A stretch of 49,792 bases of DNA. Origin: Bacteroidales bacterium. Lineage in GTDB: Bacteria; Bacteroidota; Bacteroidia; Bacteroidales; WCHB1-69. The position numbers and the translations under genes are program-made. The stretch's first letter is position 1. Every line of letters starts with the position of its first letter. This document shows, piece by piece, positions 1 to 49,792 of this stretch. The stretch spans positions 1 through 49,792 of the forward strand of contig JAFPVR010000122.1 of NCBI GenBank assembly GCA_017395245.1, in the 5' to 3' direction. The notes below the pieces were generated by a model. It was given only the letters and a program-made list of their open reading frames with translations, did no database searches and was not told where the DNA came from.

Positions 1-316
1 GACCACTCCAGCGGCAGGAATGCCGCTACTCCTACGACCACTCCAGCGGCAGGAATGCCGCTACTCCTACGACCACTCCAGCGGCAGGAATGCCGCTACT
101 CCTACGACCACTCCAGCGGCAGGAATGCCGCTACTCCTGGCGACCACTCCAGCGGCAGGAATGCCGCTACTCCTACGACCACTCCAGCGGCAGGAATGCC
201 GCTACTCCTACGACCACTCCAGCGGCAGGAATGCCGCTGCTCCTACGACCACTCCAGCGGCAGGAATGCCGCTACTCCTACGACCACTCCAGCGGCAGGA
301 ATGCCGCTGCTCCTAT
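1..316. repeat. 35-bp tandem minisatellite, nine copies
   Basis: Nine head-to-tail copies of a 35-bp unit run from the window edge, so the true length is unknown. Each unit holds the inverted repeat AGCGGCA-GGAA-TGCCGCT (7-bp arms). The fourth copy is 36 bp long because of a GGC/C variation near 139-141. Copies 7 and 9 read CTGCTCC instead of CTACTCC. The array ends at the stop codon of ung (313-315). Each unit also contains ATG, so short repetitive open frames appear, but they are by-products of the repeat. One solitary core copy lies at about 30693-30716. Confidence 0.97.
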
Positions 317-987
317 AACTGCCAATTTATCGGTGTTTTCCCCAACGACATCAGAATCTCATTGGTTTTCGAGAAGTGGCGACATCCGAAGAAGCCGCGC
401 GAGGCAGAGAGCGGCGACGGGTGCGGCGCAGTCAGGATGTAGTGTTTGCTTGTATCTATAAGTCGCTGTTTCTCAATGGCGTAGTTACCCCAAAGCAGGA
501 AAACGAGCCCTTCACGCTGTTCTGACAGCCGCTGGATGGCACAGTCGGTGAAGGTCTCCCAGCCGTGACGCTGGTGCGAACCCGCCTGATGCGCACGCAC
601 CGTGAGCGTAGCGTTGAGCAGCAGCACACCCTGCGCCGCCCACCGTTGGAGGTTGCCGCTCATCGGGATGCGGAACCCCACATCCGTGCTCAACTCCTGG
701 AAGATGTTCTGCAGCGAGCGGGGCACCGGCACACCGTCCTGCACCGAAAAGCAGAGCCCGTGCGCCTGACCCTCGCCGTGGTACGGGTCCTGCCCGATAA
801 TCACGACCTTGACTTGGTCGAACGGGGTGGAATTGAAGGCGTTGAAAATCTGCGGCCCGGGTGGAAACACCTTGTAATGCTTCTTCTCCTCAACCAGAAA
901 CGCCTTCAACTCAGCGAAATACGGTGCCTGAAACTGGTCCCAAAGGACCCGCTTCCACGATTCCTCAATATTCGGATTTATCGCCAT
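313..987 (-). CDS. ung: Uracil-DNA glycosylase
   Basis: Family 1 uracil-DNA glycosylase, which removes uracil from DNA as the first step of base excision repair. About 224 residues, the usual length. The water-activating loop GQDPYHG lies near residue 65, the LLNATLTV motif in the middle, and the HPSPLSA leucine-loop motif near residue 195. The start is set at the ATG at 985-987 (MAINPN). The open frame extends upstream to 1047, but that extension reads through the structured repeat DNA at 1000-1050 and does not look like protein. The stop codon touches the minisatellite. Upstream purH has the same orientation, separated by about 105 bp of repeats. No clear promoter was found. Confidence 0.96.
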
Positions 988-999
988 AACTTGAAACTT

Positions 1000-1051
1000 T
1001 GAACTTGTCAGCTCTACCGAGCTCTTGCCCCTAACGGGGCTGTTCAAGGAT
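1000..1051. repeat. Two-hairpin intergenic element between ung and purH
   Basis: Two small hairpins stand side by side: AGCTC-TACC-GAGCT at 1010-1023 and GCCCC-TAAC-GGGGC at 1027-1040. They are flanked by TTGAAC (about 999-1004) and GTTCAA (about 1042-1047), which could close an outer stem. The element looks like a dispersed repeat, but this is the only copy in the window. It would lie in the leader of ung if that gene is read from purH. Confidence 0.55.
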
Positions 1052-1058
1052 TATATTT

Positions 1059-1092
1059 TAAACTTGAAACTTGAAACTTGAAACCTGAAACC
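1059..1092. repeat. 7-bp tandem array (CTTGAAA type) at the purH stop
   Basis: About five heptads of the AACTTGA/AACCTGA type, read on the plus strand. On the minus strand the array begins directly after the purH stop codon (1093-1095). Confidence 0.85.
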
Positions 1093-2628
1093 TCAGTGTC
1101 TGAAATGCCGAACGCCCGTGAACACCATCGCGATGCCGAGCTCGTTGCAGGCCTTGATGGAGTCTTCGTCGCGGACACTGCCGCCGGGTTGGATGATGGC
1201 CGTCACACCGTATGCCGCCGCCATTTTCACCACGTCGTCGAAGGGGAAGAAGGCATCGCTGGCGAGACACAGATTGGCCGTAAGTCCCTTCTCCTTAGCC
1301 TCTTCCAAGGCGATGTGAGCCGCACCGACACGGTTCATCTGGCCCGCACCGACACCGGCAATGCATCCACCTGCCGCCACCGTGATGGCGTTGGAGCGCA
1401 CATGCTTGCAAATCGTCATCGCCAACTTGAGGTTCTCCATCTCCTCAGCCGTAGGCGCCTTCTCCGTCACCACGTTCAGTTCGTAGTCCTCAAAACGCTT
1501 TCTGTCAATGGATTGGCAAAGCATACCGCCCGCCACGCTGACATACATCTTTTCGTCGGCATTCGCCTTGTCCGTGCTGAAGGTCATCAGCCGGATGTTC
1601 TTCTTAGTGGAGAGGTGGTCGAAAGCCTCCTGCGTGAACGAAGGCGCGAGGATGATTTCGAGGAAGACAGGCTTCATCGCCTCGGCGGTCGGCAGGTCGA
1701 TTTCGCGGTTCGAGGCCACGATGCCGCCGAAAATGGAGACACTGTCGGCCTCGTAGGCGCGAGTCCAGGCCTCCAAGGCGTTCTCGCCGATACCCACACC
1801 GCAGGGGTTCTTGTGCTTCACGGCCACCATCGTCGGGCGATCGAACTCGCGCAGAATCTGCAAGGCCGCATCGGCATCTTGTATATTATTGTAGGACAAC
1901 TCTTTGCCATGCAGCTGTTCCGCCCATGCCATCGAGTAACCCTGTTTCTTGCCGGCATAGAAAGCAGCTTCCTGATGCGGATTCTCGCCGTAGCGCAACG
2001 ACTGCTTCTTGGTGAACGTAAGCGTCAGGTTCTCAGGCTCTTTCTCGCCAACCTTCTCCGTCAGATAGGTGGAAATATAGGTGTCGTAGGCGGCGGTATG
2101 GCGGAAGACCTTGGCGGCCAAACGGCGGCGAGTTTCCAATGTGGTATCGCCGTGCGCCTTCAATTCTTCGAGAACGGTCGGGTAGTCAGCATTGTCAACC
2201 ACCACGGTGACGAAGGCATGGTTCTTGGCCGCGCTACGCAACATCGAGGGACCACCGATGTCGATATTCTCGATGGCATCCTCAAACGTAGTTCCCTCTT
2301 TCTCAATAGTTTGCTTGAACGGATAGAGGTTCACCACCACCATGTCGATGGGGGCGATGCCGTTGGTCTCCATCTCCTTGACATGTTCGGGATTCGTACG
2401 GACGGAAAGCAGTCCGCCATGTACTTTCGGGTGCAGCGTCTTCACGCGACCGTCCATAATTTCCGGAAAGCCCGTCACATCGCTGATGCCAATGGTGGGA
2501 ACACCCGCGGCCTCCAACGCCTTGCGCGTGCCGCCGGTGGAGATAATCTCGTAACCCAATTTCGTAAGTTCCTGAGCGAAAGGCACTACACCCTCCTTGT
2601 TGCTCACACTGATAATCGCTCTTTTCAT
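1093..2628 (-). CDS. purH: Bifunctional AICAR formyltransferase / IMP cyclohydrolase
   Basis: Catalyses the last two steps of de novo purine synthesis: formyl transfer from 10-formyl-tetrahydrofolate to AICAR, then ring closure to IMP. About 511 residues, the full normal length. The N-terminal methylglyoxal-synthase-like cyclohydrolase domain spans about 1-150 (MKRAIISVSNKEG, then STGGT, GRVKTLHPK and NLYPF). The transformylase domain follows, with RYGENPHQ and KHKNPCGVG. The start is the ATG at 2626-2628. An in-frame ATG five codons upstream (2641-2643) is less likely because it lies only about 10 bp from the promoter box at 2652-2659. The gene is single and divergent from the secreted-protein gene at 2871. 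Confidence 0.97.
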   Translation of the reverse strand: MKRAIISVSNKEGVVPFAQELTKLGYEIISTGGTRKALEAAGVPTIGISDVTGFPEIMDGRVKTLHPKVHGGLLSVRTNPEHVKEMETNGIAPIDMVVVNLYPFKQTIEKEGTTFEDAIENIDIGGPSMLRSAAKNHAFVTVVVDNADYPTVLEELKAHGDTTLETRRRLAAKVFRHTAAYDTYISTYLTEKVGEKEPENLTLTFTKKQSLRYGENPHQEAAFYAGKKQGYSMAWAEQLHGKELSYNNIQDADAALQILREFDRPTMVAVKHKNPCGVGIGENALEAWTRAYEADSVSIFGGIVASNREIDLPTAEAMKPVFLEIILAPSFTQEAFDHLSTKKNIRLMTFSTDKANADEKMYVSVAGGMLCQSIDRKRFEDYELNVVTEKAPTAEEMENLKLAMTICKHVRSNAITVAAGGCIAGVGAGQMNRVGAAHIALEEAKEKGLTANLCLASDAFFPFDDVVKMAAAYGVTAIIQPGGSVRDEDSIKACNELGIAMVFTGVRHFRH

Positions 2629-2651
2629 TTTTCGGAATTTCAATTAAGCCG

Positions 2652-2659
2652 CAAAGGTA
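2652..2659 (-). promoter_or_regulatory. -7 box for purH
   Basis: On the minus strand the sequence reads TACCTTTG, matching the Bacteroidetes -7 consensus TAnnTTTG. It lies about 24 bp upstream of the purH ATG and is divergent from the box at 2691-2698. Confidence 0.7.
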
Positions 2660-2690
2660 CAAAAAATACGGGAGCGAAACACTATTTTCG

Positions 2691-2698
2691 TATTTTTG
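2691..2698 (+). promoter_or_regulatory. -7 box for the 2871/3338 gene pair
   Basis: TATTTTTG matches TAnnTTTG. Transcription would start near 2705, so the 7-bp array that follows would be transcribed as most of a leader of roughly 165 nt. Confidence 0.65.
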
Positions 2699-2706
2699 CC
2701 GTTGAA

Positions 2707-2847
2707 TTTGAGACTTGAGACTTGAGACTTGAGACTTGAGACTTGAGACTTGAGACTTGAGACTTGAGACTTGAGACTTGAGACTTGAGACTTGAGACTT
2801 GAAACTTGAAACCTGAAACTTGAAACCTGAAACTTGAAACTTTAAAC
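2707..2847. repeat. Long 7-bp tandem array (GAGACTT/GAAACTT)
   Basis: About 19 heptads. A uniform GAGACTT block comes first, then degenerate GAAACTT/GAAACCT units. The array lies between the promoter box at 2691 and the ATG at 2871, so it should form most of the 5' untranslated leader. Confidence 0.95.
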
Positions 2848-2870
2848 TATAATGACAAATAGTAACAGAT

Positions 2871-3341
2871 ATGAACAGTAAACTACTATTGGGAATGTTA
2901 GCGGCGTTGCTGGCATTCCAGACGGCGGCGGCGCAGACGAGAGTCACCCTGACATTCCAAGACGCCTCCTCGCAGGAAATCGAGGTCAGCTCGGCTGGGA
3001 AAATCTACTTCGACAACAATTACATGTACATCGACGACGGGACGGCGGTCCCCTACTCTTTCGCGGTGGCCAACATCCGCAAGATGACCTTCGACGAGGT
3101 GTTAGGGATGCGCGAAATCGTTTCCGAGAACTTCAAGGTCTACCCGAACCCCGCACGTAACGAGCTGTATGTCAACGGAGACGAGTTCGGACCATACCCT
3201 TACGTACTCTACTCCATGGACGGTCGCTTGCTGTTGCAAGGCGAGGTGCAAAACGGCGATGCCATCCAGATTGGCGACATTCCCACAGGCTTATATATCT
3301 TGAAAATCAACAATACATCACTTAAAATCAACAAGTTATGA
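2871..3341 (+). CDS. Small secreted protein with T9SS type A sorting domain
   Basis: 156 residues. It has a signal peptide (MNSKLLLGMLAALLAFQTAAAQ) and a short module of about 60 residues with paired beta-strand motifs ending in KIYFDNN and IRKMTFDE. The C-terminal T9SS domain starts at FKVYPNPARNEL (near residue 86) and runs through YSMDGRLLL and IPTGLYILKI. It should be exported by Sec and then carried across the outer membrane by T9SS. The molecular function is unknown. Its stop overlaps the start of the next gene by 4 bp (ATGA), so the two are very likely co-translated. The N-terminal module resembles the one in the neighbouring 728-residue protein. Confidence 0.85.
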   Translation: MNSKLLLGMLAALLAFQTAAAQTRVTLTFQDASSQEIEVSSAGKIYFDNNYMYIDDGTAVPYSFAVANIRKMTFDEVLGMREIVSENFKVYPNPARNELYVNGDEFGPYPYVLYSMDGRLLLQGEVQNGDAIQIGDIPTGLYILKINNTSLKINKL

Positions 3342-5524
3342 GAAAGCAAATCCTTTTAGCCCTCGTATGCGTGATGAGTGTGTGTATGTTGAGCGCACAG
3401 GAGTATTACCTGCACACACATCGGGGCGGCAACGTCACCTTCGAGAAGAAAATCAGCCAAATAGACAGCATCAACTTCCTGAACAGCAGTGCGGTGTTCA
3501 CCTACAACACCGGCCACACCTCGCTGCCGTTCTCCAATATCGACAGCGTGACGTTCAGCACAGACAGCCTGATCCCGACTTACGACATCTACATTATATA
3601 TAATGGTAGCACCGTCACCGTCACCAACCCGTTAGCGACCTCGGGCGTGACCATCACCACGAATGGGGCGGGTGTGACAGTGGTCTCCACGGCGGGCCTT
3701 TCCGACATCACCTACCACCTCTCCGGCAGCACGCTCGACGGTTTCTTCAACATCAGCAGCGACAAGCGATTCAACCTCTCGTTGGAGAATGTTTCCATTA
3801 CGAACACCACGGGCGCGGCCATCAACTCCGTGATTGACAAGAAGATGACGGTCAGTATCAACGGCACCAACTATCTGAAAGACTGCGCCAACGGCCAGCA
3901 GAAGGCCGCACTCTACAGCAAGGGACAGGTCTTCTTCTACGGCGGCGGTACGCTCACCGTCGAGGGGCTTACCAAACACGCCATCTCCTCCGGCGACTAC
4001 ATCGAGATTTACGGCGGAAACATTGTCGTAACATCAGCCGTATCAGACGGTTTGCATGGCGACTATATCCGCATGCACAACGGCAGCGTGACCGTTTCGG
4101 GCACCACCGGCGACGGGCTGGACGGCGATACGGGCTTCATCGAAATCAACGGCGGCACGCTGAACGTCACCGTGGCCACCGCCGACACCAAAGCTGTGAA
4201 GTGCGACAGCACGCTGACCATCAACGGCGGCAACATCACCCTCACGGCTTCGGGCGCACAGACCAAGGGGCTGAAGAGCGACCAGACCATCGTCCTCAAC
4301 GGCGGCGACATCAGCATTACCGCATCGGGTGCGACGGTATTGGAAACCGTTGACGGAGTGCAGGATCCGGCCTACTGTTCGGCCATCGCCACCGACGGCA
4401 ACGTGATTATCACCGGCGGCACGCTCACCATCACACTGCCGACGAGCAACAACGGCGGCAAGGGCATCTCCGCCGACGGCAACGTCACCATTTCCGGCGG
4501 CGAAATCCACATCACCACGGCGGGTGCGGGCGCGGCCTACACCGTCTCGGGCAGCACCAAGGATTCCTACTCGTGCTGTTGCATCAAGTCCGACGCGCAC
4601 CTGCTGATTACGGGCGGCGACATCACCTGCAGCAGCGGCGGCGCAGGCGGCAAAGGCATTCGCGCCGACAGCTCAATCGTCATCGGGGCGGTGGATGCGG
4701 CCGACTCATTGCTCACGCTCAACGTTTCCACTTCCGGCGCACGCTTCACCGTTTCTAACGGCGGCGGCTGGCCTCCGGGACCGGGCGGCGAAAGCGGCGA
4801 CTACTGCAACCCGAAAGCCATCCGCAGCGGCGGCAACCTCACCGTCAACAGCGGCCTCATCACGGTCAACTGTACCCAAAGCGGCGAAGGCGGCGAAGGC
4901 ATGGAAAGCAAGGCGACCCTCAACCTCAACGGCGGGCAGCTCACCATCACGTCCACTGGCGACGACGCCATCAATTCGGCCAACTACCTCTATATCAATG
5001 GCGGCACGACCTATGCTGCCTCCACCAACAACGATGCCATCGACTGCAACGGTCCGATGTACATCACCGGCGGCTTCACCATTGCGGCAGCCAGCCACAC
5101 CCCGGAGGAGGCCTTTGACTGCGACAACTACACCTTCGGCATCACGGGCGGCACCATTGTCGGCACGGCCCCGAGCGGCATGTACTCGAGCCCCACGGCC
5201 AGTGCCTGCACGCAGCACTCGCTCAAATATACGCACGCGGGCAACAACGCCGTCCAGCTCATCCGCAACAGCGACAACGAGGTCATCCTGACCTTCAAAG
5301 TCCCCTCCATCAGCGGCGGCGGCGGTCCCGGCGGCGGTGGATCTTCGGCCACCATGACCTTCAGCAGCCCGGAATTTGTCCAAGGCACCTACACGCTGAA
5401 ATACGGCGGCACCATCACCGGCGGCACCAACTGGCACAACTACTACACGGGAGCCACCTACAGCGGCGGCAACAGCAAAACCGTCACCGTGGGGTCTTCG
5501 TTCTCGGTGGTGACGGCGAATTGA
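3338..5524 (+). CDS. Secreted Cthe_2159-like carbohydrate-binding beta-helix protein
   Basis: 728 residues with a signal peptide (MRKQILLALVCVMSVCMLSAQ). Residues about 22-80 form a module with two IDSINF/IDSVTF motifs. The rest is a right-handed beta-helix type repeat, seen as recurring units such as LTINGGNITL, LNGGDISI, ITGGTLTI and ISGGEIHI, typical of the Cthe_2159/DUF4353 family. The founding member of that family binds acidic polysaccharide; that this protein does so is inference. There is a Gly-rich loop near residue 660. No T9SS sorting domain is visible, unlike its partner gene, with which it overlaps by 4 bp. The stop codon is the first element of the 7-bp array that follows. Confidence 0.85.
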   Translation: MRKQILLALVCVMSVCMLSAQEYYLHTHRGGNVTFEKKISQIDSINFLNSSAVFTYNTGHTSLPFSNIDSVTFSTDSLIPTYDIYIIYNGSTVTVTNPLATSGVTITTNGAGVTVVSTAGLSDITYHLSGSTLDGFFNISSDKRFNLSLENVSITNTTGAAINSVIDKKMTVSINGTNYLKDCANGQQKAALYSKGQVFFYGGGTLTVEGLTKHAISSGDYIEIYGGNIVVTSAVSDGLHGDYIRMHNGSVTVSGTTGDGLDGDTGFIEINGGTLNVTVATADTKAVKCDSTLTINGGNITLTASGAQTKGLKSDQTIVLNGGDISITASGATVLETVDGVQDPAYCSAIATDGNVIITGGTLTITLPTSNNGGKGISADGNVTISGGEIHITTAGAGAAYTVSGSTKDSYSCCCIKSDAHLLITGGDITCSSGGAGGKGIRADSSIVIGAVDAADSLLTLNVSTSGARFTVSNGGGWPPGPGGESGDYCNPKAIRSGGNLTVNSGLITVNCTQSGEGGEGMESKATLNLNGGQLTITSTGDDAINSANYLYINGGTTYAASTNNDAIDCNGPMYITGGFTIAAASHTPEEAFDCDNYTFGITGGTIVGTAPSGMYSSPTASACTQHSLKYTHAGNNAVQLIRNSDNEVILTFKVPSISGGGGPGGGGSSATMTFSSPEFVQGTYTLKYGGTITGGTNWHNYYTGATYSGGNSKTVTVGSSFSVVTAN

Positions 5525-5576
5525 GACTTAAGACGTAAGACTTGAGACGTAAGACGTAAGACTTGAGACTTAAGAA
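5521..5576. repeat. 7-bp tandem array (ACTTGAG/ACGTAAG) at a stop codon
   Basis: About seven heptads mixing GACTTAA, GACGTAA and GACTTGA. The TGA stop of the Cthe_2159-like gene (5522-5524) is itself part of the first unit. Confidence 0.88.
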
Positions 5577-5605
5577 GAGGATAGGCTGTAGAGAGGCACA
5601 GCAAC

Positions 5606-8600
5606 TCACTGTTTCACAAACCGTTTCGTCACTTCGCCACAGTCCATGGCCACATGCACGAAATAAATGCCGGCGGAGAGACCTGCAACGTTAATGCGGG
5701 TCTGTTGGGGCGAATATTGATTCGTCCCAACAACGGTGCAGACAACCTTCCCATAGACATCGTAAACCTCCATCGCGGTCACGCGGACGTCTCCGTCCAC
5801 GCGCACGTCCACGTATTCGCGGGCGGGATTCGGGAAGAGCGTCACGCCGGCGGCCAACCAGCTGTCAAGACCGATGTTGGTGGCGGTTGCGGTGAGGATG
5901 GCCGACCACTCGCTGACATTGTCGTCGCAGACCGCCTGCACACGCACCTCGTAATCCTCCCCGCTCACCAGCCCAGTGATGTCGTACTGCGGCATTCCTG
6001 TGACAACCACCGTCGTCCAGTCACCGCTTAACGGGCGGTATTGGAGGTTCCACTGCGACACACCAGCGTTGTCCGTCCATGTAACGTGGATGTCGCCAAC
6101 CTCTTTGGCAGCAATAACTTGCTGTAGGTCGGTGGGTGCCTCGCAGGGCTCCACAGGTGCGGCCAAATAGAGCACGAGGGTGTCCACATAGACATCATAC
6201 GTATGGAAGCCTGCCGGCCAGCTGCCGTCACGCAAGGCAATGTAGGTTCCCGTGCCGGTATAACCGGCGAAGGAGACCACTACCTGCTGGAAGTTGCCGT
6301 CCAAGCCGTCAACGGTCTGCACCAGCGTGAAGGTGGAGGTGTCCGTCGGGTCGCTCATCACCCCAACATCCACCGCGCCATTCCCCGCTGCGTAAAAATC
6401 CTTGATGGAAAATGACATCTCCAAATCCCTGATGTCCAGATAATTGTCGTTTATATAGGGCAATACGGCCATATTGCCGGGCGCATTGTAGAAGTTCAGA
6501 CACTGTCCACCACCCCCGAAAGCGTCAAGCATTTTCGGATAGGGGTAGCCATTTACATCGATGAGCTGCCAGCAGTAAGGCAGATCCCCCGTCCCGCAAT
6601 CGGACGCTTCGAAGTACCAGGACTGCGGCACCGCAATGATATCCTCGGCGCAGGTCGTGGTGAACTGCACCGTGTTCGACGGAAGGGATGGCGGGGTACA
6701 GCCGGCCATCACGAAGACTGTGTAAGAGTGCATCGGCTCCAGACCCTCCAAGACGAAACCGGCGGTGTCGGCAGCCACAGCAGTGTCCACCTCCCAAACT
6801 GCCCCATCTAACGCGTCACGGTAATAGACAAGGTAGGGAAACGAATCGGCGTTGTGGCTCCAGCTCAAGGTGGCGGATCGACCTGCCACCACCACCACCG
6901 ACAGATTCGCCGGTGCGTCACAGCCGGGCGTCTGCAGCAAGGTCAGGTCGTCTATGCGAATGTCATGATAGCTGCTAAGGCACGCGTCACGGAAAGCAAT
7001 ATAAGCACCGTCTCCGACATATCCGGCGAAACTCACCGTGAGACTCTCCCAAGAGCCAGAAAGATTGTTGAACGACTGCACTGGGACAAAGGTAGTCGTG
7101 TCAGTCGGATCCACCATCACGCCCACCTCGATGTTGTGAAGCGTTCCCGTGTAGACCCTCATATTGAATGAGAGTTGTAACGTATTGATTGGCAACACAT
7201 TAACATCCACCATCGGCAGCACGAGGTAGCTTCCCGACGATTGGTTGAAGTCCAGCGTATGCGTGCCGGATGGGGTGGCGTAGCTATGGGTTTTAATGGA
7301 CGGAGGATTGCTGCTCTGCGGGGAAACCACACAGGTCCAACAGCGCGGCAACGGGTTGGCGGCAGTACCGCCAAGGTTGTCGCTCTCAAAATCCCAAAAC
7401 CTCGGCAGCGAGTCGATAATGATGCACGCCGTGGTGAACGTTATCGGATAGGAAGCCGCAGTGTCACTGCAAGTTGGAGACACATACGCCTCGTAGTCGC
7501 ACCCTTCCAACAGTCCGGTGAGGGTGTGCGAGAGTCCCGCCGCCGTGGTCTCCGTCAGCCATGCCGTCGCGCCCGAAAGCCTGTAATGCACTACGAACGG
7601 CACAGTGTCAACAGGGTGCGACCATGTCAGTTGCACGGTGGTCGAGGTAATGTTGCCGACCGTCAGGCTCGCTGGCGCGACACAGTCGGGCAACGTGTCC
7701 AACGTCAGGTCATCCACGTGTATGTAGGACCAGTCGTCCGGGTTCGTTCGCTTGAGGGCGATGTAGGCGCCATATCCCGTAAATGCGTGCAACGGCAGTT
7801 CGTAGCGTTGGTAGTCGGTGGTGACAATGGGAATCTCCCCCACCGCCGTGAAGGTAGTCGAATCGGTCGGGTCGGTCATCACGCCAACGGTCAGCGAGGA
7901 GCCCTCGTCATAGCCTTCGTACCGGGCATAGAAGGAGATTTGCATCTCGTTGATGGATAAATAGTTGGTGTCGATAAAAGGCAGTATTCCGATTGCATAC
8001 GTCTGCGGACTGAATCGCAAGGTCTTCAACCCCGAATGGGCGAAACCGCTGCTCCAGTGCCAAAGGACATACGGGTCATCGCCCGAGACACGGCTCCAAC
8101 ACTCCGACAACGGGTTGGGCTGCGGGTCATAGATAATGTCCACATCCTCGAAATTCCACGTCTGCGGCAACGACCAAACCCCGCATCCCGTCTTGAACGT
8201 GACACTATTCGACATCTTGGCGGGGTCACAGGCCGGCGCCAAATACGCTATATAGGTGGTGGAAGGCAGCAGACCTATCAACGTGTATGTGGCATCAGAG
8301 ACGGAAATCGGAACGGTAGTCCATACAAAACTGTCCGTTTCCCTGTAATAGAGGGTGTAATTGGACTGCGCGGGATTGTAGCCAATCCACTGAAACACGG
8401 CCGACTCAATGGTGATGTCACTGACGGTCAGGTTGGAGGGCCGCTGGCATCCTGACAGTGAATCGATGGAGACATTATCCATGTAAACCCCGACATTGCC
8501 GGCCGACATCACGGCGAGATAGGTTCCCCCGCCGCTGTAATCCGAGAGCGGGATATCAAAGGTCTGGTATTGGGTGGTAAGTTGCGGAATGTGCAACATC

Positions 8601-10603
8601 GTGTCGAAGGTGGACATGTCCTGCGGATCAGTCAGCATCCCGATATAGATGCCTGCGTTTGATGTGTTGCTTGCCGCCCGCAGCGAAAAAGAAAACTGCA
8701 ACTGGTTGATATCCAAGAAATAGAAATCCAATTTCGGGAGAGCAACAACAGAATACTGCGATGGATGGAACTGCACGCAGTGGCTGCCGGACTGGGCCTG
8801 CGCCACAATGTCGATGACGACAGGATAGGTGTCGTCGGTGTTGTCGTGGCGGGTCCAACAGTGTGGCAGCGGCATCGATTCCGCCGCCTCGAAGTCCCAT
8901 ATCTGCGGCACGGTTTCGATGGATGCGCATCCCGTTCCGGCAATCAGTATTTCCGATTCGAGGGCGGTGTCGCAAAGTGGCCGCACGTAGATGTGGTAGA
9001 GGGTGGTCGGCATCAAACCGCTAATCGTATAAGTGGGTGATGAAACGGTCACAGACACCGAATCCCAAACACTTTCGTCGCAAGGTTTGTAATACACCAG
9101 ATAGTCCGAGTTGTTGGCATTGAAGCCCAACCAGGAAAAGGTGACAGCGTCGGCGGTCGCCGAATCGACTGTCAGGGCGGAGGGCGGAGGACAGGCGGGA
9201 ATCGCCTCCAAGGTCACATCGTCAATTGACAGATCGACGTAATTGGCCAGATAGTTCGGCGTTTGTTCCAGATTCTCCCAACGCAAAGCAATCCAAGTTC
9301 CACTGCCGGTGTAAGATGAAAGCGGGACTGTGAACGACTGCCAATTCGCGTTTATGGTGGCGATATGGGCCAAGGGAGTGAATGTCGAATCATCCGAAGG
9401 GTCTGTCATCACACCGACCTGAACCTCACCATCACCGTCCTGACCGTTGTAGAAAGACCGGGCATAAAAAGAAAGTTGCAAATCATTGATATTCAACAAA
9501 GAAGTGTCAATCTCAGGCAGCATAATCGTTGAGTTATAAGGCTCGTTTCCGGATAATGTCGGGCCCGAAGAGTACATCAGCAGATACATATCCCCCGAAT
9601 GGGCCTCCGAAGCGTAATCCTCCACTTCAGCCTCGTCCAAGTTCCAACAATAGACCAGAAATCCAAAATCAGGGTAGTATGAATAGCCACTCTCAAAATC
9701 CCAAAACTGCGGCACGGAGGTGATGGGACCGCACGCGGTGTTGAACCACACATCGCCTGAAGGGTCGTTGGGGCGGCAGTCGCTCACAATGTACGCCTGG
9801 TAGGTGGACGACGGAGTCAGCCCCGTGAGGGTGTACCCGCAGGTGTCGGAGGTGAAGCTTTTGCTGCTCCAGACGGAATCATCCATTAGCTTGTACCAGA
9901 TGGTAAAATCAGTGAACTGCGAGTCGAATCCCGTCCACGTGATGTGCGCGGAGGTATCCGTGGACCAGTCGTAGGTCAGGTTGGAGGGGCGCGGACAGGC
10001 GGATCTGACGTCGAGGGTAAGGTCGTCAATGAGGATGGAGGTGGACCAACCCGCCTTAGCCTTGCAACGCAGGGCGATGTGCAGACCGGTGCCGGTATAG
10101 TCCGACAGCGGTAGCTCGAATGGATTGTAATAGTCCCATCCGTAGGCGTGGATGGTGTGAAGCACAGTGAAAGTGGAGGTGTCCGTCGGGTCGCTCATCA
10201 CCCCGACCTCCAGTACGTCCTCAACATGGGCGTTCAAGGTTTTCAGGTAGAAAGAGACTTGTAACTCCTGTATGCTCAGCGAGTTCGGATCGATAGCTGG
10301 CAGTACCAAAGTGGAGATGGCCTGCACATTATCGTAGAAACGAAGGTAACACGACCCAGTGTGCGCCGTGTAATTGGGGGAGCCAGGATCTATCGGGTTG
10401 TAGGTGTCCACATAGGGGGTGCCGATGGACGAGATACGCGTCCAGCACTGGGGAAGCGGCCTTGATGAAGTGCCGCCCGTGTTCCCCGATTCGAATCCCC
10501 AAGTCTGCGGCACCGACGTGATGACGCAGCTGTCAGTTTGTGCCAGGCCCGCCGTCGCAGCTGCAACCAAAAGCATCGCTAAAATCAAGATATTTTTTCT
10601 CAT
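5606..10603 (-). CDS. Giant modular T9SS adhesin-like protein with six repeats
   Basis: 1665 residues with a signal peptide (MRKNILILAMLLVAAATAGLAQ). Six long repeats of about 250-265 residues begin with variants of VPQTWGFESG...CW near residues 32, 296, 563, 812, 1066 and 1328. Each repeat pairs a jelly-roll-like domain, similar to cleaved-adhesin/choice-of-anchor J domains, with a fibronectin type III-like domain (GLxPSTTYxAYV motifs). A further Fn3 domain lies near 1500-1590. A T9SS type A sorting domain (LFPNPAREYVDVRV to IYFVHVAMD) ends the protein. It is likely a cell-surface adhesin or matrix protein. The six-domain layout is read from the sequence; ligand binding is inference. It is transcribed alone and converges with the gene at 3338. 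Confidence 0.88.
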   Translation of the reverse strand: MRKNILILAMLLVAAATAGLAQTDSCVITSVPQTWGFESGNTGGTSSRPLPQCWTRISSIGTPYVDTYNPIDPGSPNYTAHTGSCYLRFYDNVQAISTLVLPAIDPNSLSIQELQVSFYLKTLNAHVEDVLEVGVMSDPTDTSTFTVLHTIHAYGWDYYNPFELPLSDYTGTGLHIALRCKAKAGWSTSILIDDLTLDVRSACPRPSNLTYDWSTDTSAHITWTGFDSQFTDFTIWYKLMDDSVWSSKSFTSDTCGYTLTGLTPSSTYQAYIVSDCRPNDPSGDVWFNTACGPITSVPQFWDFESGYSYYPDFGFLVYCWNLDEAEVEDYASEAHSGDMYLLMYSSGPTLSGNEPYNSTIMLPEIDTSLLNINDLQLSFYARSFYNGQDGDGEVQVGVMTDPSDDSTFTPLAHIATINANWQSFTVPLSSYTGSGTWIALRWENLEQTPNYLANYVDLSIDDVTLEAIPACPPPSALTVDSATADAVTFSWLGFNANNSDYLVYYKPCDESVWDSVSVTVSSPTYTISGLMPTTLYHIYVRPLCDTALESEILIAGTGCASIETVPQIWDFEAAESMPLPHCWTRHDNTDDTYPVVIDIVAQAQSGSHCVQFHPSQYSVVALPKLDFYFLDINQLQFSFSLRAASNTSNAGIYIGMLTDPQDMSTFDTMLHIPQLTTQYQTFDIPLSDYSGGGTYLAVMSAGNVGVYMDNVSIDSLSGCQRPSNLTVSDITIESAVFQWIGYNPAQSNYTLYYRETDSFVWTTVPISVSDATYTLIGLLPSTTYIAYLAPACDPAKMSNSVTFKTGCGVWSLPQTWNFEDVDIIYDPQPNPLSECWSRVSGDDPYVLWHWSSGFAHSGLKTLRFSPQTYAIGILPFIDTNYLSINEMQISFYARYEGYDEGSSLTVGVMTDPTDSTTFTAVGEIPIVTTDYQRYELPLHAFTGYGAYIALKRTNPDDWSYIHVDDLTLDTLPDCVAPASLTVGNITSTTVQLTWSHPVDTVPFVVHYRLSGATAWLTETTAAGLSHTLTGLLEGCDYEAYVSPTCSDTAASYPITFTTACIIIDSLPRFWDFESDNLGGTAANPLPRCWTCVVSPQSSNPPSIKTHSYATPSGTHTLDFNQSSGSYLVLPMVDVNVLPINTLQLSFNMRVYTGTLHNIEVGVMVDPTDTTTFVPVQSFNNLSGSWESLTVSFAGYVGDGAYIAFRDACLSSYHDIRIDDLTLLQTPGCDAPANLSVVVVAGRSATLSWSHNADSFPYLVYYRDALDGAVWEVDTAVAADTAGFVLEGLEPMHSYTVFVMAGCTPPSLPSNTVQFTTTCAEDIIAVPQSWYFEASDCGTGDLPYCWQLIDVNGYPYPKMLDAFGGGGQCLNFYNAPGNMAVLPYINDNYLDIRDLEMSFSIKDFYAAGNGAVDVGVMSDPTDTSTFTLVQTVDGLDGNFQQVVVSFAGYTGTGTYIALRDGSWPAGFHTYDVYVDTLVLYLAAPVEPCEAPTDLQQVIAAKEVGDIHVTWTDNAGVSQWNLQYRPLSGDWTTVVVTGMPQYDITGLVSGEDYEVRVQAVCDDNVSEWSAILTATATNIGLDSWLAAGVTLFPNPAREYVDVRVDGDVRVTAMEVYDVYGKVVCTVVGTNQYSPQQTRINVAGLSAGIYFVHVAMDCGEVTKRFVKQ

Positions 10604-10678
10604 TCTTCTGTCGTTTATTATTAAGACGCAGAAAATCCAAATGGTTGCACTTTGCCGAAAAAAAATCTGTACCTACCC

Positions 10679-10710
10679 ATAGTGTAGCCATACTGTAGCC
10701 ATAGTGTGCC
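10679..10710. repeat. 11-bp tandem array (ATAGTGTAGCC)
   Basis: Three units of 10-11 bp directly precede the palindrome at 10712-10737. Confidence 0.75.
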
Positions 10711-10711
10711 T

Positions 10712-10737
10712 GTAGAGACGCACGGCCTTGCGTCTCC
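10712..10737. repeat. 28-bp-type palindrome, diverged copy
   Basis: GTAGAGACGC and GCGTCTCC arms surround ACGGCCTT. It is a diverged member of the GTAGAGACG palindrome family and sits between two 11-bp arrays. Confidence 0.8.
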
Positions 10738-10749
10738 GAATAGAGTTGG

Positions 10750-10793
10750 ACCGGAGTTACACCGGAGTTACACCGGAGTTACACCGGAGTTGA
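10750..10793. repeat. 11-bp tandem array (ACCGGAGTTAC)
   Basis: Four units, three identical and the last ending in TGA. The array lies between two palindromes of the GTAGAGACG family. With the preceding entries it fills the 231-bp gap between the adhesin gene and recO. Confidence 0.93.
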
Positions 10794-10799
10794 ACGGTT

Positions 10800-10829
10800 G
10801 TAGAGACGCAAAATTTTGCGTCTCCCTAC
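10800..10829. repeat. 28-bp-type palindrome next to the recO stop
   Basis: The arms GTAGAGACGCAAAA and TTTTGCGTCTC-CCTAC match except for one extra C. It lies 5 bp beyond the recO stop codon (10835-10837) and could act as its transcription terminator hairpin. Confidence 0.88.
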
Positions 10830-10834
10830 ACAAT

Positions 10835-11548
10835 TCAATGCAGCACCGTCGCCAAGATGTCCAACGAGTCAATCTTCCGAATCTGCTCGTTGTGCATCTG
10901 GAAATAGGCGACCAGCCCCTTCAGCAGGGCGTTACGCACCCCGCGCGTGGCCGGCACCGGCTCGTCGTGATTTAGCAGCTGATGCAGATACACACTTTGC
11001 TGCTGCGACAGAAATCCCGCATCCTCCATGTAAAACGGCTGGAAACGGCACTCCTGCAACGAGAAATACGGGGTACTGTCGGTGAAATTGTCCTCCGGCT
11101 CGTAACCCATCACCCGGCTGAGACGCAGCAGGAACCGCAACGGCAGTTCGACCAAGCTTCCCTTCGCATCATGCACTCTCTCGATTTCCTCCTGCAGGAA
11201 GGCAAACAACACCTCATCCTGCCCGGAGTCCATCAGCAACTTATAGAGTATCTCGTTGTAAAACAGCAGGATGGAACTTTTCGCAGGGTCGTAATACATG
11301 GCATTGACGGCACGGCGAGGCGCAATGTCCTTCAGATACTTCAGCGAACTCTTGCTGTGGTCGTCGTAGGAGATGTCCATCTCCGCCAACGGTGAGAAAT
11401 ACGAGGCCGCGAAACGGTTGTTCTTCCGGTAGGCGTTCTTGATGATAAACGACTGGTTTCCCTGCTGCCTTGTGAATATCTTCACAATCAGCGAGGTGTC
11501 GCCGTATTTCGTGGCGCGCATTACGATACCGGGAGTGGTGATTATCAT
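10835..11548 (-). CDS. recO: DNA repair protein RecO
   Basis: 237 residues, the normal length. RecO helps load RecA on single-stranded DNA in the RecF pathway. The N-terminal OB-fold reads IVMRATKYGDTSLIVKIFT, with the family-typical segment up to about residue 80. The helical C-terminal domain carries the Bacteroidetes-type YFSLQECRF segment, with no zinc-finger cysteine cluster visible. The start lies 2 bp after the stop of the porZ-like gene, making it the last gene of the rbfA / permease / porZ / recO operon. Confidence 0.93.
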   Translation of the reverse strand: MIITTPGIVMRATKYGDTSLIVKIFTRQQGNQSFIIKNAYRKNNRFAASYFSPLAEMDISYDDHSKSSLKYLKDIAPRRAVNAMYYDPAKSSILLFYNEILYKLLMDSGQDEVLFAFLQEEIERVHDAKGSLVELPLRFLLRLSRVMGYEPEDNFTDSTPYFSLQECRFQPFYMEDAGFLSQQQSVYLHQLLNHDEPVPATRGVRNALLKGLVAYFQMHNEQIRKIDSLDILATVLH

Positions 11549-11550
11549 AA

Positions 11551-13896
11551 TTAATTGATAAACACGAATTTCGTAACCAGTTTATCTTTGCCTTCCTCGT
11601 CGGAGACCATCACGTAGTAGACGCCGGTGGCGGGGCGGTGGCCGTGGAAATCTTTGCCGTACCACACCAACTGGCCGCCGTCGCTATAGCCTTGCCAAAC
11701 GAGCTTGCCGGAGGCATCCGTAATCTTACACAACGAATTGGCTTTCAGCCCGTTGATTGCTATAGCACCCGTATAGCCATGAGGAACGGGGTTCGGGTAG
11801 ACCGGCAAGTCCTCGTAGGTCTCGAAACCGCCGGTGGCCGTGCCCTTGTAGCTGACCATGCCGTTGGAGGTGGCGAAGAAGACCTCACCCGTGAGATCGT
11901 TGACGTTGATGTCCACGATATTGTTGGAAAACAGCGGGTGATCCTCGGCCGTGAAATGCAACAGCTGCTCTTGCCCGTTCTCACTCATCAAGAAGACACC
12001 GGCCTTGTTGGTGCCAATCCACTTGCGGTTGGCGCCATCCACCGCTATGGCCGTAACCTCCTCAAATTCAAGCAACACCGAAACATAGCCATCCTGTTCC
12101 AACAGAATGTTCCGGGGATAGACACCGCCATCGAAGACTTTTCCGGGATAGTAGATGACCTTCACACCCTTGTCCGTGCCAATCCAAATCTCGCCGTCCA
12201 GATCCTCGGCCATGCAATAGACCGTGGAAGAGGTCACCTCTGCAGCAGCGTTCATGTCGATGCGAGTGATGCGATCATCGCCCGTATTGTCGTACGTGCC
12301 ATTGTCCGTAAAGGCAATCAGGTGGTAGACCACTCCGTCACGCGGAAAGTTCATCCACTTGTATCCCCGCGAGTCCACCAACAGTTTGTCGGCCACCACA
12401 TCGCCAATGGAGGTCGCCGAAAGAACGTATGCGATATTGTAGGCATGCCACGTGCCGTCTGGCTCAAGCATCTTCAACATCTTTTGACAATAACTATTTG
12501 TCATCCAGACGTTTCCCTTCTTATCATATTGCAGTCCCGACACGAATGTCTGCCCGTTGGAGATAGAATCCAAGAGCGAATTCCGGGCATTGTAATGCGC
12601 GACAGGCCGTTGGTTCTGACACACAAACAGCCCGTTTCCCCACGAAGCTAACGCCCATTGGGTCTCGTTCTTCGGACTGATGGCCACATTGGTCAGGTCG
12701 TATGTCGGTTGGTCGGGGTTAAAATACAGAAAATCAGTGCTATTATGCTGCCATTCGCCATTCAGGCACCAGCTCAGGGCTGGAAAACGGAAGCCAGGTG
12801 CGTAGGCGGTGGAGGCGCGGCGCGTGCCGTGAACTGCGGCCACAATGCCATTTCGCGAGGTTACCCGCTCCACATAATCCATATAGGGTCCCGAAGCCTC
12901 GAAAAAACGGTGTGTAAAGTAGGTGATATTGCTCTGTACCAAACCATAAACCTTGTCCGCAGTCCAGATATTGTCACCGTCTAAAACAGCCTCCCTTACA
13001 TCCGGATAATTACCATCCGTATACCAGACGGCATTATAAATCCTCTCCACATCGCCATTCAACAACTCCACCGCATCCCAGCTGCAAACGAGCAGCGTAT
13101 CGTGTTGCGCGGACATATAACGCACATATTGATAAGATTTTCCGGTAGACTGCCAACCTTCACCCGTATGCCTGTAAAGCGTATCCCACACACCCGTTTC
13201 CGATGTTTCAGCCGTCTTGACCGCAAAAACCACATCCCCTACCGTGGACAAAAACGACACACTCATCGTATTTTCTTGGTCCCACTGCGAGAAATTACTC
13301 ACCGCCGGCGAGGTTTTCGGCATGCTGAAGACTCCACCTGTCGTTGAAATGTAAAACCGCTGGTTTACCAGGGCGACATCCGTGGGCGTAAACTGCTCTT
13401 CGTCCCGTTTGGTGAACCATGTGTCCGTAATCACCATATCAGCCATGTCCAAAACCACGATTCCGAAAGGATAGACCAGGTACATCTTGCCATCTATCTC
13501 GCGACATACCTGCAATATCTTGGAGCCTGTCAGCGATTTGTCTTTCACATCGCGAATATTCGTAAGACGGTCGTTTTGAATCACATCAATATTACCGTTT
13601 GAATAGCAGATTATCAACGAATTATGTGCTTTCTCGAAGAAAATTTTGACAATATCAATGTCGGAAAGACCCTCCACTTTCGTCCAAGTGGAAATTTCCG
13701 GATTTTCCTCGAAGACCGTGCTCTTTTCTAACAACATCAGCCCATTATCGGATGCAGCGTAAATGGTAGCTGGATCGGCGGCGACGGAGGAAAAGGAGTG
13801 CATAGCGGTATGCGCGGTGAACTTGCCAATAGCGGTCTGAGCCGTCAGCGCGACCGACGACAGCACAAGGATTGTCAGAACAAGATGCTTTCTCAT
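11551..13896 (-). CDS. porZ: PorZ-like T9SS accessory protein (beta-propeller with CTD)
   Basis: 781 residues. A signal peptide (MRKHLVLTILVLSSVALTAQ) is followed by two beta-propeller-like halves. The N-terminal half has the family-typical segments IYAASDNGLMLLEK, VEGLSDIDIVKIFF, LIICYSNGNIDVI and FGIVVLDM. The second half has sensor-type propeller motifs (EIWIGTDKGVKVIY, KWIGTNKAGVFLM). A type A sorting domain starts near LPVYPNPVPHG. In Porphyromonas, PorZ works at the cell surface with the T9SS attachment complex and delivers anionic LPS for cargo anchoring. The recO neighbour supports the assignment from my memory of gene order in the phylum. The start overlaps the permease stop by 4 bp. 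Confidence 0.8.
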   Translation of the reverse strand: MRKHLVLTILVLSSVALTAQTAIGKFTAHTAMHSFSSVAADPATIYAASDNGLMLLEKSTVFEENPEISTWTKVEGLSDIDIVKIFFEKAHNSLIICYSNGNIDVIQNDRLTNIRDVKDKSLTGSKILQVCREIDGKMYLVYPFGIVVLDMADMVITDTWFTKRDEEQFTPTDVALVNQRFYISTTGGVFSMPKTSPAVSNFSQWDQENTMSVSFLSTVGDVVFAVKTAETSETGVWDTLYRHTGEGWQSTGKSYQYVRYMSAQHDTLLVCSWDAVELLNGDVERIYNAVWYTDGNYPDVREAVLDGDNIWTADKVYGLVQSNITYFTHRFFEASGPYMDYVERVTSRNGIVAAVHGTRRASTAYAPGFRFPALSWCLNGEWQHNSTDFLYFNPDQPTYDLTNVAISPKNETQWALASWGNGLFVCQNQRPVAHYNARNSLLDSISNGQTFVSGLQYDKKGNVWMTNSYCQKMLKMLEPDGTWHAYNIAYVLSATSIGDVVADKLLVDSRGYKWMNFPRDGVVYHLIAFTDNGTYDNTGDDRITRIDMNAAAEVTSSTVYCMAEDLDGEIWIGTDKGVKVIYYPGKVFDGGVYPRNILLEQDGYVSVLLEFEEVTAIAVDGANRKWIGTNKAGVFLMSENGQEQLLHFTAEDHPLFSNNIVDINVNDLTGEVFFATSNGMVSYKGTATGGFETYEDLPVYPNPVPHGYTGAIAINGLKANSLCKITDASGKLVWQGYSDGGQLVWYGKDFHGHRPATGVYYVMVSDEEGKDKLVTKFVFIN

Positions 13897-15140
13897 AAGG
13901 CTGTATTTCGATACAAGTCGGATTTTTTAAGGTTATAAGCGGGAACCAAAGATGTCAGAATACTGATTACCAGTATGGTTAACAACACAATCAGCAAATC
14001 GGCAAAGCGGATTTGAACGGGATAGTACGGGATAATGTAGTGCGCGCCACCGCCGCCGAGTTTCACGATGTGGAAGGTTTGCTGCAGGAAACAAATCAAC
14101 GCGCCGAGCAGCGTGCCGGCCAATCCGCCCAACGCAGAAACCATAACACCTTCGTAAACGAAAACCCGCTGAATCAACGACTTGGACGCGCCCATGCTGA
14201 ACAACACTGCCGTGTCGGTCTTCTTTTCCAAAATCAGCATACCCAACGCCCCGATAATGTTGAAGGCGGCGAGAATCAGGATGAAGGCGAGAATCAGGTA
14301 AATCATAAACTTCTCCGACTTCATCGTCTTGTAAAGCGAATCCTCCTGCTCGCGCTGGTCCTTGACTATGTACTTATCCCCCACCAAATCCACGATTTGT
14401 TTGCGCACCTTGGCCGCATTCACCCCATCCTTGAGCTGGATTTCCACCGATGTCACCTCGCCGTCGTAACTCATCAGCTCACGCACGAACGAGATGGGGC
14501 AGAAAATGTAGTTTTCATCGTAGTTGGTGTTGGTACAAATCACGCCGTTGGGAATAATGTACTGCGTGTTGAATGCATCAGCCGGATTCGCGAAATTCTT
14601 CTTGGTGCGCTTGGGATAGTACATCTTCATCAGCTTGTAACTCAGCAAGTTGATTTCAAGCTTGCCCGCCGCACCGGTACCCATAATGGCGCACGGCTGC
14701 CGCAACTTGTAAAGCGCAGTGTCGCCGTCCACCAACATATCCTCGAAAGGATTCGTTTGGAAGTAGCTGTCGGGGACACCCTTCACGTAGAGCAGTTCCT
14801 GACGGTCGTCGTAGTTTGCAAGGGAGAGGTCACACACGATCTCGTTAACCTCCTTTACCTCAGACAGTTGCCGAAGCTGTTGAAGGGGAAAGCTGTCGAT
14901 GGCGAAGGACTTGCCCTCGCGCAGGGTAACCTCATAGTCGGCGTGCAGGGCGTTGAACCAGCCGCCGATGATGTCGCTCATGCCATTGAAGACGGAAAGC
15001 ACGACCACAAGCGCGGCAGTACTCACCATAATGCCGATCATGGAGATTCCGGAGATGACGTTGATGATATGGTGCTCTTTTTTGGAGAAAAGGTAACGCC
15101 ACGCCAGGAAAAGGGCCGTCTTATGCGCCTTCTGTGCCAC
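13893..15140 (-). CDS. FtsX-like ABC transporter permease (LolC/LolE type)
   Basis: 415 residues. It has one N-terminal membrane helix (about 24-50), a large periplasmic domain (about 55-265), and three C-terminal helices (about 270-300, 315-350 and 375-400). The cytoplasmic segment LEKKTDTAVLFSMGASKSLI is the typical FtsX/LolC motif. LolCDE-type complexes release lipoproteins from the inner membrane; no matching ATPase gene lies in the window, so the exact substrate is inferred. The start is GTG (15138-15140), sharing one base with the rbfA stop. The stop overlaps porZ by 4 bp, so translation is probably coupled. Confidence 0.88.
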   Translation of the reverse strand: MAQKAHKTALFLAWRYLFSKKEHHIINVISGISMIGIMVSTAALVVVLSVFNGMSDIIGGWFNALHADYEVTLREGKSFAIDSFPLQQLRQLSEVKEVNEIVCDLSLANYDDRQELLYVKGVPDSYFQTNPFEDMLVDGDTALYKLRQPCAIMGTGAAGKLEINLLSYKLMKMYYPKRTKKNFANPADAFNTQYIIPNGVICTNTNYDENYIFCPISFVRELMSYDGEVTSVEIQLKDGVNAAKVRKQIVDLVGDKYIVKDQREQEDSLYKTMKSEKFMIYLILAFILILAAFNIIGALGMLILEKKTDTAVLFSMGASKSLIQRVFVYEGVMVSALGGLAGTLLGALICFLQQTFHIVKLGGGGAHYIIPYYPVQIRFADLLIVLLTILVISILTSLVPAYNLKKSDLYRNTAL

Positions 15141-15475
15141 TATTTCTTCAGCAGTTCGTCGATGTGTTCCAAATAGTCGAGAGTATCGTCGAGGAAGAAC
15201 TCAAGGGCCGGTACCACGCGCAGCTGATTGCGCACCTGCTGCCCAAGACGATAGCGAATATCCTTCGTATTCTCCTTTACCATCTTGATAATCAACTCCT
15301 TGTCGGCTGTATTATAGATACTGAGGTAAGCGCGGGCGATGGAAAGGTCAGAGGTAACCTTCACATTCGTCACCGTAATCATGCACTTGTAGATGTTGCG
15401 GCTGTCCACCAGGAAGATGTTGGCCAGCTCGCGCTGCAACATCGCTTCGATTTTCTGTTGTCTTGTCGTATTCAT
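15140..15475 (-). CDS. rbfA: 30S ribosome-binding factor A
   Basis: 111 residues, the usual length for this KH-like 16S rRNA processing and cold-adaptation factor. Recognised from TTRQQKIEAMLQRELANIF, MITVTNVKVTSDLSIARAYLS, and the C-terminal RVVPALEFFLDDTLDYLEHIDELL. The start is ATG at 15473-15475; the open frame extends further upstream, but only through promoter and heptamer repeat DNA. It is the first gene of a four-gene operon that continues with a LolC-type permease, porZ and recO. Confidence 0.95.
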   Translation of the reverse strand: MNTTRQQKIEAMLQRELANIFLVDSRNIYKCMITVTNVKVTSDLSIARAYLSIYNTADKELIIKMVKENTKDIRYRLGQQVRNQLRVVPALEFFLDDTLDYLEHIDELLKK

Positions 15476-15494
15476 TGCCGTTAATTTAAGACGG

Positions 15495-15502
15495 CAAAGA
15501 TA
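15495..15502 (-). promoter_or_regulatory. Promoter of the rbfA operon
   Basis: The minus strand reads TATCTTTG, with a TTG triplet (TTGCCT) about 19 bp upstream. It lies 20 bp before the rbfA ATG. Confidence 0.75.
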
Positions 15503-15513
15503 CATTTTTTTAG

Positions 15514-15570
15514 GCAACAGGCAATAGGCAATAGACAGCGGGGAATAGGCAATAGTCAACAGGGAACGGA
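15514..15570. repeat. 7-bp tandem array (GCAATAG)
   Basis: About eight degenerate heptads (GCAACAG, GCAATAG, GGAATAG, TCAACAG, GGAACGG). They run up to the palindrome at 15575 and lie just upstream of the rbfA promoter. Confidence 0.85.
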
Positions 15571-15574
15571 GAAC

Positions 15575-15602
15575 GTAGAGACGTTGCGCGCAACGTCTCT
15601 AC
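15575..15602. repeat. Perfect 28-bp palindrome containing the MscS stop
   Basis: Two 14-bp arms, GTAGAGACGTTGCG and its exact complement, with no spacer. The TAG stop codon of the MscS gene (15599-15601) is formed by the right end of the palindrome. Confidence 0.95.
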
Positions 15603-16453
15603 CTCTCCACGCTGTCGCGGATATGCACGTCCATCTGGTTGAACGGAATCTCCAATCCCTCTTTGCGGAAGGCGTTGTAGATTCCCTCGTTAAGCGTAAA
15701 GATTGTGTTCCAATAGTTCTCGGGTAGCGTCCAAGCGTAGAGGCGCATGTTGAGCGAGCTGTCGCCAAAATTCTCCAACGTGGCGAACGGGGCCTTGGGC
15801 TCGTTCAGCACATACGGGTTCTCGGCGGCCACACGAACCATCACCTCCTTGGCCTTCTCCACGGACATACCATAAGCCAACCCCACGTCAATAGCCACGC
15901 GCCGCTGCGGGAGGTTGAAGTGGTTGACGAGCGACTTGGTGGCCAGCTCCGTGTTCGGAACGATAATCTTGCGAGCGTCATACGTGCGCAGCGTGGTGTT
16001 GAAAATCTGGATGCTCTCCACAAAGCCGGCATACGAGCCCTGCTCAATGTAGTCGCCAACTCTGAACGGCTTGAGCAGCAGGATGATGATCCCGCCGGCG
16101 AAGTTCTGCAGCGTCCCCTGCAACCCCATGCCGATGGCTACGCCCGCCGCACCGAGGATAGCGATAAACGAAGTCATCTGGATGCCCATAATGCCCATCG
16201 CTGTCAAGACGAGCAGCACTTTCAAGACGATGTCGATCACCGAGTGCAGAAACTGCTGCAGCGATGGGTCGACTTTGTGGCGGTCGTACGCCCGCTTCAT
16301 GACCTTGTTCAGCAAGTTGATGAGTTTCCAACCCACGAATAGCACGATGAGTGCCATTATCAGCTTCGGCACATACTGAAACACAACGTCATTTAAAAAC
16401 TGCTTCGCGCCGATGGCGAAGGAATCCCAAGTGGAAGTGGTATTGTTTTCCAT
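15599..16453 (-). CDS. MscS-family mechanosensitive ion channel
   Basis: 284 residues, similar to E. coli MscS. It opens under membrane tension and releases small solutes during hypo-osmotic shock. Membrane helices are seen at about 22-45, 68-90 and 92-115. The third, pore-lining helix carries the Gly/Ala pattern GAAGVAIGMGLQGTLQNFAGG. The cytoplasmic beta domain follows (KPFRVGDYIE, then IVPNTELATKSLVN). The last codon and the stop lie in a repeat palindrome. The gap to the DUF2490 gene is 36 bp, so the two may be cotranscribed. Confidence 0.93.
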   Translation of the reverse strand: MENNTTSTWDSFAIGAKQFLNDVVFQYVPKLIMALIVLFVGWKLINLLNKVMKRAYDRHKVDPSLQQFLHSVIDIVLKVLLVLTAMGIMGIQMTSFIAILGAAGVAIGMGLQGTLQNFAGGIIILLLKPFRVGDYIEQGSYAGFVESIQIFNTTLRTYDARKIIVPNTELATKSLVNHFNLPQRRVAIDVGLAYGMSVEKAKEVMVRVAAENPYVLNEPKAPFATLENFGDSSLNMRLYAWTLPENYWNTIFTLNEGIYNAFRKEGLEIPFNQMDVHIRDSVER

Positions 16454-16489
16454 ATTTTAATATAATGATTCGTAAGCTTGTTTTATAGT

Positions 16490-17164
16490 CTATTCGAACG
16501 AGTACGCCACCCCGAAATACAGCATATGCTCCGGATTCCGGACCTGGACCTCGTTGTCGTAGCGGAGGTAGAAGTCGAGGGTGTGGTGCCTGTCGATGGC
16601 GTATTGCAGACCCAAGACGGTGCGCATCTGGTCGATAATGTTGTTGCCGGGCTTGTAGAGACGCCACCAAAACTCTTCGGAGAGCTGCAGCTTTAGACGG
16701 GTCTGCGGGATAGCATAACTGACCGACAGGCGATTGCGCAGGTAGGTCTTGGGGTTGAAGGTATAGTCGCCGCGACGCGCGTCACGAAAGGTGGTCTGCG
16801 CCATGACTCGCCAGCCCACTTTCCACTGCCCGAACTTCGGGGCAAGGGAGACGAACGCCTTGATACGGTGGCGATTGTCGAAGAGCTGGTCCTCGCGGTC
16901 GTGATAGTTGAGGAAACTGTACGACGCCCCGACCTTCATCCGCTTTTGCCAAAAGGTGTAATCGGTGCCGACAGCGAGCTTGGCACGGTTGTAGTGGGTG
17001 AAATTGTAGTCGAAACGCAACTCGCCCTCCGCCGAAAAATGCCAGCCCTTGAGGATTTTGTAGTCATACTCCACCCCCACAACGCCGCCCGTCTCGAACG
17101 TTTGGGCATGCGCCACACCGCATATACACACGGCAACACATAATATGATGTATCTGATATTCAT
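16490..17164 (-). CDS. DUF2490 outer-membrane beta-barrel protein
   Basis: 224 residues. A signal peptide (MNIRYIILCVAVCICGVAHAQ) is followed by regularly spaced amphipathic beta-strands ending in an aromatic residue (AYSFE), as in outer-membrane barrels. The strands WHFSAEGELRFDYNF, YLRNRLSVSYAIP and HTLDFYLRYDNEVQ fit the DUF2490 family, whose function is not established. It is downstream of the DUF4956 gene, separated by about 100 bp of CCCAGGGCT elements. Confidence 0.75.
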   Translation of the reverse strand: MNIRYIILCVAVCICGVAHAQTFETGGVVGVEYDYKILKGWHFSAEGELRFDYNFTHYNRAKLAVGTDYTFWQKRMKVGASYSFLNYHDREDQLFDNRHRIKAFVSLAPKFGQWKVGWRVMAQTTFRDARRGDYTFNPKTYLRNRLSVSYAIPQTRLKLQLSEEFWWRLYKPGNNIIDQMRTVLGLQYAIDRHHTLDFYLRYDNEVQVRNPEHMLYFGVAYSFE

Positions 17165-17173
17165 CCATCATTC

Positions 17174-17266
17174 ATTCCCAGGGCTCACTGCGTTCACCCT
17201 ATTTTGTCCCCAGGGCTCACTGCGTTCACCCTGGGCTAACATACGTCGGGCTTACAGCCCTTTTAG
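17174..17266. repeat. CCCAGGGCT two-hairpin element, locus A
   Basis: A partial copy at 17176-17200 is followed by a complete copy at 17209-17264. The complete copy has a CCCAGGG...CCCTGGG stem, the spacer CTAACATACGTC, and a second hairpin GGGCTTACAGCCC, followed by TTTT. Confidence 0.85.
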
Positions 17267-17979
17267 AAATAATTATCTTTTTTGACTTTGGTGAGTTCGT
17301 TGATGGTGTTCCCGGGCTTGTCGGAGGCGTAATAGATCTTCACGTAGGCGATGTCCTTGAGGTAGTCGATGTGGCCGACTTCGAGGCGTTTAATGTCGAG
17401 GCCGGTGCGGGACTTCAGGTCGGCCAACAGTTCGTTCTCGCGGTCGGCGTGCGCCAAGGCGACCTTCTCATAGACGATAATCTTGCACTCCAAATGCTCC
17501 TTGTAGTGTATCGACTCGAACAACCAGACCGCTAACACGATTAACAGGTTGGTAATCAGCAGCTCCGTGTAACTTACCGTCATGGCCAAGCCATTGATGA
17601 CGGAGATGCCCACCACGACGAAGAGATAGGTCATCTCGCGAATCGGCACGGTCTCTGTCCGGTAACGTATCATCCCGAAGATGGCGAACAACCCCAACGC
17701 GAAACCGATCTGCACCTTCACGTTGTCCATCAGGAATATCAGGAAGAAAATCATGATACTGAACAACATAAAGGTGAAATAGTAGTCGCGGCGCTTGCTC
17801 TTTTTGTAGTAAAGGCAGCCCACGATGAACCAGCAGACCGCCAAGTTGAGGGCGAAGCGGAGCAGCATCTGCCACAGGCTCGGACCGTCGAACCACGGGA
17901 TGCCAAACAGGCCGCCGCCTTCATTCGCGAACTCTTCCGCAATGGTCGGGTCAAACAAATCTGAATCAAACTGTATCAT
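17263..17979 (-). CDS. DUF4956 membrane protein, VTC partner
   Basis: 238 residues with about four membrane helices between residues 30 and 150 (FALNLAVCWFIVGCLYY, FMLFSIMIFFLIFLM, GFALGLFAIFGM, ITNLLIVLAVWLFE). The family signature GMIRYRTETVPIREMTYLF is clear. The family is known as a frequent genomic neighbour of VTC-domain polyphosphate polymerases; its biochemical role is not established. The C-terminal cytoplasmic part (about 165-238) contains KSRTGLDIKRLEVGHIDYLK. The start overlaps the VTC gene stop by 4 bp. Confidence 0.88.
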   Translation of the reverse strand: MIQFDSDLFDPTIAEEFANEGGGLFGIPWFDGPSLWQMLLRFALNLAVCWFIVGCLYYKKSKRRDYYFTFMLFSIMIFFLIFLMDNVKVQIGFALGLFAIFGMIRYRTETVPIREMTYLFVVVGISVINGLAMTVSYTELLITNLLIVLAVWLFESIHYKEHLECKIIVYEKVALAHADRENELLADLKSRTGLDIKRLEVGHIDYLKDIAYVKIYYASDKPGNTINELTKVKKDNYF

Positions 17980-18767
17980 TGTTCCAACGATTTTATGTGG
18001 TAATTTTTATTAGTTAACTTATTGACATAGCGTATTTTGTTTTTAAAACGGTTGTATTTCAGATGCTCGTCGGTGAGGAGCATCCCGAGGCAGTATTTGC
18101 TGAGCCCCTTCCGCTGCACACGGGCATCGCGAAGCATATCCTTGAAGCGGGAACGCAACGAGCCATCCTGTTTCACCTCAATAATCACCAAATCGGAAAC
18201 ATCCACATCGCAACCGCTCACGTGGTTGTGGAAGGTAATCCCGAAATCGATGGTGATGCGCTCGGTCTTGGCCTTGTTCACGAGGGTAATCCGCTGGAAG
18301 GCATTTTCGAGACGCGGCGACATAGGTTGGTCAGTGACCCACACTTTCTCACGGATAAAATCCGCCATTTCAGGTAGTTGGTAAAGATCGCCCCACTGAT
18401 CCATGGGAATCTGAATCCGCTTTTTCTTCGTGCGACCCGTGTTCTTCTTGTTCTTGATTTCGCAAAAGGCGATGCCGGAGTCCACATAGATGCGCTGCCG
18501 GACCTTCTGTCGACGCAGCCTGCGGTTGTGATGCATGGTGTACGTGACCGCATCCGGCGTATCGAAATAGAGCGTACGATAACGAGCAATGCGTTGTCCG
18601 TCAACCTCTTGCACATAAAAATGCGTATTCCACAGCGGAGCCATCCGCAGCAGCGTTCCCATATTGGTCGGGAATTTGCTGTCCACGCGGTTCATCAGCT
18701 TCACGGCACTCATCTCCTCCAACGAGATGGGTGTCATCGAGGACAATATCGGCTCCAGTTCCTGCAT
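17976..18767 (-). CDS. VTC-domain polyphosphate polymerase
   Basis: 263 residues from the ATG at 18765-18767; a GTG one codon earlier is also possible. The VTC (CYTH-like) tunnel fold shows as NRVDSKF, YRTLYFDTPD, NRRLRRQKVRQRIY, FCEIKNKKN and VIIEVKQDGS, with the final SKYCLGM. The basic and acidic residues needed for triphosphate and metal binding are present. Yeast VTC4 makes polyphosphate from ATP; bacterial single-domain forms are inferred to act on phosphate polymers too. No membrane helix is seen, so the DUF4956 partner may supply the membrane anchor. The ATG shares one base with the stop of the YD-motif gene. Confidence 0.85.
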   Translation of the reverse strand: MQELEPILSSMTPISLEEMSAVKLMNRVDSKFPTNMGTLLRMAPLWNTHFYVQEVDGQRIARYRTLYFDTPDAVTYTMHHNRRLRRQKVRQRIYVDSGIAFCEIKNKKNTGRTKKKRIQIPMDQWGDLYQLPEMADFIREKVWVTDQPMSPRLENAFQRITLVNKAKTERITIDFGITFHNHVSGCDVDVSDLVIIEVKQDGSLRSRFKDMLRDARVQRKGLSKYCLGMLLTDEHLKYNRFKNKIRYVNKLTNKNYHIKSLEQ

Positions 18768-19168
18768 CACTTGCGAATGTATTCGTATTCCCTGATCGAC
18801 AGCAGGTTACCCTTGGCGTTGTAGTTCAGCTGACGTTTCTTGGTGCCGTCGGCGTTGTATTCGATTTTGTGGATGCGGTAGGCCTTGTTATGCTCGTCAT
18901 AGACCACCTCGCGCACCACGCGGTCGTTCTCGTCATACTCGTAGGTACACCGCGCCTTCATGGCGGTACCGGTGTATTCGATTTCCTCCACCTTGCGCCC
19001 TTTGGCGTCGTATTTGGTGACATGGTCGAGGTATTTGGTACCCTTCACCGGGGTCTTCCACGTCTTGACCGTCAGATTCTTCCGGGACTCTTTCTTTTCG
19101 GAACTCTGGCCGAAGGTGACGGCGGTGCAGAGTATTGTGCAGATGATTAAGAGAATGATTCTTTTCAT
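18767..19168 (-). CDS. Small secreted protein with YD-type repeats
   Basis: 133 residues with a signal peptide (MKRIILLIICTILCTAVTFG). It carries three or more short YD-like units: YDAKGRKVEEIEYTG, YDENDRVVREVVYDE, IEYNADGTKKRQLNYN. These are typical of RHS/YD or YwqK-like beta-sheet repeats. The function is unknown. It starts the cluster with VTC and DUF4956 and shares its stop with the VTC start, so it may belong to the same exported or envelope function. Confidence 0.7.
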   Translation of the reverse strand: MKRIILLIICTILCTAVTFGQSSEKKESRKNLTVKTWKTPVKGTKYLDHVTKYDAKGRKVEEIEYTGTAMKARCTYEYDENDRVVREVVYDEHNKAYRIHKIEYNADGTKKRQLNYNAKGNLLSIREYEYIRK

Positions 19169-19193
19169 TGTTTATGTTTCTTTTTCGTTCTTA

Positions 19194-19311
19194 CTACCCC
19201 AGGGCTCACTGCGTTCATCCTGGGCTGACATAATTTTTTCAATTATCCCAGGGCTACGCTTCGCTTCACCCTGGGCTGACATACGTCGGGCTTTCAGCCC
19301 TATTTGGAATA
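19194..19311. repeat. CCCAGGGCT two-hairpin element, locus B
   Basis: A first copy at 19197-19230 carries the first hairpin and GGGCTGACATA. A complete copy at 19246-19308 ends in the hairpin GGGCTTTCAGCCC. It directly borders the 7-bp array at 19312. Confidence 0.85.
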
Positions 19312-19339
19312 AGTCTTAAGTCCTAAGTCTCAAGTCTCA
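19312..19339. repeat. 7-bp tandem array (GACTTGA type) at a stop codon
   Basis: On the minus strand the TGA stop (19337-19339) of the lipoprotein gene is the beginning of GACTTGA / GACTTAG / GACTTAA heptads. Confidence 0.85.
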
Positions 19340-20056
19340 CGGTTTGATGTTGATGCGGAAGGTGTCGGGGAAGGTGTAGATGTGGTCGGGTTCGGGCACG
19401 GAGATGGTTTTGGCGACCACGGAGGGGATTTCGTCCTCGTCCTCGCTGAAGGTGAAGACGGTGTAGGTGCCGGGGGAGAGTTTCTGGAAGGCGAAGGTGC
19501 CGTTCATGCCGGCGCGCACGTCGTCGCAGGGGAAATCCTCGCCCTCCCGCTGGATGTACATGCGCTGTCCGTAGGCCCAGCCCTGCGAAATCACGTTCCC
19601 ATTCTTGTCGATGTAATACGCCCAGACGCGCCCTTTCACCATGGAGGTGCCGTAAGCCTTGCCCTCGTGGATGTAGATGTCGGGGGCAACGGTTGTCTTA
19701 CCGTACTGAACCTCAACGGTTTGCGGCACCGCCACGCGTTCGCCGCTCGCCAACGTCGAGTAGGCATAGACGGTGTAAGTGCCCGGCCGCAAATACTTGA
19801 ACTGGTAGAAACCGGTGTGGTCGGTCTCCTCGTCGTCACCGTAGAACTGTTGCGTGCCGTAGACCAAGAAGACATCCTCTTTGGCGGCCAACACAGTGTC
19901 CGTCTGTAAGTTATAGTTGTCGTCGGGATGCAGCACTTTGTAGACGGTGCCTTCGATGGAACCGGTGCCGCCGCTGCCCTCGCCGGTATTGCAGGAGACG
20001 GCTAACATTGCCAAAACCAGCAGAACGAGCGGGGTGATAAGTTTATTGATTCTCAT
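19337..20056 (-). CDS. Lipoprotein with two carboxypeptidase regulatory-like domains
   Basis: 239 residues. The lipobox LAVSC gives an acylated Cys at residue 22, followed by a flexible GEGSGGTGS stretch. The first transthyretin-like fold starts at SIEGTVYKV and ends with LRPGTYTVYAYS. The second starts at SMVKGRVWAYY and ends with LSPGTYTVFTFSED. Both carry the family motif LxPGTYTV. It is probably anchored in the outer membrane; the function is unknown. The stop codon is part of a 7-bp array. A TATTTTCG sequence on the minus strand at 20082-20089 resembles a weak -7 box. Confidence 0.78.
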   Translation of the reverse strand: MRINKLITPLVLLVLAMLAVSCNTGEGSGGTGSIEGTVYKVLHPDDNYNLQTDTVLAAKEDVFLVYGTQQFYGDDEETDHTGFYQFKYLRPGTYTVYAYSTLASGERVAVPQTVEVQYGKTTVAPDIYIHEGKAYGTSMVKGRVWAYYIDKNGNVISQGWAYGQRMYIQREGEDFPCDDVRAGMNGTFAFQKLSPGTYTVFTFSEDEDEIPSVVAKTISVPEPDHIYTFPDTFRINIKP

Positions 20057-20134
20057 TTTTTACCATACTTAAACAAAACGGCGAAAATACATTTTTTTTA
20101 AACAAAAAAATTCACAGGCTATCCAATAAAATCG

Positions 20135-20142
20135 TATTTTTG
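20135..20142 (+). promoter_or_regulatory. -7 box for the small lipoprotein gene
   Basis: TATTTTTG matches TAnnTTTG and lies 25 bp before the ATG at 20168. Confidence 0.65.
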
Positions 20143-20167
20143 CCGTTTGATTCAAAAAAGAGGAAAA

Positions 20168-20308
20168 ATGAAAAAGATCATTGCTTTCGCCATTGTGCTT
20201 TTGAGTGCTGTATTCGTGTTCTCCGCATGCGACACGCAGCACAAGTGCGCCGCCTACGGCCACTATTCCTACAACATGCCGGCCGAAAATCCGGACAATA
20301 TCGACTAA
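20168..20308 (+). CDS. 46-residue lipoprotein
   Basis: A short gene with a good start, reading MKKIIAFAIVLLSAVFVFSAC then a tail of about 25 residues (DTQHKCAAYGHYSYNMPAEN...). The lipobox FSAC places the acylated Cys at residue 21. The purine-rich leader AAGAGGAAAA and a promoter box precede it. The mature part is too short for an enzyme; a structural or signalling role is possible. It lies 12 bp before the next gene and probably shares its transcript. Confidence 0.75.
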   Translation: MKKIIAFAIVLLSAVFVFSACDTQHKCAAYGHYSYNMPAENPDNID

Positions 20309-20320
20309 CCCGCGCCTCCC

Positions 20321-21088
20321 ATGCGGACATCCGGGGTCGGTCGCTCACTGCTTCGCAAGGCGCCGCTGACACTGCTGTTGGCGGTCGCTTGTTGTTTGTC
20401 GTGGGCCCAGAACGTGGGCGAATACTACCACGACGTGACCGACAAGGAGTGGGATTTCCAGATTTTCGCGAACACCGCAGGTTTCGGCGGCGGCTTCCAG
20501 CACGGACGCACCCCCGACCTCTACAACAAGCACTTCTGGGAGGTGCAGTTCATGGTCAACAAGCACCCTAAATCCATCCGGTCCATCAACGCACTGTACG
20601 ACAACGTGCGCCCCATCCGCTACGGGCAGCTCTATTCGCTGTTCTTCCTGCAAGCCGGCTACGGCTACCAGCGCACCCTTCACCTCAAGCCCTACTGGGG
20701 CGGCGTGCAAGTGAGCTACGTCTTGTCTGCCGGACCCGTGCTTGGCATCGGCATCCCCAACTATGTGGAGGTACTTAACTATAACACAGGGTTTTCCGAG
20801 ATTGTGCGCTACGATCCCGAGAAGCACAACCTCAACAACATCCTCGGCGGCGCAAGGCTGATCAACGGCATCTCGCAGACCATCTTCCGGCCTGGCTTCT
20901 ACGCCAAAACCGGTCTCGTGTTCGACTTCGCCAAGAGCGACTACAAACTCCGCGCCCTTGAAGTCGGCATCCAGTACCAGATGATCTTCCCGTTCGTGCA
21001 GCAGATGGCCTTCAACCCCGCCAAGAAATTCTACCTCACCGGGTACCTGTCGTTTAATTTCGGGAAAAAGATAGGAAGGCAACGATGA
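20321..21088 (+). CDS. Predicted outer-membrane beta-barrel protein
   Basis: 255 residues with a signal sequence (LTLLLAVACCLSWAQ). It has many alternating strands (WDFQIFANTAGFGGGFQHG, GQLYSLFFLQAGYGYQ, KPYWGGVQVSYVLSAGPVLG) and ends in SFNFGKKIGRQR. A conserved-looking domain of this kind occurs beside small lipoproteins in related genomes, but I cannot name its family. The start at 20321 may be a few codons too early. It follows the 46-residue lipoprotein. Confidence 0.65.
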   Translation: MRTSGVGRSLLRKAPLTLLLAVACCLSWAQNVGEYYHDVTDKEWDFQIFANTAGFGGGFQHGRTPDLYNKHFWEVQFMVNKHPKSIRSINALYDNVRPIRYGQLYSLFFLQAGYGYQRTLHLKPYWGGVQVSYVLSAGPVLGIGIPNYVEVLNYNTGFSEIVRYDPEKHNLNNILGGARLINGISQTIFRPGFYAKTGLVFDFAKSDYKLRALEVGIQYQMIFPFVQQMAFNPAKKFYLTGYLSFNFGKKIGRQR

Positions 21089-21097
21089 CAGAAACTA

Positions 21098-21129
21098 TGA
21101 CTTTGACCTTTGACTTTGACCTTTGACTA
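21098..21129. repeat. 7/6-bp tandem array (CTTTGAC)
   Basis: Alternating CTTTGAC and TTTGAC units start about 12 bp after the stop of the outer-membrane gene and end just before the S41 protease ATG. A similar array in opposite orientation lies at 40276-40311. Confidence 0.85.
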
Positions 21130-21137
21130 TAAAGATT

Positions 21138-22781
21138 ATGAGAAAAACCATTATAATCGCTATTTTCATCGCAATCGCCGGGCTTTTTACGAACATTTCG
21201 GCCCAAAACGACTTCGAAATTGTCAAAAACGTGGATATTTTCATCGACGTACTGAACGAGCTGAACGAGAAATACGCCGACGAGATTTCACCGGGCGAGC
21301 TCACGCAAACCGCCATCAAGGCGATGCTCCAAAGCCTTGACCCCTACACCGTCTATTACAACGAGGGGGAGATTGAGAGTTACCGCATGACCAACACCGG
21401 CGAGTCGAACGACATTGACGTGACACTGCAAACTATTGACAAGCAATTGGTTATCATCGATATGATTGGCGAAGGCCCATCCGTGAAATCGGGGCTGCGC
21501 GTCGGCGACCGCATCCTGAGCGTCAACGGGCAGTCGTCGGCCAACCGTGACATCGACGCCATCTACCTCGCCATGCGCGGACAACCCGGCAGCACCTACA
21601 CGGTCGAGGTCTATCGTCCGACAGAGCGCAAGAATCTGACTTTCAAGGTGAAACGGGAGAAGGTGAAACAGCCCAACATCCCGTGGTCGGGACTCCTTGG
21701 CGACAAAGTTGGCTACATCAAGCTCAACCAATTCCTTGAAAATGCCGGCAGCGACATCTTTGATGCCTTCAAGGCCCTCAAGGAAAAGGGGATGGAGTAC
21801 CTCATCATTGACCTGCGCGACAACGGCGGCGGTCTCCTCGGCGAGGCTGTAAACATCATCGACATCTTCGTGGGCAAAGACATCCCGGTGGTGGAGACCA
21901 AGGGTAAAATCCCCGACATGAACAACATCTACAAGACCCACAACGTGGCTGCCGATCCCGACATTCCCATCGTGGTGCTGGTGAACGAGCACAGCGCCTC
22001 AGCCTCCGAGATTGTCTCCGGTTCGCTGCAGGATCTCGACCGCGCCGTCATTGTCGGCAAGAAGTCGTTCGGCAAGGGACTGGTGCAGAAAGTATACCCG
22101 ATGGAATACAACACCAGCATGAAAGTCACCGTGTCGAAATACTACATCCCGAGCGGCCGTTGCGTGCAGAACATCGAATACTTCGACCGCGACACCACCA
22201 AGGGCGGTTACAAAATCCCTGATTCGCTGGCTGTTGCGTACAAGACGAAAAACGGGCGCACCGTCTATGACAAGGGCGGCGTGGAACCCGACGTGCCCGT
22301 TGACGACGAGGAGATTCCCGACATCCTGACCGCACTTATCGAGGAGCGGGCTATCTTCGACTATGCCAACGACTACCGTGCCAAGCACGACAGCATCGCC
22401 AAGGCGGAGGATTTCACCGTGGATGACGTCATTTACAACGACTTCCTGCAATTTCTCAAGGCAAACCAATACGCCTACACCACCGAAGTGGAGACGAAGC
22501 TGGACGAGCTGAAGGCCGCCGCCAAGGCCGACAACGCCTTCTCCGGTATCCAAACCGCTTACAACCAGCTGAAAGCGCAGATCGAGACCCTCAAAACGCA
22601 GGATCTGACCACGCACAAGGCGGCCATTTCCCGCGCCCTGACCCAGGAAATCGTGTCTCGTTACTACTTCAGCACCGGCAAACTCATCAACAGCCTGCAT
22701 CACGACCGTTATATAGACACGGCCAAGAGCGTGCTGCTCGACAGAAGCCGCTACAACGCCATCCTCTCGCCGAAAAAGTAG
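21138..22781 (+). CDS. S41 family C-terminal processing peptidase
   Basis: 547 residues from the ATG at 21138; upstream in-frame codons fall in the repeat. A signal peptide (MRKTIIIAIFIAIAGLFTNISAQ) is followed by a helical N-terminal part. A PDZ domain lies near 85-170 (GPSVKSGLRVGDRILSVNG). The S41 catalytic domain has the nucleophile in NEHSASASEIVSG (Ser near 286) and the general base Lys in GKKSFGKGLVQ (near 311). The family cleaves near the C-terminus of envelope proteins. The long C-terminal helical region (about 430-547) is typical of Bacteroidetes members. It is followed after 3 bp by the O-antigen ligase gene. Confidence 0.93.
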   Translation: MRKTIIIAIFIAIAGLFTNISAQNDFEIVKNVDIFIDVLNELNEKYADEISPGELTQTAIKAMLQSLDPYTVYYNEGEIESYRMTNTGESNDIDVTLQTIDKQLVIIDMIGEGPSVKSGLRVGDRILSVNGQSSANRDIDAIYLAMRGQPGSTYTVEVYRPTERKNLTFKVKREKVKQPNIPWSGLLGDKVGYIKLNQFLENAGSDIFDAFKALKEKGMEYLIIDLRDNGGGLLGEAVNIIDIFVGKDIPVVETKGKIPDMNNIYKTHNVAADPDIPIVVLVNEHSASASEIVSGSLQDLDRAVIVGKKSFGKGLVQKVYPMEYNTSMKVTVSKYYIPSGRCVQNIEYFDRDTTKGGYKIPDSLAVAYKTKNGRTVYDKGGVEPDVPVDDEEIPDILTALIEERAIFDYANDYRAKHDSIAKAEDFTVDDVIYNDFLQFLKANQYAYTTEVETKLDELKAAAKADNAFSGIQTAYNQLKAQIETLKTQDLTTHKAAISRALTQEIVSRYYFSTGKLINSLHHDRYIDTAKSVLLDRSRYNAILSPKK

Positions 22782-22784
22782 GCC

Positions 22785-24326
22785 ATGAGCCGCGCGGAGT
22801 TCCACCACAAATTCTACCTGTTGGGCACCGTCACGTTGGCGGTCGCCATCCCGTTGTCGCACTTCCTCATGGGATTGGCACCTTTCCTGTTGCTGCTCAA
22901 CTGGTTAGCCGAATGGAACTGGGAAGAGAAACGGACACGGCTGCGCGAAAACTGGCAAGGCCTCCTGTTCGCCGCTTTCTACCTTGTCTACGCCATCGGC
23001 CTCGTCCACACCACCGGTTGGGGTGCGGCGGGCAAAGAGATGCTCAGCAAACTGCCGTTCCTCCTCTCTCCTATCGTGGTTATCACCTCCAAACCGTTCG
23101 AAAACAAGGAATTACGGTGGATTTTCGGAGCGTTCGTGCTGGCCACCCTGTTCGGATGCTTCTGGAATTTCGGCTATGCACAGACCCATACGCTCGGCGA
23201 CTTCCGGGAAATGTCGTACTTCATCGACCACATCCGCTTTGGCCTCTGCGTGGTGATGTCGGTGGTCTTCTGCATACATTACTTCAATATTGCTTCGGAC
23301 ACTGACCCTCGGCAGAAATTTCGATACATATACTTGGTTATCAGTATCTTGCTTCTCGCATACCTCATCTACAGCCAGACACTTTCGGGCATCCTGATTC
23401 TCATGGTGATTGCGGTCTGTTACATCATCTATCTCATTGTGAACAAAGCAGATAGACGAACGAAATGGATCTTAGGCAGCGTAACGGCCTTGTTGCTGAT
23501 CGCCGTAACCGGATATATCGCGTACATCACCTACGACTACTTCCACGTGAAAGACCCCGCCCCCGACCGCTCCGCTCTGACCGCCTCGGGCAACCCCTAC
23601 ACGTTCGAGGAGGAACCGATGGTGGAAAACGGCCACTATATCGGCAACTACGTGTGCGAAAAGGAGTTGCAGACCGCTTGGGCTATGCGTTCCGACTCGG
23701 TTTACGACGGGCTGACCTCTGCCACCTTGGTGCGCTATCTCAACTCGCTCGGGCTTCGTAAGGATTCCGCCGCCGTGATGAGCCTCAGCGACGAAGACAT
23801 CCGCAATATCGAAAACCACAACGCCAACGCATGGTACGTGCGCGGGGGCAACGCGCGGCGCGCCTTGTACGAGACTCTCTTCGGGATAACGCTCTACCAA
23901 AAATACGGGATGATAAACGAATCGTCGCTGTTGGAGCGGGTGGAGCTGTGGCGGGCGTCGTGGCAGGTCATCCGCGAGCACTGGTTGCTCGGGGTCGGCA
24001 TCGGAAACCAAAGGACGGCACTGGACCAACAGTTGGAGGCGCAGCAGTCGCCCATCGCGGGCAAGCGGCCGGGACGCGGCAGCCACAACCAATTCCTCAC
24101 CTACTGGCTCGCCGCCGGCATTATCCCCGTGCTCTATTTATGTTTCCTGCTGGTTTATCCTTTCGCCGCAATGAAAAAACGGATTACCTTCGTCTATTTC
24201 GCCTTCATCACCACGATGTTCCTCTCCATGCTGGTGGAAAACACCCTCGACGTCCAAACCGGCCGTATGCTGTGGACGACGTTCTTGCCGATATTGCTGT
24301 TTCGACCGATAACCAATAACCAATAA
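22785..24326 (+). CDS. O-antigen ligase family (Wzy_C) membrane protein
   Basis: 513 residues with about ten membrane helices in two groups. A large outer loop lies near 265-420. It holds the Wzy_C/WaaL-type region, ending in LLGVGIGNQRTALDQ and GRGSHNQFLTYWLAAGIIPV. His in SHNQFL and the preceding Arg are typical of this family, which joins O-antigen or other glycans to lipid acceptors or polymerises them. The last six residues (PITNNQ) and the stop are encoded by a heptamer repeat array. It sits in an operon with the S41 protease. Confidence 0.8.
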   Translation: MSRAEFHHKFYLLGTVTLAVAIPLSHFLMGLAPFLLLLNWLAEWNWEEKRTRLRENWQGLLFAAFYLVYAIGLVHTTGWGAAGKEMLSKLPFLLSPIVVITSKPFENKELRWIFGAFVLATLFGCFWNFGYAQTHTLGDFREMSYFIDHIRFGLCVVMSVVFCIHYFNIASDTDPRQKFRYIYLVISILLLAYLIYSQTLSGILILMVIAVCYIIYLIVNKADRRTKWILGSVTALLLIAVTGYIAYITYDYFHVKDPAPDRSALTASGNPYTFEEEPMVENGHYIGNYVCEKELQTAWAMRSDSVYDGLTSATLVRYLNSLGLRKDSAAVMSLSDEDIRNIENHNANAWYVRGGNARRALYETLFGITLYQKYGMINESSLLERVELWRASWQVIREHWLLGVGIGNQRTALDQQLEAQQSPIAGKRPGRGSHNQFLTYWLAAGIIPVLYLCFLLVYPFAAMKKRITFVYFAFITTMFLSMLVENTLDVQTGRMLWTTFLPILLFRPITNNQ

Positions 24327-24357
24327 CCGATAACCGATAACCGATAACCAATAACCA
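24303..24357. repeat. 7-bp tandem array (AACCGAT) entering a CDS end
   Basis: About eight AACCGAT/AACCAAT heptads. The first three encode the end of the O-antigen ligase, and the TAA stop lies inside the array. Confidence 0.9.
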
Positions 24358-24363
24358 TTATCA

Positions 24364-24486
24364 TTGACCCCAGGGCTCGCTATCGCTCACCCTGGGCTGA
24401 CATATTTCGGGCTTTCACAATCCCAGGGCTCGCTTCGCTCACCCTGGGCTGACATACGTCAGGCCTACGGCCCTCTTTGGAAGTGG
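24364..24486. repeat. CCCAGGGCT two-hairpin element, locus C
   Basis: Two copies in tandem: 24369-24418 and 24422-24486. The second has the CCCAGGG...CCCTGGG stem and the hairpin GGCCTACGGCC. Together with the arrays before and after, it fills the 322-bp gap to the DUF6249 gene. Confidence 0.85.
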
Positions 24487-24515
24487 TTTATATTATTTAT
24501 TAACCTCGTAACCCC

Positions 24516-24548
24516 CTAACTACTAACTACTAACTACTAACTGCTAAC
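24516..24548. repeat. 7-bp tandem array (CTAACTA)
   Basis: Four CTAACTA units with one CTAACTG variant, about 100 bp before the DUF6249 gene. No clear promoter box was seen between it and the gene. Confidence 0.88.
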
Positions 24549-24648
24549 TTTTTTTCTTCCCCATGTCACCTTTTGCGATGCTGGTTCGTTTAACAGATGA
24601 ATCGATTCGGTAATAAACGAAAATTTGTAACCTTAAAAATTAATAGTC

Positions 24649-25116
24649 ATGGAAGAAATCATAGATGTCCTTGCGGTGGTACTTGTAATCGGTGGAGTCT
24701 GCATCGCATTACCACTGGTGATCTTGTTGCTGACCAACAAGCGGAAAAATCACGAAATCGACAAGAAGACGGAAATTCTGATGGCCCTGTTGGAGAAAAA
24801 TCCAGATCTCGACCCAGGCGAAGTGTTAGACAAACTGGACATGCCATCGGAAGACGGCAAAAAATCCCTGAAGGAAAAACTGTTAGAAAAACTTTTGGGC
24901 GGCTGTATCTGCACATTGATCGGAATAGTCCTCTTCTTCACCCATTTGTTTGGTTTTGTATTCCTAGGGGACAAGACCACTGGAGTAGTCGGGGGCGGCG
25001 TCTTGACAGCCGTAGGTATAGCCCTTATCATCCATTACTTTGTCAGCAAGAAGATGCTACAGAGCGAGATAGCGACTGAAGAGAAACGGATAACCGAGCA
25101 ACAAATCTCCGAATGA
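24649..25116 (+). CDS. DUF6249-like membrane protein
   Basis: 155 residues. One N-terminal membrane helix (about 5-30) is followed by a cytoplasmic segment (LLEKNPDLDPGEVLDKLDMP). Two further helices lie near 85-105 and 110-130, before an acidic and basic tail. The layout and segment resemble the DUF6249 family. The function is unknown. Its stop overlaps the sigma-factor start by 4 bp (ATGA), so it may take part in the same regulatory system. Confidence 0.65.
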   Translation: MEEIIDVLAVVLVIGGVCIALPLVILLLTNKRKNHEIDKKTEILMALLEKNPDLDPGEVLDKLDMPSEDGKKSLKEKLLEKLLGGCICTLIGIVLFFTHLFGFVFLGDKTTGVVGGGVLTAVGIALIIHYFVSKKMLQSEIATEEKRITEQQISE

Positions 25117-25592
25117 CACGAGAACAATTCATAGCCTTAATTTCGGAGGAGCAGGAGTCTTTGCGAAGGTTCCTGCTTGCCCTGTGTGAGGGCGACCGGA
25201 TGGAGGCGGAAGACATCGCGCAGGAGGCGATGGTGAAGGCGTACATCGCGATGGAGCGGTTCGTAGAGCGGGCCAAGTTCTCCACGTGGCTGTTCAAGAT
25301 CGCCTACAACACCTTCCTCGACCACCAGCGGTCGGGGTGGAACCGCCGGACGGACTTGGACGCGGCGGAGCAGATGCCGGGCGGTCCGGGTGCCGACGAT
25401 GCCTTCCAATACCAAGAGTTGTACGAGGCCATCGGCACGCTGCCGCTGAAGGAGAAGAGCGCCATCCTGCTGTTCTACGTCAGCGGCTACTCCGTGAAGG
25501 AGATTGCGAAAATCACGGGAGGTTCCCAATTGGCTGTGAAACAACAGCTTTCAAGAGGGAGAGTTAAACTTAGACAAATATTGGAACGATGA
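25113..25592 (+). CDS. ECF-type RNA polymerase sigma factor
   Basis: 159 residues. Region 2 spans about 15-85 (FLLALCEGDRMEAEDIAQEAMVKAY, then FSTWLFKIAYNTFLDHQRS). Region 4 spans about 105-155 (LPLKEKSAILLFYVSGYSVKEIAKITG, then VKQQLSRGRVKLRQIL). It would direct polymerase to extracytoplasmic-stress type promoters. It is framed by two membrane-protein genes with 4-bp overlaps on both sides, so one of them may be its anti-sigma factor. Confidence 0.9.
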   Translation: MTREQFIALISEEQESLRRFLLALCEGDRMEAEDIAQEAMVKAYIAMERFVERAKFSTWLFKIAYNTFLDHQRSGWNRRTDLDAAEQMPGGPGADDAFQYQELYEAIGTLPLKEKSAILLFYVSGYSVKEIAKITGGSQLAVKQQLSRGRVKLRQILER

Positions 25593-25975
25593 AAGAGAAG
25601 ACCACCATAGAAGAATTGTTCGCCCAATACCAGCCGGACATGGGCGACCGCAACGAATATATGAAGCAGCTTTCCAAGAAGTTAGAGGCGGCGGAATATG
25701 CTAAACGGTATCGTGAAGAGCAGACGAGACGTTACCGCCGGATGATGGTGGCCGTGTTCATTTCGGGCATCGTCACGGGCGCCATCGGCATCGCGCTCGT
25801 GCTGTTGCACCCGCAATGGCTCCTCCCCGCCGGGATAACCATCGAGGCTCCCGCGATATTCCCCTTGTTCCCGAAGGTGATTTTGCTGCTGATAATCTGC
25901 TTTATGAGTTTGTGCATCACGGGATTGGTGCGGAAGATCTGTGAGCGTAACGAAGCGACGTGGCGACGGACATAG
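25589..25975 (+). CDS. Membrane protein downstream of the sigma factor, possible anti-sigma
   Basis: 128 residues. The N-terminal 50 residues are charged and probably cytoplasmic (TIEELFAQYQPDMGDRNEYMKQLSKKLEAAEYAKRYREEQ). Two membrane helices follow, at about 52-75 and 90-115. The layout fits an anti-sigma factor, and the gene overlaps the sigma gene by 4 bp. No zinc-binding anti-sigma motif (HxxxCxxC) was seen, so the role is inference. Confidence 0.6.
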   Translation: MKEKTTIEELFAQYQPDMGDRNEYMKQLSKKLEAAEYAKRYREEQTRRYRRMMVAVFISGIVTGAIGIALVLLHPQWLLPAGITIEAPAIFPLFPKVILLLIICFMSLCITGLVRKICERNEATWRRT

Positions 25976-26061
25976 CCACCACGCGCAAAGACGGTGCCAT
26001 TCGCAAAGAACTGTCCAACAGGAGAAACACACTGACATCCACCAAGGGAATCCAGCGCTAT

Positions 26062-26108
26062 AAAAAAACTTTTGCCCGACATTCAGTGCCAGGCAAAAGT
26101 TTTTTTTT
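26062..26108. terminator. Bidirectional terminator between sigma operon and ferritin
   Basis: Arms AAAAAAACTTTTGCC (26062-26076) and GGCAAAAGTTTTTTT surround a 15-nt loop. T-runs follow on both strands, so it can end both the plus-strand sigma operon and the minus-strand ferritin gene. Confidence 0.88.
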
Positions 26109-26129
26109 GTAGAACATTTTTTTTTGCAG

Positions 26130-26615
26130 TTAGCGTTTGGAGAGGCCTTTGTCGAACATGAAGAAGGCAGCCTTGTCATCGCCGACGCACTTCATCGCAT
26201 CGATGAGTTCCTGGGCATTCTCCTCCTCCTCAACCTGCTCGGTCACATACCATTGCAGGAAGATGGTGGTGGCATAGTCCTTCTCCTTGGTGGCCAGGGC
26301 ATAGAGGTCGTGGATGAGACCGGTCACGACTTTCTCGTGCTTGAGGGTCTCCTCGAACATGTCGAGCGGCGACTTCCACGAGGTCGGGAACTTGTCAATG
26401 GCTTTGAGCTCCACTCGGGCCTGTTGGCTTTCAAGGTAGTGGATGAACTTGAATGCGTGCTCCATTTCCTCATCGTACTGCTTGCGGAACCAGTGGGCGA
26501 TGCCCTTGTATCCTTTGTTCGAAGCGTCCATGGACATGGCCAGGTAGAGATAAGCGGACCACATTTCCGCGTTGATTTGGGCGTTGATAGCCTCTTGCAT
26601 TTTCACACTAATCAT
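26130..26615 (-). CDS. ftnA: Ferritin (FtnA type, non-haem)
   Basis: 161 residues, four-helix-bundle iron-storage protein. The ferroxidase site residues match E. coli FtnA: Glu17, Glu50, His53 (QYDEEMEHAFKF), then Glu in the third helix, and the Gln/Glu pair in YVTEQVEEEENAQ. It stores iron as a mineral core and protects against oxidants. It is single and monocistronic, with its own promoter and a shared bidirectional terminator. Confidence 0.95.
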   Translation of the reverse strand: MISVKMQEAINAQINAEMWSAYLYLAMSMDASNKGYKGIAHWFRKQYDEEMEHAFKFIHYLESQQARVELKAIDKFPTSWKSPLDMFEETLKHEKVVTGLIHDLYALATKEKDYATTIFLQWYVTEQVEEEENAQELIDAMKCVGDDKAAFFMFDKGLSKR

Positions 26616-26671
26616 GATAAGAATATTTAATTGTTTGACTATAAATGAACTGTATTAAATTTAGTAGCCTG

Positions 26672-26679
26672 CAAAGATA
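26672..26679 (-). promoter_or_regulatory. -7 box for ferritin
   Basis: The minus strand reads TATCTTTG, 57 bp upstream of the ATG. No clear -33 TTG is seen. Confidence 0.65.
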
Positions 26680-26790
26680 TTCTTTTTTTGGTGACAGACC
26701 TCCTGTTGGGTGATTTTTTTTGAAGCTGAGCCGCATTATGGGAGGATTATTCAAGTTGTGTAACTGTCGGTTTCACATCAATCGTTGTTT

Positions 26791-26847
26791 TGCTGTTTTA
26801 TTTTTCTGCAAAGACACAGAAATATCAATTGCAGAAAAATAAAAGCA
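26791..26847. repeat. Long inverted repeat upstream of ferritin
   Basis: The left arm ends TTTTATTTTTCTGCAA and the right arm begins with its exact complement TTGCAGAAAAATAAAA (16-bp stem, 17-nt loop). The outer TGC/GCA pair continues after a 2-nt bulge. It could be a terminator, an operator or a mobile-element remnant. Confidence 0.7.
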
Positions 26848-26958
26848 TACTTTTATATGTTAAAGTTTCTGTAACAACAATTTTACCATAAATCAGACGA
26901 CCCGCACATTTGAGCATCGTGGAGAGGCTTGGCGAGTATCGGTGCGGTGAAAATAAGT

Positions 26959-26986
26959 TTTATTCGCCGCATTTTTGCGGAGAATA
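26959..26986. terminator. Possible terminator after mcrC
   Basis: TTATTC-GCCGCA and TGCGG-AGAATAA form a stem with one mismatch and a short loop. On the minus strand, downstream of mcrC, it is followed by the AT-rich AAAACTTATTTT. Confidence 0.5.
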
Positions 26987-27030
26987 AGGTATCACCTTGC
27001 CAAATTGTTTTCTGGGAGAAGACGCATGTC

Positions 27031-28449
27031 TTATGAATTGGGGTGATGTACAGACTTCATTTTTGCGACTAAGGGAGGGGACAATTTGTCTCCACCCTTT
27101 GTATCCGTTTCTACAATTGGCAACGGCACGCTGATTTTGTAAAAATTGCGAAACCATTTGATTTCAGAACATTGTGACAGCAATGTGTCTTGTAGGAAAG
27201 ATTTTACAACTTTGCAATCGCTGTCGGCCTCTTTGTCATCTTCATCAGACTTCAATTTCTCCGGTTCGGGGTAAACAATCACACATTTAATCTCATTCTG
27301 TTCCTTATCACCTCCTAATTGTTTCAATATTCGCTTATCACGAGCATAGCCGCTTATTTCCCTGATATCATCCAAGATACCACGATTCGAATCTTCGTAA
27401 TGGGGTTTATATTTGGCATCCAGAATGATTTTCTCATCCTTTTTGATAAAATCGACAGCCGTTTTACAATGACCCTGTACTTGAAACTCAATTTGTTCAG
27501 GATAGGCAGCCATCAGTTTTCCCAACACCCACATCTCATACAGCCGCGCCATGTCAATCCAAAATGGCGGGGTGGACTGTTGTTCGGAAGCGGCTTCACG
27601 GATGGAATAATCGAAGCGGCGTAATATCATCTTCGCCACCGTCATTGCCTCCTTATAATCCTTGAAAAGCTTGTTTGAAGATATTTTTTGTACCTGATAC
27701 AGCTCAATCTCATCAGAAATGTGACTGAACGTGGATTTCAACTTGTTTAATTGGGACTGAATGTCAGGATATTCAGACTGCCTTTTCAGACTGTCGCAAC
27801 GGCTGATAACGCGTTCGGAAAAGAGAAGGGCCTTCTTAAGCAGACGGTTTTCGGGGATGTCTTCCGTATATTCTTGGTACTGACAATAAATACGGTCGGC
27901 TCGTTGCTGAAACACATTGGTTTTAAGATGTTTGCCGAAGAGAATCCGCCCTTTGACCTTGGCTTTCAGATTCTCCTCGTGAAGGACATATCCTTTTTTC
28001 AACCCTCGTTTTACCAGCCGTTCCAACAGAAACAGGAAATGCAATACCAAGAGTGGTGTGAGTTGATTTAGCTCTTCGTTGGTTTCGATGGACGGTTCAT
28101 CGAACTGAATACCGTAGCATTTGGCAAAATAGTTCGATTCTTTCTGCGTATCAATTTTCAAAGCAGCCAAGAACATCTCCACAAAATCGATGTTCTTCAT
28201 TTTCGGAGTAACCACTACCGCCAGCTCTTTCTCAACGAGCCATGCGGCACCAATGTAATAGGAGGCCGCCCAGTTACAGATTCCCAAATATTTCGGTTCC
28301 TTGCGAAAATCAGGTTCCTCGAATTTCAGGCCCAACCCGACGAGATATTCCATTTTATCGGAATAATCACGTCCGTTGCCCCAACCTCTCGGATTCACAA
28401 AAGGCTGATGCTCCTGCAATAGGACAATATCTTTCAGATTATCAATCAT
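27031..28449 (-). CDS. mcrC: McrC-like restriction subunit
   Basis: 472 residues. McrC is the nuclease subunit of the McrBC type IV restriction system, which cuts DNA carrying modified cytosine when McrB translocates with GTP. The central segment WIDMARLYEMWVLGKLMA is typical. The PD-(D/E)XK nuclease core shows as VDFIKKDEKIILDAKYKPHYED (DAKYK near residue 344). An N-terminal McrB-interacting domain precedes it. The start overlaps the mcrB stop by 8 bp. It is A+T-rich compared with flanking genes, which suggests horizontal acquisition. No methyltransferase gene is nearby, as expected for type IV. Confidence 0.9.
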   Translation of the reverse strand: MIDNLKDIVLLQEHQPFVNPRGWGNGRDYSDKMEYLVGLGLKFEEPDFRKEPKYLGICNWAASYYIGAAWLVEKELAVVVTPKMKNIDFVEMFLAALKIDTQKESNYFAKCYGIQFDEPSIETNEELNQLTPLLVLHFLFLLERLVKRGLKKGYVLHEENLKAKVKGRILFGKHLKTNVFQQRADRIYCQYQEYTEDIPENRLLKKALLFSERVISRCDSLKRQSEYPDIQSQLNKLKSTFSHISDEIELYQVQKISSNKLFKDYKEAMTVAKMILRRFDYSIREAASEQQSTPPFWIDMARLYEMWVLGKLMAAYPEQIEFQVQGHCKTAVDFIKKDEKIILDAKYKPHYEDSNRGILDDIREISGYARDKRILKQLGGDKEQNEIKCVIVYPEPEKLKSDEDDKEADSDCKVVKSFLQDTLLSQCSEIKWFRNFYKISVPLPIVETDTKGGDKLSPPLVAKMKSVHHPNS

Positions 28450-30376
28450 TTATGCCGACAAAATCAGCAACAGTCATATCCGAATTGATTGGTTTCGCAC
28501 TGACGATGCCGTCTTTGATATATTCGTTCAGTAGCGGCAGGATTTCATACTGCCATTTCAGTTCCAGTTCGTTTTCGTCTTTGGCGAAGAAATAACTGTG
28601 CCCAACCATCAGATCCTCAAAATCCATATCAATCTGATGTTTCTTGATGAACAATTCGACTGCCTCGAACAATTCAACCGCCAGTGGAATAGAATTTTGT
28701 TTAACTAATTCTTTATCAGCTTTCAACGTAGCAAAGGCAAACCTACGGCGCACGGCATAATCAATATTGCCCACACTGCGGTCAGTGGTGTTCATCGTAC
28801 CGATAATGTATAAATTCGACGGCACCCCGAACGACTCTTTTGAGTACGGCAGCATAACACGTATTGGGTGGTTGCCCCCTGTGCGCTTGTCAACCTCTAA
28901 CAACGTAATCAGCTCCCCAAAAATCTTCGAGACGTTGCCGCGATTGATTTCGTCGATAATAAGAACGTATGGTGTTGTTGAGTAATCATCTTCTATATTT
29001 GTTTGAGCCTTGTTGGATAGCAATTTGAAAATTCCATCCTCAACTTCATACGAGACTATACCATTTTCCGTTTTCGGCTTTATCCCTTCCACAAAGTCTT
29101 CATAATCCATGGACTGGTGGAAAGTAACAAAACCAATCCGACCTTCCTTCTGAAGTTCGTCGTAGCGTTCCATTACAGCCTCATGATCGTTCATATCCAC
29201 ATCTGTCACTCCGCAGATTGTTAACGCCAACGCTGCAGTGTTATAGGTTTTTCCTGTGCCGGGTGCGCCTTGGAGGATGATGTTCTTTTTGAGGCGGAGG
29301 ATGTTGGTGTATTTTTGGATTTCTTCAGGTATCATATTTGGTTCACTTTTTGAATCATTATGTGATTTACTCGTTTCCATATTCATCATATCGTTCATTT
29401 GCCAAAGTATATTTTGTGCAGTCAATAATTCGCTCTGTACCAATCCGTCTGTTTCAGTAGCAAATTTGTCAGTCAATTCCGCATCTTGCTGGATTGCTTG
29501 CACCAACGATTCGAGCAATTGCAGGTAATGTTGGTATTTATCCCCGGCTTTTTGTGTCGGCTCACCTATATACTTGCAATAATTCTGATAGATTTCGTCT
29601 TTATAAAACGTATATTTGTTCGGATTCCAACAAGCCAAGAATGCGGCCGCAGTGCGTTCGTCATTAGCTTTCGTATTGAACTTGTCACCACATAATTCAG
29701 CCAAAGTACTCTTAAAGTTCGAAAGTCTGTCTGATAATGAAACATCTTCATCTTTTAACAATGCAAAACTATCCGCAAGTAACTGCGGTTTTTCCTTTGA
29801 CAAATAAGTTAGTACTTGGTTAACCCGTGGAACATCCACAATGTTCTTTGTCTTGAACTTTTGTATGATGTCCAACTCCGATTTCCCATCACATTCAGTA
29901 ATAAGCTGCCACTTATAGAGCTCGTCGGATCCTCTATTATCTAATGGGACAGACAAATAAGCCTCCTTATAACGTTTGAGCAAATCAACAATCAGCCAAT
30001 CTTTTATCGCCTCCGCCAATTCATCGCGTAATGTCCATTCGTAATGTCCATCTGACAAAAGCCGTCCTTCTTTCATCGGTATAGGCCAAAAAGTCTGCTT
30101 GCCATCAGAACCTATCACATTTATATTAAGCTTTTTACCGACACGTTTTGCAAAAGCGGTAATCATCGCATTAGCTGATTGCGGAGATCCTTCCTCGGTA
30201 ACACCCTTACATGTGCTTTTATGTTCCGGTGAACGGAAAAACTTCAGCAAAGTGTCCATCGTCTTACCTATTATTACGGAATCCTGCAAAAGCTCAAACC
30301 ACTGCTCTTTGGATATTCCCACATCACAGCTTGAATAGCCGTCCTCTCGACTCATCAGGTTGATTGTTGCTGCCAT
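28442..30376 (-). CDS. mcrB: McrB-like GTP-dependent AAA+ motor
   Basis: 644 residues. The C-terminal AAA+ domain has Walker A GAPGTGKT near residue 369, the DYEDFVEGIKP segment typical of McrB, Walker B VLIIDEINRG near 470, and a sensor/arginine-finger region in MNTTDRSVGNIDYAVRRRFAF. The N-terminal 330 residues should contain the DNA-recognition module; the segment NPNKYTFYKDEIYQNYCKY resembles those in other McrB-like proteins. I cannot say which DNA modification is recognised. It has its own -7 box and overlaps mcrC. The A+T-rich composition suggests acquisition by transfer. Confidence 0.9.
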   Translation of the reverse strand: MAATINLMSREDGYSSCDVGISKEQWFELLQDSVIIGKTMDTLLKFFRSPEHKSTCKGVTEEGSPQSANAMITAFAKRVGKKLNINVIGSDGKQTFWPIPMKEGRLLSDGHYEWTLRDELAEAIKDWLIVDLLKRYKEAYLSVPLDNRGSDELYKWQLITECDGKSELDIIQKFKTKNIVDVPRVNQVLTYLSKEKPQLLADSFALLKDEDVSLSDRLSNFKSTLAELCGDKFNTKANDERTAAAFLACWNPNKYTFYKDEIYQNYCKYIGEPTQKAGDKYQHYLQLLESLVQAIQQDAELTDKFATETDGLVQSELLTAQNILWQMNDMMNMETSKSHNDSKSEPNMIPEEIQKYTNILRLKKNIILQGAPGTGKTYNTAALALTICGVTDVDMNDHEAVMERYDELQKEGRIGFVTFHQSMDYEDFVEGIKPKTENGIVSYEVEDGIFKLLSNKAQTNIEDDYSTTPYVLIIDEINRGNVSKIFGELITLLEVDKRTGGNHPIRVMLPYSKESFGVPSNLYIIGTMNTTDRSVGNIDYAVRRRFAFATLKADKELVKQNSIPLAVELFEAVELFIKKHQIDMDFEDLMVGHSYFFAKDENELELKWQYEILPLLNEYIKDGIVSAKPINSDMTVADFVGIND

Positions 30377-30409
30377 TATTCTTTATCTATATGTCAATAA
30401 TTTACGCAG

Positions 30410-30417
30410 CAAAGATA
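30410..30417 (-). promoter_or_regulatory. -7 box for mcrBC
   Basis: The minus strand reads TATCTTTG, 34 bp before the mcrB ATG. It sits just after the stop of the small membrane ORF. Confidence 0.7.
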
Positions 30418-30424
30418 CGATTAT

Positions 30425-30628
30425 TTAAGAAAACTCTTTTGCTGCCTTGTATGCTTTAGAAACCGTGAGAATGTCGTGGATTTTCAACAACGCAATGGCT
30501 ATGGTGATAAACATAGTTTTCCCCATCCCATACTCATCAACGCACCATCTCCAAAACACCTCCACGAAAACGTAAGGTGCAGCTGCGCACAGCAACATGG
30601 TGATCATATATGAGGAAGCTTTTTCCAA
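30425..30628 (-). CDS. Small membrane protein next to mcrBC
   Basis: 67 residues with two hydrophobic segments (ITMLLCAAAPYVFVEVFW and TMFITIAIALLKI) and a basic C-terminal tail (KAYKAAKEF). The first codon is TTG, with AGGAG four bases upstream; a later ATG at 30605-30607 is an alternative. I do not recognise the family. Its place directly upstream of mcrB may indicate a defence-related membrane effector, but that is speculation, and it may not be a real gene. Confidence 0.4.
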   Translation of the reverse strand: MEKASSYMITMLLCAAAPYVFVEVFWRWCVDEYGMGKTMFITIAIALLKIHDILTVSKAYKAAKEFS

Positions 30629-30670
30629 TGCTCCTAATAACTTGTTATTTGTTCGTTTGTAGAAAAAGTA

Positions 30671-30716
30671 CAGCCATTCCTACAGCTTCTTTGCGGCAGG
30701 AATGCCGCTGCTCCTA
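30671..30716. repeat. Solitary copy of the 35-bp repeat core in a hairpin
   Basis: GCGGCAGGAATGCCGCTGCT at about 30693-30712 matches the core of the 1-316 minisatellite. It can pair with CAGCCATTCCTACAGC at 30671-30686, forming an imperfect hairpin. Confidence 0.75.
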
Positions 30717-30762
30717 AGACATTGTACACAATCTCAAAACAACGGCGATAATCAATCGCGCC

Positions 30763-31098
30763 CTATTTCATCCGAATCCTCACCGTCAGCTGTACCTGTT
30801 CCTCCGGATGCTTTTCCGGACTGAGGCGGCTGATGCGGCAGTCGAAAAGGTCGTCGTGGCCCATGTCGAAGAAGGGGGCGAGAGCAAGGTTGTCGCCGCG
30901 GGGAATGTAGCCGAGGAGGAAGTCCTCGCCATCGCTGTTGAAGATGACCTGCACGGCCTCGGGGTCGTAGCGGTTGTCGGCCTCGCGCACCAAACGCAAC
31001 GGCATCCCAACGCGCAGCCGGTCCCAAACCAGGTCCACTTCATGATACTTACGGCGCGCCAAGTGGCAGTCCAAGTAGAATTTGCCTTTTTCTTTCAT
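30763..31098 (-). CDS. HIRAN-domain protein
   Basis: 111 residues from the ATG at 31096-31098; an upstream extension overlaps the promoter. A single HIRAN domain fills most of the protein: FYLDCHLARRKYHEVDLVWDRLRVG, LRLVREADNRYDPEAVQV, LLGYIPRGDN and LAPFFDMG. HIRAN domains bind single-stranded DNA ends, for example in eukaryotic HLTF and Rad5, and stand-alone bacterial forms are common in DNA-repair and defence loci. The function here is inferred. It lies between the WYL regulator and mcrBC with its own promoter. Confidence 0.85.
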   Translation of the reverse strand: MKEKGKFYLDCHLARRKYHEVDLVWDRLRVGMPLRLVREADNRYDPEAVQVIFNSDGEDFLLGYIPRGDNLALAPFFDMGHDDLFDCRISRLSPEKHPEEQVQLTVRIRMK

Positions 31099-31125
31099 AA
31101 TCTTGTCGCTTTTAATTTCACGCGG

Positions 31126-31133
31126 CAAAATTA
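31126..31133 (-). promoter_or_regulatory. -7 box for the HIRAN gene
   Basis: The minus strand reads TAATTTTG (TAnnTTTG), 28 bp before the ATG. Confidence 0.65.
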
Positions 31134-31176
31134 CCACCCGACTGCGCCAAAAAGCGGACCAGTAGTAAAAAAGTTT

Positions 31177-32067
31177 TCAGTCTTCCGCCGCCTCCATGTG
31201 CATCTGTTTGATTCTCAGCGCGATGTCTACTGGTTCCAAAACCTTCAGCCAGCGGCCTCGGGAGAGTATCTGCGCCAAGAAGTCGCTCGTGGGATGTAGC
31301 TTCACCTCAAAATCGACATAGTCATCGCCTACATTCAGCTCCTTCTGCGAGTGGTGCAACGGCAGGTCGCGCATAGCGTAACGCTCGTTGCCGTACGCAC
31401 GCAACACAATCCGCTGCTTGGGCTCATCACCGCCCTGCATAATGCCGTAATAGGGTGAAAAATAGGACTGTGCGTCGAAATCTTTGTCCAAAACGAACGT
31501 CCGGTCCGCCATTGCCATCTCCTGGATGCGGTCGAAGGATAGGGTGAGGAAAGCGCCGTCTTCCAACCGTCCGAGCAGATACCACCGCCTACGGAAGAGT
31601 TTGATGCAGTACGGCTCAACCGTCCACTGGCTCGATTCGGTCTTGCCGTAACGCCGGTAACGGATGGAGAGGCAGCAGTTCTCGCGCATTGCCTCCACCA
31701 CGGTCTGCAGATGCTCGCTTTCGCTGGGGATGCTCTCCAACAGGATGCGGTCGTGCAACCCGCGTGCCTCGCTCACGATATTGCTGACAGTCAGCGTGCT
31801 AAGCATCCACTTCTGCACGCTATCCTCGCGAAACATCTCCGTATCGTCGATGTAATAGCGGTTCTCGCCGTCGCAGTCGATGATGATGCCGAACATCTCC
31901 TCCACCTCGGCGCGGTGCCTCCGGAAGGTTGTGCGGCTGAACTCGACGCCCCCGCTCATCTCGGTGCGGAGCCATCGTTCGTTGATTTCGCGCAGGGTGA
32001 TGCGCCCCGCCCGGCGGATGGTGCCCACCAGCCAGACGTATTCCTTGAAAAGTGCGGAGGCTTTCAT
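31177..32067 (-). CDS. WYL-domain transcriptional regulator
   Basis: 296 residues from the ATG at 32065-32067. An upstream TTG in frame overlaps the promoter and is rejected. The N-terminal winged-helix DNA-binding domain spans about 1-80 (LFKEYVWLVGTIRRAGRITLREINERW). The WYL domain lies near 125-200 (CLSIRYRRYGKTESSQWTVEPYCIKLFRRRWYLLGRLEDG). A C-terminal extension follows. WYL regulators often control phage-defence genes and bind nucleic-acid ligands. This one precedes HIRAN and mcrBC, so it may regulate them, but that is inference. Confidence 0.88.
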   Translation of the reverse strand: MKASALFKEYVWLVGTIRRAGRITLREINERWLRTEMSGGVEFSRTTFRRHRAEVEEMFGIIIDCDGENRYYIDDTEMFREDSVQKWMLSTLTVSNIVSEARGLHDRILLESIPSESEHLQTVVEAMRENCCLSIRYRRYGKTESSQWTVEPYCIKLFRRRWYLLGRLEDGAFLTLSFDRIQEMAMADRTFVLDKDFDAQSYFSPYYGIMQGGDEPKQRIVLRAYGNERYAMRDLPLHHSQKELNVGDDYVDFEVKLHPTSDFLAQILSRGRWLKVLEPVDIALRIKQMHMEAAED

Positions 32068-32094
32068 TGCTTTGATGTTTTGAAAATCAGAATG

Positions 32095-32102
32095 CAAAAG
32101 TA
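32095..32102 (-). promoter_or_regulatory. -7 box for the WYL regulator
   Basis: The minus strand reads TACTTTTG, 28 bp before the chosen ATG. It overlaps the in-frame TTG upstream, which supports the later start. Confidence 0.68.
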
Positions 32103-32155
32103 GTATTTTTTACAACTTTTCAAGATTATTGCAACAGTACAATTTAACAGGACAC

Positions 32156-32183
32156 GTAGAGACGCAAAATTTTGCGTCTCTAC
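32156..32183. repeat. Perfect 28-bp palindrome
   Basis: Two 14-bp arms (GTAGAGACGCAAAA and its complement) meet without a spacer. It is followed directly by the 11-bp array. Confidence 0.95.
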
Positions 32184-32273
32184 ACCCAAGTACTACCCAA
32201 GTACTTGGCAAGTCAAAGTGCTTGCTTGGACTTGCCAAGTGCTTGCGATATACTTGCCAAGTACTTGCCAATA
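32184..32273. repeat. 11-bp tandem array (ACTTGCCAAGT type)
   Basis: About eight degenerate 11-bp units such as ACCCAAGTACT, GGACTTGCCAA and GTACTTGCCAA. Each unit is itself close to palindromic. Confidence 0.8.
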
Positions 32274-32294
32274 GGGTCAGTGTTTCGCTGGTTT

Positions 32295-32383
32295 AGGTTG
32301 TCACTTTTGTGTCTTGCGACTGATCCGAGTTGACGGGTTAATCATTTGCGACTGATTTGGGTTTTCGCCACAGACGACAACCT
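32295..32383. repeat. Direct-repeat pair in an inverted frame
   Basis: AGGTTGTC at 32295-32302 is the inverse of GACAACCT at 32376-32383. Inside are two TTGCGACTGAT copies 32 bp apart. It could be a regulatory site of the rRNA-type promoter that follows. Confidence 0.6.
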
Positions 32384-32411
32384 TAAAAATCGTTAAAAAT
32401 GCGTTTTCCTC

Positions 32412-32575
32412 TTGACAAAGCCTCTTTTTTTTTGTATATTTGCAAAGTTTTTGGTGCTTGCGGTGCGTGTGTTGTGCCTGAAATTCAATTGGTTGCCGCA
32501 GACCCAAAAAATTGAAATCCGCCTTTGTACGGGTTTCAGACGTTCTTTGACATATTGTTTATTAGTTCGCAGTTA
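32412..32575 (+). promoter_or_regulatory. Orphan rRNA-operon-type promoter and boxA leader
   Basis: TTGACA (32412-32417) and TATATTTG (32435-32442) are 17 bp apart and form an unusually complete promoter. About 100 bp later, GTTCTTTGACATATTG (32542-32557) resembles boxA antitermination elements of Bacteroidetes rRNA leaders. No 16S rRNA follows; instead the minus-strand DUF1294 gene ends at 32581. It may be a relic, an operator-like leader for something else, or a mis-join in the assembly. Confidence 0.65.
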
Positions 32576-32580
32576 GCTGT

Positions 32581-32853
32581 TTACTTTATCAGCAGCCAAA
32601 CCGCCAACGCCACCTGCGCCACGAATATCGCCGGCACGCCGTACTTGAACTTCTTGTGCTGGGTCTTGTGGCGCCACACCTGCATCCCCAACCACGCCCC
32701 GACACTGCCGCCCAAGGCAGCCAACCCCAGCAGCACACTCTCCGGGATACGCCAACGCTTGTGCTGCGCCTTCCATTTGTCGATGCCGTACACGATGAAG
32801 GTGACCACCGTGATGGCCGCCAAATAGACCAGAATCAAATGTCTCGTTTCCAT
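32581..32853 (-). CDS. DUF1294 small membrane protein
   Basis: 90 residues with an N-terminal membrane helix (about 6-24). The family segment IDKWKAQHKRWRIPE is followed by a helix LGLAALGGSVGAWLGMQ and then HKTQHKKFKYGVP and a final helix (FVAQVALAVWLLI). The function is not established. A longer open frame reaches up to 33453 but reads antisense-like composition over the next gene, so the METRH start at 32851-32853 is chosen. It follows ogt with a 5-bp gap and probably shares its mRNA. Confidence 0.88.
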   Translation of the reverse strand: METRHLILVYLAAITVVTFIVYGIDKWKAQHKRWRIPESVLLGLAALGGSVGAWLGMQVWRHKTQHKKFKYGVPAIFVAQVALAVWLLIK

Positions 32854-32858
32854 GACGG

Positions 32859-33470
32859 TCAAAACAGTGTCGGTTCCCAATTTTGGAGACCTGCGCTCTT
32901 GGCATTGAACTTCGCCTCTCCGTTCAGCAGTTTGATTTTGCGGGAGACATCCCACCTGTAGCCACCGAGGGTGCCGTTGGAGCAGACCACCCTGTGGCAG
33001 GGCACGATGCACATCACCGGGTTGGCGCCGACCGCCTGGCCCACCGGCCTCGCAGCCCGGGGCCGGCGAATCCGCTCGGCAATGTGCCCGTAGGTGGTCA
33101 CCATGCCGCCGGGGATGTCGAGCAAATCTCGCCACACCTCCAATTGGAACGGCGTGCCATACAAATGCAGACATAGGCTCGGCACCTTGTCGTCGCGGCG
33201 ACGGAGCAGCAAAAGGGCTTTCTTGTGAAGGGCGACGGCACGGTTGCGGAGCCGCGCCTTGGGAAAATGCCGTCTCAACGTCGCCTCGGGCTCCCACTTC
33301 CCAGCAGCGGGCATCAGGAAACAGATTCCCTTGGGGGTCGAGGCAATCAGAACACGCCCCACCGGGGCGGACTGGATGCTGTAACTGATGGTGAGAGGCT
33401 TCTCCCTGCCCAAAAACTCCTCCCGGGTCATCGGCTCGATCCAGATGCGGCAATGTTTTTTGTCGTTCAT
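32859..33470 (-). CDS. ogt: Methylated-DNA--protein-cysteine methyltransferase
   Basis: 203 residues from the ATG at 33468-33470. Ogt transfers alkyl groups from O6-alkylguanine to its own Cys in a suicide reaction. The active-site PCHRV motif lies near residue 153, with the preceding helix-turn-helix QLEVWRDLLDIPGGMVTTYGHIAERI. The N-terminal half is longer than the minimal enzyme and lacks an obvious AraC-type Ada domain. The upstream extension to 33539 reads across the promoter. It diverges from hemW. Confidence 0.92.
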   Translation of the reverse strand: MNDKKHCRIWIEPMTREEFLGREKPLTISYSIQSAPVGRVLIASTPKGICFLMPAAGKWEPEATLRRHFPKARLRNRAVALHKKALLLLRRRDDKVPSLCLHLYGTPFQLEVWRDLLDIPGGMVTTYGHIAERIRRPRAARPVGQAVGANPVMCIVPCHRVVCSNGTLGGYRWDVSRKIKLLNGEAKFNAKSAGLQNWEPTLF

Positions 33471-33488
33471 TTCAAGCGAATTGGACGG

Positions 33489-33496
33489 CAAAGATA
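33489..33496 (-). promoter_or_regulatory. -7 box for ogt
   Basis: The minus strand reads TATCTTTG, 19 bp before the ogt ATG, divergent from the hemW box. Confidence 0.7.
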
Positions 33497-33525
33497 CAAA
33501 ATTATGCACATCGTCAAAAAAAGCG

Positions 33526-33533
33526 TACTTTTG
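33526..33533 (+). promoter_or_regulatory. -7 box very near the hemW start
   Basis: TACTTTTG ends only 4 bp before the hemW ATG (33538), leaving almost no leader. If used, the mRNA would be nearly leaderless. Confidence 0.6.
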
Positions 33534-33537
33534 CCGC

Positions 33538-34689
33538 ATGAAAGAAAAAAGCGGCCTCTACGTCCATATTCCCTTCTGCAAGTCCAAATGCGTCTATTGC
33601 GGATTCTATTCCACCGTGAACCAAAAGAATGTAGACAAGTATTTGTCTGCTTTGGAGAAGGAAATGGCGCTGCGAAAAGACGAACCGGCAGGCAAAACCT
33701 TTCAAACCTTCTATTTCGGGGGTGGAACCCCTTCGTTATTGCAAATATCTCAATTACAACAAATTATAGATAATCTCAGACAACATTTCTTCATCGAGGA
33801 TAATGCTGAAATGACAATCGAGGCCAATCCAGAACAGCTTACGTTGGATTACTGCAAAGACCTCAAACAACTGGGATTCAACAGAATAAGCATCGGCATA
33901 CAATCCTTCCATGATGAGATTCTGCAGTTTTTAGGACGGAAACATACCACCAAAGAGGCCTTGCAAGCGGTGGAAAACGCGCATAAAGCCGGTTTTGACA
34001 ATATTTCCATCGACTTGATTTACGGCGTCAACGAGCGAGACAACACATTGTGGTTAAAAGAGTTAGAAACCGCGTTTGCCATGCCCATACGGCACTTTTC
34101 CGCCTATGCACTCACCGTGGAGGAGAACTCCCTGCTCTACCGCCGCATCCAACAGCATCGGGATGTGGAACCCGACGAAGATTTAGCTTCCGTACAATAT
34201 ACTATATTGTCGGAAATGGTGGACAAGTCGCCGTTCGCGCAGTACGAGATCTCCAATTTCGCGATAAAAGGTTGGGAATCCAAGCACAACTCCGCTTACT
34301 GGGACCGCACGCCCTACCTCGGGCTCGGTCCGGCGGCACACTCCTTCGACGGCACACACCGTTCCTGGAACGCCCCGACGCTTGCCGCCTACTTCACCCA
34401 GATTGCGGATCGAAAGCCCTTCTTCGAGCGCGAAACCCTCACGGAAACAGACCGTTACAACGAGTACCTGCTCCTGCGGCTGCGCACCCTCAAAGGCATC
34501 GACCTGCAGGAAATGACACAGCTGTTCGGACAGAAACGCACAGACGCTCTGCTCCTCTATTTCGAGACGGATGTTGACAACCGCCACTACGTGCGCACCT
34601 CCAACCACCTCTACCTCACCGCGGAGGGGCTTTGGTTCGCGGACGGGATTGCGGGGGATGCGTTCGAAATCGAAGAAAAAAGATTTTAA
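33538..34689 (+). CDS. hemW: Radical SAM heme chaperone HemW
   Basis: 383 residues, normal length. The CX3CX2C cluster motif CKSKCVYC lies at about residues 14-21 and binds the 4Fe-4S cluster used with S-adenosylmethionine. Conserved segments are YFGGGTPSLL, TIEANPEQLT, NRISIGIQSF, DLIYGVNE and SAYALTVEENSLL. It is related to the coproporphyrinogen III oxidase HemN, but family members of this type insert heme into target proteins. The start is set at the ATG at 33538, since the longer frame reads back through ogt DNA. Confidence 0.93.
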   Translation: MKEKSGLYVHIPFCKSKCVYCGFYSTVNQKNVDKYLSALEKEMALRKDEPAGKTFQTFYFGGGTPSLLQISQLQQIIDNLRQHFFIEDNAEMTIEANPEQLTLDYCKDLKQLGFNRISIGIQSFHDEILQFLGRKHTTKEALQAVENAHKAGFDNISIDLIYGVNERDNTLWLKELETAFAMPIRHFSAYALTVEENSLLYRRIQQHRDVEPDEDLASVQYTILSEMVDKSPFAQYEISNFAIKGWESKHNSAYWDRTPYLGLGPAAHSFDGTHRSWNAPTLAAYFTQIADRKPFFERETLTETDRYNEYLLLRLRTLKGIDLQEMTQLFGQKRTDALLLYFETDVDNRHYVRTSNHLYLTAEGLWFADGIAGDAFEIEEKRF

Positions 34690-34702
34690 TTCCGGCATTG
34701 AT

Positions 34703-34722
34703 TAGTATTAAAAATAATACTA
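34703..34722. promoter_or_regulatory. Palindromic operator of hicAB
   Basis: TAGTATTA-AAAA-TAATACTA is a perfect inverted repeat with 8-bp arms. Its right end overlaps the -7 box TATCTTTG (34721-34728). It is a likely binding site for HicB, which is known to repress its own operon. Confidence 0.7.
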
Positions 34723-34728
34723 TCTTTG
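34721..34728 (+). promoter_or_regulatory. -7 box for hicAB
   Basis: TATCTTTG, 19 bp before the hicA ATG, overlapping the palindrome. Confidence 0.7.
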
Positions 34729-34747
34729 CCGCGATTTATATTCACGT

Positions 34748-34942
34748 ATGAAAACAAAAAAAGTTAAAGAAGTCATCAAGATGCTCGAAAAGGACGGGTG
34801 GTACCTCGCCTACACGAAAGGAGACCATCGGCAATACAAACACCCGATAAAAAAGGGAAAGGTTACAGTAAACAAAAAGCTGTCAGACGATTTAGATGAC
34901 TTTTATTTAAGCAGCATTTTCAAACAAGCAGGTTGGAAATAA
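34748..34942 (+). CDS. hicA: HicA-family mRNA interferase toxin
   Basis: 64 residues, the usual size. HicA has a dsRNA-binding-like fold and cleaves mRNA. Recognised from VKEVIKMLEKDGWYLAYTKGDHRQY and KHPIKKGKVTV; the His in KGDHRQY is the expected catalytic residue. It precedes hicB by 19 bp. The A+T-rich composition points to a mobile module. Confidence 0.88.
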   Translation: MKTKKVKEVIKMLEKDGWYLAYTKGDHRQYKHPIKKGKVTVNKKLSDDLDDFYLSSIFKQAGWK

Positions 34943-34961
34943 ACATTGAATAAGAACAATT

Positions 34962-35372
34962 ATGGAAAAGATAATAGTATCAGTGGATTGGTGCGGTAAA
35001 AATTACGCCGCATATATTTGTGACAAAAGAATTGGCGGTGTAGTGCTTGCCACCGGAAAAACTTTCGAGGATTTGCAAAAAGACGCTGAAGAGGGTGTTC
35101 GCACCCAGATTGAAGGTTGTCTTTTGGACAATGACCCCATACCCGAAGCCATTCAACGAGGCGAATACACACTTGAATATGAGAAAAGAATAAGTGCAAT
35201 TCTGCATGAGGCGCAGCAATACACCACATTGTCTGCCCTCAGCAGAATAACCGGTATCAAGCACGCGCAACTGTCACACTACGCCAATGCCGTTTCCCAG
35301 CCACGGCCAGCCCAACGGACACGCATCCTCGAAGGCATCCATAAGATAGGAGAATCCTGCTTAGCATTATAA
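34962..35372 (+). CDS. hicB: HicB-family antitoxin with HTH domain
   Basis: 136 residues. The N-terminal partial RNase H-like domain (IIVSVDWCGKNYAAYIC to KTFEDLQKDAEEGV) binds HicA. The C-terminal helix-turn-helix (LSALSRITGIKHAQLSHYANAVSQPRPAQRTRIL) should bind the operator upstream. It neutralises HicA and represses the operon. Confidence 0.87.
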   Translation: MEKIIVSVDWCGKNYAAYICDKRIGGVVLATGKTFEDLQKDAEEGVRTQIEGCLLDNDPIPEAIQRGEYTLEYEKRISAILHEAQQYTTLSALSRITGIKHAQLSHYANAVSQPRPAQRTRILEGIHKIGESCLAL

Positions 35373-35408
35373 CAATCGTTGATTTAAGAAAATAAAACAA
35401 TCCAAAAT

Positions 35409-37043
35409 ATGAAAAAGATCACCCTTTTGACCATCATCCTCGCGGCCGTCGTGCTATTCGGCTGCCAGAAACCCAAAGCTGTTGTCATCATCCCCGAACC
35501 GGTGGAAATCTCGCCCAAAGGCGGGCAGTTCACCATCGACGACAAGACGATGCTCTGCTTCGACAACCTCGGCGCAAACGGCACCGAAACCTCGAAAATG
35601 ATCCGCGAGCTCTATGAAAGCTACTTCAAGATCCGTCCGAACCTGGGCGACGCCGAAAGTGCCAAAAAGAATTCCATCTTGTTCTCTATCAGCAAGAAAG
35701 AGATCAAAGACATCGGAGACGAAGGCTATGTGTTAGAGGTGAAAGCCAAGCGCATCACGGTAGAGGCGAACACCACCGCCGGCCTCTTCTATGCCATGCA
35801 GACCCTGATGCAGATGGCCGGCACCGACAAGTTGGCCGACAGCAAGACCTTCGCCGTGCCCTGCGGCACTATCACCGACTACCCGCGCTTCGGCTACCGC
35901 GGCGCCCACCTCGACGTGTCGAGGCACTTCTTCGACACCGCCTTCGTGAAGAAGTACATCGATATGCTGGCCTTTTTCAAGATCAACAAGTTCCACTGGC
36001 ACCTCACCGACGACCACGGCTGGCGCATCCAAATCGATCAATACCCCGAGCTCACCCGCGTGGGCGCTTGGCGTCCCGAACGCAGCTCCTGGGACACGCT
36101 GCACCCCGTACTGCCCGATGAACCCATGACCTACGGCGGCTTCTACATCAAAGACCAAATCCGCGACATTGTGCGCTATGCCGCCGCCCGGCACATTGAC
36201 ATCATCCCCGAAATCGAGATTCCCGGCCACTGCAGTGCCATCCTCGCCGCCTACCCGCAGTTCGCCTGCGACGACTACCCCTACACCGTGGCCGTGGGTC
36301 CCTACTGGCCGCCGAAAGCCATCATGTGCGCCGGCAACGACGGCGTGCTCACCTTCTACAAGAACGTGCTCACCGAAGTGGCCGAAATCTTCCCCTACCC
36401 GCTCATCCACATCGGCGGCGACGAAGCCTTCAACGACAACTGGCAGGTCTGCCCGAAATGCCAGCAACGCATTCAGGACAAGGGACTTAAGAACGAGTTC
36501 GAGCTGCAACAATGGCTGATGAACCAAATCGAGCACCATCTGGATTCCCTCGGCAAGAAGGCCATCATCTGGGACGACATCGTGTCGGACGACATGGTGA
36601 ACACCTCCACCATCATGTGCTGGCAGGGCCTCGACGTGGCGAAAACCGCCGCCAAGCACGGCAACGACGTCATCATGTGCCCGACCACCCACTGCTATTT
36701 CAACTACTACCAAAGCAAGGACAAGGACGAGCGGCTTTGCATGGAGGGTTATGTCTCCTTAGGCAAGGCCTACTCTTTCGACCCGATGCCGGAGGGCTTG
36801 AGCGAGGCACAGCAGAAGCACATCCTCGGCGGACAGTGCAACCTCTGGACCGAGTTCGTCAACGACCCCGAAACGGCCGAATACATGATCATGCCGCGAC
36901 TGTTTGCGCTTTCGGAATGTGTCTGGAGCCCGAAAGAGAAGAAAGACCCGAAGAAATTCGCCACCAAGGTCGATTTCGAGCGCAATTTGATGAAGAAGTT
37001 GGGATATCGACCCTCGAACAGAACGGTGATGGAGCTGGAATAG
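35409..37043 (+). CDS. GH20 beta-N-acetylhexosaminidase lipoprotein
   Basis: 544 residues. A lipobox (LFGC, Cys near residue 19) anchors it in the envelope. A GH20b N-terminal domain (about 30-145) precedes the TIM barrel (YRGAHLDVSRHFF, HWHLTDDHGWRIQI, EIEIPGHCSAI). The catalytic Asp-Glu pair is in IGGDEAFNDNW, near residue 339. It removes terminal GlcNAc or GalNAc from glycans such as mucin or chitin fragments, by substrate-assisted catalysis. It stands alone, 36 bp after hicB, and converges with the HEPN gene. Confidence 0.93.
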   Translation: MKKITLLTIILAAVVLFGCQKPKAVVIIPEPVEISPKGGQFTIDDKTMLCFDNLGANGTETSKMIRELYESYFKIRPNLGDAESAKKNSILFSISKKEIKDIGDEGYVLEVKAKRITVEANTTAGLFYAMQTLMQMAGTDKLADSKTFAVPCGTITDYPRFGYRGAHLDVSRHFFDTAFVKKYIDMLAFFKINKFHWHLTDDHGWRIQIDQYPELTRVGAWRPERSSWDTLHPVLPDEPMTYGGFYIKDQIRDIVRYAAARHIDIIPEIEIPGHCSAILAAYPQFACDDYPYTVAVGPYWPPKAIMCAGNDGVLTFYKNVLTEVAEIFPYPLIHIGGDEAFNDNWQVCPKCQQRIQDKGLKNEFELQQWLMNQIEHHLDSLGKKAIIWDDIVSDDMVNTSTIMCWQGLDVAKTAAKHGNDVIMCPTTHCYFNYYQSKDKDERLCMEGYVSLGKAYSFDPMPEGLSEAQQKHILGGQCNLWTEFVNDPETAEYMIMPRLFALSECVWSPKEKKDPKKFATKVDFERNLMKKLGYRPSNRTVMELE

Positions 37044-37103
37044 TTCAATTCACCATTCACTATTCACAAAGATTGGGGCTGTCCAGTGGGGCGGCCTCAT
37101 TTA

Positions 37104-37505
37104 TTACAACGTATTACAAATCCCTATCATCTTATCCAACAATATTTTAACCATCGGCAAATAGCGTTGAATTTCTTCTTCAGTAACTTCCACAAAGTCT
37201 TCATAATCACCCTCTTGTCGTAATGAGAATAATTTCCGGATCAATCGGATGTCTTCTGTTGACAATAACCCTTGTTGTACAAGATGGAGACTTATCATTG
37301 CAATAACACCCGCATGGGTGTGAGCAGTTAATCCCTTCTTAATCAATATTGCTGTAGAAGCATAAAACAAAGCGTAATACAAACGATTGGCCGCAATATT
37401 CCATAAACCAATTGCCGACACCTTTTCCGCTTCTTCAATGGCATTTTGTGCTTTTTCAATACGGTAACTCACTACCGCAACTCTTTCTTCATCAGACAAG
37501 CTCAT
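37104..37505 (-). CDS. HEPN-domain protein of an MNT/HEPN pair
   Basis: 133 residues, all helical. Segments RLYYALFYASTAILI and LFSLRQEGDYEDFVE fit the HEPN family associated with minimal nucleotidyltransferases. In such pairs HEPN acts as a toxin, often an RNase, and MNT modifies it with AMP. The start overlaps the MNT stop by 4 bp. I cannot confirm toxic activity. A+T-rich. Confidence 0.85.
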   Translation of the reverse strand: MSLSDEERVAVVSYRIEKAQNAIEEAEKVSAIGLWNIAANRLYYALFYASTAILIKKGLTAHTHAGVIAMISLHLVQQGLLSTEDIRLIRKLFSLRQEGDYEDFVEVTEEEIQRYLPMVKILLDKMIGICNTL

Positions 37506-37822
37506 AGTTCGACATGTTCTTTTAAGACGTTAAATTTAAATAAGGAAGGCGGTGCCGTTTCCCATTGTTTCTTGTTGTAGGTAAAAGCGTTGATTTCCTC
37601 CCCAATCTGGAGCCCTTTCCACCATAAGTCGTATGAAATATCGCTTCTTGCATCAAAATTCATGTTAGGATCGTTGACCAACACAATAACATCCCAGTCC
37701 GAATCCTGACGAGCAGTTCCTTTGGCACGCGAACCATACAGTAAAATCCGCGCACTAGGATCCACCGACAGTACTGTCTTTCGGATAAGATCAATAACAT
37801 TTTTTGTGTCAACAACTTCCAT
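37502..37822 (-). CDS. Minimal nucleotidyltransferase (MNT) antitoxin
   Basis: 106 residues from the ATG at 37820-37822. The polymerase-beta-like motif GSRAKGTARQDSDWDVIVLV gives the G-S and D-x-D catalytic residues. It likely adenylylates its HEPN partner and so blocks it. The upstream extension to 37852 overlaps the promoter box. Confidence 0.88.
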   Translation of the reverse strand: MEVVDTKNVIDLIRKTVLSVDPSARILLYGSRAKGTARQDSDWDVIVLVNDPNMNFDARSDISYDLWWKGLQIGEEINAFTYNKKQWETAPPSLFKFNVLKEHVEL

Positions 37823-37841
37823 ACTTACTTTTTTCAATCGG

Positions 37842-37849
37842 CAAAGATA
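37842..37849 (-). promoter_or_regulatory. -7 box for the MNT/HEPN operon
   Basis: The minus strand reads TATCTTTG, 19 bp before the MNT ATG. Confidence 0.68.
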
Positions 37850-37861
37850 CATTATTTTCGG

Positions 37862-39544
37862 TTACACGGTTGTTTCCGCAACGCTTTTACTTGTGTGCAC
37901 CGCATCACGGAGAAAGTCCGCCTTTCTTACGAACACCATCTCCTCCCCCGTCCCTGGATGCACAAACGCTATCCGCGCCGCGTGCAAATAGAGACGGTCC
38001 GCCCGACAACCGTAGAGGTTATCGCCCTTGATGGGACAACCTAACCCTTCCGAGTGGGCGCAGTGGACGCGCAGCTGATGCGTGCGACCCGTGAGCGGAT
38101 GGAGCTCCACAACATGCTCTCCCACCACGCGATACAACGTCACAGCGGGCTTTCCGTGCGCTTTATCGACCTTCTGGAAGGGGCGGTGCATCAGGTCGGG
38201 AAAAAGCGACAATTCGATGCGCCCCTCCTCCCCTATCGGCAACGGTTCACCGTCCAATACTGCCACGTAGGTCTTGTGTATCTCCCTGTCCCTGAACTGT
38301 TTCTGCAAACAGTAATGCGCGGTTTTGTGCTTCGCCACGACCAGCAGCCCGCTGGTGTCCATGTCCAACCGGTGGACCACCAACGGCGTTTCCCCTTCTT
38401 GGCAATGCTCTTGCAAAATGGAGATTACGGATTCGCGGTGCGACTTTCCCGGCACGCTCAGCATCCCCGAAGGCTTGTTCACAACCCACAAATCAGTATC
38501 CTCATAGACGATTTCCAGTTGCTCGGAGAGGTCGCGATGCAAATTTGCAGTCAGCACCTCTGGTGGCAGCATGAAGGTCAGCACGGGCTTGCATTTGCCC
38601 GAACAGGCGGGATAGTAGTGCAGATGGTGGCGGATCTCCCCTTCAGGCGACTTTCCCCACCAGAACATCGCCATTTGGACAGGCTTAAGTCCGTGTGTGT
38701 ATGCGTATTGCAACAGTTTCGGCTCGCAACATTCGCCCGTACCCGAAGGCGGCAACTGCTGTACCGTGTCACGGAAAATATCCAACAGGTTGCGACGTTC
38801 ACCCGCATAGTTCACCATCACAAAATGCTCGAACAGCCAGTTCTGCAACGCTTCCGACATTATTTTCCGTTGGTTTGCCAACTCGTCTATCCGTTGCTCG
38901 TAAACATCCACCTCCGCTTTTGCTTCGGCTATCGCTTCCGACCAATGCTTCTTTTCGCGACGAAGTTCCGCCTTCAAGAACTGGCTTTCTTTCACGAAAG
39001 CGGCCTCTTCTTCAGCGGTAAGCATTCTTTGGGAACGTTCGGCATCGCGTTTGGTTTTGGCTTCCAACATCTTTTGCTTGGCAGCGGCAATGGCAACCTC
39101 AGCACCATTTTGTAACTGCCGATAATATTTTCGGGATTCGATATACCGGCCATCGGACTTCAAGTTGTCGATTTCTTGATTAATAGCGGAAATCTCCGCC
39201 TCATGCTGTTTAAAATAGCCATCGGGGTCAAGGAAATCGAACACGGGCGGCACAAAGCCGGGCAGCACGGACTTGTCGTACAGCTGTCCCGAAAAGGCCG
39301 CCAGATAGTACAGCGTTGTATTCTGTTGATTATCGGAAACTTGCGAATCCTCTTTCGTCACCACCAGCACCCCGAACATCTTGCCTTCGGGATTGCCTTT
39401 CATCAACGCCTCAACTTGTGGCAACAAATCCGCCACCGCCGCCTCGCACACGGGATGCGGCACATAATCAAACGGGTTGTTGAACGTCTCCGGCAACAAC
39501 CCGTTGTATGATAGAGAATGAATTATTCCACCCAATACACCCAA
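37862..39544 (-). CDS. RluA-family pseudouridine synthase with long N-terminal region
   Basis: 560 residues. The C-terminal half (about 345-560) is a pseudouridine synthase with the catalytic motif VVHRLDMDTSGLLVVAKH (Asp near 393) and LHPLTGRTHQLRVH. The N-terminal half has a conserved-looking segment with LFEHFVMVNYAGERRNLLDIF. It also has a charged coiled coil near 110-215. Such long forms are known in gamma-proteobacteria and Bacteroidetes, and the RNA target is not certain. The start is TTG (39542-39544, or 39533-39535), since no ATG fits. It overlaps the nitroreductase gene by 22 bp. Confidence 0.87.
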   Translation of the reverse strand: MGVLGGIIHSLSYNGLLPETFNNPFDYVPHPVCEAAVADLLPQVEALMKGNPEGKMFGVLVVTKEDSQVSDNQQNTTLYYLAAFSGQLYDKSVLPGFVPPVFDFLDPDGYFKQHEAEISAINQEIDNLKSDGRYIESRKYYRQLQNGAEVAIAAAKQKMLEAKTKRDAERSQRMLTAEEEAAFVKESQFLKAELRREKKHWSEAIAEAKAEVDVYEQRIDELANQRKIMSEALQNWLFEHFVMVNYAGERRNLLDIFRDTVQQLPPSGTGECCEPKLLQYAYTHGLKPVQMAMFWWGKSPEGEIRHHLHYYPACSGKCKPVLTFMLPPEVLTANLHRDLSEQLEIVYEDTDLWVVNKPSGMLSVPGKSHRESVISILQEHCQEGETPLVVHRLDMDTSGLLVVAKHKTAHYCLQKQFRDREIHKTYVAVLDGEPLPIGEEGRIELSLFPDLMHRPFQKVDKAHGKPAVTLYRVVGEHVVELHPLTGRTHQLRVHCAHSEGLGCPIKGDNLYGCRADRLYLHAARIAFVHPGTGEEMVFVRKADFLRDAVHTSKSVAETTV

Positions 39545-40152
39545 TTGTCCTTGCGGGGCTTGGCCTTGGGATATTCGCCGGCAACGTAGCCGAGAATGCA
39601 GTTTCCGATGCCCACGTAGTTGCCCTCAATGCCAAGGTCGGCGAGAATCTGCTTGCCCTCTTCGGTCTCGAAAACCTCTTTGGCACGGTGGATCCAGCAG
39701 GAACCGAGCCCCATGGCGTGGGCAGCGTTCATCAGGTTGCCCATCACGAGACTGCCATCTTCAAGATAGGTGTGTGATGTATCTTTGTCGGCCAACACCA
39801 CCAACACCACGGGCGCGCCATAGAACGGGTCGATGCTGTCGTTTTCCAACACACGGGCGTTGAGACGGCTCAAACTGTCGCGCATCTCCTTGTTCGTCAC
39901 CGCGATGATGATCGGGCTTTGGCGATTCATGCCGGTGGGCGCGTACATCCCGGCCTTGCAGATTTCCTCTATCACCTCCTTCGGAGGCATCTGGTCAGTG
40001 TATTGGCGCACACTGCGGCGCGTGAGCAGGTTCTCCATTGCGATGTCTTTTTGGGACTTTTTGTCGATGAATTCCGGCGGCACGGGCTGCTCCTTGCATG
40101 CGACGCACAGGAGCATCACGACGGCCATTGCGATTGTTGTTAGTTTGTTCAT
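39523..40152 (-). CDS. Nitroreductase-family lipoprotein
   Basis: 209 residues. Lipobox LCVAC (Cys near residue 19), then the FMN-binding nitroreductase fold: LLTRRSVRQYTDQMP, AGMYAPTGMNRQSPI, NLMNAAHAMGLGSCWIH, and LGIEGNYVGIGNCILGY. The family reduces nitro compounds, quinones or flavins using NAD(P)H, and a lipoprotein form outside the cytoplasm is unusual but known in this phylum. The substrate is unknown. It precedes the RluA-type gene, probably in one transcript. Confidence 0.88.
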   Translation of the reverse strand: MNKLTTIAMAVVMLLCVACKEQPVPPEFIDKKSQKDIAMENLLTRRSVRQYTDQMPPKEVIEEICKAGMYAPTGMNRQSPIIIAVTNKEMRDSLSRLNARVLENDSIDPFYGAPVVLVVLADKDTSHTYLEDGSLVMGNLMNAAHAMGLGSCWIHRAKEVFETEEGKQILADLGIEGNYVGIGNCILGYVAGEYPKAKPRKDNWVYWVE

Positions 40153-40169
40153 TGTTTTGTTTTTTTACG

Positions 40170-40235
40170 TTCCCAGGGCTCGCTACACTCACCCTGGGTT
40201 AACATACTTCAGGCCTTCGGCCCTTTTGGAATTAT
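40170..40235. repeat. CCCAGGGCT two-hairpin element, locus D
   Basis: One copy with CCCAGGG...CCCTGGG and the hairpin GGCCTTCGGCC, then CTTTTGG, between the nitroreductase gene and the T9SS gene. Confidence 0.83.
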
Positions 40236-40275
40236 GCTTAAATATATTTGTGGTTTACGTATTTTACATTAAAAA

Positions 40276-40311
40276 GTCACAGTCAAAGTCAAAGGTCAAA
40301 GTCAAAGGTCA
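40276..40311. repeat. 7/6-bp tandem array (GTCAAAG) at a stop codon
   Basis: Alternating GTCAAAG and GTCAAAGG-like units, complementary to the CTTTGAC array at 21098. On the minus strand the TGA stop of the type B sorted gene (40309-40311) begins the repeat. Confidence 0.85.
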
Positions 40312-43065
40312 CAACACCGTTATAGATCCCTTGTATATGAACTGTTTGCCGTCGAGGTTGCGCACGCGGACAATCCATACATAGACCTGCCCGTTGATGA
40401 CGTGGCTGCCGGCCGCCACATCCTCGGGACGGTTGCCCTGCTCGCCGCACCATTGGAAATTCATGTCGTTGTTCCAATAGACGAGCGAACCCCATCGGTT
40501 GTAAATCTCGATGCTGAACTCGGTGAGGAAGCGGTGCACGTATTCCGGCAGATAAAGGCAGTCGTTCAGTCCGTCAGACCTGGACGGTGTTATGGCGTTG
40601 GGGAGGATGATGGTGAAGTCGCAGGCGGGCACGGTATAATGATCGAAGGCCTGGCAGTCGCCTTGGGTTACCGTCACGGTATAAAGTCCTGGTTGTGTGA
40701 CAGATATAAACGACGTGGTGTCACCCGTATTCCAAATATACTCGTCGTAATCGGAAACGGCGTTCAGCACAATCTCACCATGCTCGCAAAAGTCCTCGCC
40801 CGAAGTCACGATATCTACCTCGGGTTCCAAAATCTCCAAATGCATGGTCACGAGACTGTCGCAGCCATGTGAATCCGTCAGTGTTTGCTGATAATCACCC
40901 GATTCCACGTAGGTATGCCCGTTCCAGGTGTACTGGTTGCAGGCGGTGTGCGAAAACTCGCCAAACACACTGTCACGAACCGTGAGCACGAGCGTGAGGA
41001 CACTGTCGCAGCCGTATCCGACCGGGGTCAGGTGCACAGAATCGGTCAAGATGTGCGGCACGGCAGTACTGTCGGCCGGGAAATGGAACAGGCCGCCGAA
41101 TCCGGTGTAGTCGTGGCCAGGACAGACGGTGTCATAGACGGTCTCCCGATTCACAATGTCGCGGATGGTGAGGTCGAGAATCAGGAAGCTGTCGCAACCC
41201 ATCTCCACGGTCTGCAGGAGCAGCGTATCGTAAAACGTTCCGACCTCTTCCGTACTCGCAGGAGGAACGGTGAAGCCGTATCCAGTATAACCCACGCCCG
41301 GACAAATCGTATCGTAAACCGTCTCATACAAAGAGGGATGAATGGTAATTTCAACAGAGTCGTACATCGCCTCCAACTTGCAGTTACGCGAATCGTGCGC
41401 CACCACCGTGTACCAACCGCTATGCTGGGGCACGACTGCGGCACGCTGGTACGGCTCCTGGGTGATGTCAAAGTTGGGACCGAGAATACGAGTGATAGCC
41501 GCATCCACACTGTCGAAACCAAAGATAATCGTATCCCCCTCACAATAATCACTGAACGTTATCTCAGGGGAGAATTTGATAGAACTCTCTGACGTATAGC
41601 TGCTGAAGTAGCTGATGGAGCAGTCGTCGTAGCTGCCGTTGATGTCAAACACGCCCATGTGGAATTTCCCGATGGAGTTGGTGACCCGGAATGTGACCAT
41701 ATTGTTGTAAGTGGGCGAGTAATTGGAGGAGACATTCTTACGGCAATACCGGAACGGGCTGTATGGGATTGCATGCCAATCGCTCGCCGTTATGATGTTT
41801 GCGTTGCCGTTAATTTGAAACCCCGTGGTACAGGAGGAATCGCACAACAGGGTGAGATAGAGCTGTTTGGTATGGTCGTTGGCCGACTGCAAGGGTCGAT
41901 AACCAACAGCCGTGGAACCGGTGCAGGCGATGTGAGGAAGTTGCGTACCGCCGAACTCCTTCCCCGCGCCGGTAATCTGGAAGACGAAGACAGGAGCCTC
42001 CGTTATCACACCGGTATTTTCATCCAAATGCGATGCATAAACGAAAATAGGGTTCTGGTCGGCAAAGTGGAACTTCTGCTTGTCGCCGCGGTTCATCGTA
42101 TAATTGGTGATCGTCGGGTTGTTGGGGTTGCCGCTGTAGATGGCGACATCGGTGTTGTTCTCCAAAGCGAACACGAAAGCGTAGTCAAGGTAGTAGTTTC
42201 CACCGCCGCTCGTAGCGGGCGCGTTGTTGCTGACGTTAGAAGGCGAGGGCACCACAATGTACTGTCCTCCGGCCATGCTTTCAGGCACGAGCTGGTCGGC
42301 CACAAGGTCGGCACTACCGTTGCCGTTATCGGTGGTTTCCGTACAGTACGGGGTCACCGAGTCGTCGGAAACATCCACCGCAACGGGCTTGTCAGAGGTG
42401 ATGATGGTACCGGCGAGGTGGTTGGCGGCAGCCTGCGAACTGGCCGCGAGGGTATAGACCTGGCCTCGCTGCAGGGTTACTGTGAACGGCGTGTTGGCTG
42501 CATGCCCGACGCAAGCCTTCGACGGTGTGATGGTAACGGTGGTGTTGTTCTCCGTTCCGATAATCTCGACAGTGTTTTTCGCCTGCGAATAGGCACCGGA
42601 ACCGTTACCGCTGCCGTTGGCGAACTGGAACTGCGTAGTGACAAAAAACTGCGTGCCGAGACCGTTGCCGCCCTTGAGTGCGTAAATTTCACTATTATTC
42701 TGACACACAGCCACGTATGCGTTAATCTTGGCAGTGGAATGGATGTAGAGACCGTTGTTGACGGTCGCATTGTGGTTACATTCGAAGCCGCTGAGACCCG
42801 AGGAGTTGGAAACCAACGTCAGGGTGCTGGAGGAGTTGGCAGGCACATTCAGCGTGTTGCCGACCTGCGTCCCAGAGTAGGCCTTCGTCACCGTGACGGT
42901 GGCCGGCTCGCCAAAGGTGGAAACCACTAACGTAATGGGCGTATGCTGGTGCTCGGACGTGAGCTTCGGCACCGCAAACCAGAAGGCAGTATCGACCTGC
43001 GCTGAACAGAATGACAACGCCGTGACGAACAATAAAGCGGTGAGTAAAAATTTTAATTTACGCAT
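40309..43065 (-). CDS. T9SS type B-sorted IgGFc-binding-like protein
   Basis: 918 residues from the ATG at 43063-43065. A signal peptide (MRKLKFLLTALLFVTALSFCSAQ) is followed by an IgGFc-binding-like N-terminal domain (about 25-370: TAFWFAVPKL, IYIHS-type strands, KPVAVDVSDDS, GGQYIVVPSP). Ig-like or PKD-like beta repeats with ETVYDTICPG motifs follow. A C-terminal CHU_C domain (ILPNAITPSRSDGLNDCLYLPEY...IYNRWGSLVYWNND) is the type B sorting signal. It should be exposed on the cell surface or secreted by T9SS. The host-binding role is only inferred from the name of the domain. It is divergent from glyA. Confidence 0.87.
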   Translation of the reverse strand: MRKLKFLLTALLFVTALSFCSAQVDTAFWFAVPKLTSEHQHTPITLVVSTFGEPATVTVTKAYSGTQVGNTLNVPANSSSTLTLVSNSSGLSGFECNHNATVNNGLYIHSTAKINAYVAVCQNNSEIYALKGGNGLGTQFFVTTQFQFANGSGNGSGAYSQAKNTVEIIGTENNTTVTITPSKACVGHAANTPFTVTLQRGQVYTLAASSQAAANHLAGTIITSDKPVAVDVSDDSVTPYCTETTDNGNGSADLVADQLVPESMAGGQYIVVPSPSNVSNNAPATSGGGNYYLDYAFVFALENNTDVAIYSGNPNNPTITNYTMNRGDKQKFHFADQNPIFVYASHLDENTGVITEAPVFVFQITGAGKEFGGTQLPHIACTGSTAVGYRPLQSANDHTKQLYLTLLCDSSCTTGFQINGNANIITASDWHAIPYSPFRYCRKNVSSNYSPTYNNMVTFRVTNSIGKFHMGVFDINGSYDDCSISYFSSYTSESSIKFSPEITFSDYCEGDTIIFGFDSVDAAITRILGPNFDITQEPYQRAAVVPQHSGWYTVVAHDSRNCKLEAMYDSVEITIHPSLYETVYDTICPGVGYTGYGFTVPPASTEEVGTFYDTLLLQTVEMGCDSFLILDLTIRDIVNRETVYDTVCPGHDYTGFGGLFHFPADSTAVPHILTDSVHLTPVGYGCDSVLTLVLTVRDSVFGEFSHTACNQYTWNGHTYVESGDYQQTLTDSHGCDSLVTMHLEILEPEVDIVTSGEDFCEHGEIVLNAVSDYDEYIWNTGDTTSFISVTQPGLYTVTVTQGDCQAFDHYTVPACDFTIILPNAITPSRSDGLNDCLYLPEYVHRFLTEFSIEIYNRWGSLVYWNNDMNFQWCGEQGNRPEDVAAGSHVINGQVYVWIVRVRNLDGKQFIYKGSITVL

Positions 43066-43081
43066 ATTATATTTTAAGCCG

Positions 43082-43089
43082 CAAAAATA
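43082..43089 (-). promoter_or_regulatory. -7 box for the type B-sorted gene
   Basis: The minus strand reads TATTTTTG, 16 bp before the ATG, divergent from the glyA box. Confidence 0.68.
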
Positions 43090-43114
43090 AGATTTTTTCA
43101 TAACGGAAAATTTG

Positions 43115-43122
43115 TATTTTTG
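43115..43122 (+). promoter_or_regulatory. -7 box for glyA
   Basis: TATTTTTG, giving a leader of about 45 nt before the ATG at 43176. No riboswitch was seen. Confidence 0.7.
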
Positions 43123-43175
43123 CACTCTCTATTTTGGTTACATAAATTTTTATCAATCAAATAATTACATTCAAA

Positions 43176-44456
43176 ATGAAAAGAGACGAGCAAATTTTCA
43201 ATCTTATTCAGCAGGAGCGTCAGCGCCAGACCAACGGTATCGAGCTGATCGCTTCCGAGAATTTTGTGAGCGACCAGGTGATGGAAGCCATGGGTTCTGT
43301 GATGACCAACAAATACGCTGAGGGTTATCCCGGCAAGCGTTACTACGGCGGCTGCCAGATCGTGGACCAGTCGGAGCAATTGGCCATCGACCGCGTGAAA
43401 CAGCTTTTCGGCTGTGAGTGGGCCAACGTTCAGCCGCACTCCGGTGCCCAGGCCAACATGGCGGTGCTGCTCACCTGTCTGCAACCCGGCGACACCTTCA
43501 TGGGTCTCGACCTCAACCACGGCGGTCACCTCTCCCACGGTTCCCCCGTCAACTCTTCCGGCATTCTCTACCATCAGGTTGCCTACCAGGTGGAGGAAGA
43601 AACCGGCTGCATCAACTACGACACGATGGAGGAAGTTGCACTCCGCGAGCGTCCAAAGCTCATCATCGGCGGTGCTTCCGCCTACAGCCGCGACTGGGAT
43701 TGGGCTCGCATGCGCAAGATCGCTGACGAGATCGGTGCCATCCTGATGGCCGACATCTCCCACCCCGCCGGCCTTATCGCCAAGGGGCTGCTCAACAACG
43801 CTGTGGAACACTGCCACATCGTGACCACCACCACCCACAAGACCCTCCGCGGACCGCGCGGCGGCCTCATCATGATGGGCAAGGATTTCGAGAACCCGTG
43901 GGGCAAAACCACCCCGAAGGGCGTCGTGAAGACGATGTCACAGCTGCTTGATTCCGCCGTATTCCCGGGCGTTCAGGGTGGTCCGCTGGAGCACGTCATC
44001 GCCGCCAAGGCCGTCGCATTCGGCGAAGCCCTCTCCGATGACTATGCCCGCTACGTCAAGCAGGTGAAACTCAACGCCGCCGCCATGGCCAACGCCTTCG
44101 TGGCGAAAGGCTACAAGGTGATTTCCAACGGCACCGACAACCACCTGATGCTCATCGACTTGCGTACCAAGTTCCCGGATATGACCGGTAAAGTGGCCGA
44201 AAACACCCTCGTCAAGGCCGACATCACCATCAACAAGAACATGGTTCCGTTCGATACCCGTTCCGCCTTCCAGACCTCCGGTCTGCGCGTCGGTACGCCC
44301 GCCATCACCACCCGCGGCCTCAAAGAGGACGACATGGCTGGTATCGTCGAAATGATCGACAATGTGCTCTGCGACGTCGAGAACGAGGAACTCATCGCCA
44401 AGACCCGCAAGACGGTCAACGACATGATGCACGACCGCCCGCTCTTCGCTTGGTAA
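43176..44456 (+). CDS. glyA: Serine hydroxymethyltransferase
   Basis: 426 residues, normal length. This PLP enzyme interconverts serine and glycine and feeds one-carbon units to tetrahydrofolate. The segments [36 protein letters not shown] and the PLP-binding [14 protein letters not shown] (Lys near 223) are plain. Monocistronic with its own promoter and terminator. Its product supplies folate carbon that PurH in this window also uses. Confidence 0.97.
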
Positions 44457-44476
44457 TCCCCTACCCCTCATAAACG

Positions 44477-44513
44477 AAACGCCCGGAATCCGATTGAACT
44501 CCGGGCGTTTTTT
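44477..44513 (+). terminator. Terminator of glyA
   Basis: AAACGCCCGGA (44477-44487) pairs with TCCGGGCGTTT (44500-44510), followed by T residues to 44513. Confidence 0.92.
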
Positions 44514-44537
44514 CATGTGCTATGTTCTGTTAAATCG

Positions 44538-45305
44538 CTATCCTCTCATAATTCTAACCTTGCCAACCGCCTGGCTCTCAATCCCTTGATAGGTAAATGT
44601 AAACTCATAGCTATAGACACCCTCCGGACAGGAACCGCCATCCCAATTATTGCGATAATTCGCACTCTGATAGACAATCCTGTTGTTCTTGTCGCGCACC
44701 ACAAGCCTCGGTGAGGAATAGCTCTCCAACCCTTCGATGACAAACATGTCGTTGACGCCATCGCCGTTCGGGGTAAAGAGGTTGGGAATGCTCAAGTGCG
44801 TAGGCGGTGTCCATTCTACATTCTCGTCAGAGAGGGTCCTCAGCACGGGATCGGCGGCCAATTGTTTGGCGAGCGTGGAGTTCGGGGGAAGGACCTCCTG
44901 CCGCACGTTGGTACGCGGGTTCACGGTTTCGGTCTTTGGAGATGCAACGTCGGGTGTCTCTACGACGGGTCTCTTCGCGGAGGCATCTGATTCGTTCGTC
45001 TGTGGAGACGCAAGATTTTGCGTCTCTACAACGGGGACAACCGATTCCTGTTGAGGCGTTTCAACGATTTGTTCCGTCGTGTTCATCGCCGTAACCTCCT
45101 GGTTATTATGTTGATGTTTCCACACACCGAATGCCACACTTCCGCTGACGGCGACAACGACCAACGCTGATGTCGCCCATTTCCACGCAGAGGATTTAGG
45201 CTTTTGCACGGGCATTTCCGCGTCCAACCTCGCATTCAGCCGCTCCCACACCGCATCCGACGGTGCCTCGCTGTAATTGTCCAATATCTCTTTTATATCC
45301 TTCAT
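44538..45305 (-). CDS. Anti-sigma-like membrane protein with a type B sorting domain
   Basis: 255 residues from the ATG at 45303-45305. The N-terminal cytoplasmic part (MKDIKEILDNYSEAPSDAVWERLNARLD) resembles anti-sigma domains. A membrane helix (about 45-65, ATSALVVVAVSGSVAFGVW) follows. A linker with two VVETxxxASPxT units lies near 95-130. The C-terminal CHU_C-like domain runs IPNLFTPNGDGVNDMFVIEG to YRNNWDGGSCPEGVYSYEF. CHU_C domains are usually T9SS export signals; here the domain may report on export. The sigma gene ends 16 bp upstream. The linker units correspond to a repeat palindrome. Confidence 0.8.
   Translation of the reverse strand: MKDIKEILDNYSEAPSDAVWERLNARLDAEMPVQKPKSSAWKWATSALVVVAVSGSVAFGVWKHQHNNQEVTAMNTTEQIVETPQQESVVPVVETQNLASPQTNESDASAKRPVVETPDVASPKTETVNPRTNVRQEVLPPNSTLAKQLAADPVLRTLSDENVEWTPPTHLSIPNLFTPNGDGVNDMFVIEGLESYSSPRLVVRDKNNRIVYQSANYRNNWDGGSCPEGVYSYEFTFTYQGIESQAVGKVRIMRG
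44936..44963. repeat. In-CDS palindrome-family copy, decayed
   Basis: A 28-bp sequence aligned base for base with the copy at 45002-45029 but with many changes. It encodes VETPDVASP in the linker of the anti-sigma-like protein. Offset 66 bp, or 22 codons, keeps the same frame. Confidence 0.65.
45002..45029. repeat. In-CDS 28-bp palindrome
   Basis: GTGGAGACGCAAGA / TTTTGCGTCTCTAC, only two mismatches from a perfect palindrome of the family. Encodes VETQNLASP in the linker. Confidence 0.9.
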
Positions 45306-45321
45306 ATTCAATAATTTCTCA

Positions 45322-45879
45322 TTATCCGTTTTCGTCGCCCAATTCGCGCCGCAGCCACTTCCTTGCACGCAGAAAGACGACCCTCATTGAATCCTCTTTT
45401 TTGCCGAGTACCTCGCCGACCTTCGCAAACGTGTAGCCTTCAAGGGCATGCAGGTTGAAAACCGTGCGATATGTCTCAGGCATCCGCTGGAGCGCGTCAA
45501 TCACAATCCGCGCGTCCATGGCGGTCGTGATTGTTTCGTCAACGCCCAATAAACTTTCATCATCCAACTCATTCGGCAACTGTTCGTTGCGAAACTTGCG
45601 GATGGAACGGTAATGGCTGATAGCCGTATTCACCATCACCGAGTGAATCCAGGTGCTAAAGGAACTATCCCCTTTGAATGTCTTCAGACTCTTGAACACC
45701 TGCATAAAGCCTTCCATCAGCATATCCTCCGCTTCCTCGTCTGAGTTCGCATATCTTCGGCACAGCACGAACATTTGCGATGCATAGCGGTCGTACAACT
45801 GCCGCTGGCTCAATCGGTCGTTCTTCAAACAGCCGTTGACAAGGGTTTGGATATCTGATTCTCTGTCCGTCACATTCAC
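45322..45879 (-). CDS. ECF sigma factor
   Basis: 185 residues with GTG start (45877-45879). Region 2: LYDRYASQMFVLCRRYANSDEEAEDMLMEGFMQVFKSL then FSTWIHSVMVNTAISHYRS. Region 4: LQRMPETYRTVFNLHALEGYTFAKVGEVLGKKEDSMRVVFLRARKWLRREL. It belongs to the Bacteroidetes ECF type and probably partners the membrane protein encoded next to it. Which genes it controls cannot be told from the window. Confidence 0.92.
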   Translation of the reverse strand: MNVTDRESDIQTLVNGCLKNDRLSQRQLYDRYASQMFVLCRRYANSDEEAEDMLMEGFMQVFKSLKTFKGDSSFSTWIHSVMVNTAISHYRSIRKFRNEQLPNELDDESLLGVDETITTAMDARIVIDALQRMPETYRTVFNLHALEGYTFAKVGEVLGKKEDSMRVVFLRARKWLRRELGDENG

Positions 45880-45923
45880 TCTGTCGCACGAAATTCCAAT
45901 TTCGTTACACCCGAATGAGAATT

Positions 45924-46907
45924 TTATTGCACAGACTTCACAACTGCCTCAACCTCACGCAGATAGTCTCTTTTTTCTTCTTGCGGAGCATAGACAAAAC
46001 CGTCGATTGTTATACAAGAAACGCTGTCTGGTGCAACCTGGGTGAAGCTATAGAAGGGGCCGCCCATCTTGTCGCGAACCGTTTCCCACAATCCTCTCAA
46101 CTCCACACCGCTATGGTATCTCAGTTTCAGATTTTGCCTCAACGGATAGCCTTCGATATTCGCCACCAACGGATAGGCACCGGCCACTGCACCCTGGATG
46201 TAGGCTTTGGTGATGCGGTCGCGCTCGGCCACGATGTTCTCTGTGGTCAGTTCATATTTCGGTGACGTATAAATCATGACAAAGCGGTCGTTTTTCGGGG
46301 TGCGGAAGCAGAGCCACAGGAAATCATCCTCCTCGCGACCCACGAAATAGCCTTCCGGCACCGTCATCGAGATACCGAACTTTTCCTTGATTTTCTTCTC
46401 TATCACGGGGTTGTTGAGTTTGCGGTGGGCATTCTGCAGCCGCGCGATATCGTTGTCGTACATTGCCTGCACAATCTCATCCTGATGCGCGAGAAAGAGC
46501 GCGAGACAGGAGTCCTGATTGTTGCCGCGGATTTTGACGTGAATCTGCGGTTTGGTGACAGGATCCCGCTGAATCTCGAATGTATTTCCCGCATAATCAG
46601 GGTTATAGTCAAACTGTACGATGTTCCGGTGACGCATGAACGATGCTTTATAGTCCGCATTGGAGCACTGGATGACATCGAACATCGGCTCAATTTGGTT
46701 GATGGCGGGTTGCGGCTGCTGAATCACCGCGTAGATTTCCTTCATCGCGGCCTTGGACCAGTAGCCCGTGTCGATGGCGAGAATCATCTCACCCGCCTTG
46801 CCAGTGGAGAAATTATCGACTTTGATGCCCGAAGTGCCTGATTTCTGATGGCAGGAAACCAGCGAAAGGAGCATCAACAACACTGCGAAGTAACTGATTT
46901 TCTTCAT
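45924..46907 (-). CDS. DUF4837 lipoprotein
   Basis: 327 residues. Lipobox LVSC places an acylated Cys at residue 19. The body fits the DUF4837 family: GKAGEMILAIDTGYWSKAAMKEIYAVIQQPQPAINQIEPMF, then FGISMTVPEGYFVGREEDDFLWLC and GGPFYSFTQVAPDSVSCITIDGFVYAPQEEKRDYLREVEAVV. The function is unknown. It lies in the same direction as the sigma gene but 44 bp apart. Confidence 0.87.
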   Translation of the reverse strand: MKKISYFAVLLMLLSLVSCHQKSGTSGIKVDNFSTGKAGEMILAIDTGYWSKAAMKEIYAVIQQPQPAINQIEPMFDVIQCSNADYKASFMRHRNIVQFDYNPDYAGNTFEIQRDPVTKPQIHVKIRGNNQDSCLALFLAHQDEIVQAMYDNDIARLQNAHRKLNNPVIEKKIKEKFGISMTVPEGYFVGREEDDFLWLCFRTPKNDRFVMIYTSPKYELTTENIVAERDRITKAYIQGAVAGAYPLVANIEGYPLRQNLKLRYHSGVELRGLWETVRDKMGGPFYSFTQVAPDSVSCITIDGFVYAPQEEKRDYLREVEAVVKSVQ

Positions 46908-46953
46908 ATTTCTGAAATTTTACTTTTCTATTGTTTTATATTCGAATTATTGT

Positions 46954-46961
46954 TATCTTTG
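46954..46961 (+). promoter_or_regulatory. Promoter of dprA
   Basis: TATCTTTG with TTG at 46931-46933, 20 bp upstream. The mRNA leader would be about 50 nt. Confidence 0.72.
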
Positions 46962-47018
46962 CCGTGCGAAAACCAACCGCAAAAATAAAATAAAATTCAT
47001 AAACCTTGGACAAAAAAA

Positions 47019-48122
47019 ATGTACACGGAACTTTTTTATCGCATTGCCCTGAACAAGACGGAAGGGCTTGGGAAGTCATCGCTGAAACGGATTCTAACGG
47101 TCTCCGGATCCGCTAAAAATGTCTACGAATTTCCTGAATCCTGGCGAAGAAGTCTACGCCACTCGAAACGTTTCGACGTGGACATCCGGCTTACAGACAA
47201 ACTCAAAGCACTGGCCGAAAGAGAACTCCAGTTGATGGACCATTACAACGTCAAGTTGTGCCACTATCTCGACCCGACATACCCGCAGCGGCTGAAACGA
47301 TGCAACGACGCGCCCGTATCGTTTTACTACAAGGGCAGCGGCGACTTCAACCCGGCACGGACGCTGGCCGTAGTGGGCACTCGCAATGCCACCTCCTACG
47401 GCATCAAAAGCCTGACCAAGATTCTCAACGATTTGAAAGACAAGAACATCGCAACGATCAGCGGCCTGGCTTACGGCATCGACACCGTGGCACACGAGGA
47501 GTCGTTGAACCTCGGAATGCCCACGACAGCGGTGCTTGGCAACGGACTACACACGGTCTACCCTGCGACCAACAAACCATTGGCAGACAGAATCTTGGAG
47601 AACGGCGGCACACTCGTCAGCGAGTTCGACTTCGACACGGGTCCCGACCGGATGAACTTCCCCGCGCGCAACCGCATCATCGCGGGCATGGCCGACGCTG
47701 TGTTGGTGGCCGAAAGCGCAGTCAAGGGCGGGAGCATCATCACGGCACACATCGCCAACTCCTACAACCGCGACATCTTCGCTATCCCAAGCACCATCTT
47801 CGACGACATGCACGCGGGCTGCCACGACCTCATCCGCCGCAACATCGCCGCCATCGCCACCTCCGGGCAAGACCTCCTCGAAATGATGAACTGGGACACT
47901 GACTCTGCTCCGCAAGCCGTTCAGACACAGCTATTTCCAGAGCTTACCGAAGACGAGGAACGGGTCTATCGCTTCGTGGAAGGCGGCAAAAAGACCATCG
48001 ACGAGATTTCCGAGCACTGCACCGACTTCTCTCCTTCCAAACTGGCCGGCATCCTGCTCACGATGGAGCTCAAGGGGGTGCTGGTCGCGCTGCCAGGAAA
48101 AAGCTACGGAACGGGGATGTGA
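47019..48122 (+). CDS. dprA: DNA-processing protein DprA
   Basis: 367 residues. DprA guards incoming single-stranded DNA and loads RecA in natural transformation. Segments: LAVVGTRNATSYGIKSL, ISGLAYGIDTVAHEESL, LGNGLHTVYPATNKPLA, and FPARNRIIAGMADAVLVAESAVKGGSIITAHIANSYNRDIFAIP form the Rossmann-like domain (about 100-290). The last 60 residues form a winged helix (ERVYRFVEGGKKTIDEISEHC...LLTMELKG). The N-terminal SAM-like part is present. Together with the YifB/ComM gene nearby it hints at competence capability, though no DNA uptake genes are in the window. Confidence 0.95.
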   Translation: MYTELFYRIALNKTEGLGKSSLKRILTVSGSAKNVYEFPESWRRSLRHSKRFDVDIRLTDKLKALAERELQLMDHYNVKLCHYLDPTYPQRLKRCNDAPVSFYYKGSGDFNPARTLAVVGTRNATSYGIKSLTKILNDLKDKNIATISGLAYGIDTVAHEESLNLGMPTTAVLGNGLHTVYPATNKPLADRILENGGTLVSEFDFDTGPDRMNFPARNRIIAGMADAVLVAESAVKGGSIITAHIANSYNRDIFAIPSTIFDDMHAGCHDLIRRNIAAIATSGQDLLEMMNWDTDSAPQAVQTQLFPELTEDEERVYRFVEGGKKTIDEISEHCTDFSPSKLAGILLTMELKGVLVALPGKSYGTGM

Positions 48123-48140
48123 TAAAACCTTTCGGTTTTA
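48123..48140 (+). terminator. Hairpin just after dprA
   Basis: TAAAACC-TTTC-GGTTTTA starts right after the stop codon. It is a weak A/T stem and lacks a long T-run, so termination is tentative. Confidence 0.5.
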
Positions 48141-48206
48141 GGTTTCAGGTTTCAAGTGATTTCGAACTTTTGAGTACCTGAAACTTGAAACCTGAAACTT
48201 GAAACC
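48134..48206. repeat. Inverted pair of 7-bp arrays between convergent genes
   Basis: The left 24 bp (48134-48157, GGTTTTAGGTTTCAGG...) is inverse to the right 24 bp (48183-48206) with three mismatches. A single 73-bp hairpin can form. Same heptamer type as at 1059 and 2707. Confidence 0.8.
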
Positions 48207-48215
48207 ACCTGTACA

Positions 48216-49016
48216 TCAGTAATACAACCCTATCCGTTCAGCAACGTTCCAATCGATAGTCGGGTATTCTTTGTAGCCGCTTGCAGGGTGAGAATCCATG
48301 AGTATGACGTCAAAGTAGTCTATGTCCCAAAGGGTTCCGTCTTCTGTATAAGCAACAAGAAAATCCTGGTGACCGTCACAGAGGTAGAGCCACGCTCCGT
48401 TTTTTTCCTTGAAGAGCCCGGGACGGCACCACGCATGGGCGGTTCCCATATTAAGAAAACGGACGAGGTCTTCCGTCAGTCCATAAAGATGCTGGCGGGA
48501 GACGCCGCACGGGAATGTAATAGCATAGCGGCATTCGCCGACTTTCCAAAGCAGGGGCAGATTGTCGCATAGCGTTTTACATTCTACTTCGACATAGTCG
48601 AAGAGGGTTATTTCCAACTCTTCGAAATCGGTCTGGTCATCCACCAGAATAAGCGTTTCCGTATCTATCGGATTCTTCAGCCGTTCCTCCCGCAGCGCCG
48701 CCTCCTCACGCAGCTTTTCCGCTTTTGGGTCGTATGTCATTTTCGCGATGGAGTCCCACCCTTTCTTCTGGGCACGTTGGTGTAGTTCAGGTTTGAAACA
48801 CATATAGGTCCACCAAAAGAAGAACAGGAAAAAGAAAACGGTTCTGCCGATGTTGTGGTCTTTGAAAAGCGAATATGACATGGCAAAGAGAACCGCCGCC
48901 GCAATCACGGCGTAAAAAATGTAATCGAAACGTCGTTGCACCTTTTCCTGCGCTTCATACGGCTGTTTTATCAATCGCCGGCGTTTCTCGTAATATTTTT
49001 TCCTGTGGAGGGGCAT
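48216..49016 (-). CDS. Membrane protein of unknown function
   Basis: 266 residues from the ATG at 49014-49016; the longer start at 49037 overlaps the promoter. The N-terminus is highly basic (HRKKYYEKRRRLIKQP). Two membrane helices lie near 30-50 and 58-75 (YIFYAVIAAAVLFAMSYSLF, TVFFFLFFFWWTYMCF). A cytoplasmic domain follows, with FDYVEVECKTLCDNLPLLWKVGECRYAITFPCGVSRQHLYGL. I do not recognise the family. Confidence 0.75.
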   Translation of the reverse strand: MPLHRKKYYEKRRRLIKQPYEAQEKVQRRFDYIFYAVIAAAVLFAMSYSLFKDHNIGRTVFFFLFFFWWTYMCFKPELHQRAQKKGWDSIAKMTYDPKAEKLREEAALREERLKNPIDTETLILVDDQTDFEELEITLFDYVEVECKTLCDNLPLLWKVGECRYAITFPCGVSRQHLYGLTEDLVRFLNMGTAHAWCRPGLFKEKNGAWLYLCDGHQDFLVAYTEDGTLWDIDYFDVILMDSHPASGYKEYPTIDWNVAERIGLYY

Positions 49017-49034
49017 GATGTTTGATTTTGGCCA

Positions 49035-49042
49035 CAAAGATA
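49035..49042 (-). promoter_or_regulatory. -7 box for the 48216-49016 gene
   Basis: The minus strand reads TATCTTTG, 18 bp before the chosen ATG. It overlaps the alternative start codon. Confidence 0.68.
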
Positions 49043-49092
49043 CAAAATTTCCGCACGTTTCCGCATTTTCCGCAAACGTTTCCGCAATACAA

Positions 49093-49792
49093 TCATCGTC
49101 TTCCCCAGCTGTCCCGATCCAAATTCCGGAAATTGATGGCCTCGCTCAAATGGCCGATCTCGATGTTCGGGCTGCCGTCAAGGTCGGCGATGGTGCGGGC
49201 CACCTTGAGGATGCGGTCGTAGGCGCGGGCGGAAAGGCCGAGACGGTTCATCGCCTGCTTCAGAAGCTGCTGCCCTGCCTCGTCGATGCGGCAATATTCC
49301 CGCACCATCCGGCTGCTCATCTGCGCGTTGGCGAAGAGTCCCGGATGTCCCGCGAACCGCTGCTTCTGGATCTCCCGCGCCGCCACGACCCGCTTGCGGA
49401 TCTCAGCACTTCGCTCCGACGGCTTGTCGGACGCTAACTCCTCATGGCTGACCGGGACGACCTCAACATGGAGGTCGATGCGGTCCATCAAAGGTCCCGA
49501 AATCTTACTCAAATAGTTCTGGACCTCGAAGGGTTTGCAGGTGCAGGCAATCGTCGGGTGGTTGTAGTTGCCGCACGGACACGGGTTCATCGCGGCGATG
49601 AACATGAACGACGCTGGGAACTCGACGGAATACTTCGACCGCGAAATGGTGACCCGCCGTTCCTCCAACGGCTGCCGCATCACCTCCAGCACCTGCCGTT
49701 TAAATTCCGGCAATTCGTCAAGAAAGAGCACACCGTTATGCGCGAGCGAAATCTCGCCCGGCTGCGGGTGCGTGCCGCCACCCACTAACGCC
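49093..49792 (-). CDS. comM: YifB/ComM-type Mg-chelatase-like AAA ATPase, 3' part
   Basis: The window edge cuts the gene; about 233 C-terminal residues are visible and the frame stays open to the edge. [20 protein letters not shown] and [10 protein letters not shown] form the Walker B region of the AAA domain. [19 protein letters not shown] is the typical Cys cluster. The C-terminal Mg-chelatase-like domain holds [46 protein letters not shown]. ComM is a helicase for branch migration in natural transformation. The full-length protein is normally near 510 residues. Confidence 0.93.

Follow-up and report, generated by a model that had tools for sequence, protein, structure and literature searches.

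Why should so many of the gaps between the genes of one bacterium hold tandem repeats that share a period of seven bases and differ in sequence, and why should these repeats so often begin at the stop codon of the preceding gene? The question arises from a 49,792-nucleotide stretch of a Bacteroidales genome (lineage WCHB1-69; contig JAFPVR010000122.1 of assembly GCA_017395245.1), referred to below as the window. Short tandem heptamers between genes are known from cyanobacteria as STRR. More broadly, long SSRs of 5-11 nt have been surveyed, with heptanucleotides as the commonest class in most genomes (Mrazek et al. 2007, as cited in PMC4679880 and PMC4692102), and slippage over a 7-nt polymerase contact has been proposed (Mrazek et al. 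2007, as cited in PMC4679880). Two further systems are of direct relevance. Passages of Rehm et al. 2015 (PMC4692102) describe G-quadruplex heptamers between genes, GGGAATC in Xanthomonas and GGGGA(C/T)T in Nostoc, which lie downstream of ORFs on the coding strand, mostly within 50 bp of the stop and in some cases overlapping it, and which upstream of ORFs are found nearby on the non-coding strand. Length and sequence vary between close relatives, convergent pairs number 70 and 75 in Xanthomonas while few paired repeats occur in Nostoc, and placement and polarity are treated there as properties of a quadruplex-forming sequence for which no function was found. The relevant parts of MacGregor 2015 (PMC4679880) report TAACTGA direct repeats, with stops in all three forward frames, in Beggiatoaceae, Cyanobacteria and five Bacteroidetes; in some Bacteroidetes they are mixed with other heptamers, sometimes they overlap the stop of the upstream gene, and in Beggiatoaceae most lie immediately ahead of start codons, in a single orientation.

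Arrays of the window

The initial annotation had listed ten intergenic arrays in the window, all of which Tandem Repeats Finder recovered at nearly the same positions, the last of them as two facing arrays. The five cases in which an array had been linked to a stop codon agree with ORF ends at 1093, 5524, 19337, 24326 and 40309.

1060..1091, minus strand: heptamer array (plus strand AAACTTG/AAACCTG), starting 1 bp past the purH stop (1093-1095, minus strand); the G-richer strand leads away from purH
2708..2842, plus strand: long heptamer array of TTGAGAC units followed by TTGAAAC/CTGAAAC, lying between the start of purH and the divergently oriented next gene, after a promoter-like box (pattern match only); probably in a 5' UTR
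5521..5575, plus strand: heptamer array GACTTAA/GACTTGA/GACGTAA, including the stop codon (5522-5524) of gene 3338-5524
15511..15567, plus strand: degenerate heptamer array AATAGGC/AACAGGC/AACAGGG (Tandem Repeats Finder)
19310..19337, minus strand: heptamer array (gene sense GACTTGA/GACTTAG/GACTTAA), touching the stop (19337-19339) of minus-strand gene 19337-20056
21098..21128, minus strand: 7/6-mixed array (period 13 = 7+6; plus strand TTTGACC/TTTGAC), 9 bp past where gene 20321-21088 stops, with the called start of the next gene (21138) about 9 bp beyond the array
24305..24357, minus strand: heptamer array (plus strand ACCAATA/ACCGATA), running 22 bp into the end of gene 22785-24326, which is O-antigen-ligase-like; C-rich in gene sense, a polarity exception
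24516..24549, minus strand: heptamer array (plus strand CTAACTA) ahead of the start of the next gene; the G-richer strand leads away from that start
40273..40311, plus strand: 7/6-mixed array (period 13; gene sense TTTGACC/TTTGAC), overlapping the stop (40309-40311) of minus-strand gene 40309-43125
48130..48154, plus strand: heptamer array TTTCAGG/TTTCAAG, 7 bp past the dprA stop (48122); first arm of the facing pair
48176..48206, minus strand: second arm, an inverted copy of the 48130..48154 family (plus strand CTTGAAA/CCTGAAA), adjoining the stop of minus-strand gene 48216-49037

The purH product was identified by its Pfam domains AICARFT_IMPCHas and MGS. Gene 40309-43125 carries a type IX secretion domain, and its array, being C-rich in gene sense, is a second exception to the polarity described below.

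Period 7 dominates between genes

Beyond the window, the sample comprised 61 sequences of the source genome (975,652 bases, 0.976 Mb, 26% of the genome; 711 called genes, 83% coding), of which 25 were the window itself or contigs chosen for BLAST matches to one array, and one (L089) is uninformative because it is without any G or C. Arrays were detected with Tandem Repeats Finder (minimum score 30), and genes were called with a simple in-house script whose stops are exact for real genes and whose starts are approximate; 9 of 195 arrays, including 24305-24357, extend more than 14 bp into a called gene, and the main counts assign these to the next gene.

Intergenic clusters of period 7 made up 187 of the 372 repeat clusters in the 61 sequences; 14 further period-7 clusters lay in coding sequence, which makes up 83% of bases. 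No other named period exceeded 11 intergenic clusters (4 at period 6, 4 at period 8, 11 each at periods 11 and 14), and in the 36 sequences not selected for arrays (502,949 bases) there were 72 intergenic period-7 clusters and at most five of every other period. Heptamers are commoner here than other periods and lie mostly outside coding sequence, in both respects behaving as SSRs; the arrays are heptanucleotide tandem repeats that fill many intergenic gaps of this gut-type bacterium. As the initial annotation had stated, unit sequence differs between arrays and the period is common to them. BLAST of array region 2700-2860 gave matches in 32 of the 60 genomes searched, source genome included, nearly all from one genus. 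Spread of one element through the phylum is contradicted by the occurrence of (AACCAAT) in 5 and (ACTTRAG) in 2 of 296 genomes, with the source genome counted both times.

Arrays often abut stop codons

For placement, 184 arrays of period 7, 14 or 21 were kept, those without a called gene on both sides being dropped. Of 185 stop sides, 73 had an array no more than 3 bp from the stop codon, where random placement predicts 13.8 (sd 2.7; maximum 24 in 500 draws). Neither of the two outcomes named beforehand as contrary to the initial annotation, a random distance to stop codons and a period 7 no commoner than others, was found in the 26% of the genome examined. Start sides showed no clear excess (13 of 183 within 3 bp vs 10.1 expected), unlike the placement directly upstream of starts reported in passages on the Beggiatoaceae TAACTGA repeats (PMC4679880). 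Abutment recurred at 145 orthologue loci from other genomes of the genus (48 of 104 stop sides vs 13.8 expected), which are not independent because the sites are orthologous, and in 20 same-genus stretches (9 of 37 vs 4.1). A fresh 160-kb sample of the same genome, small at 14 arrays, gave 5 of 17 vs 2.4 expected, i.e. about twofold, short of the more than threefold excess predicted beforehand.

The C-terminus and stop were exact in 142 of 148 orthologue ends (pckA, ahcY, pheS, gyrB, purH) and of the same length in the remaining 6, and on these comparisons the stop position is ancestral and not created by the array. The idea, prompted by single cases, that arrays dictate the identity of the stop codon was not supported, non-TAA stops making up 19 of 44 with an abutting array vs 30 of 104 without (p = 0.13, not significant). 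At ahcY, which has an array past its stop in the source genome, only 2 of 30 orthologues have one within 120 bp; the source-genome array itself scores just below the threshold of the orthologue scan.

The G-richer strand mostly leads away from the gene

Polarity was scored for 181 arrays of period 7 or 14, again with a called gene on both sides. In this first sample the G-richer strand led away from the gene in 70 arrays and toward it in 7 at stops (within 7 bp), and in 39 vs 5 at starts (8-100 bp upstream); after reassignment of overlapping arrays, the counts were 75 vs 9 and 38 vs 2. Orthologue loci of the genus gave 39 away and 9 toward at stops and 23 and 1 at starts, and same-genus stretches 8 and 2 and 5 and 0, respectively. 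Loci of named relatives (L009-L019) gave 6 and 1 at stops and 4 and 0 at starts (8-100 bp), with abutment within 3 bp on 6 of 19 stop sides vs 2.7 expected, and are not a further set because 10 of those 11 loci are also among the purH orthologues. Counted as distinct oriented units at stops, 24 had G>C and 3 had C>G. The 40 nt past array-free stops showed no G skew (144 vs 185). Near starts, the polarity held both with a promoter box between array and start (14 to 1) and without a recognised box (34 to 9), and was absent (5 to 4) from arrays just past a promoter box, i.e. in 5' UTRs, where polarity lends no support to a role.

The rule was not upheld everywhere. In the fresh 160-kb sample, more than 80% of arrays within 7 bp of stops had been predicted to lead away, and this prediction failed (3 away, 4 toward); two of the four exceptions are TTTGACC-type arrays. 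Starts behaved as predicted (3 away, 0 toward, 2 unpolar), the sole two-array gap (n = 1) was, contrary to prediction, not facing, and no arrays were found in divergent gaps. Among 64 more distant named loci, 12 arrays were scorable, with 2 away and 8 toward at all distances. The rule may fail in Paludibacteraceae, because 10 of the 13 arrays of those distant loci sit in one contrary locus of that family (L035).

Arrays were present in 148 gaps, 116 of which hold a single one; the 32 gaps with at least two were mostly facing (18 '><' and 3 '><<'), like the convergent pairs of Xanthomonas described in part of PMC4692102.

The unit changes while the place is kept

For each gene, 37-39 genomes gave matches, and orthologue loci came from 30 of them; two loci, one of pckA and one of purH, were dropped because the contig ended before a stop was reached, and units of arrays beginning within 7 bp of the stop were grouped by single linkage. 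Past the same stop, species of one genus carried 7 unit groups among 13 arrays at pckA, 7 among 9 at pheS, 4 among 9 at gyrB and 3 among 12 at purH. At 93% protein identity or more, the figures were 5 among 11, 2 among 3, 4 among 9 and 3 among 8, in the same order. Greedy grouping splits similar purH units (5 groups vs 3 by single linkage) and leaves pckA (7), pheS (7) and gyrB (4) unchanged. The gap between a conserved gene pair may consist entirely of array in one species and measure a few bases in another. Because close relatives hold different words at the same places, these data suggest that gene boundaries, rather than the word, decide where arrays form.

Relation to known heptamer repeats

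The initial annotation had considered a link between heptamers and stop codons to be undescribed; it is in fact described, for the Xanthomonas and Nostoc heptamers, in passages of Rehm et al. 2015 (PMC4692102), and here much the same layout is found with dozens of units mostly without G runs. Like those repeats, as far as the same passages describe them, the present arrays lie on the coding strand past stops and on the non-coding strand upstream of starts (70/7 and 39/5; fresh sample 3/4 and 3/0; the 64 distant loci 2/8). Unlike them, with one G-rich motif per group in the passages concerned (PMC4692102), the intergenic arrays sampled here comprise 49 canonical units, and a given gene end can have entirely different units in different species. 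GGG or CCC runs occur in only 2 of the 49, which departs from the quadruplex-forming sequences discussed there (PMC4692102), and the layout needs no quadruplexes because most units here are without GGG runs. The parts of PMC4679880 on TAACTGA concern one unit, unlike the many units found here, chiefly at stops, and TAACTGA itself (canonical AACTGAT) was absent from 51 canonical units of the sample. The passages of PMC4679880 and PMC4692102 that cite Mrazek et al. 2007 give no gene-boundary rule for SSRs, unlike that of the present arrays. A literature search for arrays at stops in Bacteroidales found nothing relevant.

A proposed explanation

We give about an even chance to an explanation in which the arrays are fast-turnover heptanucleotide repeats, confined by selection to stretches that code for nothing, with a possible bias from outward transcription that is not translated. 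Slippage during DNA synthesis would add copies in 7-base steps, as proposed for heptanucleotide repeats elsewhere, and purifying selection would clear arrays in genes and promoters, so that they persist no further than the last codon on one side and the promoter on the other; these two steps are likely. In a third and weakest step, outgoing transcripts (read-through past the stop, antisense from the promoter), being free of ribosomes, would hybridise to the template, so that the non-template strand, the G-richer one, would be left single-stranded and slippage-prone, which would yield both the start at the stop and the outward G-strand. This putative RNA-template pairing is tentative and somewhat improbable, rated lower because the distant loci (Paludibacteraceae) are contrary; a literature search on R-loops with tandem repeats in bacteria found nothing relevant. 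The explanation requires no benefit to the cell. Slippage alone leaves an excess of same-family units among facing arrays (7 of 19 pairs vs 2.4 expected; 2 of 10 vs 0.8 in other genomes) unexplained. Also counting against the explanation, a stop triplet is lacking on both strands in 7 of the 61 arrays found at stops in other genomes.

A broader reading is that a sequence-independent process writes 7-base repeats outward from genes, starting where ribosomes leave the message (the stop) or at the promoter's end; the G-richer strand would be outgoing and the unit renewed in each species. We consider it unlikely, and rate it lower because of the contrary distant loci. If true, translation and transcription boundaries would steer a mutational or repair process, and the heptamer arrays of Xanthomonas, of Nostoc and of this genus would be independent products of one process. 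The layout itself, found with dozens of units mostly without G runs and with the unit swapped between species while the place is kept, separates the rule of period 7, gene boundary and outgoing G-strand from any particular sequence, and makes the questions of why seven and why gene ends addressable in a cultured relative.

Alternative explanations

Rho prefers C-rich RNA. Arrays that are C-rich and G-poor in sense RNA could therefore load Rho, to be removed after stops inside operons and kept before promoters as insulators, as would fit the predominance of C-rich sense ahead of promoter boxes (14 to 1) and of G-rich sense past stops (70 to 7). We regard this as rather improbable: C-rich sense is also common near starts for which no promoter was recognised (34 to 9), where such arrays would be expected to terminate the operon, and facing pairs are found in divergent gaps too (4 cases).

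About as improbable is a role as fail-safe stops, in which selection on translation would maintain arrays that end it in all three frames past the stop. Among 170 period-7 intergenic arrays with a consensus of exactly 7 letters, TAA, TAG or TGA is present on at least one strand in 169 (134 +/- 5 for letter-shuffled units), and where stop-adjacent arrays have stops on one strand only, this is the gene sense in 43 and the antisense in 16. The initial annotation was right that stop-bearing units exist; its restriction of them to some arrays was too narrow. In the fresh sample, moreover, 5 of 6 heptamer arrays at stops had a gene-sense stop, outdoing G-skew there. Against a translational role, 16 of the 83 stop-adjacent arrays have stops in the antisense only. 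In units between GACT and GACT (those with more than 3 mismatches dropped), TGG is not depleted among TRR variants (14 vs 14.9 expected from independent A/G variation), and polarity is unchanged (14 G-rich vs 2 C-rich in gene sense) in arrays whose stops are confined to the strand read toward the gene. On these results we reject selection for a stop in every unit as the main force, and the suggestion that the stop link rests on stops in all frames is not supported. The same polarity is seen upstream of starts, where no stop codon needs backup. Stop-bearing units are not the organising feature.

Facing arrays might instead be stem arms of hairpins that end or protect transcripts, or of a cruciform, and the window pair at 48130-48206 and several other gaps do carry the same family inverted. 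The excess of same-family pairs noted above (7 of 19) points the same way. We think this quite unlikely, as the families differ in 12 of the 19 facing pairs and 116 of 148 array-bearing gaps hold a single array.

In telomere-like healing, a putative enzyme adding G-strand heptamers would cap broken intergenic DNA, which would then be rejoined, leaving arrays outward and facing. An outward G-strand at both gene ends, facing pairs, the replacement of whole gaps between close species and different units at one site would all be accommodated. The pure-array gaps, which are a few bases in relatives, resemble net insertion rather than replacement, and we judge this account very unlikely.

Finally, arrays might lie anywhere, the ORF simply ending at the first in-frame stop that the array provides. 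In the 78 of 83 stop-adjacent arrays with a consensus of exactly 7 letters, the native stop was in register with the array stops in 33 of 61 cases (10 expected), mostly from arrays overlapping the stop, as would fit this account. Where the array starts no earlier than the stop's end, only 4 of 17 were in register (2.7 expected), which speaks against fail-safe stops, and register offers no independent support. Such trivial reading-in is scarcely credible, given that 26 of the 78 arrays begin 1-7 bp past the stop, that only 2 overlap it by a third unit, though units 1 to 3 would be expected about equally, and that housekeeping genes share C-termini and stop positions among relatives whether or not an array is present, which contradicts it for pckA, pheS, gyrB and purH. 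It may apply to single genes such as 22785-24326.

Abundance of heptamer arrays and their contact with stop codons

All ten tandem arrays listed in the initial annotation are present in the window sequence, and its five stop codons are all in contact with or inside arrays. The fragmented assembly of the window's genome comprises 3.78 Mb in 129 contigs (the window being C112). Our sample of it consists of 61 sequences, one of them the window, which total 975,652 bases or 26% of the genome and were picked partly for array content; a simple hexamer script called 711 genes in them (83% coding), and starts and promoters likewise rest on scripts. At a score of at least 40, we counted 372 repeat clusters in this sample, 187 of them intergenic with a period of 7 bp and 14 coding with that period. 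The proposed enrichment of period 7 is thereby borne out in the sampled 26%, as no other intergenic period exceeded 11 clusters (periods 11 and 14, 11 each; periods 6 and 8, 4 each), and in the 36 sequences whose selection did not depend on BLAST hits period 7 gave 72 clusters and any other period at most 5. A BLAST search with a single array gave 43 genomic matches, including the array itself. We conclude that the arrays are a heptanucleotide simple-sequence-repeat system. Other tandem repeats in the window include 11-bp (and 22-bp) arrays at 10677-10791 and 32184-32271, period 11 being among the next commonest, and a 35-bp repeat at the beginning of the contig (1-315), whose 9 copies are 97% alike. 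Heptamer arrays probably break the assembly, since five further contigs (C108, C119, C97, C96 and C121) start or end at or near them.

A link between arrays and stop codons had been suggested from the window alone, and arrays do lie nearer to stops than shuffled positions would place them. With every array placed randomly within its own gap (500 draws), 13.8 stop sides would have an array within 3 bp (sd 2.7, maximum 24), and 73 of 185 did; at start sides, 13 of 183 compared with 10.1 expected. In other genomes of the genus, the figure was 48 of 104 stop sides vs 13.8 at 145 orthologue loci, these being orthologous sites and so not independent, and 9 of 37 vs 4.1 in 20 further stretches. Simple reading-in is a rival account of this contact.

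Unit turnover at conserved gene ends

We compared the stop ends of five housekeeping genes (pckA, ahcY, pheS, gyrB and purH; 30 loci each, all from the genus), the closest named relatives, with PurH 95-96% identical, being uncultured Bacteroidales, several from rumen or gut according to their records. The C-terminus and stop position were identical in 142 of 148 ends, and the arrays beside them differed as follows.

Arrays and unit groups at orthologous gene ends
Gene; array starting within 7 bp of stop; single-linkage unit groups; unit groups at ≥93% protein identity
pckA; 13/29; 7; 5
ahcY; 1/30; 1; 1
pheS; 9/30; 7; 2
gyrB; 9/30; 4; 4
purH; 12/29; 3; 3

Directly after pckA stops, proteins 96-99% identical were followed by TTATTGG, TGACGTA, TTAAACC, TTGAGAC or CAACAGG-type arrays, and the gaps from gyrB, pckA or purH to the next gene varied by species, sometimes being pure array and in some species no more than a few bases. 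With the same stops and differing units and gaps among species, the place of an array is more conserved than its sequence.

The sample's intergenic arrays use 49 canonical units. Where the consensus had 7 letters, 169 of 170 arrays carried a stop triplet on at least one strand (letter-shuffled units, 134 ± 5; random intergenic heptamers, 54%), as did 42 of 43 distinct units vs 32 ± 3 expected, figures that bear on the rival idea of arrays as fail-safe stops. The stop triplet is nevertheless not the feature that is kept, because between GACT and GACT we found TGA 162, TAA 129, TAG 13 and TGG 14 times, and independent A/G changes, computed from the triplet counts, predict 14.9 for TGG. In five loci (L097, L098, L101, L106, L121), TTRAGAC arrays often turn to TTGAAAC/CCTGAAAC-like units at their stop-distal end, an ordered composition inside one array.

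Strand polarity

The clearest rule found, absent from the initial annotation, concerns the direction of the G-richer strand relative to the nearest gene. In gene sense, G exceeded C in 71 arrays lying no more than 7 bp from a stop and C exceeded G in 8 (p = 1e-13), the 40 nt after array-free stops showed no G excess (144 vs 185), and arrays upstream of starts had the reverse composition. The G-richer strand pointed away from rather than toward the gene in 70 vs 7 arrays at stops (≤7 bp) and 39 vs 5 at starts (8-100 bp), or 75 vs 9 and 38 vs 2 once arrays extending >14 bp into a gene had been reassigned. Polarity was weaker at starts within 7 bp (13 vs 7) and weak at stops 8-100 bp away (10 vs 7). 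It held when distinct oriented units at stops were counted (24 vs 3), where stops lay only on the strand read toward the gene (14 vs 2) and where a promoter box separated array and start (14 vs 1), and did not hold for arrays in 5' UTRs (5 vs 4). Among 32 gaps with at least two arrays, 18 had the facing pattern '><' and 3 more '><<'; facing neighbours were of the same family, inverted, in 7 of 19 cases vs 2.4 expected (other genomes, 2 of 10 vs 0.8).

Five predictions were fixed before a fresh 160 kb of the genome was examined, and this sole prospective test, small with its 14 arrays, had a mixed outcome. Starts agreed with the rule (3 vs 0, 2 unpolar); stops did not follow it (3 away vs 4 toward), two of the four exceptions being TTTGACC-type units, C-rich despite placing a stop in gene sense. 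The stop excess was weak (5 of 17 vs 2.4; maximum of 500 draws, 6), abutment being about twofold where more than threefold had been predicted, and the one two-array gap held no facing pair. Divergent gaps held 0 arrays.

Elsewhere in the genus, arrays pointed away vs toward in 39 vs 9 (stops) and 23 vs 1 (starts) at orthologue loci, and in 8 vs 2 and 5 vs 0 in other stretches. Twenty stretches from other families of the order held just three polar arrays, all away. Among 64 named loci at greater distance, 2 arrays pointed away vs 8 toward; one Paludibacteraceae locus (L035) supplied 10 of the 13 arrays of this set. Support for the rule is therefore good within this genus, and beyond it in the phylum the rule is doubtful. 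Locus L035 has 10 intergenic period-7 or period-14 arrays within 11.5 kb, mostly polarized against the rule.

Possible origin and known systems

Slippage would proceed in 7-base steps, and selection would remove arrays wherever genes or promoters are entered; together these explain the permitted locations, but do not by themselves account for the beginning at the stop or the fixed strand. Both would follow if arrays grow where ribosome-free transcription exits a gene, either beyond its stop codon or, in antisense direction, from its promoter; we infer that the exiting RNA may stay on the template, exposing the G-richer non-template strand. Rival explanations, besides fail-safe stops and reading-in, take the arrays to be Rho sites or hairpins, or to derive from end healing; all five have points in their favour and points against them.

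The layout is much as in passages of Rehm et al. 2015 (PMC4692102) on heptamers of Xanthomonas (GGGAATC) and Nostoc (GGGGA(C/T)T), which place them on the coding strand after stops, stop overlap included, and on the non-coding strand upstream of ORFs, with convergent pairs in Xanthomonas and extensive variation in length and sequence between two Xanthomonas species. MacGregor 2015 (PMC4679880) describes TAACTGA arrays, which supply stops in every forward frame and in Beggiatoaceae are found mainly upstream of starts. The same paper refers to Mrazek et al. 2007, according to which heptanucleotides are the most frequent of the long repeats, the suggested cause being a 7-nt polymerase contact. 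What is new here is how many units there are, most of them lacking G runs, together with the unit exchange at conserved gene ends, of which a literature search limited to open-licence papers found no description.

Two other intergenic elements accompany the arrays. One, at 1014-1057 of the window (TTCCTTGAGCAG.., hairpin core GCCCC-(n)-GGGGC or similar), also lies 3' of gyrB in three loci (L250, L251, L253) and occupies gaps together with heptamer arrays. The other, a REP-like palindrome (GTAGAGACG...CGTCTCTAC), adjoins arrays at 15571-15600 of the window, after pckA in locus L166 and in gaps of loci L127 and L103.
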